Positions 1-64,000 of a stretch of DNA of 64,000 nucleotides are shown here, one piece after another. This stretch comes from Nymphaea colorata (Eukaryota; Streptophyta; Magnoliopsida; Nymphaeales; Nymphaeaceae), in the NCBI RefSeq assembly GCF_008831285.2, contig NC_045144.1, positions 13,133,858 through 13,197,857 on the forward strand. Reading direction: 5' to 3'. Below the pieces are notes generated by a model that did not search any database, was not told the DNA's origin, and saw only the letters and a program-made list of their open reading frames with translations. The position numbers and the translations under genes were made by a program. How positions within the stretch are numbered: the first letter of the stretch is position 1; each line of letters opens with the position of its first letter.

Positions 1-895
1 AAGAAGTTTCCTTATTCCCATTTCCAGAACTCTGTACATATTTGTCAGAATTTTTCTCCACGTCATATGCTTCCTTAGTCAATATATTATCTTTAACTAA
101 TGAATTATGTTCATCTCTTTCACTTGGACTTAGGTTCTCTAGCTCGGAGTCCTTTTCTGTAACATTATTTTCCTGACTGTCACCTTTTATTACGGTGACA
201 AATGAATTCCCTTTGTGCATCATGCTGTCAGCCTCCTGACTTCTTCCTGCAGAATTCTTTTCAGTGATTTCTTCTCTGATTATTTCTTTATCACTGTCAC
301 CATTTGCTGAAGTACAAATAACTTTCTTTTCCAGTAAGTCACTGTCATTTCGCATTGACCCAGAAGGATTTGCTGCCTCAGAGGAAACCATATTATTCCT
401 TGATGAACCATCAATTTTAGATTTTGAAGACTTAGTCTCATGCAATTGGGAATGGAGAATCTCTGAAGACACTGGCCTCATGCCTGCAGTTCCCTTCCCA
501 ATAAAGTCGCCATCAACCACCATGGGTGATTCATGATTGAGTGAAAATACAGAAGGATCTGCTTTCAGATCCAGATTGTTTTCTCCTGAACTGTGCATCT
601 GTAAGGACTTCTCTTCGGTATTGACAAGACTATTTATGCTATCACGAGATTGATTAGCATTCAGTTCTCCATTTTTGCACGAAAACTCTTTAATTCTTCC
701 TGCAACTTTCGACTTTATTTGTCCTGACAAATTAGGTACCCACTTAAGATTAATGAGGTCTGCAATATTTAATTTTGTTGCTTTTGTTTGGGCTAGCTCA
801 TAAACAGCAGCAGTTACTTTCCCACGAACATTTTCTGGAACAGCCTCCTGCAAAGCTTTTAGCAATGTCTCCCCTTGTCCTACTGCAGCCAAAAC
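1..895 (-). CDS. EMB8-like gene, exon 7 (partial, runs off the window)
   Basis: The acceptor is TTTCTCTCCAG|GTT, phase 0. The frame is open for 298 codons to the window edge. It opens [20 protein letters not shown], which continues the exon 6 end (EQKKK) as in related proteins, and shows these are consecutive exons 29 kb apart. The rest is a hydrophilic Ser/Asn/Glu-rich region with no domain I recognise. Plus-strand ORFs in this stretch are antisense shadows. Confidence 0.82.
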
Positions 896-3800
896 CTGGA
901 GAGAAATTGAAAATTAGTTAAGCCAGGCAAAGTTTAGCTGGAAAAGAAGAATTAAATTCACAGAAAGCATATTTCAAATAATCTTTCATAAACATTTTTC
1001 TTTCATAACAGCGTAGCATGTCTGCTGTTGTTACATTTGTAATGTGCTATCAAGGCATGCCACAGAAGTTCATCATACGATGCATTAAAACCTGCAAATA
1101 AAACTCATGACCCTTGTTGTTAACATTAAATGAGCAAGAACGAAGAAGATGGGACAGAAGAGAAGCAAGAGAAGCTAGAGAGGAGAAAAAGAGAAAAAAG
1201 GAAGTCATAGCTTTTGGCTACACCTCCTCGACTAGATTAAAATATCTAATTAGAGTTACGTCTAACCCCTTACATAATTATAAAGAGACCAGTAAATAAA
1301 TAAAAATTCAAAGAACTACCTAATAATAAAGTTCCAAAATACAGAAAACCTCACACCAGCACGTTTTCTCAACACTCTCCTTCAAGCTGGAGCATAGATA
1401 TCTAGTATGCTCAGCTTGCTATAACATTTCATGAAATCTGATATAGGGGGAGCTTCAGTAAATATATTTGCAACTTGATCTTTTGAAGCAACAAAGGTAC
1501 AAAATCAAGTAGTAGACATGTTGTCATCAATAGAGCCTGCACAATCTGCATCAGAATAAGTCTCTATCTAGAGTGATAACGGAAGGTTCATTGGAAAGCT
1601 TCCTAATGGTGGTCAGATACTTAAAATCAGCCCCGGGGCAAGGGGTTATGGTTCAAAAAGGAGAACATATTGGCATAAAAGCTTATAGAGATGCTCATTA
1701 TGCAGGGTCTGTAGATGACAAGAAGTCTACTACATGTTTTTTTGTCTTTGTGGGAGACAACCTTATTTCTTGGAGGAGCAAGAAGCATAATATGGTGGCT
1801 CGATCTAGTGTTGAGTCTGAATATAGGGCTATGACTCAAACTGTAGCTGAAATGTCATGGGTCAGATCATTGCTTCTAGATTTGAGCATTTCAATGAATC
1901 TCCCATAAGATGTATTGTGATAATAGAGCAGAAACTTATATCGTAAACAACCCTGTCTTCCATGAGAGGACAAGAAGGTGTTATTAGCACTGTTCATGCC
2001 TCCTCAGACAATCAAGTTGTTGATATATTTAAGGCTCTCCCCATAGGCGATTTCTTGAGAGGTTGTAACAAGATGAGTATGATTGCTATATATGCTCCAG
2101 CTCGAGGGGAAGTGTTACATACTCTAGACAGTCGAATACAGGGTTTCTGAGAGTGTCGGTCTTTTAATATTATCTAATGTTGCTTGGACTAATATTGTAA
2201 ACATTGTAGTACCACCAGCCCTAATCTCTTTAAATCTGAGATTAGGGTTATGTTAATGATAACTTTTTGGCTTCTCTCTCCCTGATCGTAACATATCGCT
2301 CAGTCGTACTGTCAGAGTTATACTTGATAGTAAATACTCATTTCGAGCTGACAATATCTGCCTCGGATGAAGTATCAACAATATCCCAAGTGCGGCAAGA
2401 TAGTAGAGTCTCCATCCCCTCCTTCATTGCTTGGTACCACTTAGAGTCCAAAAGAGCTTGTTCATGCGAGATAGAGACTAAAGTAGCTGACAAGACATCA
2501 ATAAATTTGCACATATGATCTCCCAAATGAAATGTACTAACAAATTTAGAAAGATGATGAATCATGCATTATTTGGTCCTTTTATGTAGTGCAATAGGCA
2601 ATTCATCAGAATGAGACACATCAATGGAACATTTAGTCATGTCATGTAGTTCAAAACTTCGTACCTCCCGAAAGCAAGACGGTGCAGGGTCATTAGACGA
2701 CGGATTCCTTCTTGAATATGTGAGAGGGGGGTCTTTAAATTGCGTAATGGAGGAATTGGGACAAGTGGGGGATGATGTAAAAGGAAGTGACTCAACTGGA
2801 ATAGGTGGAATTGGAAGTGGAACAAAAGGGGGCATGTCAAACTATGGATACAGACTGTGGATATGAAGGGCTTGCAGGAAAGAATGGAGAAGACTGAGAG
2901 ACGAGAAGAAGTCAAGAGAGAGAGAGAGAACTGCACGAACCATTTCATTAAGCTGCCCCTTCTCACGTTAAATGAGAATTAGGGTAAAAAGAAGAAATTA
3001 CAAAATCAGTCCAAGACTGGAACAACTATTAATAAAAGCTGTTAATACAACTTTTCAATATTCAAAAGACCACCTATTATAAATGTTATTCAACACTCCC
3101 CCTCAAGCTGGAGCGTAGATGTAATGCTCGATGTCTTTCAGGCGGGCCGGTTCGGGTCCAGATCCGGACCCAAACCCAAGTGCGTGACGAGCCCGACGCA
3201 AGGGCCCTTCTCCCTCACATCTCCCTCTTCTTCCTCGTCGCCTTTTTCCTCTGCTTCGACCGTGTGAGACCAGGAGGAGGACGAGGGTGCAGTGGCGACG
3301 CTTGGGCCGGCGGAGGAAAGACGGCAGCGGCGGCATTCGCGTAAGCCCTCAACCTCGCCCTAACTCTTCCTTCTTCTTCTCCTCCCTCTCCCATTGTTCT
3401 GCCGTCTCCCCTCCCTGCCGCACGGCCTCCTCTTGTGCAGCCTCTTCCCTTCCGTTTGTTTTGTTGTTTCTCTCCCTCTCCTCCTCTGCTCGAGCTCTCA
3501 CTCCCACACTCTCTCGTCCTCTCTGCTGCACCCTCTCCCTTTTTCCCCGCCCGTTTTCTTGATGTTTTTGACTGTTTTGGGGCTGTTGGTTTGGATTGCA
3601 GTTGGAGACACATCTTTCCCCTCATAGCAGTGACGTGAATGCGTTGGTAGTGGCGGCATTGAGGGATTTTAGCCGTTTGGTGGCCTTTCGAACTCGTGGG
3701 GTGGCTGCCAGAAGAATTGCAGCAGTTCGGACGTTTGAATTGGGGTGAGCAAGGCGCAATTGAGCCTATTTTGTTGTGTATTTTTTGTTGGAACACGTAT

Positions 3801-6800
3801 AATTATTATTTGAGCATGCTAGACTCTTGGTTTGATGATTTGGAATGTATGTTAGCAACTTTGTTTTTGGGGAAAGTTTATGATCATGTTGGAGAAGCGT
3901 TGATTCATGTCTATCATGATCTTTTAAGTTGCTGATTTTTCGAAGCTATTTGGGAACATGGTAGAGATTGCATTGTTGTGGTGAACGTTAAGAATCGTTT
4001 TAGTGAGCTTGAGAAATATGTTGCTATTAATGTGCATATATATTGTATGTTGAGAATCTTATGGTGGGGAAGACGCCTCAACTAAGCAAAACAAGTGAGA
4101 ATCGTACATGTGATAAGTCGAACACAAGCTTTGAGTTCTCACGTTTGGTGGCGACGTCAAGAAGTTGGGAAGTGGCCTATTGGAGGGCCTTGTGGTTCGA
4201 CACTACCCGTCGACATCCTTTTGAAGCGATGACATGTGCCTCAATGGTTTTGTTTTGTATTTGTATGTTTTGCGAAACTAAGCTAGTAGAGGATTTACTA
4301 CTTGTGTATGTCTGCAGGTACACCGGGTACGCCCCGTAGACCTTGAGCAACCAGATTCGAAGCTCGAGGCATTTTGAAGAGTGTTTGGGGGCGCGTCAGG
4401 TATGGCGGCATTCCAGGCAAATCCCTGCCTAGGGCCAACGTGTGAATGTGTGTTCCTAGGATCGTGGGATCCTAGGATTGTGATGTGATTGATTGATTGT
4501 TTTGTGAGTGAATGTATGTATGCATGCAAATGACTTGATATTTATGATATGATTTGTTTTGAAAAGCTATTAGAAACTTGTTTTGAAAATGTTACGCATT
4601 TGCATGTGCATGATAGAATTGATAACCGCTTAGGATAGATGAGGTGGGGTATCGAGTCGAGTGTCTCATCGACCCCAATTGTGCATTAGAAAGCATCCTA
4701 GAATGATAACTGCATAGGACAGCTACGAGCCAATCACAAATCGAGACTACTCTCTGTGGGTTGGCTATTGAAAGATGTAACTGATGTAAGTGATTGTGAA
4801 TGATTTTTCATGTGACAAGTTTTGTTTTGGAAAGCTATTAGAAGCTTGTGTTGAAAATTGTTACACATTTGCATGTGCATGCTAGAATTGGTAACTGCTT
4901 AGGACAGATGAGGTGGGGTATCGAATCGAGTGTCTCCTCGACCCCGATTGTGTATTAGAGAGCATCATAGAATGATAATTGCATAGGACAGCTACGAGCC
5001 ATCGCGGATCGAGACTACTCTCCGGGATTTTGCCAAGTTTTGAAAGATCTGATTGATGTATTTGATAAGATGTGAATTTTTATGGATGTGAATGTTGTGA
5101 TTTGTTGCATATGTATTGCAGTGGGCAATAATGCAATTGACTGAAATTGGAGGGTAGTTGTACCCGTATTATATGACGGCTAGCTATGTCTGTTAATGTT
5201 ATGTGTAGACCTCGTGTGGAGGCAATTGGAGGTGTGGGTGCACTCGTGAAGTGAACCAACTTCATGAGCTAGCCAGTCATTCTATGTATGTGCAATTATA
5301 ATGTTAAATAAGAAAGAATAAGAGATGAGAGGCCAGTGGGTTGTGGCAACGTGTTTGGGAGACGTCCCGCTTTCACCACTGGTCTCGCCTGTTCGGAGCG
5401 CAGGCAGTGCAAGGCCCCAGGGTACTGTTGTGTGTTGTGCTTGGAGCGTTGGGCTTCCGCCTTTCCAACCTGGGTGTCCTAGGGAAGGTTGAGTATCTCT
5501 CCTTGAAATTCACACATCCATGGATGAGTCCTCTACTGCTGCAGCGGGTGAATGGATCCATATTGTTCTAGGCCACCACGGGGGTTGTCTCTCGGTTGTA
5601 GGCCGCCCGCGGTGTGCACGTGCCTGTGTTTGCACCCACAGAAACTGTCAATTCACTGAAGTTAATGAAAATGTAAAGTATATGAATGAAATGTATATGA
5701 TTGATGTGCATGTGAATGATATGAATGAAATGATATGTTTATTCGTGCCTTGCATGTGAATTGGAAACATGTTACTGTGGCCATTAAGTGGCCTTTACAT
5801 GTCGTGGTCTATGTTAGGGGTCTTTTTGGCAAATGATGTAGCTATGCCCTGACACGACATGGTGATAGATTGTTTTTATGATTGTTCTCATATTTGAGCC
5901 CTACCTAAGAGGGTTTGGAATTTTCCTGGCTTGTTGCCATACTGCGAAGGCTAAGCCTTCTGTTGTTTCGTTTTTCAGGTTTTGGTAGACCAGGGGCAGC
6001 AGGTTGAGCAGATGGCTTCACTCACGTCCTACTGGGGAGGTTTTGGGTCTTTTGTAGTGTCGGGCCTGCCGGCGCGTTTTATTTTGATTGTATTGATGTC
6101 TTGATTTTGTTAGACATCAATTATATGTTTTGGGGTATTTTTGTCATACTCATAGATGTGATTTTGTATGAATCAAAATTGGTATATAAATGAAAGTTCG
6201 CCCCATTGTTTTGAATGGCATAGCTCCCTCTTTTTGATTTGTTGTGTGGTCACACTTCAACACTTTATGTTAGAAAAAAAAAAATTGTGTTTGAGCGTAA
6301 AAAAGGTCGAGGTGTGACAGTAGATGTTAATCATGCTCAGCTTGTCACAACATCTAGAGAACTCTGCAATAGGCAAGGCTTTAGTAAAGATATCAGTTGT
6401 TTGATCCATAAACCATATCACGAATTTAATGACAATCTACTTCAATGTGCTTTGTCTTCTCATGAAATACGGGATTATTGGCAACGTAGGTGGCAGCTCT
6501 GTTATCACAAAACATTTTCATAGGTAAAGAAGTTGGAATACCAAGACTCTCAAGTAGGGATCTAGACCAAGTCATTTCGGCAGCAGTTTGAGCCATCGCA
6601 CGATATTCTGACTCCCCACTAGACCTAGAAACAACACTTTGTTTCTCACTCCTCCAGGAAATGAGTTTTCCTCTCACAAACACAGAAAACCCTATGGTAG
6701 ACTTCTTGTCATCAATTGAGCTTGCATAATCTGCATCACTGTAAGCTTCAACATCAAGAGATGTACCTTTTTTGAAGAAAAGGCCTTTGTCAAGGGAGGG

Positions 6801-9800
6801 CTTCAAATATTTGACAATCAAAATAGCTGCATCCCAATGTGATTGTTTTGGTTTTTCCATGAATTGGCTTAATTTTCCCACAACAAAGCTAATATCTGGT
6901 CGAGTCACTGTCATATAAAGAAGCTTACCAATCAACGACCTGTAGGCTTGTGAAGTTACCTCTTTCGAGTCATCGTCATAGTACCCGTGGATTCATAGGA
7001 AGAGTTGCTGGCTTAGCTCCTAGCATCCCTCTGTCTTGTAAAAGATCAAGAACATACTTCCTTTGCGACAACACAACTCCTTCCTTGCTACAAGCAACTT
7101 CGATGCCAAGAAAATACCGTAGCTAACCAAGATCTTTGGTAACAAAGTGATTTTGCAAAAACTTCTTTGTTAGAGCTACCTCTTGCTCACATTCACCTGT
7201 CAAAACAATATCATCAACATACACCATTAGCACAACTGTACCTCTAGATCCTTTCTTGATGAACAACGAATGATCTAGTTGAGACCTCGTAAAGCCACAT
7301 TCTAACACCACTTCAGAGAATTTGTGAAACCAATTACGAGGGCTTTGTTTCAATCCATAGATAGCTTTCTTCAACCTACACACCTTACCACACTCCCTCT
7401 GACGTTCAAAGCCAAGGGATTGCTGCATGTAAACAGTCTCATCAAGATCCCCATATAAGAAAGCATTTTTGACATCCAACTGATCTAAGGATCAATCATA
7501 ATGCATTGCGATTGACACAAGAAGACGTACGGTTCCCATCCTAGCTACAGGCGAGAAAGTCTCAAAGAAATCAATACCATACGTTTGTGTATACCTTTTT
7601 GCTACAAGACGAGGTTTGTAGCGTTCCGCTGAGCCACTGGATAAATACTTTATGGTGAAAACCCATTTGGAGCCAACGACATCACAACCATATGGAGGAT
7701 CAACCAAGTCCCACATCCCTCATTGCAGTAGTCTCCATTCTTGCATAGCTTGCCTCCATTTTGGGTCAAGTAATGTCTGTTGGTGACTAGAAGGAAGAGA
7801 GTAGACTGATAAGGCGGACACGAACTACTGCAGGCTACCACCAACATTATCAGTAAAAACAACATGAGATATAGGATGAAGAGTATACTATCGTTTGCCT
7901 ATGCGAAGAGCTATAGGAAGGTCATCGGCCCCATCACAGCCATGAGTGCCATAATCTAGGCTTTCATGAGAGCTTACCTCCTGAGGAGACATTGGTGGAG
8001 AAACAGACTCAAGGTGAGAAGGAACCGACTCCAGTGGAATGGAAAGACTAACAGAGGGAGACACCTGTTGTGGAGGACAAGAGGAAATGTAGTAAGGCTG
8101 AGACCCAAAGAAAGTAACATCCGCACTGATAAACTCCTTATGAGTTAAGGGATCAAAACACTTGTAGCCTTTTTTATGGGAAGGATAGCCAATGAAAACA
8201 CACTTGATGGACTGAGCTGCAAGTTTTTCCTTGTGTGGGCCATGAATATGAACAAAACAGGTACAACCAAACACCTTTGGAGGAAGGTGAAATAAAGGTC
8301 AATTGGGAAACATTCTTTGGATGGAAATTTCATTTTGAATAGCTGAGGATGGTAAGCGATTGATCAAGTAACAAGCAGTAAGTATGACATCTCCCCAAAA
8401 ACCCATAGGGAGATGAGAGTGCAACATAAGAGTACGAGCCATGTCTAGAAGTTGGCGATGTTTTCTCTCAGCAACCCCATTTTGTTGGTACGTGTGAGGA
8501 CATGTAAACTGTTGTCGAATACCATGATTGTTGTAAAATTGCATTAAATTGGAGGCTTTGAACTAGCATTATCAGTGCGAATGCATTTGACAGTAGAAGA
8601 AAATTGAGTCTTTATTTCTAGAATGAAATTTTTGAGAATACATATGACCTCAGACCTCTCTTTCAACAAAAATACCCAACTAACTCTAGAATAATCATCA
8701 ACAATGACCAGGTAATAATGAAACTTAGACCTACTAGGAACCTGACTGGGCCCCACACATCAACATGAAGAAGATCAAAAAGACTCTAATTGGATGGACT
8801 CAAAGTTGAAGGAAAACTACTTCGTGTGTGTTTGCCAAGTTGACAAGCTTCACACTCAAAGTTCTCAGACATAGACATATTAGGAAGAACATGACGCAAC
8901 TTTGATGGAAAAGGATGACCCAACCACAGGTGCCATTGATATGGAGTGGGTTTTTGAGAGACAGAAGTAGTTGCAGAATCCATAGATGTTGACAAAAGGT
9001 AGACTCCCCCTTGCTCATGGCCTCCACCAATCACCTTCCTAATTTGTAAGTCCTGAAATACACAAGAATTAGGGTCAAACATGACTTTACATGGTAAACC
9101 AGATGTTAGCGGCTGCACTGACAATAGGTTTGTAGGAAACTCTGGAGTATATAAAACATTTGATAAACTTAATGATGGAGAGATTTTAACATCACCACTT
9201 CCCATAAAGGGAGAGAACTTGCCATCGGCTAATTTAACAAACCGTGGCCGATCAAACTTGGTCAAGGAAGAGAACAAATGTGGCCGACTACAAAAATGCC
9301 TCGAGGCTCCTAAATCAATCATCCAAACTGTACCTGGGTCGTGTGAAACTGTGGAGAGAGTAGAACCAACTATTCCAGACAAGGCAGAGACTGATGAGGA
9401 AGACGAAGCAGCTCTTTGAGATAATATATGCTCATACTCTGCCTTATTCAGGCTAAGAGAGAAAGACTCAGATGTAGTTGGATTCTCTCCAATGGCTGTT
9501 GCCTGAGTCATTCCTATAGGAACTGATGATGAAGTACCTCTACCTGTGAGAGTCTTAGACCCTCTTCCCTGTGAGCCTCCAGATGGTCTACCATAGATAT
9601 CCCAGCACCTGTCCACAAGATGACCTAGTTTCCCACAATGGGTACATTGAAATCTGCAACGTCCTCCAAACCTCCTACCTGTGCCTCTTCCTCTAAAAAC
9701 AGAGGAAGAACTTGACCCACGCCCATTAGATGCAACCAATGAGAGTGTCAATGACAGACTGAGGTAGAGTAACCACCAGACAACTTAGCCTGTTATATGC

Positions 9801-12800
9801 CTCTACCAAACCAGGGATATCACTCCCAGTGAGCATCTGTGCCTTTGCCATTGAATATTCTGGAGAAAGATCTGCCAAAAACTTGGAAACCATACTTTGC
9901 TCATAATGAGTCTTATAGCATGACTTACATGGGGGCCGAAGGGATTTCAGTCACTCAAAAGTGGCCTTGACTGCTGCAAAAATATTGGGGCAAACTCATA
10001 TCACCCTGTTGTAGTTTGTATAGTTCTTCCTCTACCTAAAATACTTTGCTCATATTATTGTCATGTGAATAAGTCTCACATAAAAAATCCCACATCTCCT
10101 TAGCAATAGTGTAATATGCAATGGTAGGAGAAATAGAAGAGTCCACACTATTCATGATCCAAGACATAACCATGTTGTTATCCTCTTGCCACGAAGCATA
10201 CTTTCCAGTCTTGATAACTGGTTCATCTTCCTCAAGTAAATATTTTTTTTGATGTCCAATAACTGACATCATGAATGACCTCGACCAGATTTCATAATTA
10301 ATCCCATCCAACTTAACTATAGAACCATATGAGAATGGATTGCCCCCAATTTTAAACTCATGAGAGGAATCAGGTTTGGGATTTTCAGCCATTGTAAAAC
10401 TGTCCACAAGATTTCAACTGAAAGAGAATATAAAGAGCAGAATAATGCTGATAAAAAAAGAACTAGGGACTAGTGCCACACAGCAAAAAAATATCGTGTA
10501 GATGGGAAGCAATGTTTCCAAATAATATATAGATGACTACACAACATATTGCTTTCCACCACAAGATAACAACCACACCACGACTACCAAGAAAAAATCT
10601 TACTCACGTGTAGATGCGCAACACTTCTTCCCACACAGCAGATTGTTGTCCACCACCGACCAAGATTTCTGCATCAGCATCCACTACTCCTCAACCAGCA
10701 GTCCTTCATTTGGCTGATCCACCATCTTATGTCCGTTCAAAAGATATTAAACCATGCTGACTCCCATACAGATGTGCCTTTTTTTTTTGTTGATATCCAC
10801 GGTTGGAGTCTATTCACGCATATTTCTGTGTGTGGACAGACTCCCTCCTTGCTGATGTTGCCGACCAGAACAGATGAAGGAAGAGAGGGAGAGGAGAAGA
10901 GAAGGAAGAGAGATCGCCCGAGAAGGTCACCGGAAGTTGGACAGTCGCCGGTGGTCACGTGGCCCTCTCTGATACCATGTTGCAAGAGAGACGAGAAGAA
11001 GTTGAGAGAGAGAGAGAGAGAACTGCACAAACCATTTCATCAAGCTGCCCCCTTCCCACGCTAAATGAGAATTAGGGTAAAAAGAAGAAATTACAAAATC
11101 AGTCCAAGACTGGAACAACTATTAATAAAACTTTTATATTCAAAAGACCACCTATTATAAATGTTATTCAACAACAAACTCTCGATTAAATATAGGATCT
11201 AAGCATCGGTACCCTTTCTGATTTCAAGCATATCTCACAAGTACACATTTAGTTGCTTGCGCAGCTAGTTTATCTCGATTAGGTCCAAGTCGATGTACAA
11301 AACATGTTCATCCAAATACACGTGGAAGTAAAGAGAACAAAGCCCTCTTTGGGTAAAGAATTTGAATTGGTATCTTGTTGTCCATAGAAGAGGATGGCAT
11401 TCCATTATTAGGTAACATGCAGTTAAGATTGCATCTCCCCAAAATTTAGAAGGTATATAAGCATAAAGCATGATATTGCGAGCTACATCCAACAAATGGT
11501 GGTGTTTTCTTTCAACCACACCATTTTGTTGAGATGTGTGAGGACATGTAAACTGTGGCACAATACCATGAGATTTATAGAATTCAAGCAAAGAAATAGA
11601 TTTAAACTCGAGAGCATTGTCAGTGTGAACAACCTTGACACAAGAATTAAATTGAGTTTTTATTTTCAATATGAAAGATTTCAAGATACAAGGAGCTTCA
11701 GATCTGTCTTTCATAAAAAAAACCCAAGTGGCTCAAGAGAAATCATCAACAATGGACAAATAGTAACGAGACGACAACCGACTCGGGACTCGACTAGATC
11801 CCCATACATCAACATGAACTGAATCAAATCAATTTTGGCTCCATTGACTTTGACTTGATGGAAAAGACGTATGATTATGCTTGCCTAGTTGACAAGCTTC
11901 ACACTGGATGGAGGTTTGTAGAAGAAATCTGAGGACATAACTACCAAAGTTTAGGAAAAGATGGATGACCAAGTCTGAGATGCCATTGGAATGCACTTGA
12001 AGGTGAATCAACTAAGAATGACGACTCTTCAACGGATGTATCTAAGAAGTACATTTCGTCTCTCTCATGGCATCCATCAATCTTCCTCCCAGCCGATAGG
12101 TCCTGAAATACACAAGTATCCAGGTCAAAAATAACTCGGCAATTCATCTTTTTAGTTAATTTGCTTACAGATAGCAAATTCTTTGAGAAGTCAGGAGTAT
12201 AATGCACTTCATGAACATGTAAAGATGGAGATAGCCGAACATCTCCATGTCCTTCTACCGAAGATAGCCTTCCATCCGCGAATCGAACATGCCGTGAGGG
12301 ATTAAATTTTTGCAAATTTGAAATACTAGTATCTCCACAAAAATGTTTAGATGCTCCTGAATCAATTACCCTAACAGCCATTGTAGGGAGTTCTACCTAC
12401 AGAATATGTAGAGTTTGTGACAGCAGTGGAAGCTGATAAGGTAGAAAGTGCAGTATTTGATCGATGTTCCATAATTAATTCTCGTTCAATCAGACTTAAA
12501 TTGAGAGATGTAGCATCTACAAAAGTAGCAACGGGATTCATCTTAGAAGTCATACTAACAGACTGTGTGTTTGGTTCTGTAGATGAGGATATCACAGTCG
12601 AGGATACAAATGTGTTAGGTTTACCCACTTTGTTTCAGCACCTATCCTCTAAGTAGCCAAGTCAACCATAATATGTGCATTGGAGTCTTCCGCGTCCTCC
12701 TAGACCACGACCTCTTCCTCTACCATGGGAAGAGTGTTGTGCACTTCGTCCTCCTCCAAATAAGGGAAGTGCAGATGGCTGAGAATTATTTGTAGTTGGA

Positions 12801-15800
12801 GGAAGGGTAACAACCAATCTATTTAGCTCGTTGAAGGCCTCATCTAGACTGGGAAAATTTGATTATGTAAGCATTTGAGCCTTGGTTGAGTAATCTGATG
12901 ACAATCCAACTAGAAATTTAACAACAATCTTTTGCTCCATATGGGACTTGAGACAATGCTTGCAGGGAGGTTTTAAAAAATTCATCTTTTCATAAGCAAA
13001 CTTCAGTTTTGTACAATATTCAGTTAAATCCATGTCATCTTACTGCATTTGTAACAGTTCTTGCTGAACTTGTAGAACTTTGTTGATGTTCTTGTCTTGG
13101 AAGTACGTCTGCTGGAGAGAATTTCACATAGCTTTAACTGAATTATAATAGCATAGCCCTATTCAACAATAAGTTTTCGGATCTTCCATCTAGATCCAAA
13201 ATCCAACACATTGAACAATGTCTCACGTCATTCGATGTCCTTGTATTCTGCATTCTTGTAAATTGTGTTGCAGTATTCTATGTCCTTGTGATATGTGAGA
13301 AGTCTCTTAGGATTCTATGATTGAAGAGTCTCTTAGGATTCAACAATTGCAACTGATTGAGTATTATAAATATGGGTTATGTAGACCATCTTGGTCACGG
13401 CCTCTTCTCCTCAGCCTCTCTCTGTCTCATTTTGTAAGCTTTATGTCTCGGCAGGTTTGGCTGGAGCGGGTCCAGACCTGAGCTCCACGCGTGAAGAGGA
13501 GCCCGACGCCTCTTCTCCCTCGTCTTTCCTCTCGGTCTCCCTCTTCATTGCCTCTCTTGTTGCAAGCAAACGCCTGACGCAGAGAAGAGGAAGGCAGAGG
13601 TTTGGTAGCGGCAACGACTGGGCCAGCGGAGGAAGGGCGATGGTGGCGGCGATGGCGTTGCACAGGTAAGCCGTCGGTCTCTCCCTTTGCCTCTGTCTTT
13701 TCTTTCTTCTTCTTCCTCGCCCTCCACCGTGCCTCTGACCTTCTTCCTCCCACGCCCCTCACTCGCCCTCTCGTCTCCCTCTCCCTCTCACGTATTTGTC
13801 TCTCCCTGTGCCCATGCTCTCTCCTCTGCCCAAACTCTCTCGGTCTGCACTCCCTCTCTCCTGCAAGCCCTCACTTTTCCATGTGCTGCTGCTCCCACTC
13901 GCAGCCCTCCTCACTCGTGCATCTCTCTACTGCCCATCCCTTACTACTCTCCCGCCAGCTCTCTCCTGCACTGTCTCACTCCTTTGCAGCGTCCCTCTGT
14001 CCACGTACTCTCTCTTTTGTCTGTCTCTCTGCTGCACTCTCTTGTTACCACCAGCCTCCTCCCACTCACATCTCTCGTGTTTTCTCTCTCGTTTTCAACC
14101 TCCCTCTCCCTTGTTGTTCCTTGCCTCTCCCAACCGAACCAATCCCTCTCAGCCGAAACTCCTTTTTACCTTGCCGAGTGCCCCTCTAATGGCAGATCCT
14201 CCTCTTGAACGCATTTTCACTTTTTCTCTCTAGTTAGCGGCTGTTGGATTGGAATTGCAGTTTGGGGACACATTTTTCTCTTCTTAACAGCGAATAGAAG
14301 ACATTGGTGGTGGCATTGCATGATTTTTGCCGCTTGGGGATCACTCGAACACTTGAGGTGGCTGCCGGGAGCATTGCAGCAGTTTGGACTCTAAGATTGA
14401 GGTGAGCGAGGCCTAATCAAGCTTAAATTGCCTAATAATTTCTGTTGGCGCATGTATAATTAATGATTGAGCATGCTAAACTTAAGATTTGATGGTTTAG
14501 AATGCATGATAGCGATTTTGCTTTTTGGGTAAAGTCTAGAACTATTTTGGAGGGGCGATGATCCATGTCTACAATGATCTTTTAAGCATGGAGAATTGAT
14601 TTTCGAAGCGATTTGAAAACATGATAGAGATTTTGATGTTGTTCAGAAGGTTTAGAACCGTTTTAGCAAGCTCAAGAAATATGCTTCTATTGATGTGCAT
14701 ATATGTCGTATGTTGGGAAGCTTAATTGCGGGTAGACGCCTCAACTAAGGAAGCAAAGGAGAAACGTATTAGTGATTGGTTCAAATCAAAAGTGCGGGCT
14801 TAAATCGTTTGGTGACAACCTCAAATAGTTGGGAAGAAACCTATTGGGAGGCTTGGGGTTGATACTACCCGTCGACACCCTCTTGAGGCGATGACCTATG
14901 CCTCAATGATTGTATTTTATATTTGTATAGATTGTAAAACTGAACGAGTAAAGAATTTATCACTTGCTTATGTTTGCAAGTACACTGGGCACGTTAAGTA
15001 GACGTTGAGCGAAAAGATTCGAAGCTCGAGGCATTTTGGGGTAGTTTGGTGATGCACAGCAGGTATGGCAGCATTCTAGGCAAATCCCTGGCTGGGGCCA
15101 ACCTTTGAATGTGTGTTTTCAGGATCATTGGATCCTATTACTGTGTTGTGATTGAGTGTATGTATGCATGTGATTGACTTGTTATGTGATAAGATTAGAA
15201 AGAATAATCTTTGATTTTACCTCGAAATCTGCCCTAACTCCTCTTTATATAGACTAGAGGAGAGAGAGAAGTTACAAGAGAACCATCTAAAGGAAAAGTT
15301 ATTACAAAAGTACCCTCTTAAACCTAAAATTGAATATAAACACATCTTAACACTCCCCCTCAAGTTGGAGCGTATATGTCGAATAGGCTCAACTTGGAAC
15401 AGCAGCTTTGGAATGGTCCCCTTGCAAGAGCCTTAGTAAAGATATCAGCCGTTTGCCCTGTAGTTGAAATGTGTGAGGTACTTACAAACCCCTTTTGAAT
15501 CATGTCTCTCGTATAGTGACAATCTACTTCAACATGCTTGGTTCTTTCATGAAAAGCCGGATTATTAGCAATAAACAGTGCAGCTTTGTTATCACATAAC
15601 AGTTGCATAGGAAGAGGCACTTCGACAGTAAGATCCAACATCAGGGATCTAACCCACATAACTTCAGCAGTACCCTGAGCCATAGCTCTATACTCAGATT
15701 CTGCACTTGATCTGGCAACCACAGTTTGCTTCTTACTCTTCCATGTAACCAAGTTGGATCCAATAAACACACAAAATCCAGTAGTGGATTTTCTGTCCGA

Positions 15801-18800
15801 GGGGCATCCTGCATAGTCGGCATCAACATACACAGATATAGTGAGTGAGGTACCACTCTGAAAGAAGAGTCCCGTTCCTGGTGAATTCTTTAGATACCTA
15901 AGAATCATCATAGCAGCATCCCAATGAACTTTCTTGGGCTTATCCATAAATTGACTCACTCTGCTAACAGCATAGGCAATGTCAGGTCGAGTAACAGTGA
16001 TGTATAGGAGCTTCCCAACAATCCCTCTATACTGTCTCGCATCAACATCTTCAGTATCATCATCATACAAGCGGGTATTGATATCCATAGGCGTGGATGC
16101 AGGCCGACACCCCAGCATCCCTGTCTCTTGCAAAACATCAGTAACGTATTTCCTCTGGCACATGATAAGGCCCTTTTGATTTCTGGCAAACTCAATACCA
16201 AGGAAATAACGTAGTTCACCAAGGTCCTTGGTGACAAAGTGTTGTCCAAGGACATCCTTGATGTTGGAAATCCCCTGATCATCATCCCCTATAACAATGA
16301 TATCATCAACATAGACAAGAACTATCACCGTACCTGTAGAAGTCTTCTTGACAAAGAGGGAATGGTCGGCCGAAGAACGTCTGAAGCCCTCATTCTCAAT
16401 ATTCTCTGACAATTTCTGAAACCAAGCTCGAGGACTCTGTTTCAGACCATAAATCGCCTTTCGCAATCTGCACACTTTCTGACACTCCCCCTCAGCAACA
16501 AACCCTGGTGGTTGCTGCATATACACTTCTTCATGTAAGTCACCATAGAGAAAGACATTTTTGACATCAAGCTGTGAGAGGGACCAATTCTTGCTGACAG
16601 CCACAGCAAGGAGAATCCGTAAAGAAGCATGTCGTGCCACAGGAGAGAAGGTATCATAATAATCAACCCCATAAGTTTGGGTATAGCCTTTTGCAACCAG
16701 ACGAGCCTTATATCTGTCAATACTGCCATCTGCTCTGTATTTGATAGTAAAGACCCATCGGCAACCAACAATGGCTGCATCAGCTGAAGGAGTAACAAGT
16801 GTCCAGGTGCCTCTAGACTGAAGAGCATCCATCTCTTCTTGCATAGCTGCTGCCCATTTGGGATCAGAGAGAGCATCCATGGGATTCTGTGGAAGAGCAA
16901 TAGCCGACAGCCCCTTGACAAACTGTCGGTACATAGGGGTGAGTCTATCCATGGATAAATGACCAGAGATAGGATGCAAAGTGCAACTGCGTTTGCCTTT
17001 CCTTTGAGCAATGGGCATATCAAGTTCATTAGGAGCATGAACATGCTCGTGACATTCTCCTATGTCATCATTACATAAACAATTGTCAGTTGAGTTTGTG
17101 TCAGGAATTACCTTGGGCGTGCTGGGTGAAGGCACAGGTGCACATTGAACAGGCGCAACAGGTTTAGTACGACGTTGGTAGACAGCCCCAAAACGTGGAT
17201 CAACTGGGTTTGGACAACTCATGAGAGGTAGAGGAAATTGGACTTCATCATTTAATTCAGGCGCCCTTAATTGAGTTCCATTTGGGGAGAAGAAAGAGGT
17301 TGATTCAAAAAATGTAACATCAGCACTCACATAATACCGACGAGTAGAAGGATCATAACATCGATATCCCTTTTGAGTGCGGGAATAACCAACAAAGATC
17401 GTTTTGATGGCCCGAGGAGACAACTTATCTCGCCCAGGACCAAGCAACTGAACAAAGGCAACACATCCAAAAACACGAGGTGGAACAGAAAACAAGTCTC
17501 TGTCAGGAAAGAGGACAGAGATAGGAATAAGGTCTCCCAACACAGATGACGGCATTCGATTAATAAGATAGCATGCTGTGAGAACAGCATCTCCCCAGTA
17601 AGAATGGGGAACATGGCTATGTATGATAATGGTTCTGGCAACATCAAGAATATGACGGTGTTTCCGTTCAGCAACCCCATTTTGTTGGGAGGTATAGGCA
17701 CAAGAAGTTTGGTGGATGATACCCTTATCCCTGAAAAATTGTTCCAAAGAGGAAGCACAGAACTCAAGAGCATTGTCAGAGCGCACAATTTTGACACAAG
17801 TATCAAACTGAGTCAGAATTTCATTGATAAAATTTTTGATTACATGACCCACTTCAGATTTATGCTTCATAAGAAAAACCCAACTAACACGACTATGGTC
17901 ATCGACAGCAACAAGATAATATCGATGACCTTGAAGATCAGGTGTACGACTCGGACCCCAAACATCAAAATGAAGTAACTCAAACACAGAATGGCTACTT
18001 CGACTGGGCCGCGGAGGAAAGGATGACCGATGGTGTTTGCCCAACTGACAAGACTCGCATTGAAAAGAAGACTTAGGAGACAGCTGAGGAAGAACATGCA
18101 GCAGTTTCTGAAACGGTAGATGTCCAAAACGTAAATGCCAAGTATAAGCCGAGGATGAGGACGACCCTGCAGAGGTAGACCCAGCAAAGGGAAAGGGATG
18201 CACTAGCCTGTAAAGACCTCCCTGTTCACGGCCACTGCCAATCACCCTGCCCGTCAGTATATCCTGAAACACAAGAGAAGAGGAGTCAAATATCGCACGA
18301 CAGTTTAAATCTCTGGTAATCTGACTGATAGATAGTAGGCTATGTGGGAATTCTGGTGCATGAAGAACATGTTGCAATGGTAATGATGAAGTAAGTTGGA
18401 CCTCTCCAAGTCCAACAACTGGAGAATATTTGCCATCTGCTAGAATAACCAAGCGACCAGGTGGAGTAGGGACATAAGAAGTAAACTGTGCCTTGTCTCC
18501 ACAGAGATGTGTCGATGCACCCGAATCAATGAGCCAATCTGTAGTGTCAGAATACATACCAGATGAAGACGCACTGGCAGCAGTAGTGATAGTAGAGGTG
18601 GTCGGAACAGGAGCTTGTTGAGGTCTATCTCCAATCAAGTGTCTCAACTGAGAGATAATATCATCTGCACGTAACTCACTGGAGGAAACATGATGCTGAG
18701 TCTTAGGCTGCTCTGGAGAATCAGTAAATACAGTCTGATTAGCAACAGCTGGACGACCATGTTTCTGCCAACACTTATCCACAGTGTGACCAATGCGATG

Positions 18801-21800
18801 ACAAAACTGACATACTGGGCGCGAAGGGGTATTGCCACGGCCACGGTATCCTCGTCCTCTGGCAAAGAGGGACCCACCTCTGCCACGAGTAGCAAGCATA
18901 GCAGAAGTGGTATCAAGAACAGTCGATGAAGGGATTGGAATTCTGCTTAGCCTACTATAAGCTTCATCAATAGGAGGAATCGAGGGACTAGTGAGCATCT
19001 GATTCTTTGCTGATTCATAAACAGAGTCTAATCCAGACAGAAATACTCCGACCATAAGCATATCTCTGTATGCCTTCTGTTGTTCACACTTACATGCAGG
19101 AAAGTAGCTGTTTAGTCTCTCAAACATGGACTTGAGACTAGAATAATAAGTATGTAGAGGGCGACCATCTTGGCGCATCTGATGAATATCATGATGAAGC
19201 TGCATAATTCTTGTTTCATTCCTTGCTTGTGAATAGGTGGCTGCAAGGGAATCCCACATATCCTTTGCACTTTCCTTATGCAGGACTTCATTGGCAATGT
19301 CTTGAGTAAGAGTACCAACAATCCATACCATAACCAACGAATTATCTTTAAACCAAGTAGTATATTTTCCTACCTTCTGTACGGGCTCGGGCTCCAATAT
19401 AAGATGTTCCTTCTCATGAGCGATCAAGGTTCTTTTTACTTGCATGGCCCACATCTCGTAATTACCCCCATCCATTTTGGTGATAAAGCTGGAAAATGGG
19501 GAACTCTTCATCTCTCCCGACGACACAAAGGAAGAGGTATTAGCACCGCTGCTAATTTCAGACATCGCTCAACACAATGGAGGAAACCGAGCCACGGAAT
19601 AGGAAGTGCAGGCAAAAAGAAGACAATCACATATCGAAAGACAACATGCTGATCATGAAGCAGTTAACGCAGGCAGCAATCCATAAGTCTGATCGGCTGG
19701 AAGAGGCAACAACAGAACTGAACGAAGAGAGATACCAGAGACGACAGCGAAGACGCTGAGAGGAAAATCAGCGTGCAGAGCAGCGGCGGAGCAGAGGAGA
19801 GTGGTGGAGACAGCAGAGGCGATGCAGCGAAGACGCTGAGAGGAAAATCAGCGTGCAGAGCAGCGGCAGAGCAGAGGAGAGTGGTGGAGACAGCAGAGGC
19901 GATGCAGCGTGCAGCGGCGATTCAGCAGCAGCGGAGAAGCAACAGCGACAGACGGCGGCGGCGGGCGGAGGTGACAGCCACGGCGGGCAGCGGCGAAGAT
20001 GACTGCAACAGCTGACGGAGGCGTCGGGCGGAGAAGACAGCGACGGGCGGAGGCGTCGGGCGGAGAGGGCAGCGACGGGCGGAGGCGTCGGGTGGAGAGG
20101 TCAGCGACGGGCGGAGGCGTCGGGCGGAGAGGTCAGGACAGCGACTGGCGGAGGCGTCGGGTGGAGAGGTCGGCGACGGGCGGAGATGGGTGGACACGAG
20201 CGGGTGGAGGAAGCGCAGCGATGGGCGCGGTCAGGCGGCGGGCGGCGCCGCTCAATCGGCGCGCCAAGGAGGAGGAGACGGCTGCTGCTCTGATACCATG
20301 ATAAGATTAGAAAGAATAATCTTTGATTTTACCTCGAAATCTGCCCTAACTCCTCTTTATATAGACTAGAGGAGAGAGAGAAGTTACAAGAGAACCATCT
20401 AAAGGAAAAGTTATTACAAAAGTACCCTCTTAAACCTAAAACTGAATATAAACACATCTTAACATTATGAGATAAGTTTTGTTTTGAAAATTTCTACTCA
20501 ATTGCATGTGCATGCTAGAATTGATAACTGCTTAGGACAGATGAGGTGGGGTATCGAGTCGAGTATCTCTTCGACCCCAAATGTGCATTAGAAAGCATCC
20601 TATAATGATAATTGCATAGGACAGCTATGAGCCAATCACGGATCGGGACTACTCTTTGGATCGACACTACTCTCTGTGGTTTGGCTAAGTTTTGAAAGAT
20701 GTGATTGATGTGTGTGATTAATGTAAATGTTGTGATATGTTGCACATGCATTGTTGTGAGCTGAATGCAAATGAATGAAATTGAAGGGTAATTGTACTCG
20801 TAATGTTATGACGGCTAGCTAAGAATGTTAACTATATGAGCAACCCTCTGTGTGGAGGCAATTGGAGGTATGGGTGCACTCGCGAAGTAAACCAACCTCA
20901 TGAGCTAGTCGGTCATTTTGTGAATGTGCTTTCATAATGATAGGTAAGAAAGAATAAGAGATGAAAGACCAGTGGGTTGTGGCAATGTGTTTGGGAGGTG
21001 TCCCGCCTTCGCCATTGGTCTCGCCTGCTCGGAGCGCAGGCGGTGCAAGGCCTCAGGGTACCGTTGTGTGATGTGCTTGGAGTGTTAGGCTCCCGCCTTC
21101 CCAAACTGGGTGTCCTAAGAAAGGCTGAGAAACTATCCTTGGAATTCACACATCTATGGACGATTGTTCTTCCGTTGCAGCGCGAATGAATCCATATCGT
21201 TTCGGGCCACCATGGGGGTTGTCTCCCAACTGTAGGTCGCCCGTGGTGTGCATGTGTCTGTGTTTGCACCCAATTTACTAAAGCTAATGTAAATGAAAAG
21301 AATGTGAATGAGTGTATGTGATTGTTGAATGTGTTTTGTATGACCATTGAGAGGCCTTTACATGTCGTGGTATATGTGAGGCCGTGAGGGGCCTTCTTGA
21401 CAAGTCACGTGACTATATGCCCTATCACAACATTATGATAGTGATTTGCTTTCGTAATTGTTTATCCTAGATTTGAGCCCTTACCTAAGAGAGTTAGGGA
21501 ATTACTTGGGGTGTTTCCATATGCGAAGGCTAAGCCTTATGTTGTTTTATTTTTCAGGTTTTGGCGGACCCGGGGCAGCAGGTTGATCAGATGGCTCAAC
21601 TCACATCCTACTGAGGAGGTTTTGGGTCTTTTGTAGTATTGGCGCGTCATGTATTGGTTTTATTAATGTCTTGTTTTTGTTAGGCATCAATGTCATGGTT
21701 TTGGGGCATTTTGTCTGTTAAAGAGTGGTTCTGCAATATTAGAAAGTTGAATAGTAGTTCTTTAAATATTTTCTTATATTTAGTGGACTGATTTTGTAAT

Positions 21801-21865
21801 TGTTATGTTGCCAACCCTAATCTCTTTTAATATGAGATTAGGTCACGTGAATAAGCAAGAAAGTG

Positions 21866-21901
<36 letters not shown>

Positions 21902-24900
21902 TCTCTCTCTCTCTCTCTCTCTAGACCTAGGGCTGTGTGATCTAGGGTTTCACGCCTAGGGTTCCCTTCTCCTCTCATCTCTCATCTCTTCCGCCAAACT
22001 AGGGTTTCACACCTAGGGTTCTTGTTGTTTACAAAACAAGCAAGTTGATTGGTTGGTTGGATAGGGGCTAATCACGTTTTTAACATGTGAAAACATGATT
22101 AGCACCCTTGTGTTGCTGCTGCTGTCGTGAAGTTGCTGAAAGCTGCTGCCGTTGAAGCTTATCACGTAGCTGAAATGGTGAATCAGATTAGACCTTGCTG
22201 CAAAATCAAATCTAACTCAAGTGCAGCCGTGGAAGATGTGTAGGCCAAAGAATGTCGGATCTGCTAGGGCAGTCTGATTTGTTTAGCCGTGTGATGCCTG
22301 GTGGATTCTCACAGGCAAAGGTATGTCAGTCTTTTTCCTGCATCATTGAAGTGAGACAAGTTTGAAATTGTAAGGAGTAGGCAGATTTTTGTTTTCTCTC
22401 TGCATCGTTGAAGTGAGACAGGTTTTCTCTACTGTCAAACTTGTGCTTGTTTGCTACCTATTATCGACATCTGAAAGTGCTGCCTGCTATCCACGTCTGA
22501 AAACAGTCCGCCAATTTGTTTTGTGTTTCTGTTCAACCTGATCCTTAAGTGGATCTCGTAGAGGTTATTGTTGCTGTAATCAGATTTTTATGTTGACTGT
22601 GTGGGGCAGAGTCAATCTACTGCTTGTGGATATAATTTTATGTGAGGAGCAGAATGATCTACAGATCGTGGATATGAAATCTATAAGTTGAGGTCTCATT
22701 AGTTGTGGACTGCTGCTAATCGTAAAGTTCCTGCTTGTTTTGCAGCCATCGGCTGAAATTATTTTGTTGAGTTGCTGCCTGAGTTAGTGCCTATCTTGCT
22801 GCCTGTTTCAGTGAATTTCTGAGTTGATGATTAGAGCCATAAGTGTGTTCCAGATTCTTCTATGCTGTCGTGCCTTGGTTGAAGTTAACCACTGCACCTT
22901 ACACATACATATTGTGAATACAATTCTGGTTGGAATTTTACTATGGCTGATGGTAATGTGTCTGAGGGTTCCAATGACTACAAGATGGCTGAAAATTCCT
23001 TCTCATATGCCTGCACGACTGTGATAGACTCTTCCCTCTCTGTTGGTGCTCCTACCGATGACCCAGATATGATGTGGATGATAGATTCTGGCGCCTCCAA
23101 GCACTGTTGTAATCAACCATATATTTTTTCATCATTAGTCAGGTTCTCTACACCACAACATGTCAGACTGGCAAATGGCAAGCTATCTCCTGTATTGGGC
23201 AGCGATGATATTTATCTCCCACATTTAGGCACTATTACCCACATGCTCTATGCTCCACAGTTTCCTGTTAATTTGTTATCTGTTAAGCAACTTGCTATTG
23301 ATTTAAAGTGTAGAGTCATTTTTGACCCTGGTACATGTTCTTTTCAGGATTTACTAACTGGGAAGATGATTGGTGGCGGCCATGAACGTGAGGGTCTCTA
23401 TTTCTTGTCTGTCCCAGTAAATGTTGCTGCCTCTTCATTCTCCTCAAAGCCTTCTCCTTTTCAGTGGCATCTCACACTGGGTCATCCTTCAGTGTCAAAA
23501 CTTCGTTGCATGCTTCCAGGTATTACTATATCAGAGTCCTTCTTATGTGATGCTTGCCAATTAGGCAAACATACACGGAGTAGCTTTCCTTCGAGTCAAG
23601 AACCATCTAGTCAAAGTCCATTTGATCTCCTTCATGTGGATGTATGGGGTCCTAGTCGGGTTCCTTTTCACTCGCGTTTTCAGTATTATCTTGTTTTGGT
23701 TGATGATTTTACTCGAGTCAGTTGGGTATTCTTGTTACGGGAAAGATCCGAAGTCATATGTATTCTTCCTAAATTTGTCAAGGAAATAAAAACTCAGTTT
23801 GGTTTCATTGTAAAAAATATTCGCACTGATAATGCTCTTGAATTCAAATCTTCCGTTCTACTTCAGTTTTATGCCAATCATGGAATTCGGCCTCAATTGT
23901 CCACACACATCCCAACAAAATGGTGTTGCCGAACGCAAACATCGACAACTCCTAAATGTGGCCCGTACCCTCATGTTGCATTCTCACATGCCTGCATACT
24001 TTTGGGGGGATGCTATTCTTACTGCATGTTACCTCATTAACAGATTACCCTTGTCAGCCATCCAAGAACGTATTCTCATTCAACTTTTATATCCAAATCG
24101 ACCACTATTTTATATACCTCCCAAAGTATTTGGATGCACTTGCTTTGCACACATCCTAGGCCCAGACAAAAACAAACTTGCTGCCCAAGCCATCAAATGT
24201 GTATTTATTGGATACTCTGCAAATAAAAAAGGATATAAGTGCTTTGATCCCCAGACCAAGAAAGAGATTATCAGTGTGGATGTTACATTCTTTGAGTCTT
24301 GTCCTTATTTTTCTCCTTCGAGTCCTCCATCTGAGATGCCTATACCGGTTCCTCTTCCTATTCCACCAGTGTCACTTGAGTCGATCCCCCCATCTCAATC
24401 TATGTCATGTAAACGTTTTCTTGATCATCCATTAGTTTACACTCGTCGTTTGGGTCCTTCTCTCAACCGCCCACCAGCGTCTTCTCAAGAGGTAAGCTCC
24501 ACTGATAAGACTGACACAGGTTTAAATGATGATCACACTGCAGATGATCTCCCCATTGCTATTCGCAAGGGCAAGCGACAGTGCACACTACATCCGATTT
24601 CTAATTCTGTCTCTACTGACCATTTGAGTACAAGGTTGGTGCAGTTTGATCGATCTTTGTCTAACCACATCATCCCGTCTTCTCACCATCAAGCCTTGTT
24701 AGATTCAAGGTGGCGGCAAGCCATGCAGGAGGAAATGGATGCTCTTATCTCTCGGGAGACTTGGGATTTGGTGGATCCACCGATGCACTGTGATGTGGTT
24801 GGCTCCAAATGGGTGTTCACCATCAAGTATCATTCTGATGGTTCAGTTGAACAGTTCAAGGCACGTCTTATTGCTAAAGGATATACACAGACTTATGGCG

Positions 24901-26375
24901 TTGACTTCTTTGAGACTTTTTCGCCCGTGGCTCGGTTGGGTACTATTCGACTGATTATATCTCTTGCTGTCCAGCGAGAGTGGCCTCTATTTCAGCTGGA
25001 TGTGAAAAATGCTTTTCTGTATGGAGACCTGTCTGAAACCGTCTATATGCAGCAACCACCTGGTTTTGAGCGATAAGGGGAGTGTTCCAAGGTATGCAAA
25101 TTAAAGAAGGCTATTTATGGACTTAAACAGAGTCCTCGTGCATGGTTCCATAAGCTAACTGAGGTTTTATCTAAGTGTGGATTTCAACGATCCCAGCTTG
25201 ATCACTCATTGTTTATCAAGCGAAGCACATCTGGTATAGTGATATTGATTGTATATGTGGATGATATTGTTCTCACTGGAGAAAGTAATCAAGAAATAGC
25301 TCAGATAAAGGAGTTTTTACAACAACACTTTGTCACAAAAGACCTTGGACAACTCCGTTATTTTCTTGGTATTGAGGTGGCTCATAGTAGTAAAGGAGTT
25401 GTAGTGTCTCAACGAAAATATGCTCTTGATCTTATGCAGGAAACAGGTTTATTGAGAGCTAAACCTGCCACACTTCCCATGAATCCCCGAATTCATATAC
25501 ATGATGATGAATCAAAGCCTTTTGACTCTAGATCTTACAGATCTCTTGTAGGGAAACTGCTGTATTTGATGGTCACTCGCCCCGACATTAGCTTTGCTGT
25601 GAATAAGCTAAGTCAATTCATGGAAAAGCCTCGAAAGGTTCATTAGGATGCTGCTCTAATGATTGTCAGATACTTGAAATCAGCCCCGGGAAAGGGGTTA
25701 TGGTTTAAAAAGGGAGATGGTGTTGACATCGAAGCGTATAGTGATGCTGATTATGCAGGATCTGTAGATGACAGGAAGTCTACCACAGGTTTTTGTGTCT
25801 TTGTGGGAGGTAATCTTATTTCTTGGAGGAGCAAGAAGCAGAATGTAGTGGCTCGATCTAGTGCTGAGTCGGAATATAGGGTTATGGCTCAAACTGCGGC
25901 TGAAATGTCATGGGTCAGATCATTACTTTTAAAGTTGGTTGTTTCAGTGAATCTCCCAATGAAGATGTATTGTGACAACAAGGCGGCTACCTATATTGCT
26001 AACAATCATGTTTTTCATGAAAGGACAAAACATATTGAAGTGGATTGCCACTATGTTCGGGATTTAGTTCAAGAAGGAATTATTAGCACTATTCATGTCT
26101 CCTATGTCTCCTCTGAAGATCAGGCAGCTGATATGTTCACCAAGGCTCTTCCCATAGGCGATTTCCTAAGAGGTTGTAACAAGTTGAGCATGATTGATAT
26201 CTATGCTCCAGCTTGAGGGGGAGTGTTAAAGAGTGTTTCTGCAATATTAGAAAGTTGAATAGTAGTTCTTTAAATATTTTCTTATATTTAGTGGACTGAT
26301 TTTGTAATTGTTAGGTTGCCAACCCTAATCTCTTTTAATATGAGATTAGGGTCACGTGAATAAGCAAGAAAGTGT

Positions 26376-26406
<31 letters not shown>

Positions 26407-29400
26407 CCTTCTTCCTCCAATATTCAATATTGTCAAATGTGTTATTGAAAAATGTGAAGTAATTTTGTATAAGCAAAATTATTATATAATGGAAAGTTTG
26501 TCTCATTGTTTTGAATTGCATATCTCCTTTCCTTTTGAATTGTTGTGTCATTGCACCTCAAGTTTGTGTTTTAACAAAAAAAATTATTTCAGGGTCAAAG
26601 TGTTGGGTGTGACACATTCTCTCTTTCTATCTTCTTGCACGAATACAAATTTTTAGTTACACATATTGGTGCTAGATTTCTATCATGGTATGAGAGCAAG
26701 GTTTTGTTGTAGCTACCTAACGGAATGCCCAATCAGGTCTGATCTGATTAGAACTCTTTTCTCATCTTGTCTTTATGTTGATTATTTACTTTTCTCTTGC
26801 GTAATTTTTGTCCTTTTATACAAACCTTCTTCTTGGTTACCTAGGGGCACACCTTGTTATATCATGTCCTCTTTTTCTCCTCTTATCTACCTGTATACCG
26901 TCCTTTTCTGCTCTCATGAAAAACCACATTCTGGTATGTCCTCAAATTTTCTTCCTCATCTTATTACCAAAAAATTCAACCATAAAAATTATCTAACCTA
27001 AAAAAGGCAGATCATGCCTTTTATAAGGAATGAAGGCCCCTTTGAGCGTCTCGACAACAAAGGATCCACCAAAGTCTATTCTGTAGGAAATAAAAAATAA
27101 GGCCGAAAAGGTCATTGCTGTTCAAGAAAACAACAACCCTGAACATGTTGTCTGGATGAGACGCGACCAAAGTCTGGTTGCATATATTCTATCTACTTTA
27201 TCTCAACAAGTGCTACTTTCAGTTGATGATGATTGTACTGCAAAAAAGTTATGGGAAACTCTTGTTGATACCTTTCCCCAAATATCAGAAGCACAAATTA
27301 TGTACTTAAAGAAAGAATTTCAGAATTTGAACAAGGATTCAACATCTATCATGGATTATTTGGAACGTATTAGGGCAGTCGTCCACCATTTCCTCTTCCT
27401 CCTCGTGTTTTTGGTTGTGTATGTTTTATCCATGATCACAGTCCAAATGTCAAGAAACTTGATCCTAGGTCTATCAAAGGTGTCTTTGTTGGATACTCCC
27501 CTACGCAAAAAGGATACAAATGTATTGATCCTATTACTGGTCGAGCTTATGTTACGAGGGATGTCACCTTCTTGGAACATGCCTCTTACTTTGGTGCGAA
27601 TCCTCTTCAGGGGGAGCAGTCTGTGGGCAGGGAAGAGTATTCTCAGAGACAGGAACTTCAGTTTATAGATTTTTTGGACTACAAGAAAGCAGAATCACTT
27701 AATACTGTTGATGTGCCTGAGAAGGAGGAAAGGGGTGACAATAGCATTGAGAAGGAAGGCCCTCAGTTGTTTGGACAGTTCTACTCTAGACGAGGTACTC
27801 GGACAGAGGTGATGACTTGTGATGCTAGATCTACTTCCAATCCCAATGCCACTCCTTCCCTGGATGAACCAAGTCCTACCAAGGAGACCGTGGAGACTCA
27901 TGATGAGGTTGAAAAGAAGAATGACGATCTTCCCATTGCCCTGAGAAAGGGTGTCAGGTCATGTACTCAACACCCCATTGGTAATTTTGTTTCTTATTCC
28001 AGACTTGGGAAAGATTACAAGTGCTTTATTTCTACTCTCTCTTTGGCTGTGATTCCCAGGACTGTCGCTGAAGCTCAAAGTGACTCCAAGTGGGCTGATG
28101 CAATGAAAGAAGAAATAGATGCCCTAAGAAGAAACTTGACATGAGAAGTGGTGAAGATTCCTGAAGCCGCTCACCTAGTTGGATCCAAATGGGTGTATAC
28201 CATCAAGTACAAACCAGATGGGAGTGTTGAAAGATATAAAGCTCGACTTGTGGCCAAGGGGTTTAGCCAGAAATATGGAATTGATTACTTGGAAACCTTT
28301 GCTCCTGTTGCGAAAATGAAGACTGTGAGGGTGGTTATATCCCTAGCTGTGATGAAGGAGTGGAAGATGTATCAACTGGATGTTAAGAATGCATTCCTCA
28401 ATGGTGACCTCGAAGAAGAAGTATATATGCATATGCCTCCAGGATATGAAGAACCAGAAAAGTGTTGTAAGCTGAAAAAGGCCTTGTATGGCCTTAAGCA
28501 ATCGCCCAGAGCGTGGTTTGAACGACTAAGAAGAGTGATGATACGTCATGGATACAAACAAGGAAATGGAGATCACACTCTGTTTGTGAAGAAGAAGGAG
28601 AGCAGGGTTACTCTCCTGCTCGTCTACGTAGATGACATGATTGTTACTGGAGATGATGAGGAGGAGATTATCAAGCTAAAAGGGTTACTGGCTACAGAAT
28701 TCGACCTCAAAGATCTTGGCAAGCTAAGGTATTTTCTTGGTATGGAGGTTGCTAGGTCTAGTACTGGTCTTGTACTAAACCAAAGGAAATATACATTAGA
28801 TCTGCTGGAAGAAACTGGTAAATTGGGATGTAGACCTACTCCTACCCCTTTTGACACTGGGCACAAGTTGAGTCTTAGAGATGGAGAGCCTCTCTGTGAA
28901 GAAGACAAGGGAAGATATCAACGTTTGGTTGGGAAGCTAATTTATCTTACCCTCACGAGACCTGATATCACCTTTGCGGTGAATGTTTTGAGCCAATTCA
29001 TGCATGCGCCTACCGATGCACATTTGAAGGCTGTGGACAGAGTGCTATGCTACCTGAAGAAAAATCCTGGTAAGGGACTCCTGTATGTGAAACAAGAGAC
29101 TGTGGAAATCGAGGGCTATTCTGATGCGGATTGGGCAGGTTGTGGTGATACCAGATGATCCACTACAGGGTACTGTGTCTACTTGGGAGGAAACCTTGTT
29201 GTATGGAGAAGCAAGAGACAGGATGTTTGCTCTAGATCCAGTGCAGAGGCAGAATATAGGGCAGTTGCTATGGGAGTGTCAGAGTTATTATGGTTGAAGA
29301 TATTGTTGACTGACATTGGAATAGAGATTGAAGGACCTATGAAGATGTACTGTGATAACAAGTCTGCAATCAACTTAGCCAACAATCCTGTTCTTCACGA

Positions 29401-32270
29401 CAGAACAAAACATGTTGAAATTGATCGTCACTGTATTCGGGAAAGGATTGATGCGAAAGAGTTGATCTTACCTTACATGAAGTCTGAAGACCAAACTGCT
29501 GATGTTCTGACGAAAGCTCTTCCTTCAGCTTCATTTGAGAGGAATGTATCCAAGTTGGGCATGTTTGATATGTATGCCCAACTTGAGGGGGAGTGTTGAT
29601 GGATTGTGTGTTTCGGGTCCGGATCCATACCCGACCCGCCTTGTAGCCCGTTTTGGGCTCTACTTAAGTCATGTAACCCTAATCCTTAAGAGTTAATGAT
29701 AATCTTAAGAGAGAGAGAGTCTGGCTGCTAGTGGGCACCAACTCCTCCTCATTCGTGGTTTTTTCTCCCTCGTGTTGAGGGTTTTCCACGTTACATCGTG
29801 ATCATTGTTTCTCTTCGTCTTCTTCTTGTTCGTATTTCTACACCCATTAACCCTAATCTCTGATTCAAAGAGATCTTCTTTGTGGTGGGAGGAGGGGGGG
29901 GGGGGGAAATATAAAAGATAACAAATACAACATAGAATTTCTTAAAATTCCATAAAGCTACCTAACCCATCAACTAATATTCTAACAACCCACATCATGG
30001 ATATTCCACATGGTGAATTAGAGGTGCCTTCTTATGGTTATAATTGAATCAAAATATCTAATTTAATTTTGTGAAAAAATGAAAATACCTTTTTCTTCTG
30101 TTCATCTCCTAGTGTACCAGGCATAGTAACATCAAGCATCTTCATCACAAACTCTGCTGTTTGTAAGATTTGACTCATTTGAGTGGCACCAGGAACATCA
30201 TCCTGTCTCTCTTGAACTGCTTTATCATCAACAGATTCCACATGCTGCAATAAATGGTCAACCCCAACCTGCTGAGGTTCTGTCCCTTCCAAGTTGATCC
30301 TTCCCCGTAATTCACTTTCTAACTGCAAATGAGTTGCGGTTTTATGCCTGACCATGTAATGTCATCATTCATTCTTGAAAGAAAAAAGACCTACCAAATG
30401 TTCACTATTGAATCGTCCATTACCAGCACCACCTTGAAGATTCAAAGAAGCTTGTAAGTTTCTGGAGCCTTGACCTTGTTTGCTCATTAAGATATCATCA
30501 ACTGAAGTACTTCTGTTAAACAACATTAGACCTTTTGAAAGACTGAGAGCAATATCTGTTTCGTTTAGTAGAGGATGACGCCCCTTCAAAAATGCAAGCT
30601 CTACACCCGTGAACCACTAAGAGATGAACAAATGTGTCAAAAAAAAAAGGTCTTAGTGATGTGTGGAGCATATCCTAATAAACATTTAAAGCAGAGATGC
30701 TTTAAATTATACAAGCTTTAGTTTGAATTCAAGCATGAAAAACGGCAGCTGTGGAGAGGGTTTCGTTGATCAAACACTCAATGAGGGCAACTTTTTGCCA
30801 TACAACATAGGAAATATTCCAAGCATGAAAAACGGCAGCTGTGGAGATGTGTCTAGATCTGGACCTAGACCCGGACATGTTCCAACATAAGATTGATGCT
30901 GCATTAAGCTGAAAGGAACAGAAAAGGACTAATTGCCTCTTACATCAATTATAAGATTCTGACACCATGGCAGTGTAGAAGGAGCCGCTTTCTTCATTAG
31001 ACTTGATGGTGTACAGGAACACAAAAGTAAGCTAGTATATGGATTCTCCGCAATTGCATTGCGTGGAACAGAGAACAATGGTACAGTGCCTTCATCAGTC
31101 TGCTCAGTAGCAAAAAATAAAGGATAATTTCATAAATTAGATAATCCCTTAAAAAAATACGCATGTTAAAGAAAGAAATTGACAGCAGGCTTGTGAATCA
31201 CTTCTATGCATTCCTGAATTATCAGCAAGAATTAACAACAAAAAATGGCCAATATTTTGAATACTCATAGAAAATCATTAACTGGCTTGACACACCTAGT
31301 TGACATTTGCCAAAGGAGACCTAATTTGGAAGAATCAAGAGTTCATCCACATAAGTGAACCATATGGCGGCCGGAAAGAAAGATGATCATTTGAAATGGA
31401 TCTCTTGAGAAAAAAAAATATTTAAAACCAAAAAATATTTATCCAAACAGGTTTAAGGTGTCTGTTGGACCAGCAACAATCAATAGAATTTCACGAATGC
31501 AAAAAATAAATATACTAAATCAGAAAGCCTGATGTTTACTTTAAGATTTGGTTCCATTGAACCACTGATACATAGGTAAGATCTGCCATGCAAAATTGAT
31601 CTCAATGCTGTCACTGATTGTTTAATGCCAGAAAATTAAAAAATTACTAAAACGCTAAAATGCCAGAAATACTAAAAAAATTTATTCATAGTGTCGACTG
31701 GACCCTCTGTCCCCTGACTAAATATCCATAGTGTCGACTGGTCTGAAAGCTCAGATTTCCAGTAAAATGAGTTTCTCTCTTCCTCTGATCAGTGTCTTCT
31801 TCCTTTCTAGTTGATGTTTTTCTCTGACTGACACAATCTCTGCTTCCAAAACAGAGTTGCTTGATGTGTTACAGCTCTTTTCCGATTAATATAAACCTGA
31901 TTTATTCTGTTTTATTCTCTTCTTTCTGCCATATTCTTACTTTCTAATCAGGTCTGTCAAAATAATTTGTTTTCTGCCCATTCTGCTCTAATTCCGGTAT
32001 GTCAGGCTCAGTAATACTAGATATGCAGGTCTCAGATTCAAGCAAGCATCAGTGAGGAAACTTACTCCAGGTCAGTTCTGGCGTCTGAAATCTGACATCA
32101 GACATCAGATCCATTTTTTTAGCTTGGAGGCTGTTCATGTGTTTTGGTTTCAGGTTTGATCTGACGTCTGAAATCTGAAACGGACCAGATGTCAGATTCT
32201 TTGCATATTGAAGACTGATTTCTTGTTTTAGTGTCAACTGAAAAAAAAAAATGGAAAGGAAGAAAAGGTC

Positions 32271-32310
<40 letters not shown>

Positions 32311-35300
32311 GGAGGGGTTGATACTGCTCATTGCTGCAGTAATTCTTGAGAAGCTTATTAGACCATGCAATCTCTTGCCATTGACAAGTTGGGAATATTG
32401 TCATACCTGTAACTCGTTTATAATAAACGAGAACAAGTCAACATGGGGAATGTGGTGGACGTGACCTATTGCAGTCTATCTTCTTCTTTCTTCTTGTGCA
32501 CATCAAGTGGGGTGAAATATCAAAAATCTAACATGGAGCAGCATTGGATTCAAAGCATGTGATTGTTTTCAAAAGGTGCATTCCAAAAAACACCTCCCTT
32601 ATCAGGTGAAGAAATCCATCTTTTCTTTCCTATAACTTCTGCTCATTTTTTCAAACCTTTCTTGATTTGGACGACTTACATTATTTTCTCCAATATCTGA
32701 TAGTTTCCTCTTTTGTAAAACTTCTGCAAGTCTCCCTTATTTTCCAACATCCTTTCTCTTTATCTCTGATTTCTGATTGTTAAATCCTCAAAAGCCCTAG
32801 TTCATTTCTCTCAAATTGCCTCTTCAGTCCTTTTCTCCTCTTTAATTAACTAGCCAGTCTATCTGTACCTGACATATTTCTCTATGCGGCTGCACATAAA
32901 CCCTAATCCTAACATTTCGTGATGCATCTTCATCTGTCTCATAAGCATTTTGAAGGTTTACCTTTCACTATTCTTTTGATGTTTTCATTGTCATTTCTCG
33001 TCAGACACAAATCTGTTCCAAGTTAATCTATCTACTGACCAGTAACTTGATCTATAAAGGGGAGACCCAAAAAAAAAGAAAAAAAGGAAAAGGATAAATA
33101 TTATTTGCCATGGAAGTACACAAGTACTTTTCATTGCTGGTGTGGATTGTGAAATCAGTTTGTTTGGCACTTCGTCTGACTGCATCTGCCCTCATTTTTC
33201 TTTTTTCCTATCTTATTGGTTTCTTTCTTTTCTCTCCTTTCTTTAGTCTATTTCGTGATGGATCATTTTTCATTCCAGTCCAGGATTCCACCATGTTTTT
33301 TGGGTCAACTTGTTTCGGAAAAGTTCAATAGTTCTAATTTCTTGAAAAAGACAGATAGTCTTGTCCCATTATGTAGCCAATATCTCTCTGGGCAGCTGAA
33401 TGAAACAATTGCAATCCCACCAGAACTCATAAGATGAAAAGAAACTGGTTTTCTTTTTCCTTTGTCAACTCAAGGAATTCAGGAGACAGGAAAACATGAA
33501 GGAATGGAGCTTAGAATGCATGCCTGTATGAAAAGCACAGGAATTTTCAGCGTATTGATCAGTTCCCTTGTACTTGACTTCTTGTAAAAGTCTTCAATTC
33601 TATCAAATCCATAGGACACCATAGAGATTGCCTTGTCAAAATCACGCACAGAAGTTGCTGACAGAGCTTCTTCCACATTGAAGCCCTTTCCTCTTCCTTG
33701 AAAGAGCTCCTAAGAGCAATACATAAGGCTCAGTTTCACTTAAAGAATAGTGATTTTAGTAATGAACCTAATGTGAACAAATATACAAGTTTCTTCTTCA
33801 TTAGCAGAAAATTTTCAGTGCAAACACAAACCTTGTTAGCTCTTAGGATATCTTGCAATCCCTCTGTAAATTTTTGATCGGGAATAATATGAGAAGGGGC
33901 TGACCTTGTGGCGTCCTCTAAGTCAAAAGGAGTATTAATGCATGCAACAGCTGTGATTGCTGATCTCTCGGAAACTTCACTAAGGTATTTGATCAGCATA
34001 TTTGCTCCATATCCCCATCCAACAGCCAGCAATGTTGACCATGTCCTTGACCTGCTAATAAATTGTACAGCAGTGCATATATCGTCGCTATCTGCAGCTG
34101 TAAACAACCTACAGAAAAGGGATAACTGAAAATTACTGCAAGGAAATAACCAGACAAAAAAACAACAGTAAAAAAGTGGAAATTGTTCCCTGCAAGAAAT
34201 ATATTGGAGATGACAATATGGACATAGAAAAGGAATTCATAGTATAGTCATCCAGCACCAAAAAGTAAAAGAGAGGAAAAAATATATCAAAATTGTCCAC
34301 TGTTAGAATCTAAAGAACAGAAAGGTGTTAGATGCCCTAAATGATACATATGTGATTGTAACGAAAGATGCTAGATGAAGATAATAAACTATCACAGACA
34401 AACTAAAAAGAAAAAAAAAAAAACAAACATATCATCAAGGAATGCTTCATCCAGAACGGAAGCCAAATGGCTAGGGCAGAATTACTAGTTGTTAGCATCT
34501 GATTCCAGTTTCTTGCATTCCTTACATTTATTACATCTTACATTAGACAGCATCATAGCAAGGTCATCTGAAATTTGCTTAAATTTTACAAAAGAAATGC
34601 TTGAATGGACTCATCTCTTTGCCTTAAACTTCTCAAATCCTGTGCCAACTGATACCTTCTTGATTCGAGTATCTTAAGTTTTAAAGGTGTGCACTATATG
34701 TAGGTCATATAATTAACTTGATTAATGATTTGCAAGATACCAATTGTTAAGATGTAATGTGGTTGGATTTGAATCTAATATTAAGCTTGATCCATATCTA
34801 CATGCACATATTATTTGCTCAAAATTTAGTGTGTGACAGGGGTCCTAATGTAATTGTTTCTTGTGAGTATTTTTTCCTGAATATAAATTGTATAGGATGC
34901 AGCTCTGTTTCCAGAAACCACAATGTCCCTCTCATCCTTTACTCATCTTTCTGAAATAGACTGTGGTGACCAAAATATTTTTAGGTTCTGATATAGTATT
35001 AGAGCCAAGTTTTGAGGTTGTATTCTCTTTCAAAAGATGCACCCAAAAGGCCAACCTTTGCTAAGTCCAAAAGATTTTTACTCTTCTACATCTGTTTCAG
35101 ATCTTCTCATCTAGTTCAGATTTTTCTAAATACTTCTGTTCATTTGTATGTTCTTCGTTTTATTCTGAAATATTTCTCATCATAGTCATAAATTATATTT
35201 GGCACTTCCATTGTTAGTCTCTTGCTTACAAAAGGCACTTCTACACAAGGTCTGTTCTTCTCAAATATTACCCATTTGCTGTTTCTGGTCTATTCTGGAC

Positions 35301-38300
35301 ATCTTTTTGCTTCTCAAAATACAGCTCATTAAAGCCTTTCTTCAGTTCTATTTTTCTGAATCCATCTTACCCTGCTGATCATTTATATTTCTTTGACTGC
35401 ATTTTGTTCGCAGTTATTCTCTGAACTAATCTGAATTTCTTCTTGGGTGAATCAATCAAGGTCGAAATTGTTAAATTGTATAATTTGTATTTTTTTTGCA
35501 TTGTTATTTTTTTGGGTCCTATTTGCGATTTTGATTGGGTTCCATGTTTTTTTTTGTATTTTTGTTACTTTTTTCTGTTCTTGTAATTTTTTATTTTCTT
35601 TTGTTTCTCAGCTGAATAACTCAGTGAAGAGCCGCTGAGCTTTCCAATGGCTATATTCATAGCCGTTGGAAATCCCAAAGGCCTTCCCTTTGCTTACTTA
35701 TTGGGCTCTTTGGCCCTCTTTTTGATGTAGCTCATCGAGAGCTGCATTGTGAAGTCTCTTAATGAACTACTTCGTGATTCAGAAGTGTGTGAGATATTCA
35801 GTTTCCTTACATGATATAAGAGCTTGGCTCTGTGCGACTGTTTTTGTTTGCCAAGTTGAGGGCCTGAGGCTCCTTTGCTAAAGAAATATTGACAAGTTAG
35901 TTGTTGCCACTTCTCCTGATTGTTGTTGATCTGGTTGCTTATTTATTTATTCCTTTCTAGTAATTTTTTATTTTCTTTTGTTTCTCAGCTGAATAACTCA
36001 CTGAAGAACCTATGGGCTTTCCAATGGCTATATTTATAGTCGTTGGAAATCCCAAAGGCGTTATTGGGCTCTTTAGCCTCTTTTGTTGTAGCTCATCGAG
36101 AGCTGCATTGTGAAGTCTCTTAATGAACTACTTTGTGATTCAGAAGTGTGTGAGGTTTAGCTGTTTGTGAGCTATTCAGCTTCCTTACATGATATCAGAG
36201 CTTGGGTCTGTGCGACTATTTTTGTAACAACCCGACCCACTCCTGTGCTCGGGCCCCTGGTTCGATGGATCTCAACCCGCCCCCTAGTAGTTTTGACTCC
36301 AACCTCAAAAAGGCTAGGAACCAAGACAATCAACTCATTAATGACCCCTCTTTATAAGCCCATGAAGATCCCTCACAATCTTCAATACGAGACTAAATTT
36401 ATGGGGTGTTACAATCAACCCCCCTTAAGGCACATGCGTCCGTGCGTGTGGGACCACAGGTCCGAGTGCTGAACCAGCTCTGATACCACTGTAACAACCC
36501 GACCCACTTCTGGGCTCGAGCCCCTGATTCGGCGGATCCTAACCCACCCTAGTAGTTTCGGTTCCAACCCCCAAAAGAATAGGAACCAGGACAATCATCT
36601 CATTAACGACCCCCCCCTCCCCCCCCCCTTTATAAGCCCTTGAAGACTCCTCATAATCTTCAATAAGAGACTAAACATTTGGGGCGTAACAATCCACCCC
36701 CCTTAAGGCACACGCGTCCGCGCCTCTAGGTCCGAGCGTTGAAATTGCTCTGATACCACTGTAACAATCCGACCCACTCCTGTGCTCGGGCCCCTGGTTC
36801 GACGGATCTCAACCCGCCCTAGGAACCAGGACAATCATCTCATTAATGACCCCTCTTTATAAGCCTATGAAGATCCCTCACAATCTTCAATATGGGACTA
36901 AACTTATGGGGTGTTATAGTGGTATCAAAACAGTTTCAACACTCGAACCTAGGGTCCCACAGGCACAGACGCGTGTGCCTTAAGGGGGGTGGATTGTAAC
37001 GCCCCAAATGTTTAGTCCCGTATTGAAGATTGTGAGGAGTCTTCAAGGACTTATAAAAGGGGGGTCGTTAATGAGATGATTGTCTTGGTTCCTAGCCTTT
37101 TTGGGGTTGAAACCGAAATTGCTAGAGGGCGGGTTGGGATCCGCCAAACCAGGGGCCCGAACCCAGAAGTGGGTCGGGTTGTTACAGTTTTTGTTTACCA
37201 AGTTGAGGGCATGAGGCTTCTTTGCTAATAAAATATTGTAACAAGTTAGCTGTTTCCACTTCTCCTGATTGTTGTTCATCTAGTTGCTGATTTATTTAAG
37301 GATTTGCATCAGTACTAGACGCCGTGCATGTTAGACCCGCCGTGAATAATTGCATGTTTTACAGAAAGCTGATTGAATCCTGTTGCTGCTGAACAGATTG
37401 AGAGGATTGATCTGCCAAGCGCTTCCTCCCTGGTGTGATATCTTTCTTTCATAATCTGAGTAATTTGTTTTGCATGTTGAAATGGAAGAGGAGTATCTCC
37501 CCCTCCAACCATTTCTTAAACTTACGGCTACAAATTATGTGACATGGGCTTCAGCTATGAAGCACCACCATATTGGAGCAAAATGGATGTGGGGATTCAT
37601 AGATGGCTCTGAAAATGAGCCTAAACTGAGTCTTACTAAGACTATTGATGGTGCGATTAAGGATCTAGAAGAAGTAGAAAAAGAGAGAGCTACCAAGGAA
37701 TATGAGAAGGAATGGAAAACCAACCATCATAAAATCGTGTCTTGGTTACTTAATAGTGTTGATACTACAATTAGTGCTCAAGTAGCCAAATTTGAGCTAG
37801 CCCACGAAACATAGGAATTCCTTTTAGAAACACACACTATGGAAGCCATGGTGCATAAATGGGATGTTCAAGACAAAGTCTTAAACCTCGACAAGGAGAA
37901 AAATAAATCAAAGATTATTATGGAGAATTTCCCCAATTATGGGCGAACTTTCCATCTTTGAGCTGAAACAGAAAGATCCACATGACATTCTGCTAAGAGA
38001 AAAACAACTGCAAGAAGACAAGTTCTATTCCTTTCTTATGGGATTCGGCCTGAATTTGAAATTGCAAGAACATCTCCTTTGCATAGGCCAACATTCCTAC
38101 TATGAATGAAGCTCTAGCTGAGTAATTACAGAAGACTTATCCATTATAAAGAGGTTAATGGAAGTGCGTTGGCTGTTCCTAGACCTGGTATTCATATTAA
38201 GCTCCACAGACCACATTATTTTGGGAAAAATTGTGAGGAATCAAGTAAGAAAATAATATGCTTTCACTGCCATGAGCCAGGGCACATAAAACCTAAACGC

Positions 38301-41226
38301 CCAAAGCTAGATTAGTTACCAATGGTTACTCACAAGAATATGGAATAGACTATGAAGAAATTTTCACTCCCATAGCCTTCATGACTTCAGTCAGAACCCT
38401 TATAGCAGTTGTTAGAAAATGGTTACTACATCAGATGGATGTTGAAATATTTTGATAACAAAAGTGTGAACTATCTAGCAAGTAATCATGCATTTCATAA
38501 AAAGACCAAATATATTGAATGAGTTATCATTCCGTGTGAAAAGAATTTCTCAAAAAGAATATTGAGCTTCCTTATGTCTCGTAGAATTTCAACTGGAAAA
38601 TTTCTTCACCAAAGGACTTGGAGTCTCCCAATTCTATTTTCTTCTTAAGCAAACTTTCTACGATATCACCATACGTTTGAAGGGGGTTGTTAAATTGTGT
38701 AATTTGTATTTCTATGGTATTTTTATTTTTTGTGTGCTAGTTGTAATTCTGATTGGGTTCCATGTATTCTTATCTTTTTTGTATTTTCTTTTCTTTCTCT
38801 TTTGTAATTTTTTATTTTCTTTTGTTTCTCAGCCGAATAACAATGCTGAAGAGCCATTGGCCCTTCCAGCGGCTATATTTATAGCCATTGGAAATCCCAA
38901 TAGCATTCTTTTTTCTCTATTTATTGGGCTCTTTGGCCCTCTTTTTGATGAAGCTCTTTGAAATTGTATTGTCAAGCCTCTTAATGAACTATTTTGTGAT
39001 TCAGAAGCGTCTAAGATTTGTTTGCTTTCATGGATCTAGTTTGGGTTTGATCAAAGTTTTAGATCCAAACAAATGTCATCTTAGCAGCCTCCATCAAGTT
39101 GTACATGTCATTTAACCATATGCAACTTACTGAATTGATCAAGGTTTTAGATCCAAACAAATGTCATCTTAACAGCTCCCATCAAGTTGTACATGTCTTT
39201 TAGCGATATGCAACTCATTGTTCAGGTACTAAAAAACTGTGTTAGTCAGCCCATCCTGAACTAACCATTAACTCAATTTTCACTTCAAAGGTATCACAGT
39301 TCTATGTCTTTATTTTCAACCATCAACGTGATGGCATCATTAGCTATCTTAACGTATTTGGTATGATTAATAGAACTGAAGAAACGTTCATGGTGCTTTA
39401 TTATTATTGCACAACAACAATGATATGGAAATCACCTTTCCTAACTCTCCCAATAAATGTGTTGCATTCAGACAGTACTTCAGACAATGTATCTATTTCT
39501 TCATTCATTGTGCAGTTTCTCATTTCTGAGAATTGATAACTTGATGAAAGGTGAAGGGCTCTTGTTTCTGAAAATGCGACAAAAATAATTGAGATCCAAA
39601 GAAAAGTTATCATAACTAAACCATTTTTTAATAGGACATCAAATTCCTTCTTTCTCCCTAAAGGTTGACTTTGTCTAATTCAACTAATAATGGAAAGTGG
39701 GTCCCTTTCTCTCCTCATGTAAACATGTCATGAAAATTTAAGAAAAGCACCCCTTTGGATCGACAAATTAGGGTTTTGAGTGCAAATAGCTTATACTCAT
39801 TTGTAATCCAAAGTCTCAACATCCTGGAAAAACACAACATTAAGGAGAGAAATAGACAAACATTGGTTCCAAAAGAAAAGAAAACAACGGGGCACTGACA
39901 GTTTTTAGTTAACTAAATCAGATTGTGAAGACCAAGAACAAGAGCAATTTCTGTAAGGAAAATGAATATCTTTATTTGGTAAAATACGTTGTATGACAAG
40001 CAGACCTAATCTACTTGTTTCTCATATGTTATTTTGCCCTAATATAAATTGAATGGAGTGCAGCTCTGTCCCCAATATTTCACGGTGAGGCCGTGAAATG
40101 GCAGTCTTCCTCATCTTTCACTCATATAGACCTAATTTGTTTAGGATGCCATACCATGTTCCATCTTTTAAAACTGATAGATGGTAGAAAGCAGTACGTG
40201 CCAACCGCATTATATTTTCGATTAATTTTCCAACTTGGGAACGTTGAGAACGTTGCTAGGAAACGAAGAAAAGAAAGATGCTCCCTTCAGAAAAGTATCA
40301 GTAGTGGCAGCAATCGTGCCAGTACCATGTCGGAGCACCATATGCAAACCAGCATAGAATAAATTACACCAATTGTGCAGCGTACACTGCCTTTCACCTT
40401 ATGTAATTCATTTTAGAAACTCAAAAGGAATGCTTACAAATTCATACCGTGGAGTGGTTACAGGCGACCCAGCACAACCTCGCGGATTTATCACTACCGG
40501 AAAGAGCCCGTGCCTGATTGATTGTTTAACAAAACTACAAACCGATTTGTCCGAGCTCCCCTCTGTCGTCCCCGGAATAATCAACACGGTTGTATCCATC
40601 CCCTTCTCCTTTCTCAAATCCAAATCCGCCGGCCAATCCAATGAGATGACTCCGCCATCAGGAGTCCTCAGACAAAGCCTCTGGTAAGTGATATCTTGAT
40701 CATAACGCCTCAATTCTCCCGATATCAGATCTTCCTCAGAGATCATTCCATCCAGCTTAACAAAATGACTCTCTTCCTTCAACAGTTTCTCATTCAATTC
40801 TCCCAACATGTTCTTGCCATCTTCGAATAAGATTGATGGGCAGCGAAGCAATACGAAACGGTTGAATGGCGTCGGGCTCGTGATGAGAATCCATTCTCCG
40901 GCGCCAGGGACATTCTTCTCCCTGCGAGAAAGGTATAACGCTGCCCCAGAAATAAAACCCAGCGCCGGAGCCATCAAAAAGATCGAATCCATCGACAGGC
41001 TTGAAATTGCTGAGAGCAAGGTGTCGGAGAGCACTCCATGCGCATACTTCTCTATCGAATCCAGGACATCAGTCGGCCGAAGGAAAGCGAGGGTCTTAAC
41101 ACGAGTTTTGGGCCGTCGCGGTTTCCGCAAGAGCAAACATGCAGGAAGAATGCTTCTGCGACCCAATTCCTCGTGAATAGGAATGAGAAAAGGAGGCTTC
41201 CGACCCAAATTGGCGCAGGCCGCCAT
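1..41226 (-). CDS. EMB8-like alpha/beta-hydrolase family protein, spliced, 3' part beyond window
   Basis: Seven exons join in frame with matching phases and give about 916 residues before the left window edge. Residues 1-60 are rich in Arg, Lys, Ser and Leu and could be a plastid transit peptide; a hydrophobic segment lies near residues 85-105. The hydrolase fold spans about residues 215-470: the oxyanion-side PGTTEGS strand, NPRGCAGSP, an elbow at 290-294, and [12 protein letters not shown] at the acid-residue position. The elbow reads G-W-G-Y-G, so the usual nucleophile Ser is absent and classical esterase activity is doubtful. After residue 470 come [17 protein letters not shown] and a long low-complexity, acidic and Ser-rich tail. 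The layout matches the long plant EMB8-like proteins that, as I recall the family, end in a CAAX/CPBP-type membrane protease domain; that end would lie left of position 1. Family assignment is good; biochemical function is unknown. Confidence 0.85.
1131..1375 (-). repeat. 3' LTR of the old copia Cop-A
   Basis: On the minus strand it begins TGTTGAGAAAACG right after a TTGAAGGAGAG polypurine tract and a copia-type C-terminus, and it ends ...TTGCTCA at 1131. It contains a pyrimidine-rich block, as the related LTRs here do. I did not find the partner LTR; the far end of Cop-A near 13260 is replaced by the Cop-E LTR. Confidence 0.45.
1376..1560 (-). pseudogene. Cop-A RNase H and C-terminus remnant
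   Basis: Minus-strand translation gives the copia end YAPA-stop, a degraded version of the preceding C-terminal region, and then an RNase H piece ([11 protein letters not shown]). The middle of RNase H is deleted and several frames are needed. It lies in the same orientation as the Cop-A parts at 2293-2868 and 11174-13260. Confidence 0.55.
1561..2292 (+). mobile_element. Plus-strand copia 3' fragment (RNase H plus LTR) inside Cop-A
   Basis: Positions 1573-1908 encode a copia RNase H ([27 protein letters not shown]). This is followed by broken frames ending [18 protein letters not shown]-stop and by an LTR starting TGTTACATACTC at 2113. The protein is close to Cop-D, but the orientation is opposite to the surrounding Cop-A sequence. 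Everything upstream of RNase H is missing, so this is a truncated insertion or a recombination product. The right boundary near 2292 is where Cop-A reverse-transcriptase coding resumes. Confidence 0.6.
2293..2868 (-). pseudogene. Cop-A reverse-transcriptase start and linker remnant
   Basis: On the minus strand, 2835-2569 encodes the Pro/Ser-rich linker between integrase and RT, ending in the copia hallmark [11 protein letters not shown]. Positions 2565-2338 encode the RT N-terminal region ([18 protein letters not shown], then [17 protein letters not shown]), and FTIKYNSDS follows just downstream. Frames are broken. The continuation lies beyond Cop-B at 11174. Confidence 0.6.
2869..3095 (-). 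repeat. 3' LTR of Cop-B
   Basis: It begins TGTTGAATAACATTT at 3095 (minus strand), just after the TTGAGGGGGAG polypurine tract at 3096-3106. It matches 10978-11173 through the TTATAATAGGTGG and CCCTAATTCTCATTT segments and the GA/CT microsatellite. It carries a short insertion around 3040-3055 and about 20 extra bases near its far end, so the 2869 boundary is approximate. Confidence 0.65.
3120..6319. mobile_element. sL1: solo LTR of a 3.2-kb LTR family, TSD GTAGA
   Basis: The element starts TGTAATGCTC at 3120 and ends GGTGTGACA at 6319. It is flanked by perfect 5-bp duplications GTAGA (3115-3119 and 6320-6324), and removing it rejoins the Cop-B C-terminus. TG...CA ends, a 5-bp TSD and the lack of any internal domain are the signature of a solo LTR. 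It has a GC-rich left end (3140-3330), a CT-rich block (3340-3560), a TATA-like TATATAAAT at 6183 and an internal tandem duplication. The transcription direction is not certain. The family relation (probably Ty3/gypsy, from the large LTR) is inference. Related copies lie at 13433-26614 (split), about 44400-48235 and from 63818. Confidence 0.8.
4551..5050. repeat. Tandem duplication of about 260 bp inside sL1
   Basis: Two adjacent copies, about 4551-4810 and 4820-5040, share the sequence around GCATTTGCATGTGCATG, GATGAGGTGGGGTATCGA and GCATAGGACAGCTACGAG. The sL2 counterpart (20470-20700) and the sL3 counterpart (about 46890-47050) are single. Confidence 0.75.
6325..6935 (-). pseudogene. Cop-B RNase H domain
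   Basis: Positions 6935-6426 encode the RT-RNase H connection and RNase [80 protein letters not shown]. RNase H acid residues are visible (D in SDADY, E in ESEY, D in CDN). The frame breaks just before the C-terminus, which is degraded at 6325-6425. Confidence 0.7.
7123..7716 (-). pseudogene. Cop-B reverse transcriptase, two frames
   Basis: Positions 7716-7492 encode [20 protein letters not shown] through [15 protein letters not shown]. Positions 7479-7123 encode [30 protein letters not shown] and the active-site box [11 protein letters not shown] stop separates the two where the family reads QLDVKN, and the frame is lost again after TKDLG at 7123. Confidence 0.7.
8299..8756 (-). pseudogene. 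Cop-B integrase core and C-terminal part
   Basis: Two overlapping frames. 8756-8544 has [19 protein letters not shown] and the second catalytic Asp (IRTDNAS). 8544-8299 has [10 protein letters not shown] with the catalytic Glu. A frame break lies between Asp and Glu, so no functional D-D-E integrase can be made. The integrase C-terminus continues at 8274-7888 ([20 protein letters not shown]) in another frame and ends with the linker [12 protein letters not shown]. Confidence 0.68.
8786..9751 (-). pseudogene. Cop-B nucleocapsid, protease and gag-pre-integrase segment
   Basis: A 321-codon open stretch contains an RG-rich region, a zinc knuckle ([14 protein letters not shown]), the aspartic protease box, and GAG-pre-integrase ([13 protein letters not shown] ... 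[14 protein letters not shown]). The protease box reads [11 protein letters not shown], so the catalytic DSG is DLG. The Asp remains but the conserved Ser is lost. Confidence 0.7.
10036..10407 (-). pseudogene. Cop-B gag N-terminal part
   Basis: It starts [15 protein letters not shown] at 10407 and runs through [19 protein letters not shown] and [25 protein letters not shown], the usual copia UBN2/DUF4219-type gag. It stops at 10036, and the gag C-terminal half (9752-10035) survives only with stops. The leader 10408-10965 has no gene. Confidence 0.65.
10966..11173 (-). repeat. 5' LTR of Cop-B and adjoining primer-binding site
   Basis: The LTR is 10978-11173 (196 bp). On the minus strand it begins TGTTGAATAAC and ends TTGCAACA. 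Directly next to it, 10966-10977 reads TGGTATCAGAGA, the initiator-Met-tRNA primer site. It pairs with the 3' LTR at 2869-3095. Confidence 0.75.
11174..13260 (-). pseudogene. Cop-A gag to integrase remnant
   Basis: Minus-strand copia coding in several broken frames. The gag tail and RG-rich region are at about 12650-13190 (short frames only). Positions 12628-12371 hold the region before protease. Positions 12381-11941 hold the protease ([14 protein letters not shown] intact) and GAG-pre-integrase ([13 protein letters not shown]). Positions 12011-11829 contain [14 protein letters not shown]. Positions 11714-11265 hold integrase with HTDNALEF and [10 protein letters not shown]. The integrase tail ([11 protein letters not shown]) stops at Cop-B and resumes as the linker at 2868. 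Confidence 0.65.
13266..13432 (+). repeat. 5' LTR of Cop-E, first part
   Basis: It begins TGTTGCAGTATTC and carries a copia-style TATA box (GTATTATAAATAT near 13357). It is interrupted at 13432 by sL2 and resumes at 26615, ending TATCA at 26685, where a near-canonical primer site follows. The total would be about 233 bp. It is inferred from context, since I did not find a matching 3' LTR. Confidence 0.5.
13433..15186. mobile_element. sL2 (part 1): 3.2-kb-family solo LTR, split by Cop-C and Cop-D
   Basis: It starts TGTAAGCTTT at 13433 and follows sL1 closely: GC-rich left end, CT-rich block (13680-14230), then the GGATTGGAATTGCAG and GTGGCTGCCGGGAGC segments. It is cut at 15186 by Cop-C (TSD TTATG) and continues at 20470-21715 and 26435-26614. 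The summed length is about 3.18 kb. The flanks CATTT (13428-13432) and CATTC (26615-26619) fit a 5-bp duplication with one later change. Confidence 0.75.
15187..15352 (-). repeat. Cop-C 3' LTR
   Basis: On the minus strand it runs TGTTAAGATGTG ... CTTATCA, 166 bp, TG to CA. It contains a TATA box (CTTTATATAGAC read on the plus strand near 15241). It follows the polypurine tract TTGAGGGGGAG (15353-15363), which overlaps the polyprotein stop codon. Confidence 0.92.
15360..19565 (-). CDS. Cop-C gag-pol polyprotein, 1401 residues, intact
   Basis: The domains occur in copia order. Gag UBN2-type is about residues 30-210. Zinc knuckle C252-C255-H260-C265 follows an RG-rich basic stretch. Aspartic protease DSG is 347-349. 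GAG-pre-integrase has CxxC at 503-506. Integrase has D534, D597 and E633, the last two separated by 35 residues. The linker ends [11 protein letters not shown]. Reverse transcriptase has D1000 and YVDD at 1085-1088. RNase H has D1248/D1250, E1289 and D1325. The length is normal for the superfamily. The start at 19565 follows a leader of about 720 nt. The stop TGA lies within the polypurine tract. No stop or frameshift interrupts any domain, unlike every other copia in this window. Confidence 0.93.
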   Translation of the reverse strand: MSEISSGANTSSFVSSGEMKSSPFSSFITKMDGGNYEMWAMQVKRTLIAHEKEHLILEPEPVQKVGKYTTWFKDNSLVMVWIVGTLTQDIANEVLHKESAKDMWDSLAATYSQARNETRIMQLHHDIHQMRQDGRPLHTYYSSLKSMFERLNSYFPACKCEQQKAYRDMLMVGVFLSGLDSVYESAKNQMLTSPSIPPIDEAYSRLSRIPIPSSTVLDTTSAMLATRGRGGSLFARGRGYRGRGNTPSRPVCQFCHRIGHTVDKCWQKHGRPAVANQTVFTDSPEQPKTQHHVSSSELRADDIISQLRHLIGDRPQQAPVPTTSTITTAASASSSGMYSDTTDWLIDSGASTHLCGDKAQFTSYVPTPPGRLVILADGKYSPVVGLGEVQLTSSLPLQHVLHAPEFPHSLLSISQITRDLNCRAIFDSSSLVFQDILTGRVIGSGREQGGLYRLVHPFPFAGSTSAGSSSSSAYTWHLRFGHLPFQKLLHVLPQLSPKSSFQCESCQLGKHHRSSFPPRPSRSSHSVFELLHFDVWGPSRTPDLQGHRYYLVAVDDHSRVSWVFLMKHKSEVGHVIKNFINEILTQFDTCVKIVRSDNALEFCASSLEQFFRDKGIIHQTSCAYTSQQNGVAERKHRHILDVARTIIIHSHVPHSYWGDAVLTACYLINRMPSSVLGDLIPISVLFPDRDLFSVPPRVFGCVAFVQLLGPGRDKLSPRAIKTIFVGYSRTQKGYRCYDPSTRRYYVSADVTFFESTSFFSPNGTQLRAPELNDEVQFPLPLMSCPNPVDPRFGAVYQRRTKPVAPVQCAPVPSPSTPKVIPDTNSTDNCLCNDDIGECHEHVHAPNELDMPIAQRKGKRSCTLHPISGHLSMDRLTPMYRQFVKGLSAIALPQNPMDALSDPKWAAAMQEEMDALQSRGTWTLVTPSADAAIVGCRWVFTIKYRADGSIDRYKARLVAKGYTQTYGVDYYDTFSPVARHASLRILLAVAVSKNWSLSQLDVKNVFLYGDLHEEVYMQQPPGFVAEGECQKVCRLRKAIYGLKQSPRAWFQKLSENIENEGFRRSSADHSLFVKKTSTGTVIVLVYVDDIIVIGDDDQGISNIKDVLGQHFVTKDLGELRYFLGIEFARNQKGLIMCQRKYVTDVLQETGMLGCRPASTPMDINTRLYDDDTEDVDARQYRGIVGKLLYITVTRPDIAYAVSRVSQFMDKPKKVHWDAAMMILRYLKNSPGTGLFFQSGTSLTISVYVDADYAGCPSDRKSTTGFCVFIGSNLVTWKSKKQTVVARSSAESEYRAMAQGTAEVMWVRSLMLDLTVEVPLPMQLLCDNKAALFIANNPAFHERTKHVEVDCHYTRDMIQKGFVSTSHISTTGQTADIFTKALARGPFQSCCSKLSLFDIYAPT
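19751..19910 (-). repeat. 80-bp tandem repeat, two units, in the Cop-C leader
   Basis: Units 19751-19830 and 19831-19910 are in register. They differ at one internal base (19788 vs 19868) and at the final base. They lie between the primer site and the gag start, so in the genomic RNA leader. Confidence 0.9.
20021..20185 (-). repeat. 32-bp GC-rich minisatellite, five units, in the Cop-C leader
   Basis: Units start at 20021, 20053, 20085, 20117 and 20154, each opening GCGTCGGGYGGAGA. The fourth has five extra bases. The stretch is far richer in G and C than the rest of the element, and lies next to the primer site and the presumed packaging region. Confidence 0.88.
20287..20298 (-). other. Cop-C primer-binding site
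   Basis: It reads TGGTATCAGAGC on the minus strand, the exact initiator-Met-tRNA complement used by plant copia elements, with no gap to the 5' LTR ending at 20299. Confidence 0.92.
20299..20464 (-). repeat. Cop-C 5' LTR
   Basis: Identical to 15187-15352 except C at 20442. It is followed by the TTATG target duplication at 20465-20469, where sL2 resumes. Confidence 0.92.
20470..21715. mobile_element. sL2 (part 2)
   Basis: It continues sL2 after Cop-C. It matches sL1 4800-6140: GATGAGGTGGGGTATCGA, the GGTCTCGCCTGCTCGGAGCG block and the GCAGCAGGTTGATCAGATGG block. It ends at TTGTC (21711-21715), the target site used by Cop-D. It has one copy of the 260-bp unit that is doubled in sL1. Confidence 0.75.
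21716..21925 (+). repeat. Cop-D 5' LTR
   Basis: Matches 26224-26390 from TGTTAAAGAGTG through GAATAAGCAAGAAAGTG and then enters a CT microsatellite (about 21870-21922). The inner end is not clear. Confidence 0.65.
21870..21922. repeat. (CT)n microsatellite
   Basis: About 50 bases of CT, with one CCTT interruption near 21900, inside the Cop-D 5' LTR. The 3' LTR has a shorter tract near 26379-26402. Confidence 0.9.
22943..25646 (+). pseudogene. Cop-D protease-integrase-RT polyprotein, disrupted
   Basis: It starts with the gag N-terminus ([20 protein letters not shown]) but jumps almost at once to the protease ([13 protein letters not shown]), so UBN2 and the zinc knuckle are deleted. GAG-pre-integrase ([14 protein letters not shown]) and integrase follow, with the first two acids ([18 protein letters not shown]). 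About 5 bp are missing near 23895, which shifts the frame before the catalytic Glu ([10 protein letters not shown], now in the frame of 23832-25076). RT follows ([12 protein letters not shown]). An in-frame TAA sits at 25074-25076, [10 protein letters not shown] follows, and a TAG at 25644-25646 replaces a conserved Trp codon. Confidence 0.75.
25659..26216 (+). pseudogene. Cop-D RNase H and C-terminus
   Basis: In frame with the preceding RT but separated by the TAG at 25644. It shows [47 protein letters not shown] and the family end [18 protein letters not shown]-stop. The polypurine tract TTGAGGGGGAG precedes the 3' LTR at 26224. Confidence 0.72.
26224..26429 (+). repeat. Cop-D 3' LTR
   Basis: Starts TGTTAAAGAGTGTTTC after the polypurine tract. 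It ends by inference at 26429, just before the TTGTC duplication. Confidence 0.68.
26435..26614. mobile_element. sL2 (part 3), terminal 180 bp
   Basis: Aligns with sL1 6148-6319: a TATA-like TTATATAATGGAAAG, CATTGTTTTGAATTGCAT, and the end GGGTGTGACA at 26614. CATTC follows, paired with CATTT at 13428. Confidence 0.7.
27156..27385 (+). pseudogene. Cop-E gag fragment
   Basis: Encodes a UBN2-type stretch ([46 protein letters not shown]). After about 27385 the reading changes to integrase C-terminal sequence in another frame, so the gag end, zinc knuckle, protease and integrase core are missing. Confidence 0.65.
27386..29158 (+). pseudogene. Cop-E integrase tail and reverse transcriptase, one nonsense codon inside
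   Basis: It reads [32 protein letters not shown] and the linker ending [14 protein letters not shown], then RT with [38 protein letters not shown] and [12 protein letters not shown]. The frame holds throughout except for TGA at 28142-28144, where relatives have Trp, and TGA at 29156-29158, where relatives have Arg. Both look like single-base changes. RT catalytic Asp residues are present. Confidence 0.75.
29159..29599 (+). pseudogene. Cop-E RNase H and C-terminus
   Basis: Same frame as the RT, separated only by the TGA at 29156. It encodes [52 protein letters not shown] and the end [16 protein letters not shown]-stop. A TTGAGGGGGAG polypurine tract overlaps its end. Confidence 0.75.
29594..29875 (+). 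repeat. Cop-E 3' LTR
   Basis: Begins TGTTGATGGATTG after the polypurine tract, with a GC-rich stretch (CGGGTCCGGATCC) and a CT-rich block. The end at about 29875 (TGATTCA) is a guess. Confidence 0.5.
29876..30088. other. Intron 6 sequence next to exon 6
   Basis: Unique intron with a run of 13 G at about 29894-29906. No gene seen. Confidence 0.6.
30089..30322 (-). CDS. EMB8-like gene, exon 6
   Basis: The acceptor is CATTTGCAG|TTA and the donor AAAAAG|GTATTTTC, phase 0. The exon is 234 nt (residues 541-618), running from [13 protein letters not shown] to [20 protein letters not shown]. Intron 5 upstream is only 72 bp. The donor opens the giant intron 6; the copia Cop-E begins about 210 bp inside it, in antisense orientation. 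Confidence 0.85.
30395..30616 (-). CDS. EMB8-like gene, exon 5
   Basis: The acceptor is TCATCTCTTAG|TGG and the donor CATTTG|GTAGGT. The exon is 222 nt (residues 467-540) and encodes [19 protein letters not shown] followed by a polar, Gln/Gly/Asn-rich linker. The alternative donor a few bases downstream would put exon 6 out of frame, so this one is chosen. Confidence 0.82.
30617..30943 (-). other. Intron 4 with a short direct repeat
   Basis: This 327-bp intron has an exact 27-bp sequence (30731-30757) repeated at 30821-30847, exactly 90 bp away. The DNA between the copies is not repeated. Confidence 0.75.
30944..31099 (-). CDS. EMB8-like gene, exon 4 (acid-residue exon)
   Basis: The acceptor is CTACTGAGCAG|ACT and the donor AATTGAT|GTAAGA. 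The exon is 156 nt, phase 0 to 0, residues 415-466. It starts [16 protein letters not shown], carrying the Asp expected at the acid position, and ends [10 protein letters not shown], which continues directly into WFTGVEL of exon 5. The ORF is too short to stand out on its own. Confidence 0.82.
31100..33523 (-). other. Intron 3, about 2.4 kb
   Basis: No gene seen. It contains a (GA)n microsatellite (32274-32308), a short repeat (CATAGTGTCGACTGG near 31687 and 31730), and T-rich leader-like DNA at about 32500-33470 reminiscent of copia leaders but without coding resemblance. Confidence 0.55.
32274..32308. repeat. (GA)n microsatellite
   Basis: About 34 bases of uninterrupted AG/GA in intron 3. 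Confidence 0.9.
33524..33709 (-). CDS. EMB8-like gene, exon 3
   Basis: The acceptor is TTGCTCTTAG|GAG. The exon encodes residues 353-414 ([16 protein letters not shown] ... KIPVLFIQ), the stretch before the acid residue of the fold. Intron 2 upstream is only 122 bp (33710-33831). The protein homology stops exactly at CAG, where the genome reads CAG|GCATGC, so the donor is GC, not GT. Reading on instead gives a stop after about 17 unrelated residues. Confidence 0.78.
33832..34108 (-). CDS. EMB8-like gene, exon 2 (nucleophile-elbow exon)
   Basis: The acceptor TTTTCTGTAG|G completes the split Arg codon from exon 1, and the donor is AACAAG|GTTTGT. The 277-nt exon encodes residues 260-352, with LFTAADSDD and [10 protein letters not shown]. 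The elbow has Gly at the position where active alpha/beta hydrolases carry Ser. Confidence 0.88.
34800..34982 (+). repeat. Candidate old LTR, left copy
   Basis: Shares AATATAAATTG, GTGCAGCTCTGT-like (ATGCAGCTCTGT) and TCATCCTTTACTCAT with 39985-40135. It is followed at about 34990 by a degraded primer-like GATATAGTATTAGAGCC. Roughly 70% alike, so an old element into which Cop-F inserted. Confidence 0.4.
35469..35811 (+). repeat. Cop-F 5' LTR
   Basis: TGTTAAATTGTATAATTTG ... TTTCCTTACA, with a TATA-like GGCTATATTCATAG. Followed at 35812 by TGATATAAGAGC. Confidence 0.72.
35956..36222 (+). repeat. Partial second LTR plus leader of Cop-F
   Basis: Repeats 35566-35835 (CTCAGCTGAATAACTCA ... TTCCTTACA) and is followed by a better primer site TGATATCAGAGC (36190-36201) and the start of the same leader. 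The leader copy resumes at 37187 beyond the TRIM array. This suggests a tandem duplication of LTR and leader. Confidence 0.7.
36223..36413 (-). repeat. TRIM LTR a
   Basis: On the minus strand TGTAACACCCCATAA ... GGGTCGGGTTGTTACA, with a TATA box (TTATAAAG on the minus strand). Confidence 0.72.
36490..36691 (-). repeat. TRIM LTR b
   Basis: Same family as LTR a. It carries an expanded C run at about 36609-36628 on the plus strand. Confidence 0.72.
36760..36918 (-). repeat. TRIM LTR c, with internal deletion
   Basis: About 40 bp shorter than the others because the CTAGTAGTTTTGACTCC-type segment is missing. It abuts the inverted unit at 36919. Confidence 0.7.
36995..37186 (+). repeat. TRIM LTR d, inverted
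   Basis: TGTAACGCCCCAAATG ... TCGGGTTGTTACA. It is preceded on the plus strand by GTGGTATCAAAACAG (36919-36933, primer-like) and AAGGGGGGTGGAT, so a primer site plus purine tract plus LTR stand head to head with LTR c. Confidence 0.72.
37479..38640 (+). pseudogene. Cop-F gag, zinc knuckle and RT/RNase H scraps
   Basis: Positions 37479-37814 encode gag ([20 protein letters not shown] ... [20 protein letters not shown]) and end at a TAG. A zinc knuckle at about 38258-38300 reads [14 protein letters not shown], so its last Cys is Arg. RT follows directly ([18 protein letters not shown]), then an RNase H shred ([22 protein letters not shown]). Protease and integrase are gone. Confidence 0.65.
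38688..39030 (+). repeat. Cop-F 3' LTR
   Basis: TGTTAAATTGTGTAATTTG to GTTTGCTTTCA. Same 343-bp length as the 5' LTR but with many substitutions. No clear target duplication. Confidence 0.68.
39049..39215. repeat. Tandem duplication, 88-bp period
   Basis: 39049-39127 and 39137-39215 share TTTTAGATCCAAACAAATG and CATCAAGTTGTACATGTC with few differences. Confidence 0.8.
39980..40150 (+). repeat. Candidate old LTR, right copy
   Basis: Counterpart of 34800-34982 (see there), with CCTAATATAAATTGAATGG and GTGCAGCTCTGTCC. Identification as an LTR rests only on the pair flanking Cop-F. Confidence 0.38.
40448..41226 (-). CDS. EMB8-like gene, exon 1 (residues 1-259 plus two bases)
   Basis: The start ATG at 41226 sits in a strong context (GCCATGGCG) and follows a pyrimidine-rich leader. 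The exon runs open for 779 nt and ends ...ACTCCACG|GTATGA, a canonical donor in phase 2. It encodes the putative transit peptide, the hydrophobic segment and the first strands of the hydrolase fold, including PGTTEGS and NPRGCAGSP. Confidence 0.85.
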
Positions 41227-42059
41227 GGCTGAACTCCAGGTTCAAGATTGCATATTGCAAGGTAATTAGTAACAGAAAGAAGCAGAAAGAGGATAAATGT
41301 TCTTCGCCTCTTCTTCTTCTTCCCTCGATCCCAGAAGAGGAGGGCGAGCCAACTGTCTGGGTCGAAGAAAGCGGTGGAATGTGAGTGCGGCAGACTGAAT
41401 GCTCGAAGCCTCTGGACGGTCCATCATCCTCCTACAGCCACGTACTCTTGGTGGATCCCACAGTGAGGACCCAATCTCCGTTGTTCCTTGGACAACTTTG
41501 CATTTGATGGGAAGACAATGCCCTTTCCAAAGGAAACTCTGCCTCCGTGAGAGCTGCGGTCTACTGAAGTGAGACGCTTTTTGTCTTCTTCCCCCGTGGT
41601 TTACTTTATTAGAAGAGTTTGTCCCTAGCTTGCCACGTTGTTGCATTTCATCCGTATCGAAAATTGTCTGGAACTTGAAGAGAATAAAAAACAATAAATT
41701 ATCGTGATCTCTCCTTTCAGAGGAGGATTTGAATGAGATGCAACCGCTAGAAAAGTACATTCCGATACAACAACCAGGTGACAAGGGGCAGGAGATGCAG
41801 TCTCTGCTGGCAAAGAAGTGCACTGTGACACCATCGCACAGTCTAGAACCTGGTGGAGAAATTGTGATCCTATATAAAGGTGAGCTGCCACTGGCAAAAT
41901 CACAGGCCTTCCAGCAAACTGGGGAAAGTTTCCATATTTTGTAGGAAGCAAAGCAGCGACGATCAAGTAAAGTGATTACCATTGTGTTGTCAATTGTGAG
42001 ACTAAAAATACCGGATTTCCTAACGTTACCATTTAAATTTTTGTACAACTAGTGGATAA
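41227..42059 (-). promoter_or_regulatory. 5' leader and probable promoter region of the EMB8-like gene
   Basis: Immediately upstream of the start codon the minus strand has a purine/pyrimidine-biased leader (around 41270-41330, GAAGAAGAAGAGG) typical of plant 5' UTRs. A TATA-like stretch (TTTATATAGG on the minus strand) lies near 41872-41881, about 650 bp upstream of the ATG, so it is a weak candidate. ORFs in this region show no family resemblance. Confidence 0.35.
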
Positions 42060-43820
42060 ACAACAAATCTGTTGACGAGCGGAACGGATTCAAATTGGAT
42101 ATGCTTTTAACTTCATCGGCTTTGCTGGATATTCACATATTCATGTCTGAATTGGATTTAAATATGAATAAAAAAAGTCTTAATATTAATATAAATCTGA
42201 AATCTGATTTCACAATTCGAATTTGATTTTTATATTCACATTCTATTCCGAATTTTGAATTGAATTTTGCCAATTTTCAAAATGTAGGAAAATGAGATAC
42301 TATATTTGTTTAAAAATAAATAAGATCTAATTTCTCTTGGATATTTATGTATATCCGAATTCAAATTTGAATCTAATCAGATGTCATTTCTTAAATCCAA
42401 ATCCAATTCTGCTTCTTAATCAGATATTTTTTTTTTTTCATGTCTGATTTTCTCAAAATCGTTTAGTCAGATATTTGATCCAAATTGGAGATATTGACAT
42501 GTCTAACCTTATTGAAAGGATGCGACAGATAAAAGCTTGAAGTCAAGAGGTTTCATAAGTTGAACGACCGGCTATATGACAAGATTGAATACTTGGTAGA
42601 CCTCCCAAATAATATTAACTGCCTGACCAAGATATTTCAGTAGCAAGACTAATAGACAAATGGACTTTAATAATTTTTATTTAGATGACAATAAACAATT
42701 TGTTGTATTTGTGATTGCTGGGTGCTAGTCGTATTATATAATTTGTTATAATCTAATATGAGAGCATTGTTAGACTGACATTCTTATGAAATCAAAATTA
42801 GAACAATGAAATGCGAATGCTTTGGCGCCCCAATCCCTTTGGTATCTCAATTGCAGTCCATGTTAGACATGTGAAGCATTTTGATATCCAAATTGATCTA
42901 CCAATTGCAAGCTATGTTAGATAGAAGAGGTATTTCGACGGTTGAACTGGCTTTTTGACAAGCCTTGTGATGGTATGCCATTGTGTTTTACAAAAAACAG
43001 CTTGCATTTTGATATCAAAGGGCTTGGATTGCGCGAACCATGTAATGAACAACCATTGCTTTGGTATCAAGGGGCCTTCCATTGTGATGGCATGCCACCT
43101 GCATTCTGCATCGAGCAGCTTGTTTTTTTTCACAAGTTGTTGGTGTTCTACTGGTAATTGCCAAGCTTCGATCGGGCATTTTGGAGGGCCGATGGACACA
43201 ATGAAATGGTGTTTTGATTTTGATGTGTATGTGTTATAATATTTTGGTGAAAGTGCATTTATCGACATGTTAGAGGGTGGATGAAACATCCCATTTTTTG
43301 GAACCACCTGATCTTGTTTCGACCTGATCTTACAACAGTTATAGGCTTCTGACATTTTTCTAGACACCTTTTGAGTATCAGCGTCTAGTTGTAAGCTAGT
43401 CTGGTTGGAAGAGCTAAGTCTCGATTACCTAGTGGTTCAAACTAGGCGTGAAATGGATTTTGCAAGCTCAGTAAACCCCAATTGTAGTAGTGGAATGCAA
43501 ATGGTGGGACTCGAAATGGTTAGGTTAGACTAACAATTGGACAGGGGACGTGCATGTAATTTCGATGGAAGTCAGGGATAGATTAGTCGATCACAATTGA
43601 CAAGATTGAGAATACTATTGATAATTAGGGATCCCTTAATGAAGATTAATGGACTCCTTAGTCCTTAGTTACCTAGCTAATGATGGATTAAGTTAGTTGT
43701 TTACCTAATTAGGCTAGTACATCTATTGACTAACCACTACTTAATCAGGTTTAGCCATATTAATTGCTTGAGACTTAATTGGCTAAGGATGAGATTAGTG
43801 ACACTAAGCAAGACTAGTGA
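42060..43820. other. Intergenic region
   Basis: No gene supported. 42060-42500 is AT-rich with imperfect repeats of a GGATATTCA/AATCTGAATTTGA kind. 42830-43400 has short imperfect repeats (TTTTGATATC, ATGTTAGA). ORFs there are short and resemble nothing I know. Confidence 0.5.
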
Positions 43821-44399
43821 TCCCTTAAAGGTCGTTTGGTTGTGATGGAACACCGCAGAATAGACAAAACAGACATCATTCATGCAAGATGCAAACGCGG
43901 CCAGGAATGCAGAGAACAGACAAGACTCAGAACTGAGGGTTTAAAAGCTCAACTTGACCTGTTGCATTCCGTGGTTTGCAACGGAACGGTTGATCATAAG
44001 ACGCTCTCGCACGATATCGACTGTCTTAAAGTCGAAACCCTCGCCCTTGTGCAGTTGAAGTTGAAACCATCGTTCTTTCTATCCTGCAATCTCTCTCTCT
44101 CTCGCTACGACAGTTGTTCTTTGAGGACGGTCATATGACATTGTTGCTCCTATGGCCAAACAGTGAATGCTTAAGATTGTTCCATGCTTTATATAATGCA
44201 CCAAACAATCTTCTGCATTCGTAATGTAATACATCATGAGATTTGTAATGATTTTGTATATAAATATGTATATTATTAAGTTATAATTTTAATAATGTTC
44301 ATCTATAATTTTTATTATTGGTTGCCTGAAATTGATATGTTTAATTTGTGAAGAGGAAGAAGAATGAAGGAGGAGGGGAGGGCTCAGGCTGGAGATTTG

Positions 44400-47300
44400 C
44401 ACAAAAGAAGGAGAAGGAGAGGCAGAGGGGACTGCTGTCTGGGAGGACTGAGAGAGGCAGTCTCTCTCTCTCTCTCCCCCCTCACTCCCAACTCTCACTC
44501 CTTTCCCGATCTCTTGCATTCTTTCTGCTCTCTCCCTTTCGTCTAACTCTCCTGTCTTCCCCCTCTCAAACGCACTCCCCATTGCCCTTTGTCTCTCTCG
44601 CTTTCTCGCTGACTCTCTCCTGTCTACTCGCTCCGAAACTCCCTCATTCTCATTCTCCCATTTGCTCTCTCTCGTCCTCCCGAGCTATCTTGAGCTCCCT
44701 CCTGCTTTCTCCCTCAGCAAAACCCTCCTTCTCTGCTCTCTCTGCCTTTTGTCTGACTCTCCTGCTCTACCCTCTTTCTGTCATTTGTGCCACATCACTC
44801 TCTCCACTTGTGGATTTCTCTCTCCTCCTGGTCTAACCTAGTGTTCTTGCTTCTGCTTGACACTTGCTTCTGCTTGACCTGTTAGTAGTCTTCCAAACTC
44901 ACCATCCATTCGTCTTCTTTTCCTCTTTTGTCCTTCCCCTCACCTGACTGCTTCCTGGGGTAATGTGTGGAGGTCGTAACTCATTTCAGTTTGGTGGCGC
45001 ATTTGAGAAGAGCGCAACAACAGAGTCTTCAAGGACACCTTCTCTTCGCCAGATTCTGTAGCTCGTCTTGTGCAAGTCGATGTCCAGTTTGTCATTCGGT
45101 TGAAGCGCCGCTGTCCGCCTGCGGCTGGGTGACTGTGCCGCTCCGTCTTTCCTCTCTTTCTTATTTTTCTGTGCATTGTATTGTATATTTCTTTTTCCTG
45201 CTTCTGTTTTTGCGGTTTATTTTTTGCGGATTGTTTTTGTACTTAAGGAACCTCTTGTCCCCAAATTTTGTTATATATTCTCATTTTATCTCGCCTTCTC
45301 ACTCTCTCCATCCCACACTTTCACCGAACCTGCACTTTCACCGAACCTGCACTCTCACCCTCACATCTCTCTGATGTCCTGTTTTTTATTCGTATTTCTA
45401 TTATTTATTCTCCCTCATGGTCGTGTGTCTAGTTGACGCTAGACTTGTGGAAAAATTGTTCCTTTTAGGAAAATTGTTCTTTCTCTCTCCTTAGGACTGC
45501 CCGTTTGGGTGGTGGAGCGCAGTAAGTTTGGGGGCATCTGTAGCTGGCCATTCTTGGCATTTGTTGTTGGGAGGAGTTGAGGTGATTACGGATGCTACAT
45601 CAGCTTAGGCACTGTTAAAGGGGTGAGCACAGCCGAACAAACTTAATTTTAATGAATATTTGCCCTAATAATATTGATAATTATCTTTCCAGCATGTTGG
45701 ACTCATATACAAATTATTTAGGGCACATGGTAGAGATTTTGTTATTTTAGGATATGAACGCTGCGTTGCATGTGGAGAAAAAGAAACTTGTTTTGACGTG
45801 CATGTTGAACTTATAGTTTGGTAGTAGATGGGACTTGCAATTTATTGGGGAGTGAACATAAATTTTTATTATGGATATGCTCTAGCATATGAAAGGGATT
45901 TTTCTTGTTGATTTGATTAATTTTATACCCTAGTGAACTAATGATGTGTCATCATTAGATTATTAAGGGAGAAGCATAATTGCATTTGTGATGCTTCAAC
46001 ATGACATTAGCCATGTAGACTGGGTGTCTAATTATTTGGTTTGGCATGTAGTTGTGTAATTAGGCAGATTCATACCTAGCGGCTCCAATTGAATGGTTTT
46101 GTAGTCGCTTGGGACTAGCAAGTCAGTGGTACGAACAGTGACCAATAACGTGAGAGCTTACTTACAATCAACATAATTGAGGTAAATCATGTTTGATTTT
46201 TAGTGGCGCGAAGACTCTTGTGAATATGCAGCAGCATAGGGACCATTGAAGTAAAGAACATGTATGTACATGTGTATATATTGCCATATGGCAACTATTA
46301 ATTGCCGGCAACATAATGTAAATCATCGACTAGGAACAACACTTGTAATTTCCATTGGACTCTTGACTAGGAAGGTGAGCAGAGAGGTATGCAACTGAAA
46401 GGCCGAATGGAAGATTTAGGCTGATTAGGCGAGTCGAGAGGTAATTTCCATCGGTTTGTCTCGACCTAGTGAATGTGAAAAAGCTTGAAGAAAGATCTTG
46501 TGGACATATTCAATCTCCTCAACACTTTCTAGAATCAACAACCTTCAACTTGACAACCATATTTCTTATTTACTTAGGTTTTAAGGGCATAGTATCTACA
46601 TAACTTATTGTTTTTGAGTTTTTGCAGGTGGACTAGGTGTATCGAGCTGACCATGAGCGATAGGATCTAATGCTCAAGTTGATTTTTGTGTTTGTGGAGG
46701 CACGCGTCAAACATAACGGTTGCCTATGGCTAAATATGAATTGCCTTTTGCATTTCCAAATGTGGACTAGTATGGTCATTGAGTCCTACAAATTTTCTAT
46801 TGTTTGAATGATGTGTGTATTAGCATGCCTTGTGACATGAATAATTGTATAGAATGTTTAGCTGTCTTTAATTTTTATGCAATGGCTAAGCATGCCATAA
46901 TCATAATTGTTTAGGACAACTTAGGGAGAGTATCAAATCGAATACTTCATTGACCCTAATGTTGCATTAGTGAGCATTCTAGTAGGATAACTACTTAGGA
47001 CAACTACGAACCAACCATGGATCGAGATGACTCTTCATGGTTCGACTAAGGTTTTCATGTGGATTGATTGTTATGGGATTTTGTTTACATTGCAATTGTG
47101 AAATGATGTATTTGAATGAACTAAACGAGTAGAGGTACCTTTGAAGTGTTGTTTGGCTAGCCAAAGGTACTGACTGAATATGTGACCTTCTTATGAAGGC
47201 GGATTGAGGTTTAGTTACACTCATCGAGCGAACCAACATTGTGTGCTACCCAATCCTGGAGTGAATGTGTTCCCATATTGATAATCAGAGAAAATTAATT

Positions 47301-48235
47301 GAGTTGAGGCTAGTGGGTTTATGGCAATATGTTTGGGATACATCTCCCCTCCTCCTTACCGCTAGTTTCGCCTGCTTAAAATGCAAGAGGTGCAACCCCA
47401 AGATATTATTGTGTTTTGTACTAGGAGTGTTGGACTCTAGGCTTCCCAACCTGGGTGCTCTATGAAGGGCCGATAACTCTAATCAAAATACACTCTTTTT
47501 TGGTGGATTTCTCTATTGTTGGAGTGTGTACGGATCCGTAGTGTTTCAAGATACCATGGAGGTTATCTCCTAACTTTAGATCACTTGTGGTGTGCACACA
47601 TGTATGTTTTGCACTTATATGAACTGTCAGAATGTGAATGAATCAAATGTGACTAACGAAGTGTATTATATGTTATGGTAGATAAAATCTCTACATATTA
47701 TGGAATATGAAAGTGACTATACTGATAGTTTCAAGGATTGTATGTACACATCGTTATATGAAAATGATATGTTTCCTTTGCAAGTTTGGTTTCATATCTA
47801 AGCTCTTACCTTTGAGGGTTAGGGATTTATCTGGTTTGTCATCATACTGTAAATATTCAGACTTCTGTTGTTTTCCTTTTTTAGGTTTTGGTAGATTCGA
47901 GGCGATTTGGGACAACAGGTTGATTAGAAAGGCTCAACTCACATCCTATTGGGCAGTTTTTGTGATCGTGATGCCAATGTGTCATGTCTTTTCATCTATT
48001 GATGTCTTTTTTTTTCTTATACATAAATGTTTTATTTTTTGAGGCATTTTTGTCATGGAGGGTCATTCATGACCATGTAAAGTCATTTTTGTAGGAATAG
48101 TCATTGGTGCATAAATGAATTAATTGTCCATTCTGATTTTGAAATTTGTAGCTTTATTTGATCGTTGTGTCATCACACCACCATGCGTAGTGCTGATCCC
48201 GCTAAACAAAGGGGGAAAAAAGTTAGGATGTGACA
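44400..48235. mobile_element. sL3: diverged copy of the 3.2-kb LTR family
   Basis: The order of blocks follows sL1: a CT-rich block (44460-44830), GGTGAGCACAGCC with TTTCCAGCATGTTGGACTC, the ATTGTTTAGGACAACTTAGGG...CGAACCAACCATGGATCGAG block, the GTTTCGCCTGCTTAAAATGC block, TAGGTTTTGGTAGATTCGAGG, and the terminal TTAGGATGTGACA ending at 48235. Roughly 70% alike by eye. The GC-rich left end is not recognisable, so the left boundary is approximate. Low-complexity ORFs here (44348-44836 and others) are not genes. Confidence 0.6.
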
Positions 48236-48455
48236 AAAACAAACAAAACATACAAATCATAAAACAAACACTAGACAGAACAAATAGTAGTCCTACAAAG
48301 CAAATGTTGGATAGAACGGACACATTTGTTCCATTCCTAAAGTCATCAAACAATGGATGTAGAATTGTTCTGCTCCAATGGATAGGACAGTGGTGTGGTA
48401 GGCAGGACGTCTTCCCTGCCTGTCCTAAACAATAATAATCAAACAACCTCTTAAC

Positions 48456-49689
48456 CTTGCGACTTCAGCATGCACTTTGAAAGACACTCCTTGAACCTAG
48501 ATTTTTGTGGTGGCTTATATCCACAAACTATGCAAAGGCCTATTGGTGAGTGTTGATTTTCACTGCCTTTTGAAAAGCACATCATTGAGGCATCCATGAT
48601 CTAATTGTCAATTAGCATATGCCCAAACTATGCTTGTTACTGTTCATCCTCATCTAAAAAATACGCACTATAGAAGTTGGGGTTCAAGATGGACTTCTTT
48701 TAGAGGTAACTTACAATAACATTAGTTTCACCGTTCTTCGTAGCACACTCTTTCCTTTGTTGAATGCGGTTATTTAGGGCAAATGGTGTGAATGATACAC
48801 ACCTGGCACTAACTCTTCAGTTATTGCATGAGTGTGTGTCACTAGCAAGTGACATAAGAACTTGTTATCATGCATGAAGTCAATATATTATGTACCTTGC
48901 ACTTTTGCCTATAACAAGATGTGCAGGTTGTTGACTGTAGAATCCCAAGAGATTGGATATTTATCGTTTTCACTTCACTAGTAGATGCTTCTTTCATTTA
49001 GTTGGGTTGGGTAAAAGGAGTGGAGGAAGGAGCAATGGTGTTTGCTAAGCATATGTCCAAATAAAAAAGGAAAAGGATTTGTTAAAAATCTGCAAGTCAA
49101 GTGCTAGAATTGGTGAGAACACATACTCAAAGCAAGCATTTGTTATAGAAATTCAATCACGATGCTTTTTGAATGTCTACTTCCTGGTTGGTACATCAAT
49201 ACCTGAGCTCAATGGCACTTGTGGTATGCCTTTTTTTCCCCATTGGCATGTCAAGACCGGAGCTCAAAGGCATTTATAGAACGTCTAAATCTTATTTTCT
49301 GACATCAACATCTACCAATTGACTTCAATTTGCCGTCTATGGATTTACTATGCACCTAAGTTCACCTAGTTAGAAGTCCTATCCAGCTCCTTTTCCTTCA
49401 AAACACCACTATCCGGGTACGTATCTTTTGTTTAACCTTAGATTTACATGTCTGAGAAAAATCCACAACCCACTCCCTCAAAAAAAAAAAAAGGAAAAGC
49501 CCATGAGAGTTTTGTGGCTTTTACATTCACTTCAGATTGTAAAACCATGGATATGAAATCTACTGTTCTCATATGATAAATTGTCATAAACATCTATATC
49601 TTCGAATTTCATCATGTATGAGAAATTTAATATATACCTTTTTAACATGAACTCAAACACATTATGCATGTACTCGTACTAAGTAGGTA
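48456..49689. other. Intergenic, degraded repeat
   Basis: No ORF of interest. It lies directly downstream, on the minus strand, of the gypsy integrase fragment and may be its decayed 3' part, but I cannot show that. Confidence 0.35.
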
Positions 49690-50080
49690 ATGCTGCACTT
49701 TGGGCTACAATGCACCTTCTTCAAGATTTCAAAAGGACCCACATATCTTGGCCTCAATTTTCCTTTTTCATTGAATCAAAATAAACAACTTGTTGGAGGC
49801 TTTGACAAATATGTAGTCACCAACAATGAAAGTACATATGGCTTTGATCAGAGTAACTCTTTTGTCCACTATCAGGAGCAAATACTTCGAAATTCTAACT
49901 TCTTCCATAAATAATGAATTTTCCAACTAAATGTCTCCCATTTACATCCATCATATGTGACATGGTTTACCATACAAGGCTTCAAAGTGCGCCCACTTAC
50001 TACTTGAACTAAACTGTTGTAATCAAACTTTGCCAATTTCACATGTTCATCTCAACCTCCTTTCTTTCCAGCTTACAAAC
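49690..50080 (-). pseudogene. Decayed Ty3/gypsy integrase C-terminal fragment
   Basis: Minus-strand translation in shifting frames shows FEALYGKPCH, then GDYIFVKAS, then NEKGKLRPRYVGPFEILKKV. This is the standard end of a Ty3/gypsy integrase. Several stops and at least one frameshift are present. Confidence 0.65.
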
Positions 50081-52820
50081 TCGCAGAATATCTTTTAATG
50101 TATAAGTGGTTAATTTTGATTACCAATATGTAAGGGTGAAAGGTTATAATTAAATTCAATTTCATTCAGAAAAGCCTGAAGCAAATTGTCCCCAAAATTT
50201 TGATGTGAATCGTATATCTCTTTAACATTTATACTCCATGCAATTTCACAATCTCAGCCACAATATAAACCTAACAAGTTCCCCAACTACTAGCCCCCTA
50301 TGTATTGACAAAATAGTTTGCTAACTACAGAATATATCGATTCAATGAGACTGAAAGAATATATGGGCCCCAATAAGCACTAGTTATCCTCAAAAAATTT
50401 CCAAGTGAGAATGGAATTAATCCATCTGTTTTGATTTAAGTAAAGCCGAAGTAGATCCCACAGGCCAGAGACCTGTTATAGAGATCGATCCATTGGAAGA
50501 TAATTCTCAGTGTGTATAGGGTTCTGTTTTTTTATGTTAATGGATTTAATTATTTTACTTATCTTCTAACCTTAATCCAATGTGATGGTTAAAGTAAAGG
50601 TCCTTGATAAAAGCCTAAGACTGTAGCTACTAATGATGAAAAGAGAATGAAGATGGAAAGGACTGCTTTTATTAACCCTCGACACATGAGCAAGGGGGTA
50701 AAAGTACAGCAATTGTTCTCCGTTACAGCTGCCCAATACGAAGTATCACAAACATATGAGATAACACAAGTTTGATTTACCATTGTTCTCAGATATTTTG
50801 TCGTAGCACCGATAGCCAAGAACTTGGAAACTGCGAATAATATCCCAAGAGAAAATTAGAACTTCATGCCAATGACTAGTTGCTCCTCCATTGCTTGCTA
50901 ACATCCACGCCACTTATTCAGTGTTCAAAGGCAATGAACTTATGGGGCAAGGCAGGAAACTTTTATTCTTAAAGAGGCATCTCAAAGGAGATTCTGACAT
51001 GAGAACCCAACTTTTGACCGGCCACCCGCAAGACAGGACAAAGGCTAAAAGGGCATTCGCTTGATTTGTTACAATTACAAGGTAAAAACATCCGTCTGAA
51101 GCTAAACATACCATCATCATATAGTTTGTGAATCTAATTTGTCAACAACATTCTGAAAACTGTGTTTATATGATCGGAACACCTGGCCAGTAGTATATAA
51201 GCAATCATAACAGTGAACTAAATCCAACCGTTGCATGTAAAGGTCTCAGCATCGACTCACTACAACAGCTAGATACAAACGGTTTTTGATAAATCTCATT
51301 CACAATTACCTTCAAGCGGCGGCCTACATCCCTAGAAACAGGAAGATTGTATTTTCTTTCTGAATCATTCGCAAGAGTCAAATATAATAGCGTCATATTG
51401 GCAAGCATCTAATACCAAGAGTATAGCCCCTGAAGCTTCCCCCAATTAAAATGCATCGACAGCTTCGCTTGCTACAAGAGAATGGCACACCCACGCATCA
51501 TGAAAACGAAAAATCAAACATACACAATGGAATAGTAAATTAATATACAAGCCAACCAAGTTCAAATTTACAGACTTCAATACTTGTAATAAAAGCTTAA
51601 CATGGTTGTCGATACCAAAATTTTGTAAGCATATAACTTCCTCGTGCAAATCTTCACGCACTGTTGGACCCGTATCAGTCTTCAAGGTGACGCAAATTGT
51701 CATTCATTTACATGCATTAGCTCTATTGCACATTTTTCCAGAGTTGTTGCAGGCAAGTTTAGAGGTTCTTCTTTAGATTATCCTCATTACACTTGTAGTG
51801 GCTGAACTTTAATATTCCTGCAGGAATAATATAATATAATTTAAACCACATAATTGTGAATTGTGATCAATCATGAACTTAAAATTGATAATTCTTGGTT
51901 GCATGATTAAGTCCACAATTTTTCACAAGCAAGGCCCTTGAATTTTGTCCCTCAGAACATTACAATAGCCAGTAAAGTTGCCAATTCCAAGCTAATAATG
52001 GATACAACAGCAATTTCACACCAGTAGACATAGAGCTCATGGTTAAATACACTTAAATTGCGATTACTTTAGCCTACTGGCATCTGTCCTTGCTAACAAG
52101 GCCATTGACATTAACTTGTATTTAAATTCAATTTAGCAGCTATGATTTCTAAATTATAGCCTATTCAAATAACTCTTGATGCTGCTAAGTTCAATCCTAA
52201 AACCCACGTCATGAGCACCAAAAATTTGAGTTACACCGTTCAAGGACTAGCAGCTTTATCCAACAGATCAGAAACATATACTTCTGTTCTCATGTTTCTT
52301 ACCTTACTATAGTGCCACGCTAATAAATCTGTTGACTAAGGCATGTAATCTTGCCCTCTCTGACGACAAAATTGGAGCATTTTAGACAAACTGATTATGG
52401 CAAAGTTTAATTAAATATATAATGCAATATTCACAAGAGATAATTACAACAGAGGACTAAGAAAGAAGCTGATAACTGATTACACAAGTTACTTGATCAG
52501 ACACACATGAAAATACCAGGATATTACTAGACTGATTTATGTCAACATGTAATTTGGTCTGCAGGCTTGTTAAGAACTATGTTTCAGTTTTCTCCTTCAG
52601 AATCTTCTGCACATATCGACATTATGCACCCACCAGGTGTACTTAACGACCAACTCATATTTAACTAAAACAACGCTTTCAAATGAACACATAAATAACC
52701 AGGCAAGTTCATCGAAATTGGACTTGAAAAAGAAATGCTTTTTTAATCTTCACATCAACTGTATCTCAGAAAATGAACATTAAACCTCCCTCGGCTCTCT
52801 CAAAAGAATAGCATGACCAT
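50081..52820. other. Intergenic or intron; weak coding hints
   Basis: Mostly non-coding. On the minus strand about 51590-51680 encodes VREDLHEEVICLQNFGIDNHV between an AG and a possible GT (TTACAA|GTATTG), which could be an exon of the unidentified gene upstream. The evidence is weak. Confidence 0.3.
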
Positions 52821-53186
52821 CTAAGTCACATGGGTACGGGTACAGTTTGGGTACAGGTATGGAGATATGGGTACAAACATGACAACTTTAAAAAAATGTG
52901 GGTACGGGGGTACAGCAGGATATATGTATCTATATATGCAAAATAACACAAAAAAAATCAAAATGAAAGCAACATTTTAGTAAACAAAAGATATAAATAA
53001 AAACATTAGTATGTTAACGAACAATAACTATAAGAGTAGAATGAAAAGTAAGGTGGAAAAAATTAAATCAAAATAGAATTATGCAGTTTGAATCTAAAGG
53101 TACCCGAGAGTGTCCTATTACTCATTTTAGATACGGGTACGGCGACACGGGTACGTGGACCTTACTGAAGTACCCATGTGACTTAA
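52821..53186. mobile_element. hAT-type MITE, 366 bp, 8-bp TSD ATGACCAT
   Basis: Terminal inverted repeats CTAAGTCACATGGGTAC (left) and TTAAGTCACATGGGTAC (right end, reverse complement) match at 16 of 17 positions. They are flanked by perfect 8-bp direct repeats ATGACCAT at 52813-52820 and 53187-53194. The subterminal parts repeat GGGTACGGGTAC; the middle is AT-rich with no ORF. An 8-bp target duplication is the hAT rule. Confidence 0.82.
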
Positions 53187-54529
53187 ATGACCATATGAAT
53201 GAGAATTGAGTCTTCCTTCATTTCTCAGAAAATATTACCCTCATTTTTTCACGAATTTTAGAAACCTACAATAATTTACCTCTCCTGATTTGAATGGGTT
53301 ATTTGTGCCAAATGGTCACAGTGGCAACTTCAAGTCAGATCAATAAACTTCACAAACTGGATAACAAGCATTTGCAGCTGCAAAATAAATCACCATGTTG
53401 TTTCCAACTCCATATTATCTGATGCACCCCCCTCAATTCAGAGACTGACTCAAGATCAAGTTCATTAACAGAACGGAGTAGAACCAACCTGAAACATGAA
53501 CCAGACATGTGATTAATGATCAATCTAACATAAACACTGGTTATATGTACTTCCAGCCACAAGTTAGATAATACATCAATAAAGTCTCCTCAATCAAAAT
53601 CCTCCTGCATCTTCGAGGAAGTGAATTCATCACAGAAGGGGTCGTCATCACAAAAACACAAAAAAGAAAAAGAAAAATGCATGGAGAGATCATAATCCCC
53701 CTATACAATCAAGAGAACACAACAGTGTCGATGAAGCAGGCCTCACCTAGGGGCTTGTTTCCAACGGCCGGTCTAGATCACTTAAAATGAAGAAGTTAAA
53801 AATAATAATAATAAGATTAAATAGAAGAGACATGGCCAAATGAATAAACGTGTCAAAGTAGTATCCAAATATACATGTGCGATAATTACACACAAAAAAA
53901 GCCAACCTAGCAAATTCGTACACCCAAAGAAATTAGCAGTCTTCAGGCAACATTGTAAAAATTGGATTTTGTCGCATCTTTTACGTCAGCCCACAGTGGC
54001 CATCACTAAAATACATTTTTCTTGTTCGCTTGCTTTAACTTTTTTTTTGGAAATAAATTTTCCAAAAGACAAAGTTGTAACACCCCATATAGATCAATAT
54101 AGCATTTATTAGGTCCATAACAGCCAATAAATTAAGTGCCGCCACATCAAGCCCCATTTTGTTGCAAATATTTGATGGGTAGTGAGGTTTATCGACATTA
54201 TAATCCAATATGCACCTATCTTGATATCATTGCTTAATGCTACAAATCTAAAGAAGCGATCAAGGTTGAATCTTAAGAATGTTACATACATTTAGAACAC
54301 AGCAGAATTGAATACATGCATGCCACATAATTGGTAATTAATAACATGCATTATAAACAACAAAACATAGCTGAAGGCAATTAAGTGAATTAATACAAAC
54401 AACACAAAAATGAGTAAACATGGAAAATATGACCTATATACTATGTCTCACAGAGTACTTTCATTAAATGTAACCATCCACAGAGAAGAACAATATTGGG
54501 GGAAGAGAAAATCAAAACAGAAAAAGTGA

Positions 54530-54555
54530 AGGGGGGGGGGGGGGGGGGGTGGGGG
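54530..54555. repeat. Poly-G run
   Basis: About 20 consecutive G, a T, then 5 more G. The length is likely to be unreliable in any assembly. Confidence 0.85.
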
Positions 54556-54877
54556 AAGAAGAGGGAAGTGAACATGCTCATTTTCTAATTGTGTATGTTC
54601 AATCCACACAAAATAAAAGAAATCTGAAACATAGAAGAGCACAGTTCATGAAATGAATGCACCTAAAAGAGGCAAGATTTTGTGCTACCTCTGAAGAAAA
54701 ATGTGCATTCTCAGTCCTAAGTGCTTACTACTCATCAACAACTCTACGGTAAGAACAATCTCAATGGCAGTTTGACAAAGAACAATTAAAAATTCTATAA
54801 ATGAGTAGAACTTAAAGTTTGAAAACAAAACAATTGATTTGCTTCTTGCCACTGAAAAATTGTCCAGTGGCAAAGAC

Positions 54878-54917
<40 letters not shown>
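54878..54917. repeat. (GA)n microsatellite
   Basis: About 40 bases of GA with one AAAG interruption. Confidence 0.9.
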
Positions 54918-54920
<3 letters not shown>

Positions 54921-56341
54921 TGACAAGAAGATCACATAGTCATCTATCTACTGGAGAATATGGTATTTAGAAATACTAAGCAAATTGTCCGCTGCTTTGT
55001 ACCTTCTTTTCTGGCCACGACCAGATCTTCTCTTCACAAAAAGGCAGAAAACTATACTCCAGGCTATACTTTGCCAACATTCAACAATTACCAAAAATCT
55101 TTAAATGTCTGCCTAGTTCTAAAACAGTTGTTAGCCCACTTGCCAGTTATCATGTCAATTAACGTTTTTTATCTTTTTCTTCGTTGGGACTTTATATATT
55201 TTATTTGTCAAATATGATCTGACAATTAAAATTATACATCATAAGTTGGTCCCATCTGCACTTCCTCATTGCACTCTTGAGTTTGTATTTCATTTTGTTG
55301 TGTCACTGATGCAACTAACGAATCACAGCACAGGTGCTTCTATTTTTTTGTTTTATGCTTAAATCAATAAATATTCATATTTGATTGTTAGTTTTTTTCA
55401 CTTTCTCAGTTTTGTGTTTTGCTGCAACGACTGCTATTTCTTGTTTAGCATTTTTTTTTCCATTTCCTTGTTCTGTCCAGTTTTTGTTGTTCTTTGTTTA
55501 CTTGTTTAATGTTTGTACTTTGTAAGCATGTTAATGCTTAATATGTTACATTCATATACACAATACGTTATAACTTATGTAATCTATAATATTCATATAT
55601 AATTTACCCATAAAGTGTGTACTGTAGAGTGTATAGACTATAGTGTATACTCTTAATTTCCTAATTCTTATATGTATATATATATTATAATAATAAATTA
55701 ATAATAATAATAAATACCCTCACTGCACCGCTACACCTAACTTTTTGGGGATGTACTACTCCGACCCCGCACCAGCATCCCTGCACCACATTACAAAAAA
55801 CCTGTAATTTGGCATTCTGCCAAAACAGATGTTCCACATTTTTGTGTGGAGTGCCCATTCCAAGAGAAGAAAGTATCACCTGTGGGGTGGCCACATCATG
55901 TTGTCCTGTTCTTGGAACACCATGAACAAGACGATTCCATTATTGGCAGCACACTCTTCAGGAACAGGAACCAAACATATCCTTGCATATGTTGAAAAGG
56001 AGCAAATGTACCAGAAAAGTATACATATGCAAGCAGCAACAACCTTCAACTTTTATTTTCACTTTTTCAAGAGAATGCTGTTTTACTAAGTAGAGCTGCT
56101 CATTTTCAGATGTTGACACTCGACAAAGACCAGATCTTTACCTATTCAACGATTGGCGGATCCATTTCATTAGTATACAACATATTGACACATATACGTC
56201 TGTGTGTGTATGTGTGTGCTGTGTGTGCAGAAACAGAATGTATTTGCAGCCAACCAAAGGAGGTAGAAACTCAAGCACATCAGTGAACAATATATGAATG
56301 GTAAAATGCTGAAAAATCCAAGTGTGTGGATTTGGACCTCT

Positions 56342-56890
56342 TCATTTTAGTTTCTTGCCAGCTTGTTCATGACCAAATGAGGGTAAGTAACAAAAGAAGT
56401 CTTCCTGGAAATGGATCAATAAATAGTCTGCAACAATGCAAAATGATCACAAATTTACATAAAAGACCATCTGATTGTTCTGGTGAACTATAGGAGAAGC
56501 ATGGGAAGACTTACCTTAAAGCACGGAACCAGCGAAAACATCTGAAGAAGGCACCGCTCCACAGCCTTGCAGACAGTACATGCTTTTCTACCCATAGAAA
56601 GTGAAACAAGCAACAAGAATGAATCCTCTATTAGACACATGCTAATTTCAAAATTGGACGGATTTATGACCAATTCATCCGAGTGTCTTCCCATGCTTTT
56701 AAAAATATGATTCGGATGGAACTCTTTGGATGGGAATCTATTGAAAATGGAGCAGCATTCTTCACAGATGAAGGCGCAACTGTATTGCTGACTAAATTCT
56801 GAAGTCCAGATTTAACATAAGATCTGACATATAGACAAAGCTCTTCAGAAGAGACTAGCCCACTGCAAATATGACATACAGATGTTCCTC
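56342..56890 (-). pseudogene. Unidentified spliced coding fragment with a frame break
   Basis: On the minus strand an exon follows ATGTGGCAG at 56890 and encodes GTSVCHICSGLVSSEELCL, with a CxxC pair. The frame changes near 56740, and a second frame runs LVINPSNFEISMCLIEDSF ... CLLQMFSLVPCFK to a strong donor AAG|GTAAGT (56515). The next exon (acceptor TTTCCAG at 56405) encodes EDFFCYLPSFGHEQAGKKLK-stop, ending at 56342. No intron of normal size fits at the frame change, so it looks like a small indel: a broken gene, or a sequence error. I do not recognise the family. Upstream exons could lie beyond the hAT gene. Confidence 0.4.
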
Positions 56891-57615
56891 CTGCCACATT
56901 ATAACATTGAATGGATGATCACATATTACACAGTACATTCTATAAATAAACAGAATCAATCATGTCACTGAAATCCGGTGAAACATATAAAGATAATCTG
57001 CTGTTAACTGAAAACGCTACAAGCTGAGTCAAGCCAAACCACAGTCTAAGCTGCTTAATCTTACTAGTCACAGTCTAGATGGTTTATTCAAACTTTGAAA
57101 CACAACAAATTAACATTTGATCACATGACAAGAAGGAAGTCCGTAAAAGGATTCTCATTTTCCAATACAGCAACCCATACAAGTGATTTGAAAATAATAT
57201 ATTTGTTTATTTCTTAATGCATGTAAAATTACTTGTAGGCATGGACAAAACACAATCCGTAAAGCACAGGTAAGCAAGAACCACACACCTCATAGAAACA
57301 AAAAATTAACATAACCATAGATAATGATTTCAAAAGTTAAGCTTAACCATGAAGGGGGAACGTGCACATTATAAGCAAGCTTAAAATGAAGAAGTGTAAA
57401 TTAGGAAAATCAGCTAACTATCAATTGAGAATTGCCTTGTGTAACACATAGTGATAATTTGCATGATAAATTATGGTAGAAGTGCAACAAGATATGTTAT
57501 ATGCTTAAATTAATACAACATTTTATTATCATAAGAAACGAAATGTACATTTACGATTTAGCACTAACCTCAAGTAAATGACCAGTGGCAAATTTTTCAT
57601 TCATAAAGTACCACA

Positions 57616-59873
57616 TCAAAAAGCCACTTCTTCAATCTCTTCATTTTTACCACCATTTTCTCCATTGTAGTCCATATGGGTGAATGATGGAAGAGTTGAC
57701 TCATCAACATTCATGTTCAAGGCATTCAACTCAGGCTCTCCCTCTATGTCAAACTCCTCTACATCCATATCCCAAAATTTTGATGCCCCTTCCCTGCAAT
57801 AATATAAACAGTAGATAAAATCACTATATCCAATTTTGTATGTAAAAAAAATGCAGACAACCAAACTATTAAAGAAACTATTCATTACCTGCATTTCTCA
57901 TCTCCTTTTGTAATCAAGCGAAGGTTGTGACGCACATATACTAGGTCTTCTGCACGGCTGGTTGAGAGCTTGTTTTTCCTAATGGTCTGGATTTGTGAAT
58001 GCTTACTCCAATTTCTCTCTCGAGATGATAATGTAACAGGTTGTGCTAAAAGTCTCAAAGCAAGACGCTGAAGAAGAGGTACACTTGCACCATGCAATAC
58101 CCACCATGTAATAGGTTCAACTTCATCTCGAGCCTTTATTGCTTCTATGCCTCCAACAAGCCCAACTCCAGTAACAAACCGTGCAAATTCTTCTTGGACT
58201 TGATGAAAGTGCTCAGTATCTGAATAAACTCGACTTAAATATGCTGACCTATGCTTTGATATTTCTGAATCTTGATGTGGAGGCACACGACCTGCTCTAC
58301 TAGACAGCCATTTCTTTCCATAGTACATAGGAATCAAAGAATGGGCAGCACAATGCAATGGAGTATTGCTCTTCTTCCATGCGTCTACCAAAATGGATTG
58401 AATATAATCAAAAAAATTTGATGAATCAACTAAATGATCTTTTTTTTCATGTCTGAAAATGATCCCTTGGATCTTTTCAACCATATTATCCCACATCTCG
58501 TAGACTCTATGTAGCATTGGTTCATCCACATCAATCAACTTTAACATCTCCCATATCGGCCCTGTAAACTCCAAAAAGTAGTCAACTTTGTCCCACCACA
58601 AATCATCAAGAACACACTTTTTAATCGTTTGAGACTTTTCTTCATCATCTGACCTATAAAAGCTCCAATCAGCATCCGCAACCATTTGAACGAGAGAATC
58701 CCGCACCAGCTTAATGTGTGTAATCATTAGTATCATAGATGTAAATCTTGTTTCACCTATCTTTAACATCTTCACATTGGAATATCTGTTATAAAGTGAA
58801 AGTGCATCATGGTGATTGAGAACAAAATTTATTATCAACTGTGCATCCTTTTCTAAATCACCAATCCAAGCACACAACTCATTAGCTTTTGGATTTTGCT
58901 CTTTGCTCGGCGGACTGCATATAGTTTTTACTACCAACTTTAATGTGTGTGCTACACACGGTGTCCAGTATATATGAGGAAACTCATCTTCCAGTGACAG
59001 GCCAGCAGTTCTATAAACCATGTCATTATCAGTGATCAGTTGCACAACCTTATTAGGTCCAACTTCTTTTACAATTTCAGCAAATAAGTTCTTCATGTAT
59101 GTAGGATTTTTATACTCCCCAGATGCATCAACCACCTTTAGAAAAATTGGTCCTTTAATTGATACTGCAAAAAAGTTTATTAGAGGATGTCTTTGATTGT
59201 CTATCCATCCATCACAAACAATAGATACTCCATTTTCTTCCCATGAGAACTTTTTATACTCTAACAGTTTGTCAACGTAATTTCTTTCTTCCTTGAGAAT
59301 TGTTGTTCGAAGTTTCTCTGAACTTGGAGGGACATAACCTTGCAAGTTGCTGTTTGCCAAAGACGTTACCAAATCTTTCCAATATGGATTGCGTGCCAAA
59401 TTAAATGGTAGTGATGCAGAAAAGAAGAGCCTTCCAATCTTTCTATCAAGGTCTTCCCTTGAAGTAGTTTTAGATTGCCCCTGTGTACCACTATCACCTT
59501 TCCTTTTCTTATTTGGCTCATCATTAGAAAAGGATAAGATGGTACTTAGAGTAGCATTCTTCTTCTTGCTTTCAAAATCATCTTGTAGTTTCTGTAGAAC
59601 CTTCAGCATATCAGCATCTACCTTTTTGCATGCTGAAATCCCAGTTCCTTCAGTTTTGAGCAAGTGGCCTTTGACCCTATAATAGGTACCAATATACTGA
59701 GTCCCACAGAAATTGCAAACCCATGGCCTATTTCCACCACCTCTTTTTCCAGTTGTTGGCAGATCCAACTTCTTCACATGTTTCCATAGTGGGCCTTCTT
59801 GGTTGTTAAGCTCATGAGAGTTTCCACTGGTACTACAACTTGAAAGCACTAATGCTTTTCCCTTACTTGCCAT
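57616..59873 (-). CDS. hAT-transposase-like protein, BED zinc finger and DUF659, two exons, 720 residues
   Basis: Exon 1 is 59873-57889 (donor TGCAG|GTAATG) and exon 2 is 57793-57616 (acceptor TTATTGCAG|GGA). The joined frame has 721 codons with stop. A BED-type finger lies at about residues 28-85 (C53, C56, H70, C82). A Lys/Arg patch (NKKRKG) lies near 121-126. A DUF659/RNase-H-like core has D221 (VCDGW) and D282 (ITDND) and the hAT motif TPCVAHTLKL with C306 and H309. The hAT dimerisation region (WWVLHGASVPLLQRLALRLL) is near 640-700, and an acidic tail is supplied by exon 2. The start at MASKGKALV is chosen because the in-frame upstream stretch to 60173 has no family resemblance. It is intact, and could be an active transposon gene or a domesticated one. 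I saw no terminal inverted repeats around it. Confidence 0.8.
57794..57888 (-). other. Intron of the hAT-like gene
   Basis: 95 bp, GTAATG ... TATTATTGCAG. The following exon encodes EGASKFWDMDVEEFDIEGE and an acidic end. Confidence 0.75.
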
Positions 59874-60879
59874 AATTCTTTGTGCAAGTACTTTGTAATT
59901 TATACCTAGTTGGGAGGCCAAACGATAACATAAGCTTTTCAATTTAGATATTTTGAAGAAAAAATAATAACAAATGCTGCTTTGACTTGTTCGACCCCAT
60001 AAAAGGTGCAATATATCAATCCAATTCATTATATTAGTATTCAAGAATGGGTTTATTTCCTCAACTTCTGGGATCAAATAGCTCTGAACATAACGTGTCA
60101 AAAGGTACATAAAAAAAGGTTGAGCATACAGATCTGGAGTTTGCCAAATCGACTTAAAAAATAGACTGGCCATGCTCCAAAGAGAAGAATAGATGTCATA
60201 AATGCTGGATAGGGCAATTACAGACTAATTTTTGGAGAAAAAATAACACCACCGACGTAGAAGATCGGCTATTCTTCCACATATAGTATGGGATTGAATA
60301 CTTAAACAAATTCATTACATAAGATGAAGTTATCTCAAATGAGTCAAATCTAGACTACAGTGTGTGTGTACTTTTAAGCAGAGCAAACTCCCATTAGTGA
60401 ATTCTATACCTTGGCTACTGATCAATACAAAAATCGCAAAACCATACATAGTTCCTAGTTTCTATCCCAACACCAACATAGAGGCACAAAAAAAGCCTAA
60501 CCAACTGAGTGTGGCCATCCCGCTAGCAAAACTACAAAAAAAAATCAAAGAGAAGAAGAGAAAATGGACATGCTAAAACACGGCAGGATTCAAAAAATTG
60601 TCAACCATTGCCCCAAACACCATTTAGTTTATAGAAGTGAGAATGGCTGCTGGTCTACTTCAGGACCGAAACCACCAACAAAACATAAAGGTGCAAATAC
60701 AAAGAACCTCATGGTCTAAGCAAGTGCAAAAAAGTAAGAGACATCCTTCCTTCAAAATATGGCATCTTGAACTACAAAAATCAACGAGAAAATTTTCACT
60801 GAGGATCGAAATGTAGGTAGAGGAGAAAAGGTGAGCTCGTAATTCCATTATGAGAAGCCACAGGATACAGGTTCACGAG

Positions 60880-61760
60880 AATAGGGAGACAAGCTAGATC
60901 TCGTCAGCAGTTCCGACTTCATCTTCCCGGAAATGTAACCCTAGTAACAAAACCTCCACTGTGAAATAAATAGAAACCCGGAATCTAGCACCTCGGACCA
61001 TGTCCTAAACAACAGAAAGGGGAGAGAAAGAGGAAAGCTGGATCACATAAAATCCGACATCCAACACGCATTAACTTGTTAGAAAAATAACAGATCCCGT
61101 ACCAAATTGAACAAATAGCAGGCGAAAGTAAAACCCTAACCCAAGAAGGCAGAGAAAAATCAAAACGGAAAGCCAAACTCCGGATCTCGTTTCCAACTTT
61201 GAAAAATGTAGGGGAAAAAGTAGGGAGAAGTAAACTCCTGCTTCCAGAAACTCCAATTATTCTGGCATAATTAGTCCCGAAGGGGAAGCACCCAGGAAAG
61301 AAAGGACAAATCATACATTAAGATAAAAAGACTATTCTTAGCACCGGAGCCCTAATTCCATAGATCCATGTAATGCAGCGGAAGTCGGAAAGGAGCACGA
61401 TTTACCACCCTAAAACAGCGGAAAGAAAGGGGACTTATGGTAAGGAAGAAAAAATCAAACAAGAGAAGGATAGTCCCGAATTCTCCCGAAAAATAGAAAA
61501 GACAAAAGGCATGATGATTCACCGAGAGATCGAAGCAAAAAGGGAAGCGCCGACTTCGCCGTTCTTCTCTGCTAGAGGGAGATGGAGGAGAGGCGCGTTC
61601 GAGTCTCAGAGGAGCAGGCGTAGCTGCTCACTCCCTCCCACTGGGCAAGGGGGGAGAGAGAGGGGGAGAGAGAGGGGAAGAGAGACAGAGAGAAAGGTCA
61701 CGGACTCGGGAGTTCGAACAGAGCGCGACCGCGACGAGCTCTAAAATAAGAAAAGGGGGG
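60880..61760 (-). promoter_or_regulatory. Possible promoter and 5' leader for a minus-strand gene
   Basis: On the minus strand, 61621-61700 is a CT-rich tract like plant 5' UTRs. It is followed by TTAGGGTTTTAC-type and CTAGGGTTACATTTCC sequences common near plant gene starts, and a short frame from ATGAAGTCGGAACTG (about 60920) that stops after 24 codons. It may serve the hAT-like gene as a leader with an intron, or the unidentified gene at 56342-56890. I could not tell. Confidence 0.35.
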
Positions 61761-63817
61761 AGGTGGGGCCGGGAGTCCTGCTGCGTCCACAGAAATGACG
61801 ATTTGGCCCCTGCGATTGCTAGGGATGACTTTGACGCGCTGTTTGACTTGTGCCCTAATCCGTGGACGAGTAAGATTGTCCGCAACGCGTTGACGAAGGC
61901 CTGAACACATCGACTGTCGGGACTGGCAGCCATCGGTCACCGACAGCCTCCCAAATGGGCTGGGACATGACCACAGCCCAACGTACAATTTAAGAGCCAA
62001 TTGGTAACAATGGTGTACTGATAATGTCTCATAAATTTATCTAAGCAGATTCATAACAAACGGTAACACGTTGTTTCATAAACCTACTTGATCTATCAAA
62101 CAATACTTCACATCTATCAAACAATAACATTGTGTTTTTGCTGTTAAATGTCCTCTACGGGATTGATTGTTTCCGCATTTGTCTGTGTTTATGGGGTAGG
62201 TTTTAGAAAATCACACAAAGAAATTTCAGTCTCAATGACTTCCTAGAGAGGAACCCTGGCAACCTTAGCCTACTTACGTCATGGCTTTCTCCTTGCCATC
62301 CTGAACATTCCACTTTAGGTCCCTTGTGTTGATGCTAACCTTTATTCGCCCAATCCACTTAGCCTAACTCTTTAAAAGAGAGTATGGAAGTGGTAGCAAT
62401 CAATTCTCTGAAAGTTGTTGAGGATGAAAGAAAGGGCAAGGGCATAGTCTATGCATATATGGTTCTTCATCATATTGCATGTAGGTCACCATCGTTTGAT
62501 GAAATCTCATGTGACCTTATCTGCTTTTTGTTTGAGATTTTATAAATGACTAAGGGTGAGTTTAGCTCAATTGGGATTGGTACATGAGTTCACACACTGG
62601 ACCTACCCAGTGCTCAATAAGGTTTGGTATTGGGTCAGCTCAATGTTCGTGGGTTGAGGACATTTAAAGAATTGACCAAAATATTGCGAAAATGAGAAAA
62701 GTGCATTTTCCAAATCTAGCAAATATAAACATCCATATCCACGCCGAAACATTAAGCTCAATTGTTAGATCGAGCATCGAAAGTGACCTCCTTTTTAACT
62801 TGCATATAGGTTTGAATTTACTTATTTCTACCTTAAGTTGAACACTTAGTGAGTCTAGATTGTATCTTAGGGTTAACGAAGTCCAAGTCTAGGAAACCTC
62901 TCTTTTTTTTCCAATAAGTTATGTGCACAATGGAGCTTTTGAGAAAAGGTTTTTTAAAGTGGATACACAGACCCAAGTGAGGAGCTTATTGAAGATTACC
63001 ACACCTTCCTTGGAGCAACATAAACTATGTTTTTTTTTTTCTCTTTTGTGTTTATTTTTATTTGGATTCATTCCTAAATGTTATGTTTTGTTTGAAGTAA
63101 TAAAATCCAAATTTATTTATATTTTTTTATTTTTTTTGTTCCATGTGGATCTATTCTTTCTCACCATTTTAACGGAGATCGGTTAACAACAAATATGGTG
63201 CCCATATCATTTTAAGTGTGCATTTACGTAAAAATGTACATCAAGTTTTCATAAATATACATGTGGCGCACGTGATAGCTCCAGTTCATGGACCAATCCT
63301 CCAATTCTCCTTTGGAAACCTCTCCTATATGGTGCACACTGACCTGAAAATGAAACAAAAGGGAAAAAAATAGAAAAGAAACCTGGAAGGCGTGTAAGAT
63401 CTAATTTAAGTTAACCCCAACTGTGTTTCTTGCAATGCTAGAATATTCAAAATAGACCCTAACTAGGAAGCTAACAAGGTTGGCTCATAAAATGCAACCT
63501 AAAGCATAGCCCTATGAATGTGATGATGACACTTGAAACACCTAAAATTCAAATGAAACCTGAATTAAATTATATAATATTAATCAAAATTTTAAAGAAG
63601 ACCTTAGTTTAGTGAACTAAGTGAGAATCAAGGAAAGTCTAAAAGAAAGTGAACTCAAGATGGCACTACGGAAATCACACAAATCACACCACTAGCTATG
63701 AAAGGATAAAATCCTGCACTCAATACACTAAGTCCTAGATAAACTAGAAATAACCTCTAATTTTTAGACCTAGGAGAAATAACATTTAGTAACAGTAACT
63801 GCCTTGTAAACAAAAAT
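61761..63817. other. Intergenic
   Basis: No gene supported. AT-rich from 62000, with a T-rich stretch at 63030-63140. The only motif of note is an A-box-like TAGCTCAATTGG at about 62572, without a convincing B box. Confidence 0.5.
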
Positions 63818-64000
63818 TGTAACGATTTTTGTTTTGGGCAGGTCGGGTTGGATCGGGGTCCAAACCCGGACCCAAACCTCACCCGCGTGAAGAGGCCAAT
63901 GCGGGGGCTCTTCTTCCTCATCTTCCTCTTTGTCTCCCTCTTCGCTTCCCTCTCATTCTGTAGGTGTGCATCCGATGCAGAGAACAAGAAGGTGGAGGAA
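63818..64000. mobile_element. sL4: start of another 3.2-kb-family LTR, cut by the window edge
   Basis: TGTAACGATT at 63818 is followed by GGGCAGGTCGGGTTGGATCGGGGTCC and the CGTGAAGAGGCC...CTCTTCTTCCTC block, matching the GC-rich left ends of sL1 (3120-3240) and sL2 (13433-13560). Whether it is solo or part of a full element cannot be seen. Confidence 0.65.

Follow-up and report, generated by a model that had tools for sequence, protein, structure and literature searches.

A 29-kb intron of nested retrotransposons inside the DUF7750 domain of a conserved gene in Nymphaea colorata

The host gene and its sixth intron

The window analysed here is a stretch of 64,000 nucleotides from contig NC_045144.1 of Nymphaea colorata. 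Its minus strand carries a gene for which the window sequence yields a model of seven exons and 916 codons with 0 stops. Exon 1 (40448-41226) begins with an ATG at 41226 and is followed, after an open frame, by a GT donor at 40447; the frame runs on into exon 2 (33832-34108). Exon 3 (33524-33709) is followed by GC, so that the next intron would be of the GC-AG type provided that the model is correct, and apart from this one donor the splice signals of the gene are of the usual kind throughout. Exon 4 (30944-31099), exon 5 (30395-30616) and exon 6 (30089-30322) come next, and exon 7 (1-895) leaves the window at base 1. The last two exons are separated by intron 6 (896-30088, minus strand), a GT..AG intron of 29,193 bp in phase 0. 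On its donor side GTATTTT stands directly after exon 6, and on its acceptor side TTTCTCTCCAG precedes the start of exon 7 at 895. The boundaries, the phase and the open frames are directly established; the splicing and expression of the gene are inferred.

Continuity of the DUF7750 domain across intron 6

The joined product of the seven exons matches the Pfam family DUF7750 (PF24930) at residues 590-653, covering positions 1-64 of the 65-position model with 112.8 bits (E = 6.7e-33). The match crosses the junction of exons 6 and 7 ungapped: the last residue of exon 6 (618) corresponds to model position 29 and the first residue of exon 7 (619) to position 30. Taken alone, the exon 6 frame recovers model positions 1-31 (52.0 bits) and the exon 7 frame positions 29-64 (54.8 bits), whereas a short joined peptide of the two exons scores 117.6 bits in a single stretch. 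A control peptide in which 16 intron codons were read through gave 105.6 bits summed over two separate stretches. The continuity of the domain is thus directly established, and the exons flanking intron 6 code for neighbouring stretches of a single conserved protein and agree in phase and splice signals, as befits a retrotransposon-expanded intron. Within the literature searched, DUF7750 is not mentioned.

An earlier note on this DNA had proposed a canonical donor and acceptor, both in phase 0, at exons 6 and 7; these coordinates proved exact, and the gene model does require the splice from 30089 to 895 that the note had called for. Its further claim, that the two segments are adjacent in the protein family, is independently confirmed by the DUF7750 profile. 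The same profile bears on the notion that exons 1-6 and the part from exon 7 onwards are two genes, or the outcome of mis-assembly, rather than one transcription unit. In grape, 99 EST clusters were reported to match several consecutively annotated genes, indicating that predictions can split at such introns (PMC3058033). However, separate genes would not show one 65-position domain divided between model positions 29 and 30 with matching phase, and inserts bearing target duplications sit within the interval, which makes either arrangement extremely improbable.

Affinities of the encoded protein

The description of the gene as a conserved hydrolase, also made in that note, calls for caution. 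Residues 180-416 resemble the YheT-type alpha/beta hydrolases, matching the NCBIfam family PRK10985 with E = 3.9e-21, but the score of 75.7 bits lies far under the curated cut-off of 267. Furthermore, unlike members of that type, the protein shows GWGYG in place of the GxSxG nucleophile elbow, with the usual serine nucleophile replaced by glycine where one bacterial homologue has GFSMG. A Blastocatellia homologue is 25% identical to the host protein. Pfam detected no hydrolase domain up to E = 10, the one sub-threshold match being unrelated. A search of solved structures with the hydrolase part gave none at E = 0.01 and, up to E = 10, a single match of unrelated name (E = 0.21). The large plant protein At2g03140, whose name occurs in one paper of the literature searched, is presumably among its closest known counterparts.

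Retrotransposon content of intron 6

Repeats account for 27,989 of the 29,193 bp of intron 6 (96%, with repeat limits set by hand), so that the intron consists mostly of transposable elements; at most 957 bp at its ends lie outside the assigned repeats. The inventory comprises five copia elements (A-E), two copia end fragments (F and G) and two LTR-like inserts of about 3.2 kb (R1 and R2). Pfam copia domains are present in each of A-E, of which A, C and D run in the sense of the gene and B and E against it. The earlier count of at least five copia elements therefore stands, with two additional copia 3' ends. The Ty1/copia order, with the integrase upstream of RVT_2, is seen by Pfam in A (searched outside bases 16401-17168) and B, and by Pfam together with tblastn in C. 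LTR pairs were found for A, B and C, and none for D or E.

Copia A (15187-20464, minus strand) is full-length, lies inside R2 and contains one uninterrupted frame of 1402 codons. Its 166-bp LTRs differ at a single site of 166 (divergence 0.006), making it the youngest insert; it is flanked by the target duplication TTATG, and the primer-site motif CTCTGATACCA at 20288 adjoins the 5' LTR. Copia B (21716-26429, plus strand), likewise inside R2, has LTRs that differ at 2 of 154 sites with a CT repeat left out (divergence 0.013). An automated search for TG..CA ends accompanied by a duplication found none around B, and TTGTC was recognized by eye on both of its flanks. If TTGTC is taken as the duplication, the right LTR of B terminates in TA instead of CA.

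Copia C (2894-3119 and 6320-11174, minus strand) is inserted in D and is itself split by R1. Its LTRs differ at 9 of 185 sites, its frame is broken and a primer-site motif lies at 10967; no target duplication was seen on reading its flanks. The 5' part of copia D (11175-13255, minus strand, right limit estimated) extends in decayed form from gag to the integrase/SH3 region, and its continuation past the C insert (2291-2893, minus strand) holds the start of the reverse transcriptase region. Thus D retains only that start and an integrase match of 25.2 bits, under the cut-off of 32.6. Copia E (26685-29606, plus strand) retains gag, the SH3-RT regions including RVT_2 and an RNaseH-like end; its middle, with the integrase region, is missing, and a search for a mutual match between its two LTRs found none. 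Fragment F (1594-2290, plus strand, right limit estimated) is a copia 3' end with part of an LTR, and G (1371-1593, minus strand; tblastn 1391-1498) is the 3' end of a copia element on the minus strand and may represent the tail of D. Pfam recognized no family in four copia-end frames (1534-1908, 6426-6992, 25647-26216 and 29159-29599), and similarity was used for their placement, F and G being positioned by DNA and tblastn similarity.

This arrangement reveals two nests: in the first, D contains C, which in turn contains R1; in the second, R2 contains A and B. R1 (3120-6319) is bounded by TG..CA and flanked by an exact 5-bp duplication, GTAGA, and its longest open frame spans 195 codons from stop to stop. 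R2 (13433-26614) is a second copy of the same family, which A and B divide into 13433-15186, 20465-21715 and about 26430-26614; it too has TG..CA ends, with one mismatch between its flanks (CATTT/CATTC). Target duplications are therefore seen for A, R1, B (TTGTC, by eye) and, with the mismatch, R2. The first 0.8 kb of R2 resembles R1 only weakly, and a third copy near 63.8 kb is similar to both. Eight frames, four from each insert, gave no Pfam match over the cut-off and one sub-threshold match (E = 0.019), and on these frames there is no internal coding region. Neither an internal region nor a second LTR was found for the family. The two solo LTRs proposed in the earlier note are thus borne out as to the ends and perfect duplication of R1, which support its identification as a probable solo LTR, and less fully for R2 with its mismatch.

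Is the gene still functional?

We consider it most likely (probability about 0.87) that the gene works and that intron 6 is spliced as one unit after its expansion by retrotransposons. What began as an ordinary short intron in a conserved plant gene would have grown to 29 kb through successive insertions, several of which landed in earlier ones. Transcription would then pass through the entire stretch, and splicing would excise it as a single very long GT-AG intron, bringing exons 6 and 7 together inside DUF7750. DNA and H3K9 methylation probably keep the inserts silent, and a complex of the IBM2/EDM2 type, as studied in Arabidopsis and rice, may suppress premature polyadenylation within the intron.

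Open exons were considered as proof of function and set aside on account of their low power in a simulation of neutral decay (substitutions without indels). At 0.03 changes per site, as compared with about 0.025 for copia C itself, exons 1-6 stayed free of stops in 13% of 2,000 runs and exon 7 in 35%. The open exons are accordingly weak evidence of function after the insertion of C. At 0.003 changes per site, which corresponds to the age of A, the values rise to 82% and 90%. Silencing of the gene by copia A, with its LTR divergence of 0.006, could be so recent that the exons have not yet decayed.

A young insert, either A or B, might indeed block read-through or splicing, leaving the locus an early pseudogene that is perhaps covered by another copy. 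Both elements are young by their LTRs, decay over the age of A usually leaves the frames open, and A lies in the sense of the gene, so that its own end signals face the transcript; fewer ESTs are also reported for grape genes with large introns (PMC3058033). Yet C, D and R2 had enlarged the intron earlier and all seven exons are still open, while long-intron genes of Chloranthus are reported to be more highly expressed, dropping only above 40 kb (PMC8626473). On balance we regard such a block as unlikely.

The polyadenylation-type signals of the intron are mixed and weak. Relative to 100 first-order shuffles, two of the hexamers show no enrichment on its sense strand, where AATAAA occurs 9 times (shuffle mean 12.1) and ATTAAA 6 times (12.6). 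TTTGTA is enriched on both strands (sense 16, antisense 20, shuffle mean 8.8) and is therefore uninformative as to direction. Strong donor consensus sites number 0 on either strand, about the chance expectation. A strict pattern for recursive splicing likewise gave 0 sites; a loose one matched four times in the sense orientation (200 shuffles: 1.5 +/- 1.2) and 0 times in the antisense orientation, and recursive splicing was rejected because this excess, in one of five patterns tried, is too weak.

Relationship to known plant introns

Intron 6 is a clear example of an already reported type of plant intron and not a surprise. Grape is reported to have 2,697 introns classed as large (over 3 kb), with more than 80% repeats and about 6.5 times as much Copia as Gypsy, and its large-intron genes had fewer ESTs (46.0% singletons against 32.8%) (PMC3058033). 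In Chloranthus, 876 of 2,184 orthologues are reported to exceed 20 kb, with LTR elements as the apparent main cause (PMC8626473). Similar retrotransposon-filled introns have been reported in magnoliids. The present intron shares with these its large size made up of repeats, the prominence of LTR elements (Copia in grape) and the presence of young copies. Nothing fundamental sets it apart; its particular features are that the order of several insertions is legible and that the exon junction lies within a single curated domain.

Introns regulated by IBM2/ASI1-EDM2, such as those of Arabidopsis RPP7 and PPD7 and of OsIBM2-dependent rice genes, likewise hold transposable elements within a gene, which is the context where this control was discovered, and IBM1 is another Arabidopsis gene with a heterochromatic intron under this regulation. 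IBM2, together with EDM2 in Arabidopsis, is reported to be needed to read through some intronic elements in Arabidopsis and rice (PMC4417168, PMC10241880, PMC7145194). Unlike intron 6, the intragenic elements of Arabidopsis are reported as mostly small, at least 80% being under 1 kb (PMC4417168). As heterochromatic introns are reported in over 10% of rice genes, and in 93 of the 454 genes changed in leaf upon loss of OsIBM2 (PMC7145194), a link to this control is unspecific. By analogy with these systems, IBM2/EDM2-type protection of intron 6 is plausible.

A young, apparently coding-competent copia A in sense orientation, within a 29-kb intron that splits a 65-residue domain, also prompts a more speculative proposal, in which the gene stands at the upper bound of what read-through control can manage. 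Chromatin-dependent suppression of polyadenylation within intron 6 might determine how much full-length protein is made, with stress or development switching between this long form and a shorter one that stops after exon 6; we think this very unlikely. The locus opens no new question, and its value is that of a clean and checkable case of a conserved gene with a nested retrotransposon block inside a single protein domain. It should be useful for long-read RNA and methylation studies in a large-intron plant, and it carries a warning for annotation, in that gene predictors may split the host gene in two.

Exons 6 and 7 of the host gene

The host gene, on the minus strand, begins with an ATG at 41226 and comprises seven exons before running off the window at base 1; joined, these give 916 codons without a stop. 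Its introns 1-6 measure 6339, 122, 2424, 327, 72 and 29,193 bp, and their ends are GT..AG in five of six cases, with a GC donor in intron 3. This donor (33518-33523) apparently makes intron 3 a GC-AG intron. The seven-exon model agrees exactly with the position of intron 6 (30088 to 896) in the earlier note, which also held that exons 6 (30089-30322) and 7 (1-895) are adjacent in the protein. This is borne out by the Pfam-A model PF24930 (DUF7750, 65 positions), whose match covers residues 590-653 of the joined product (E 6.7e-33, model 1-64), with the exon junction falling between residues 618 and 619, i.e. model positions 29 and 30. On its own, the exon 6 frame matches model positions 1-31 (52.0 bits); exon 7, read alone in its frame, covers positions 29-64 (54.8 bits). 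Joining the two in a short peptide gives 117.6 bits in a single stretch, while a control peptide with 16 intron codons read through scores a summed 105.6 bits, split into two stretches. Exons 6 and 7 therefore each supply one half of a single DUF7750 domain, adjacent to the residue, and this evidence is stronger than splice signals taken alone.

The description of the gene as a conserved hydrolase calls for caution. NCBIfam PRK10985 (hydrolase; YheT) matches residues 180-416 (E 3.9e-21), but scores 75.7 bits where the cut-off is 267, and a Pfam search of the protein found no hydrolase domain. Only one relative, a Blastocatellia homologue with 25% identity, was confirmed among 50 candidate stretches. 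The GWGYG motif of exon 2 (34006-34020) aligns with GFSMG of this homologue, with glycine at the expected nucleophile position, and the serine nucleophile is therefore missing. The alignments suggest a protein with a hydrolase fold in which the usual catalysis is probably absent. A large Arabidopsis protein of the same type, At2g03140, ends in a membrane protease domain.

Contents and history of intron 6

Self-comparison, Pfam scans of separate frames and fragment placement by tblastn, with 140-residue pieces of element A as baits, identified five copia elements (A-E), two further copia ends and two LTR-like inserts in intron 6. Together the repeats account for 27,989 of 29,193 bp (96%), their limits being set by hand and some outer ones estimated. 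Four of them (A, C, D, G) are oriented with the gene, and B, E and F against it.

Element A (15187-20464, minus) has LTRs differing at 1 of 166 sites, a TTATG duplication and an uninterrupted frame of 1402 codons; GC-rich tandem repeats with 80-bp and 32-bp units lie between its 5' LTR and this frame (19745-20185). The LTRs of B (21716-26429, plus) differ at 2 of 154 sites, a CT repeat excluded. An automatic scan of B gave no TG..CA solution; TTGTC was spotted by eye on either side, in which case the right LTR ends in TA, not CA. Element C (2894-3119 and 6320-11174, minus) has LTRs differing at 9 of 185 sites, and D (13255-11175 and 2893-2291, minus) is decayed: its match to A stops at residue 747 on one flank of C and starts again at residue 850 on the other, and the sequence in between is of about the right length. 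E (26685-29606, plus) retains gag and SH3-RT and lacks its middle. Close to exon 7 lie F and G, both of them 3' ends of copia elements.

The first LTR-like insert, R1 (3120-6319), lies inside C; its ends are TG..CA, and it is flanked on either side by GTAGA. R2, a second copy of the same family, is in three pieces split by A and B; its first 0.8 kb is weakly like R1 (66% across the whole first piece), and the beginnings of both are similar to a third copy at about 63.8 kb. No Pfam match over cut-off was found in eight of their longer frames. Self-comparison places more partial copies of the family outside the intron, at 46870-48056 and 63817-63998.

C is younger than D, R1 is younger than C, and A and B are younger than R2. 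LTR divergence is 0.006 for A, 0.013 for B and 0.051 for C. At a grass substitution rate of 1.3e-8 these correspond, loosely, to ~0.2, ~0.5 and ~2 million years. With the figure applied in the Chloranthus study, 1.51e-9 per site and year (PMC8626473), they become ~2, ~4 and ~17 million years, equally loose dates.

State of the gene and handling of the intron

The frames of the host gene are open and its DUF7750 score is good. How much open frames are worth was gauged by 2,000 runs of neutral decay with substitutions only. At 0.03 changes per site, exons 1-6 stayed stop-free in 13% of runs and exon 7 in 35%; at 0.003, the age of A, the shares were 82% and 90%. The open exons are therefore a weak indication that the gene was working after the insertion of C, and are uninformative on the period following that of A.

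In the simplest account, RNA polymerase would transcribe the whole of intron 6, the spliceosome would take it out as one unit, and the inserts within it would be silenced. The gene had been proposed as a candidate for IBM2/EDM2-type control. Premature polyadenylation in some element-bearing introns is reported upon loss of IBM2 or EDM2 in Arabidopsis and of OsIBM2 in rice (PMC4417168, PMC10241880, PMC7145194). The sequence of intron 6 lends such control no special support. AATAAA and ATTAAA are not enriched on its sense strand, and TTTGTA is enriched on either strand. No strong donor consensus sites occur on either strand, about as expected by chance, and a search for recursive splice sites gave unconvincing results.

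The grape study reports 2,697 large introns (>3 kb) with over 80% repeats, Copia amounting to ~6.5 times Gypsy (PMC3058033); for Chloranthus, 876 of 2,184 orthologues are reported to exceed 20 kb, LTR elements being apparently the main cause of gene lengthening (PMC8626473), and for rice, heterochromatic introns in more than 10% of genes (PMC7145194). The finding on intron 6 is real and precise, and ordinary for a large-intron plant. Reports on expression disagree: long-intron genes are described as more highly expressed in Chloranthus, to about 40 kb (PMC8626473), whereas in grape genes with large introns have fewer ESTs (PMC3058033).

Other features of the window

Intron 1 (34109-40447, 6.3 kb) also contains retrotransposon pieces, namely a copia gag fragment (37464-37814, Pfam Retrotran_gag_3), a direct repeat (35468-35813 and 38687-39032, 81%) and related ~280-bp repeats, direct and inverted, within 36223-37188. 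The minus strand also carries, at 57885-60224, an open frame of 779 codons between stops; it encodes DUF659 and hAT dimerisation domains and represents a hAT transposase or a hAT-derived gene.
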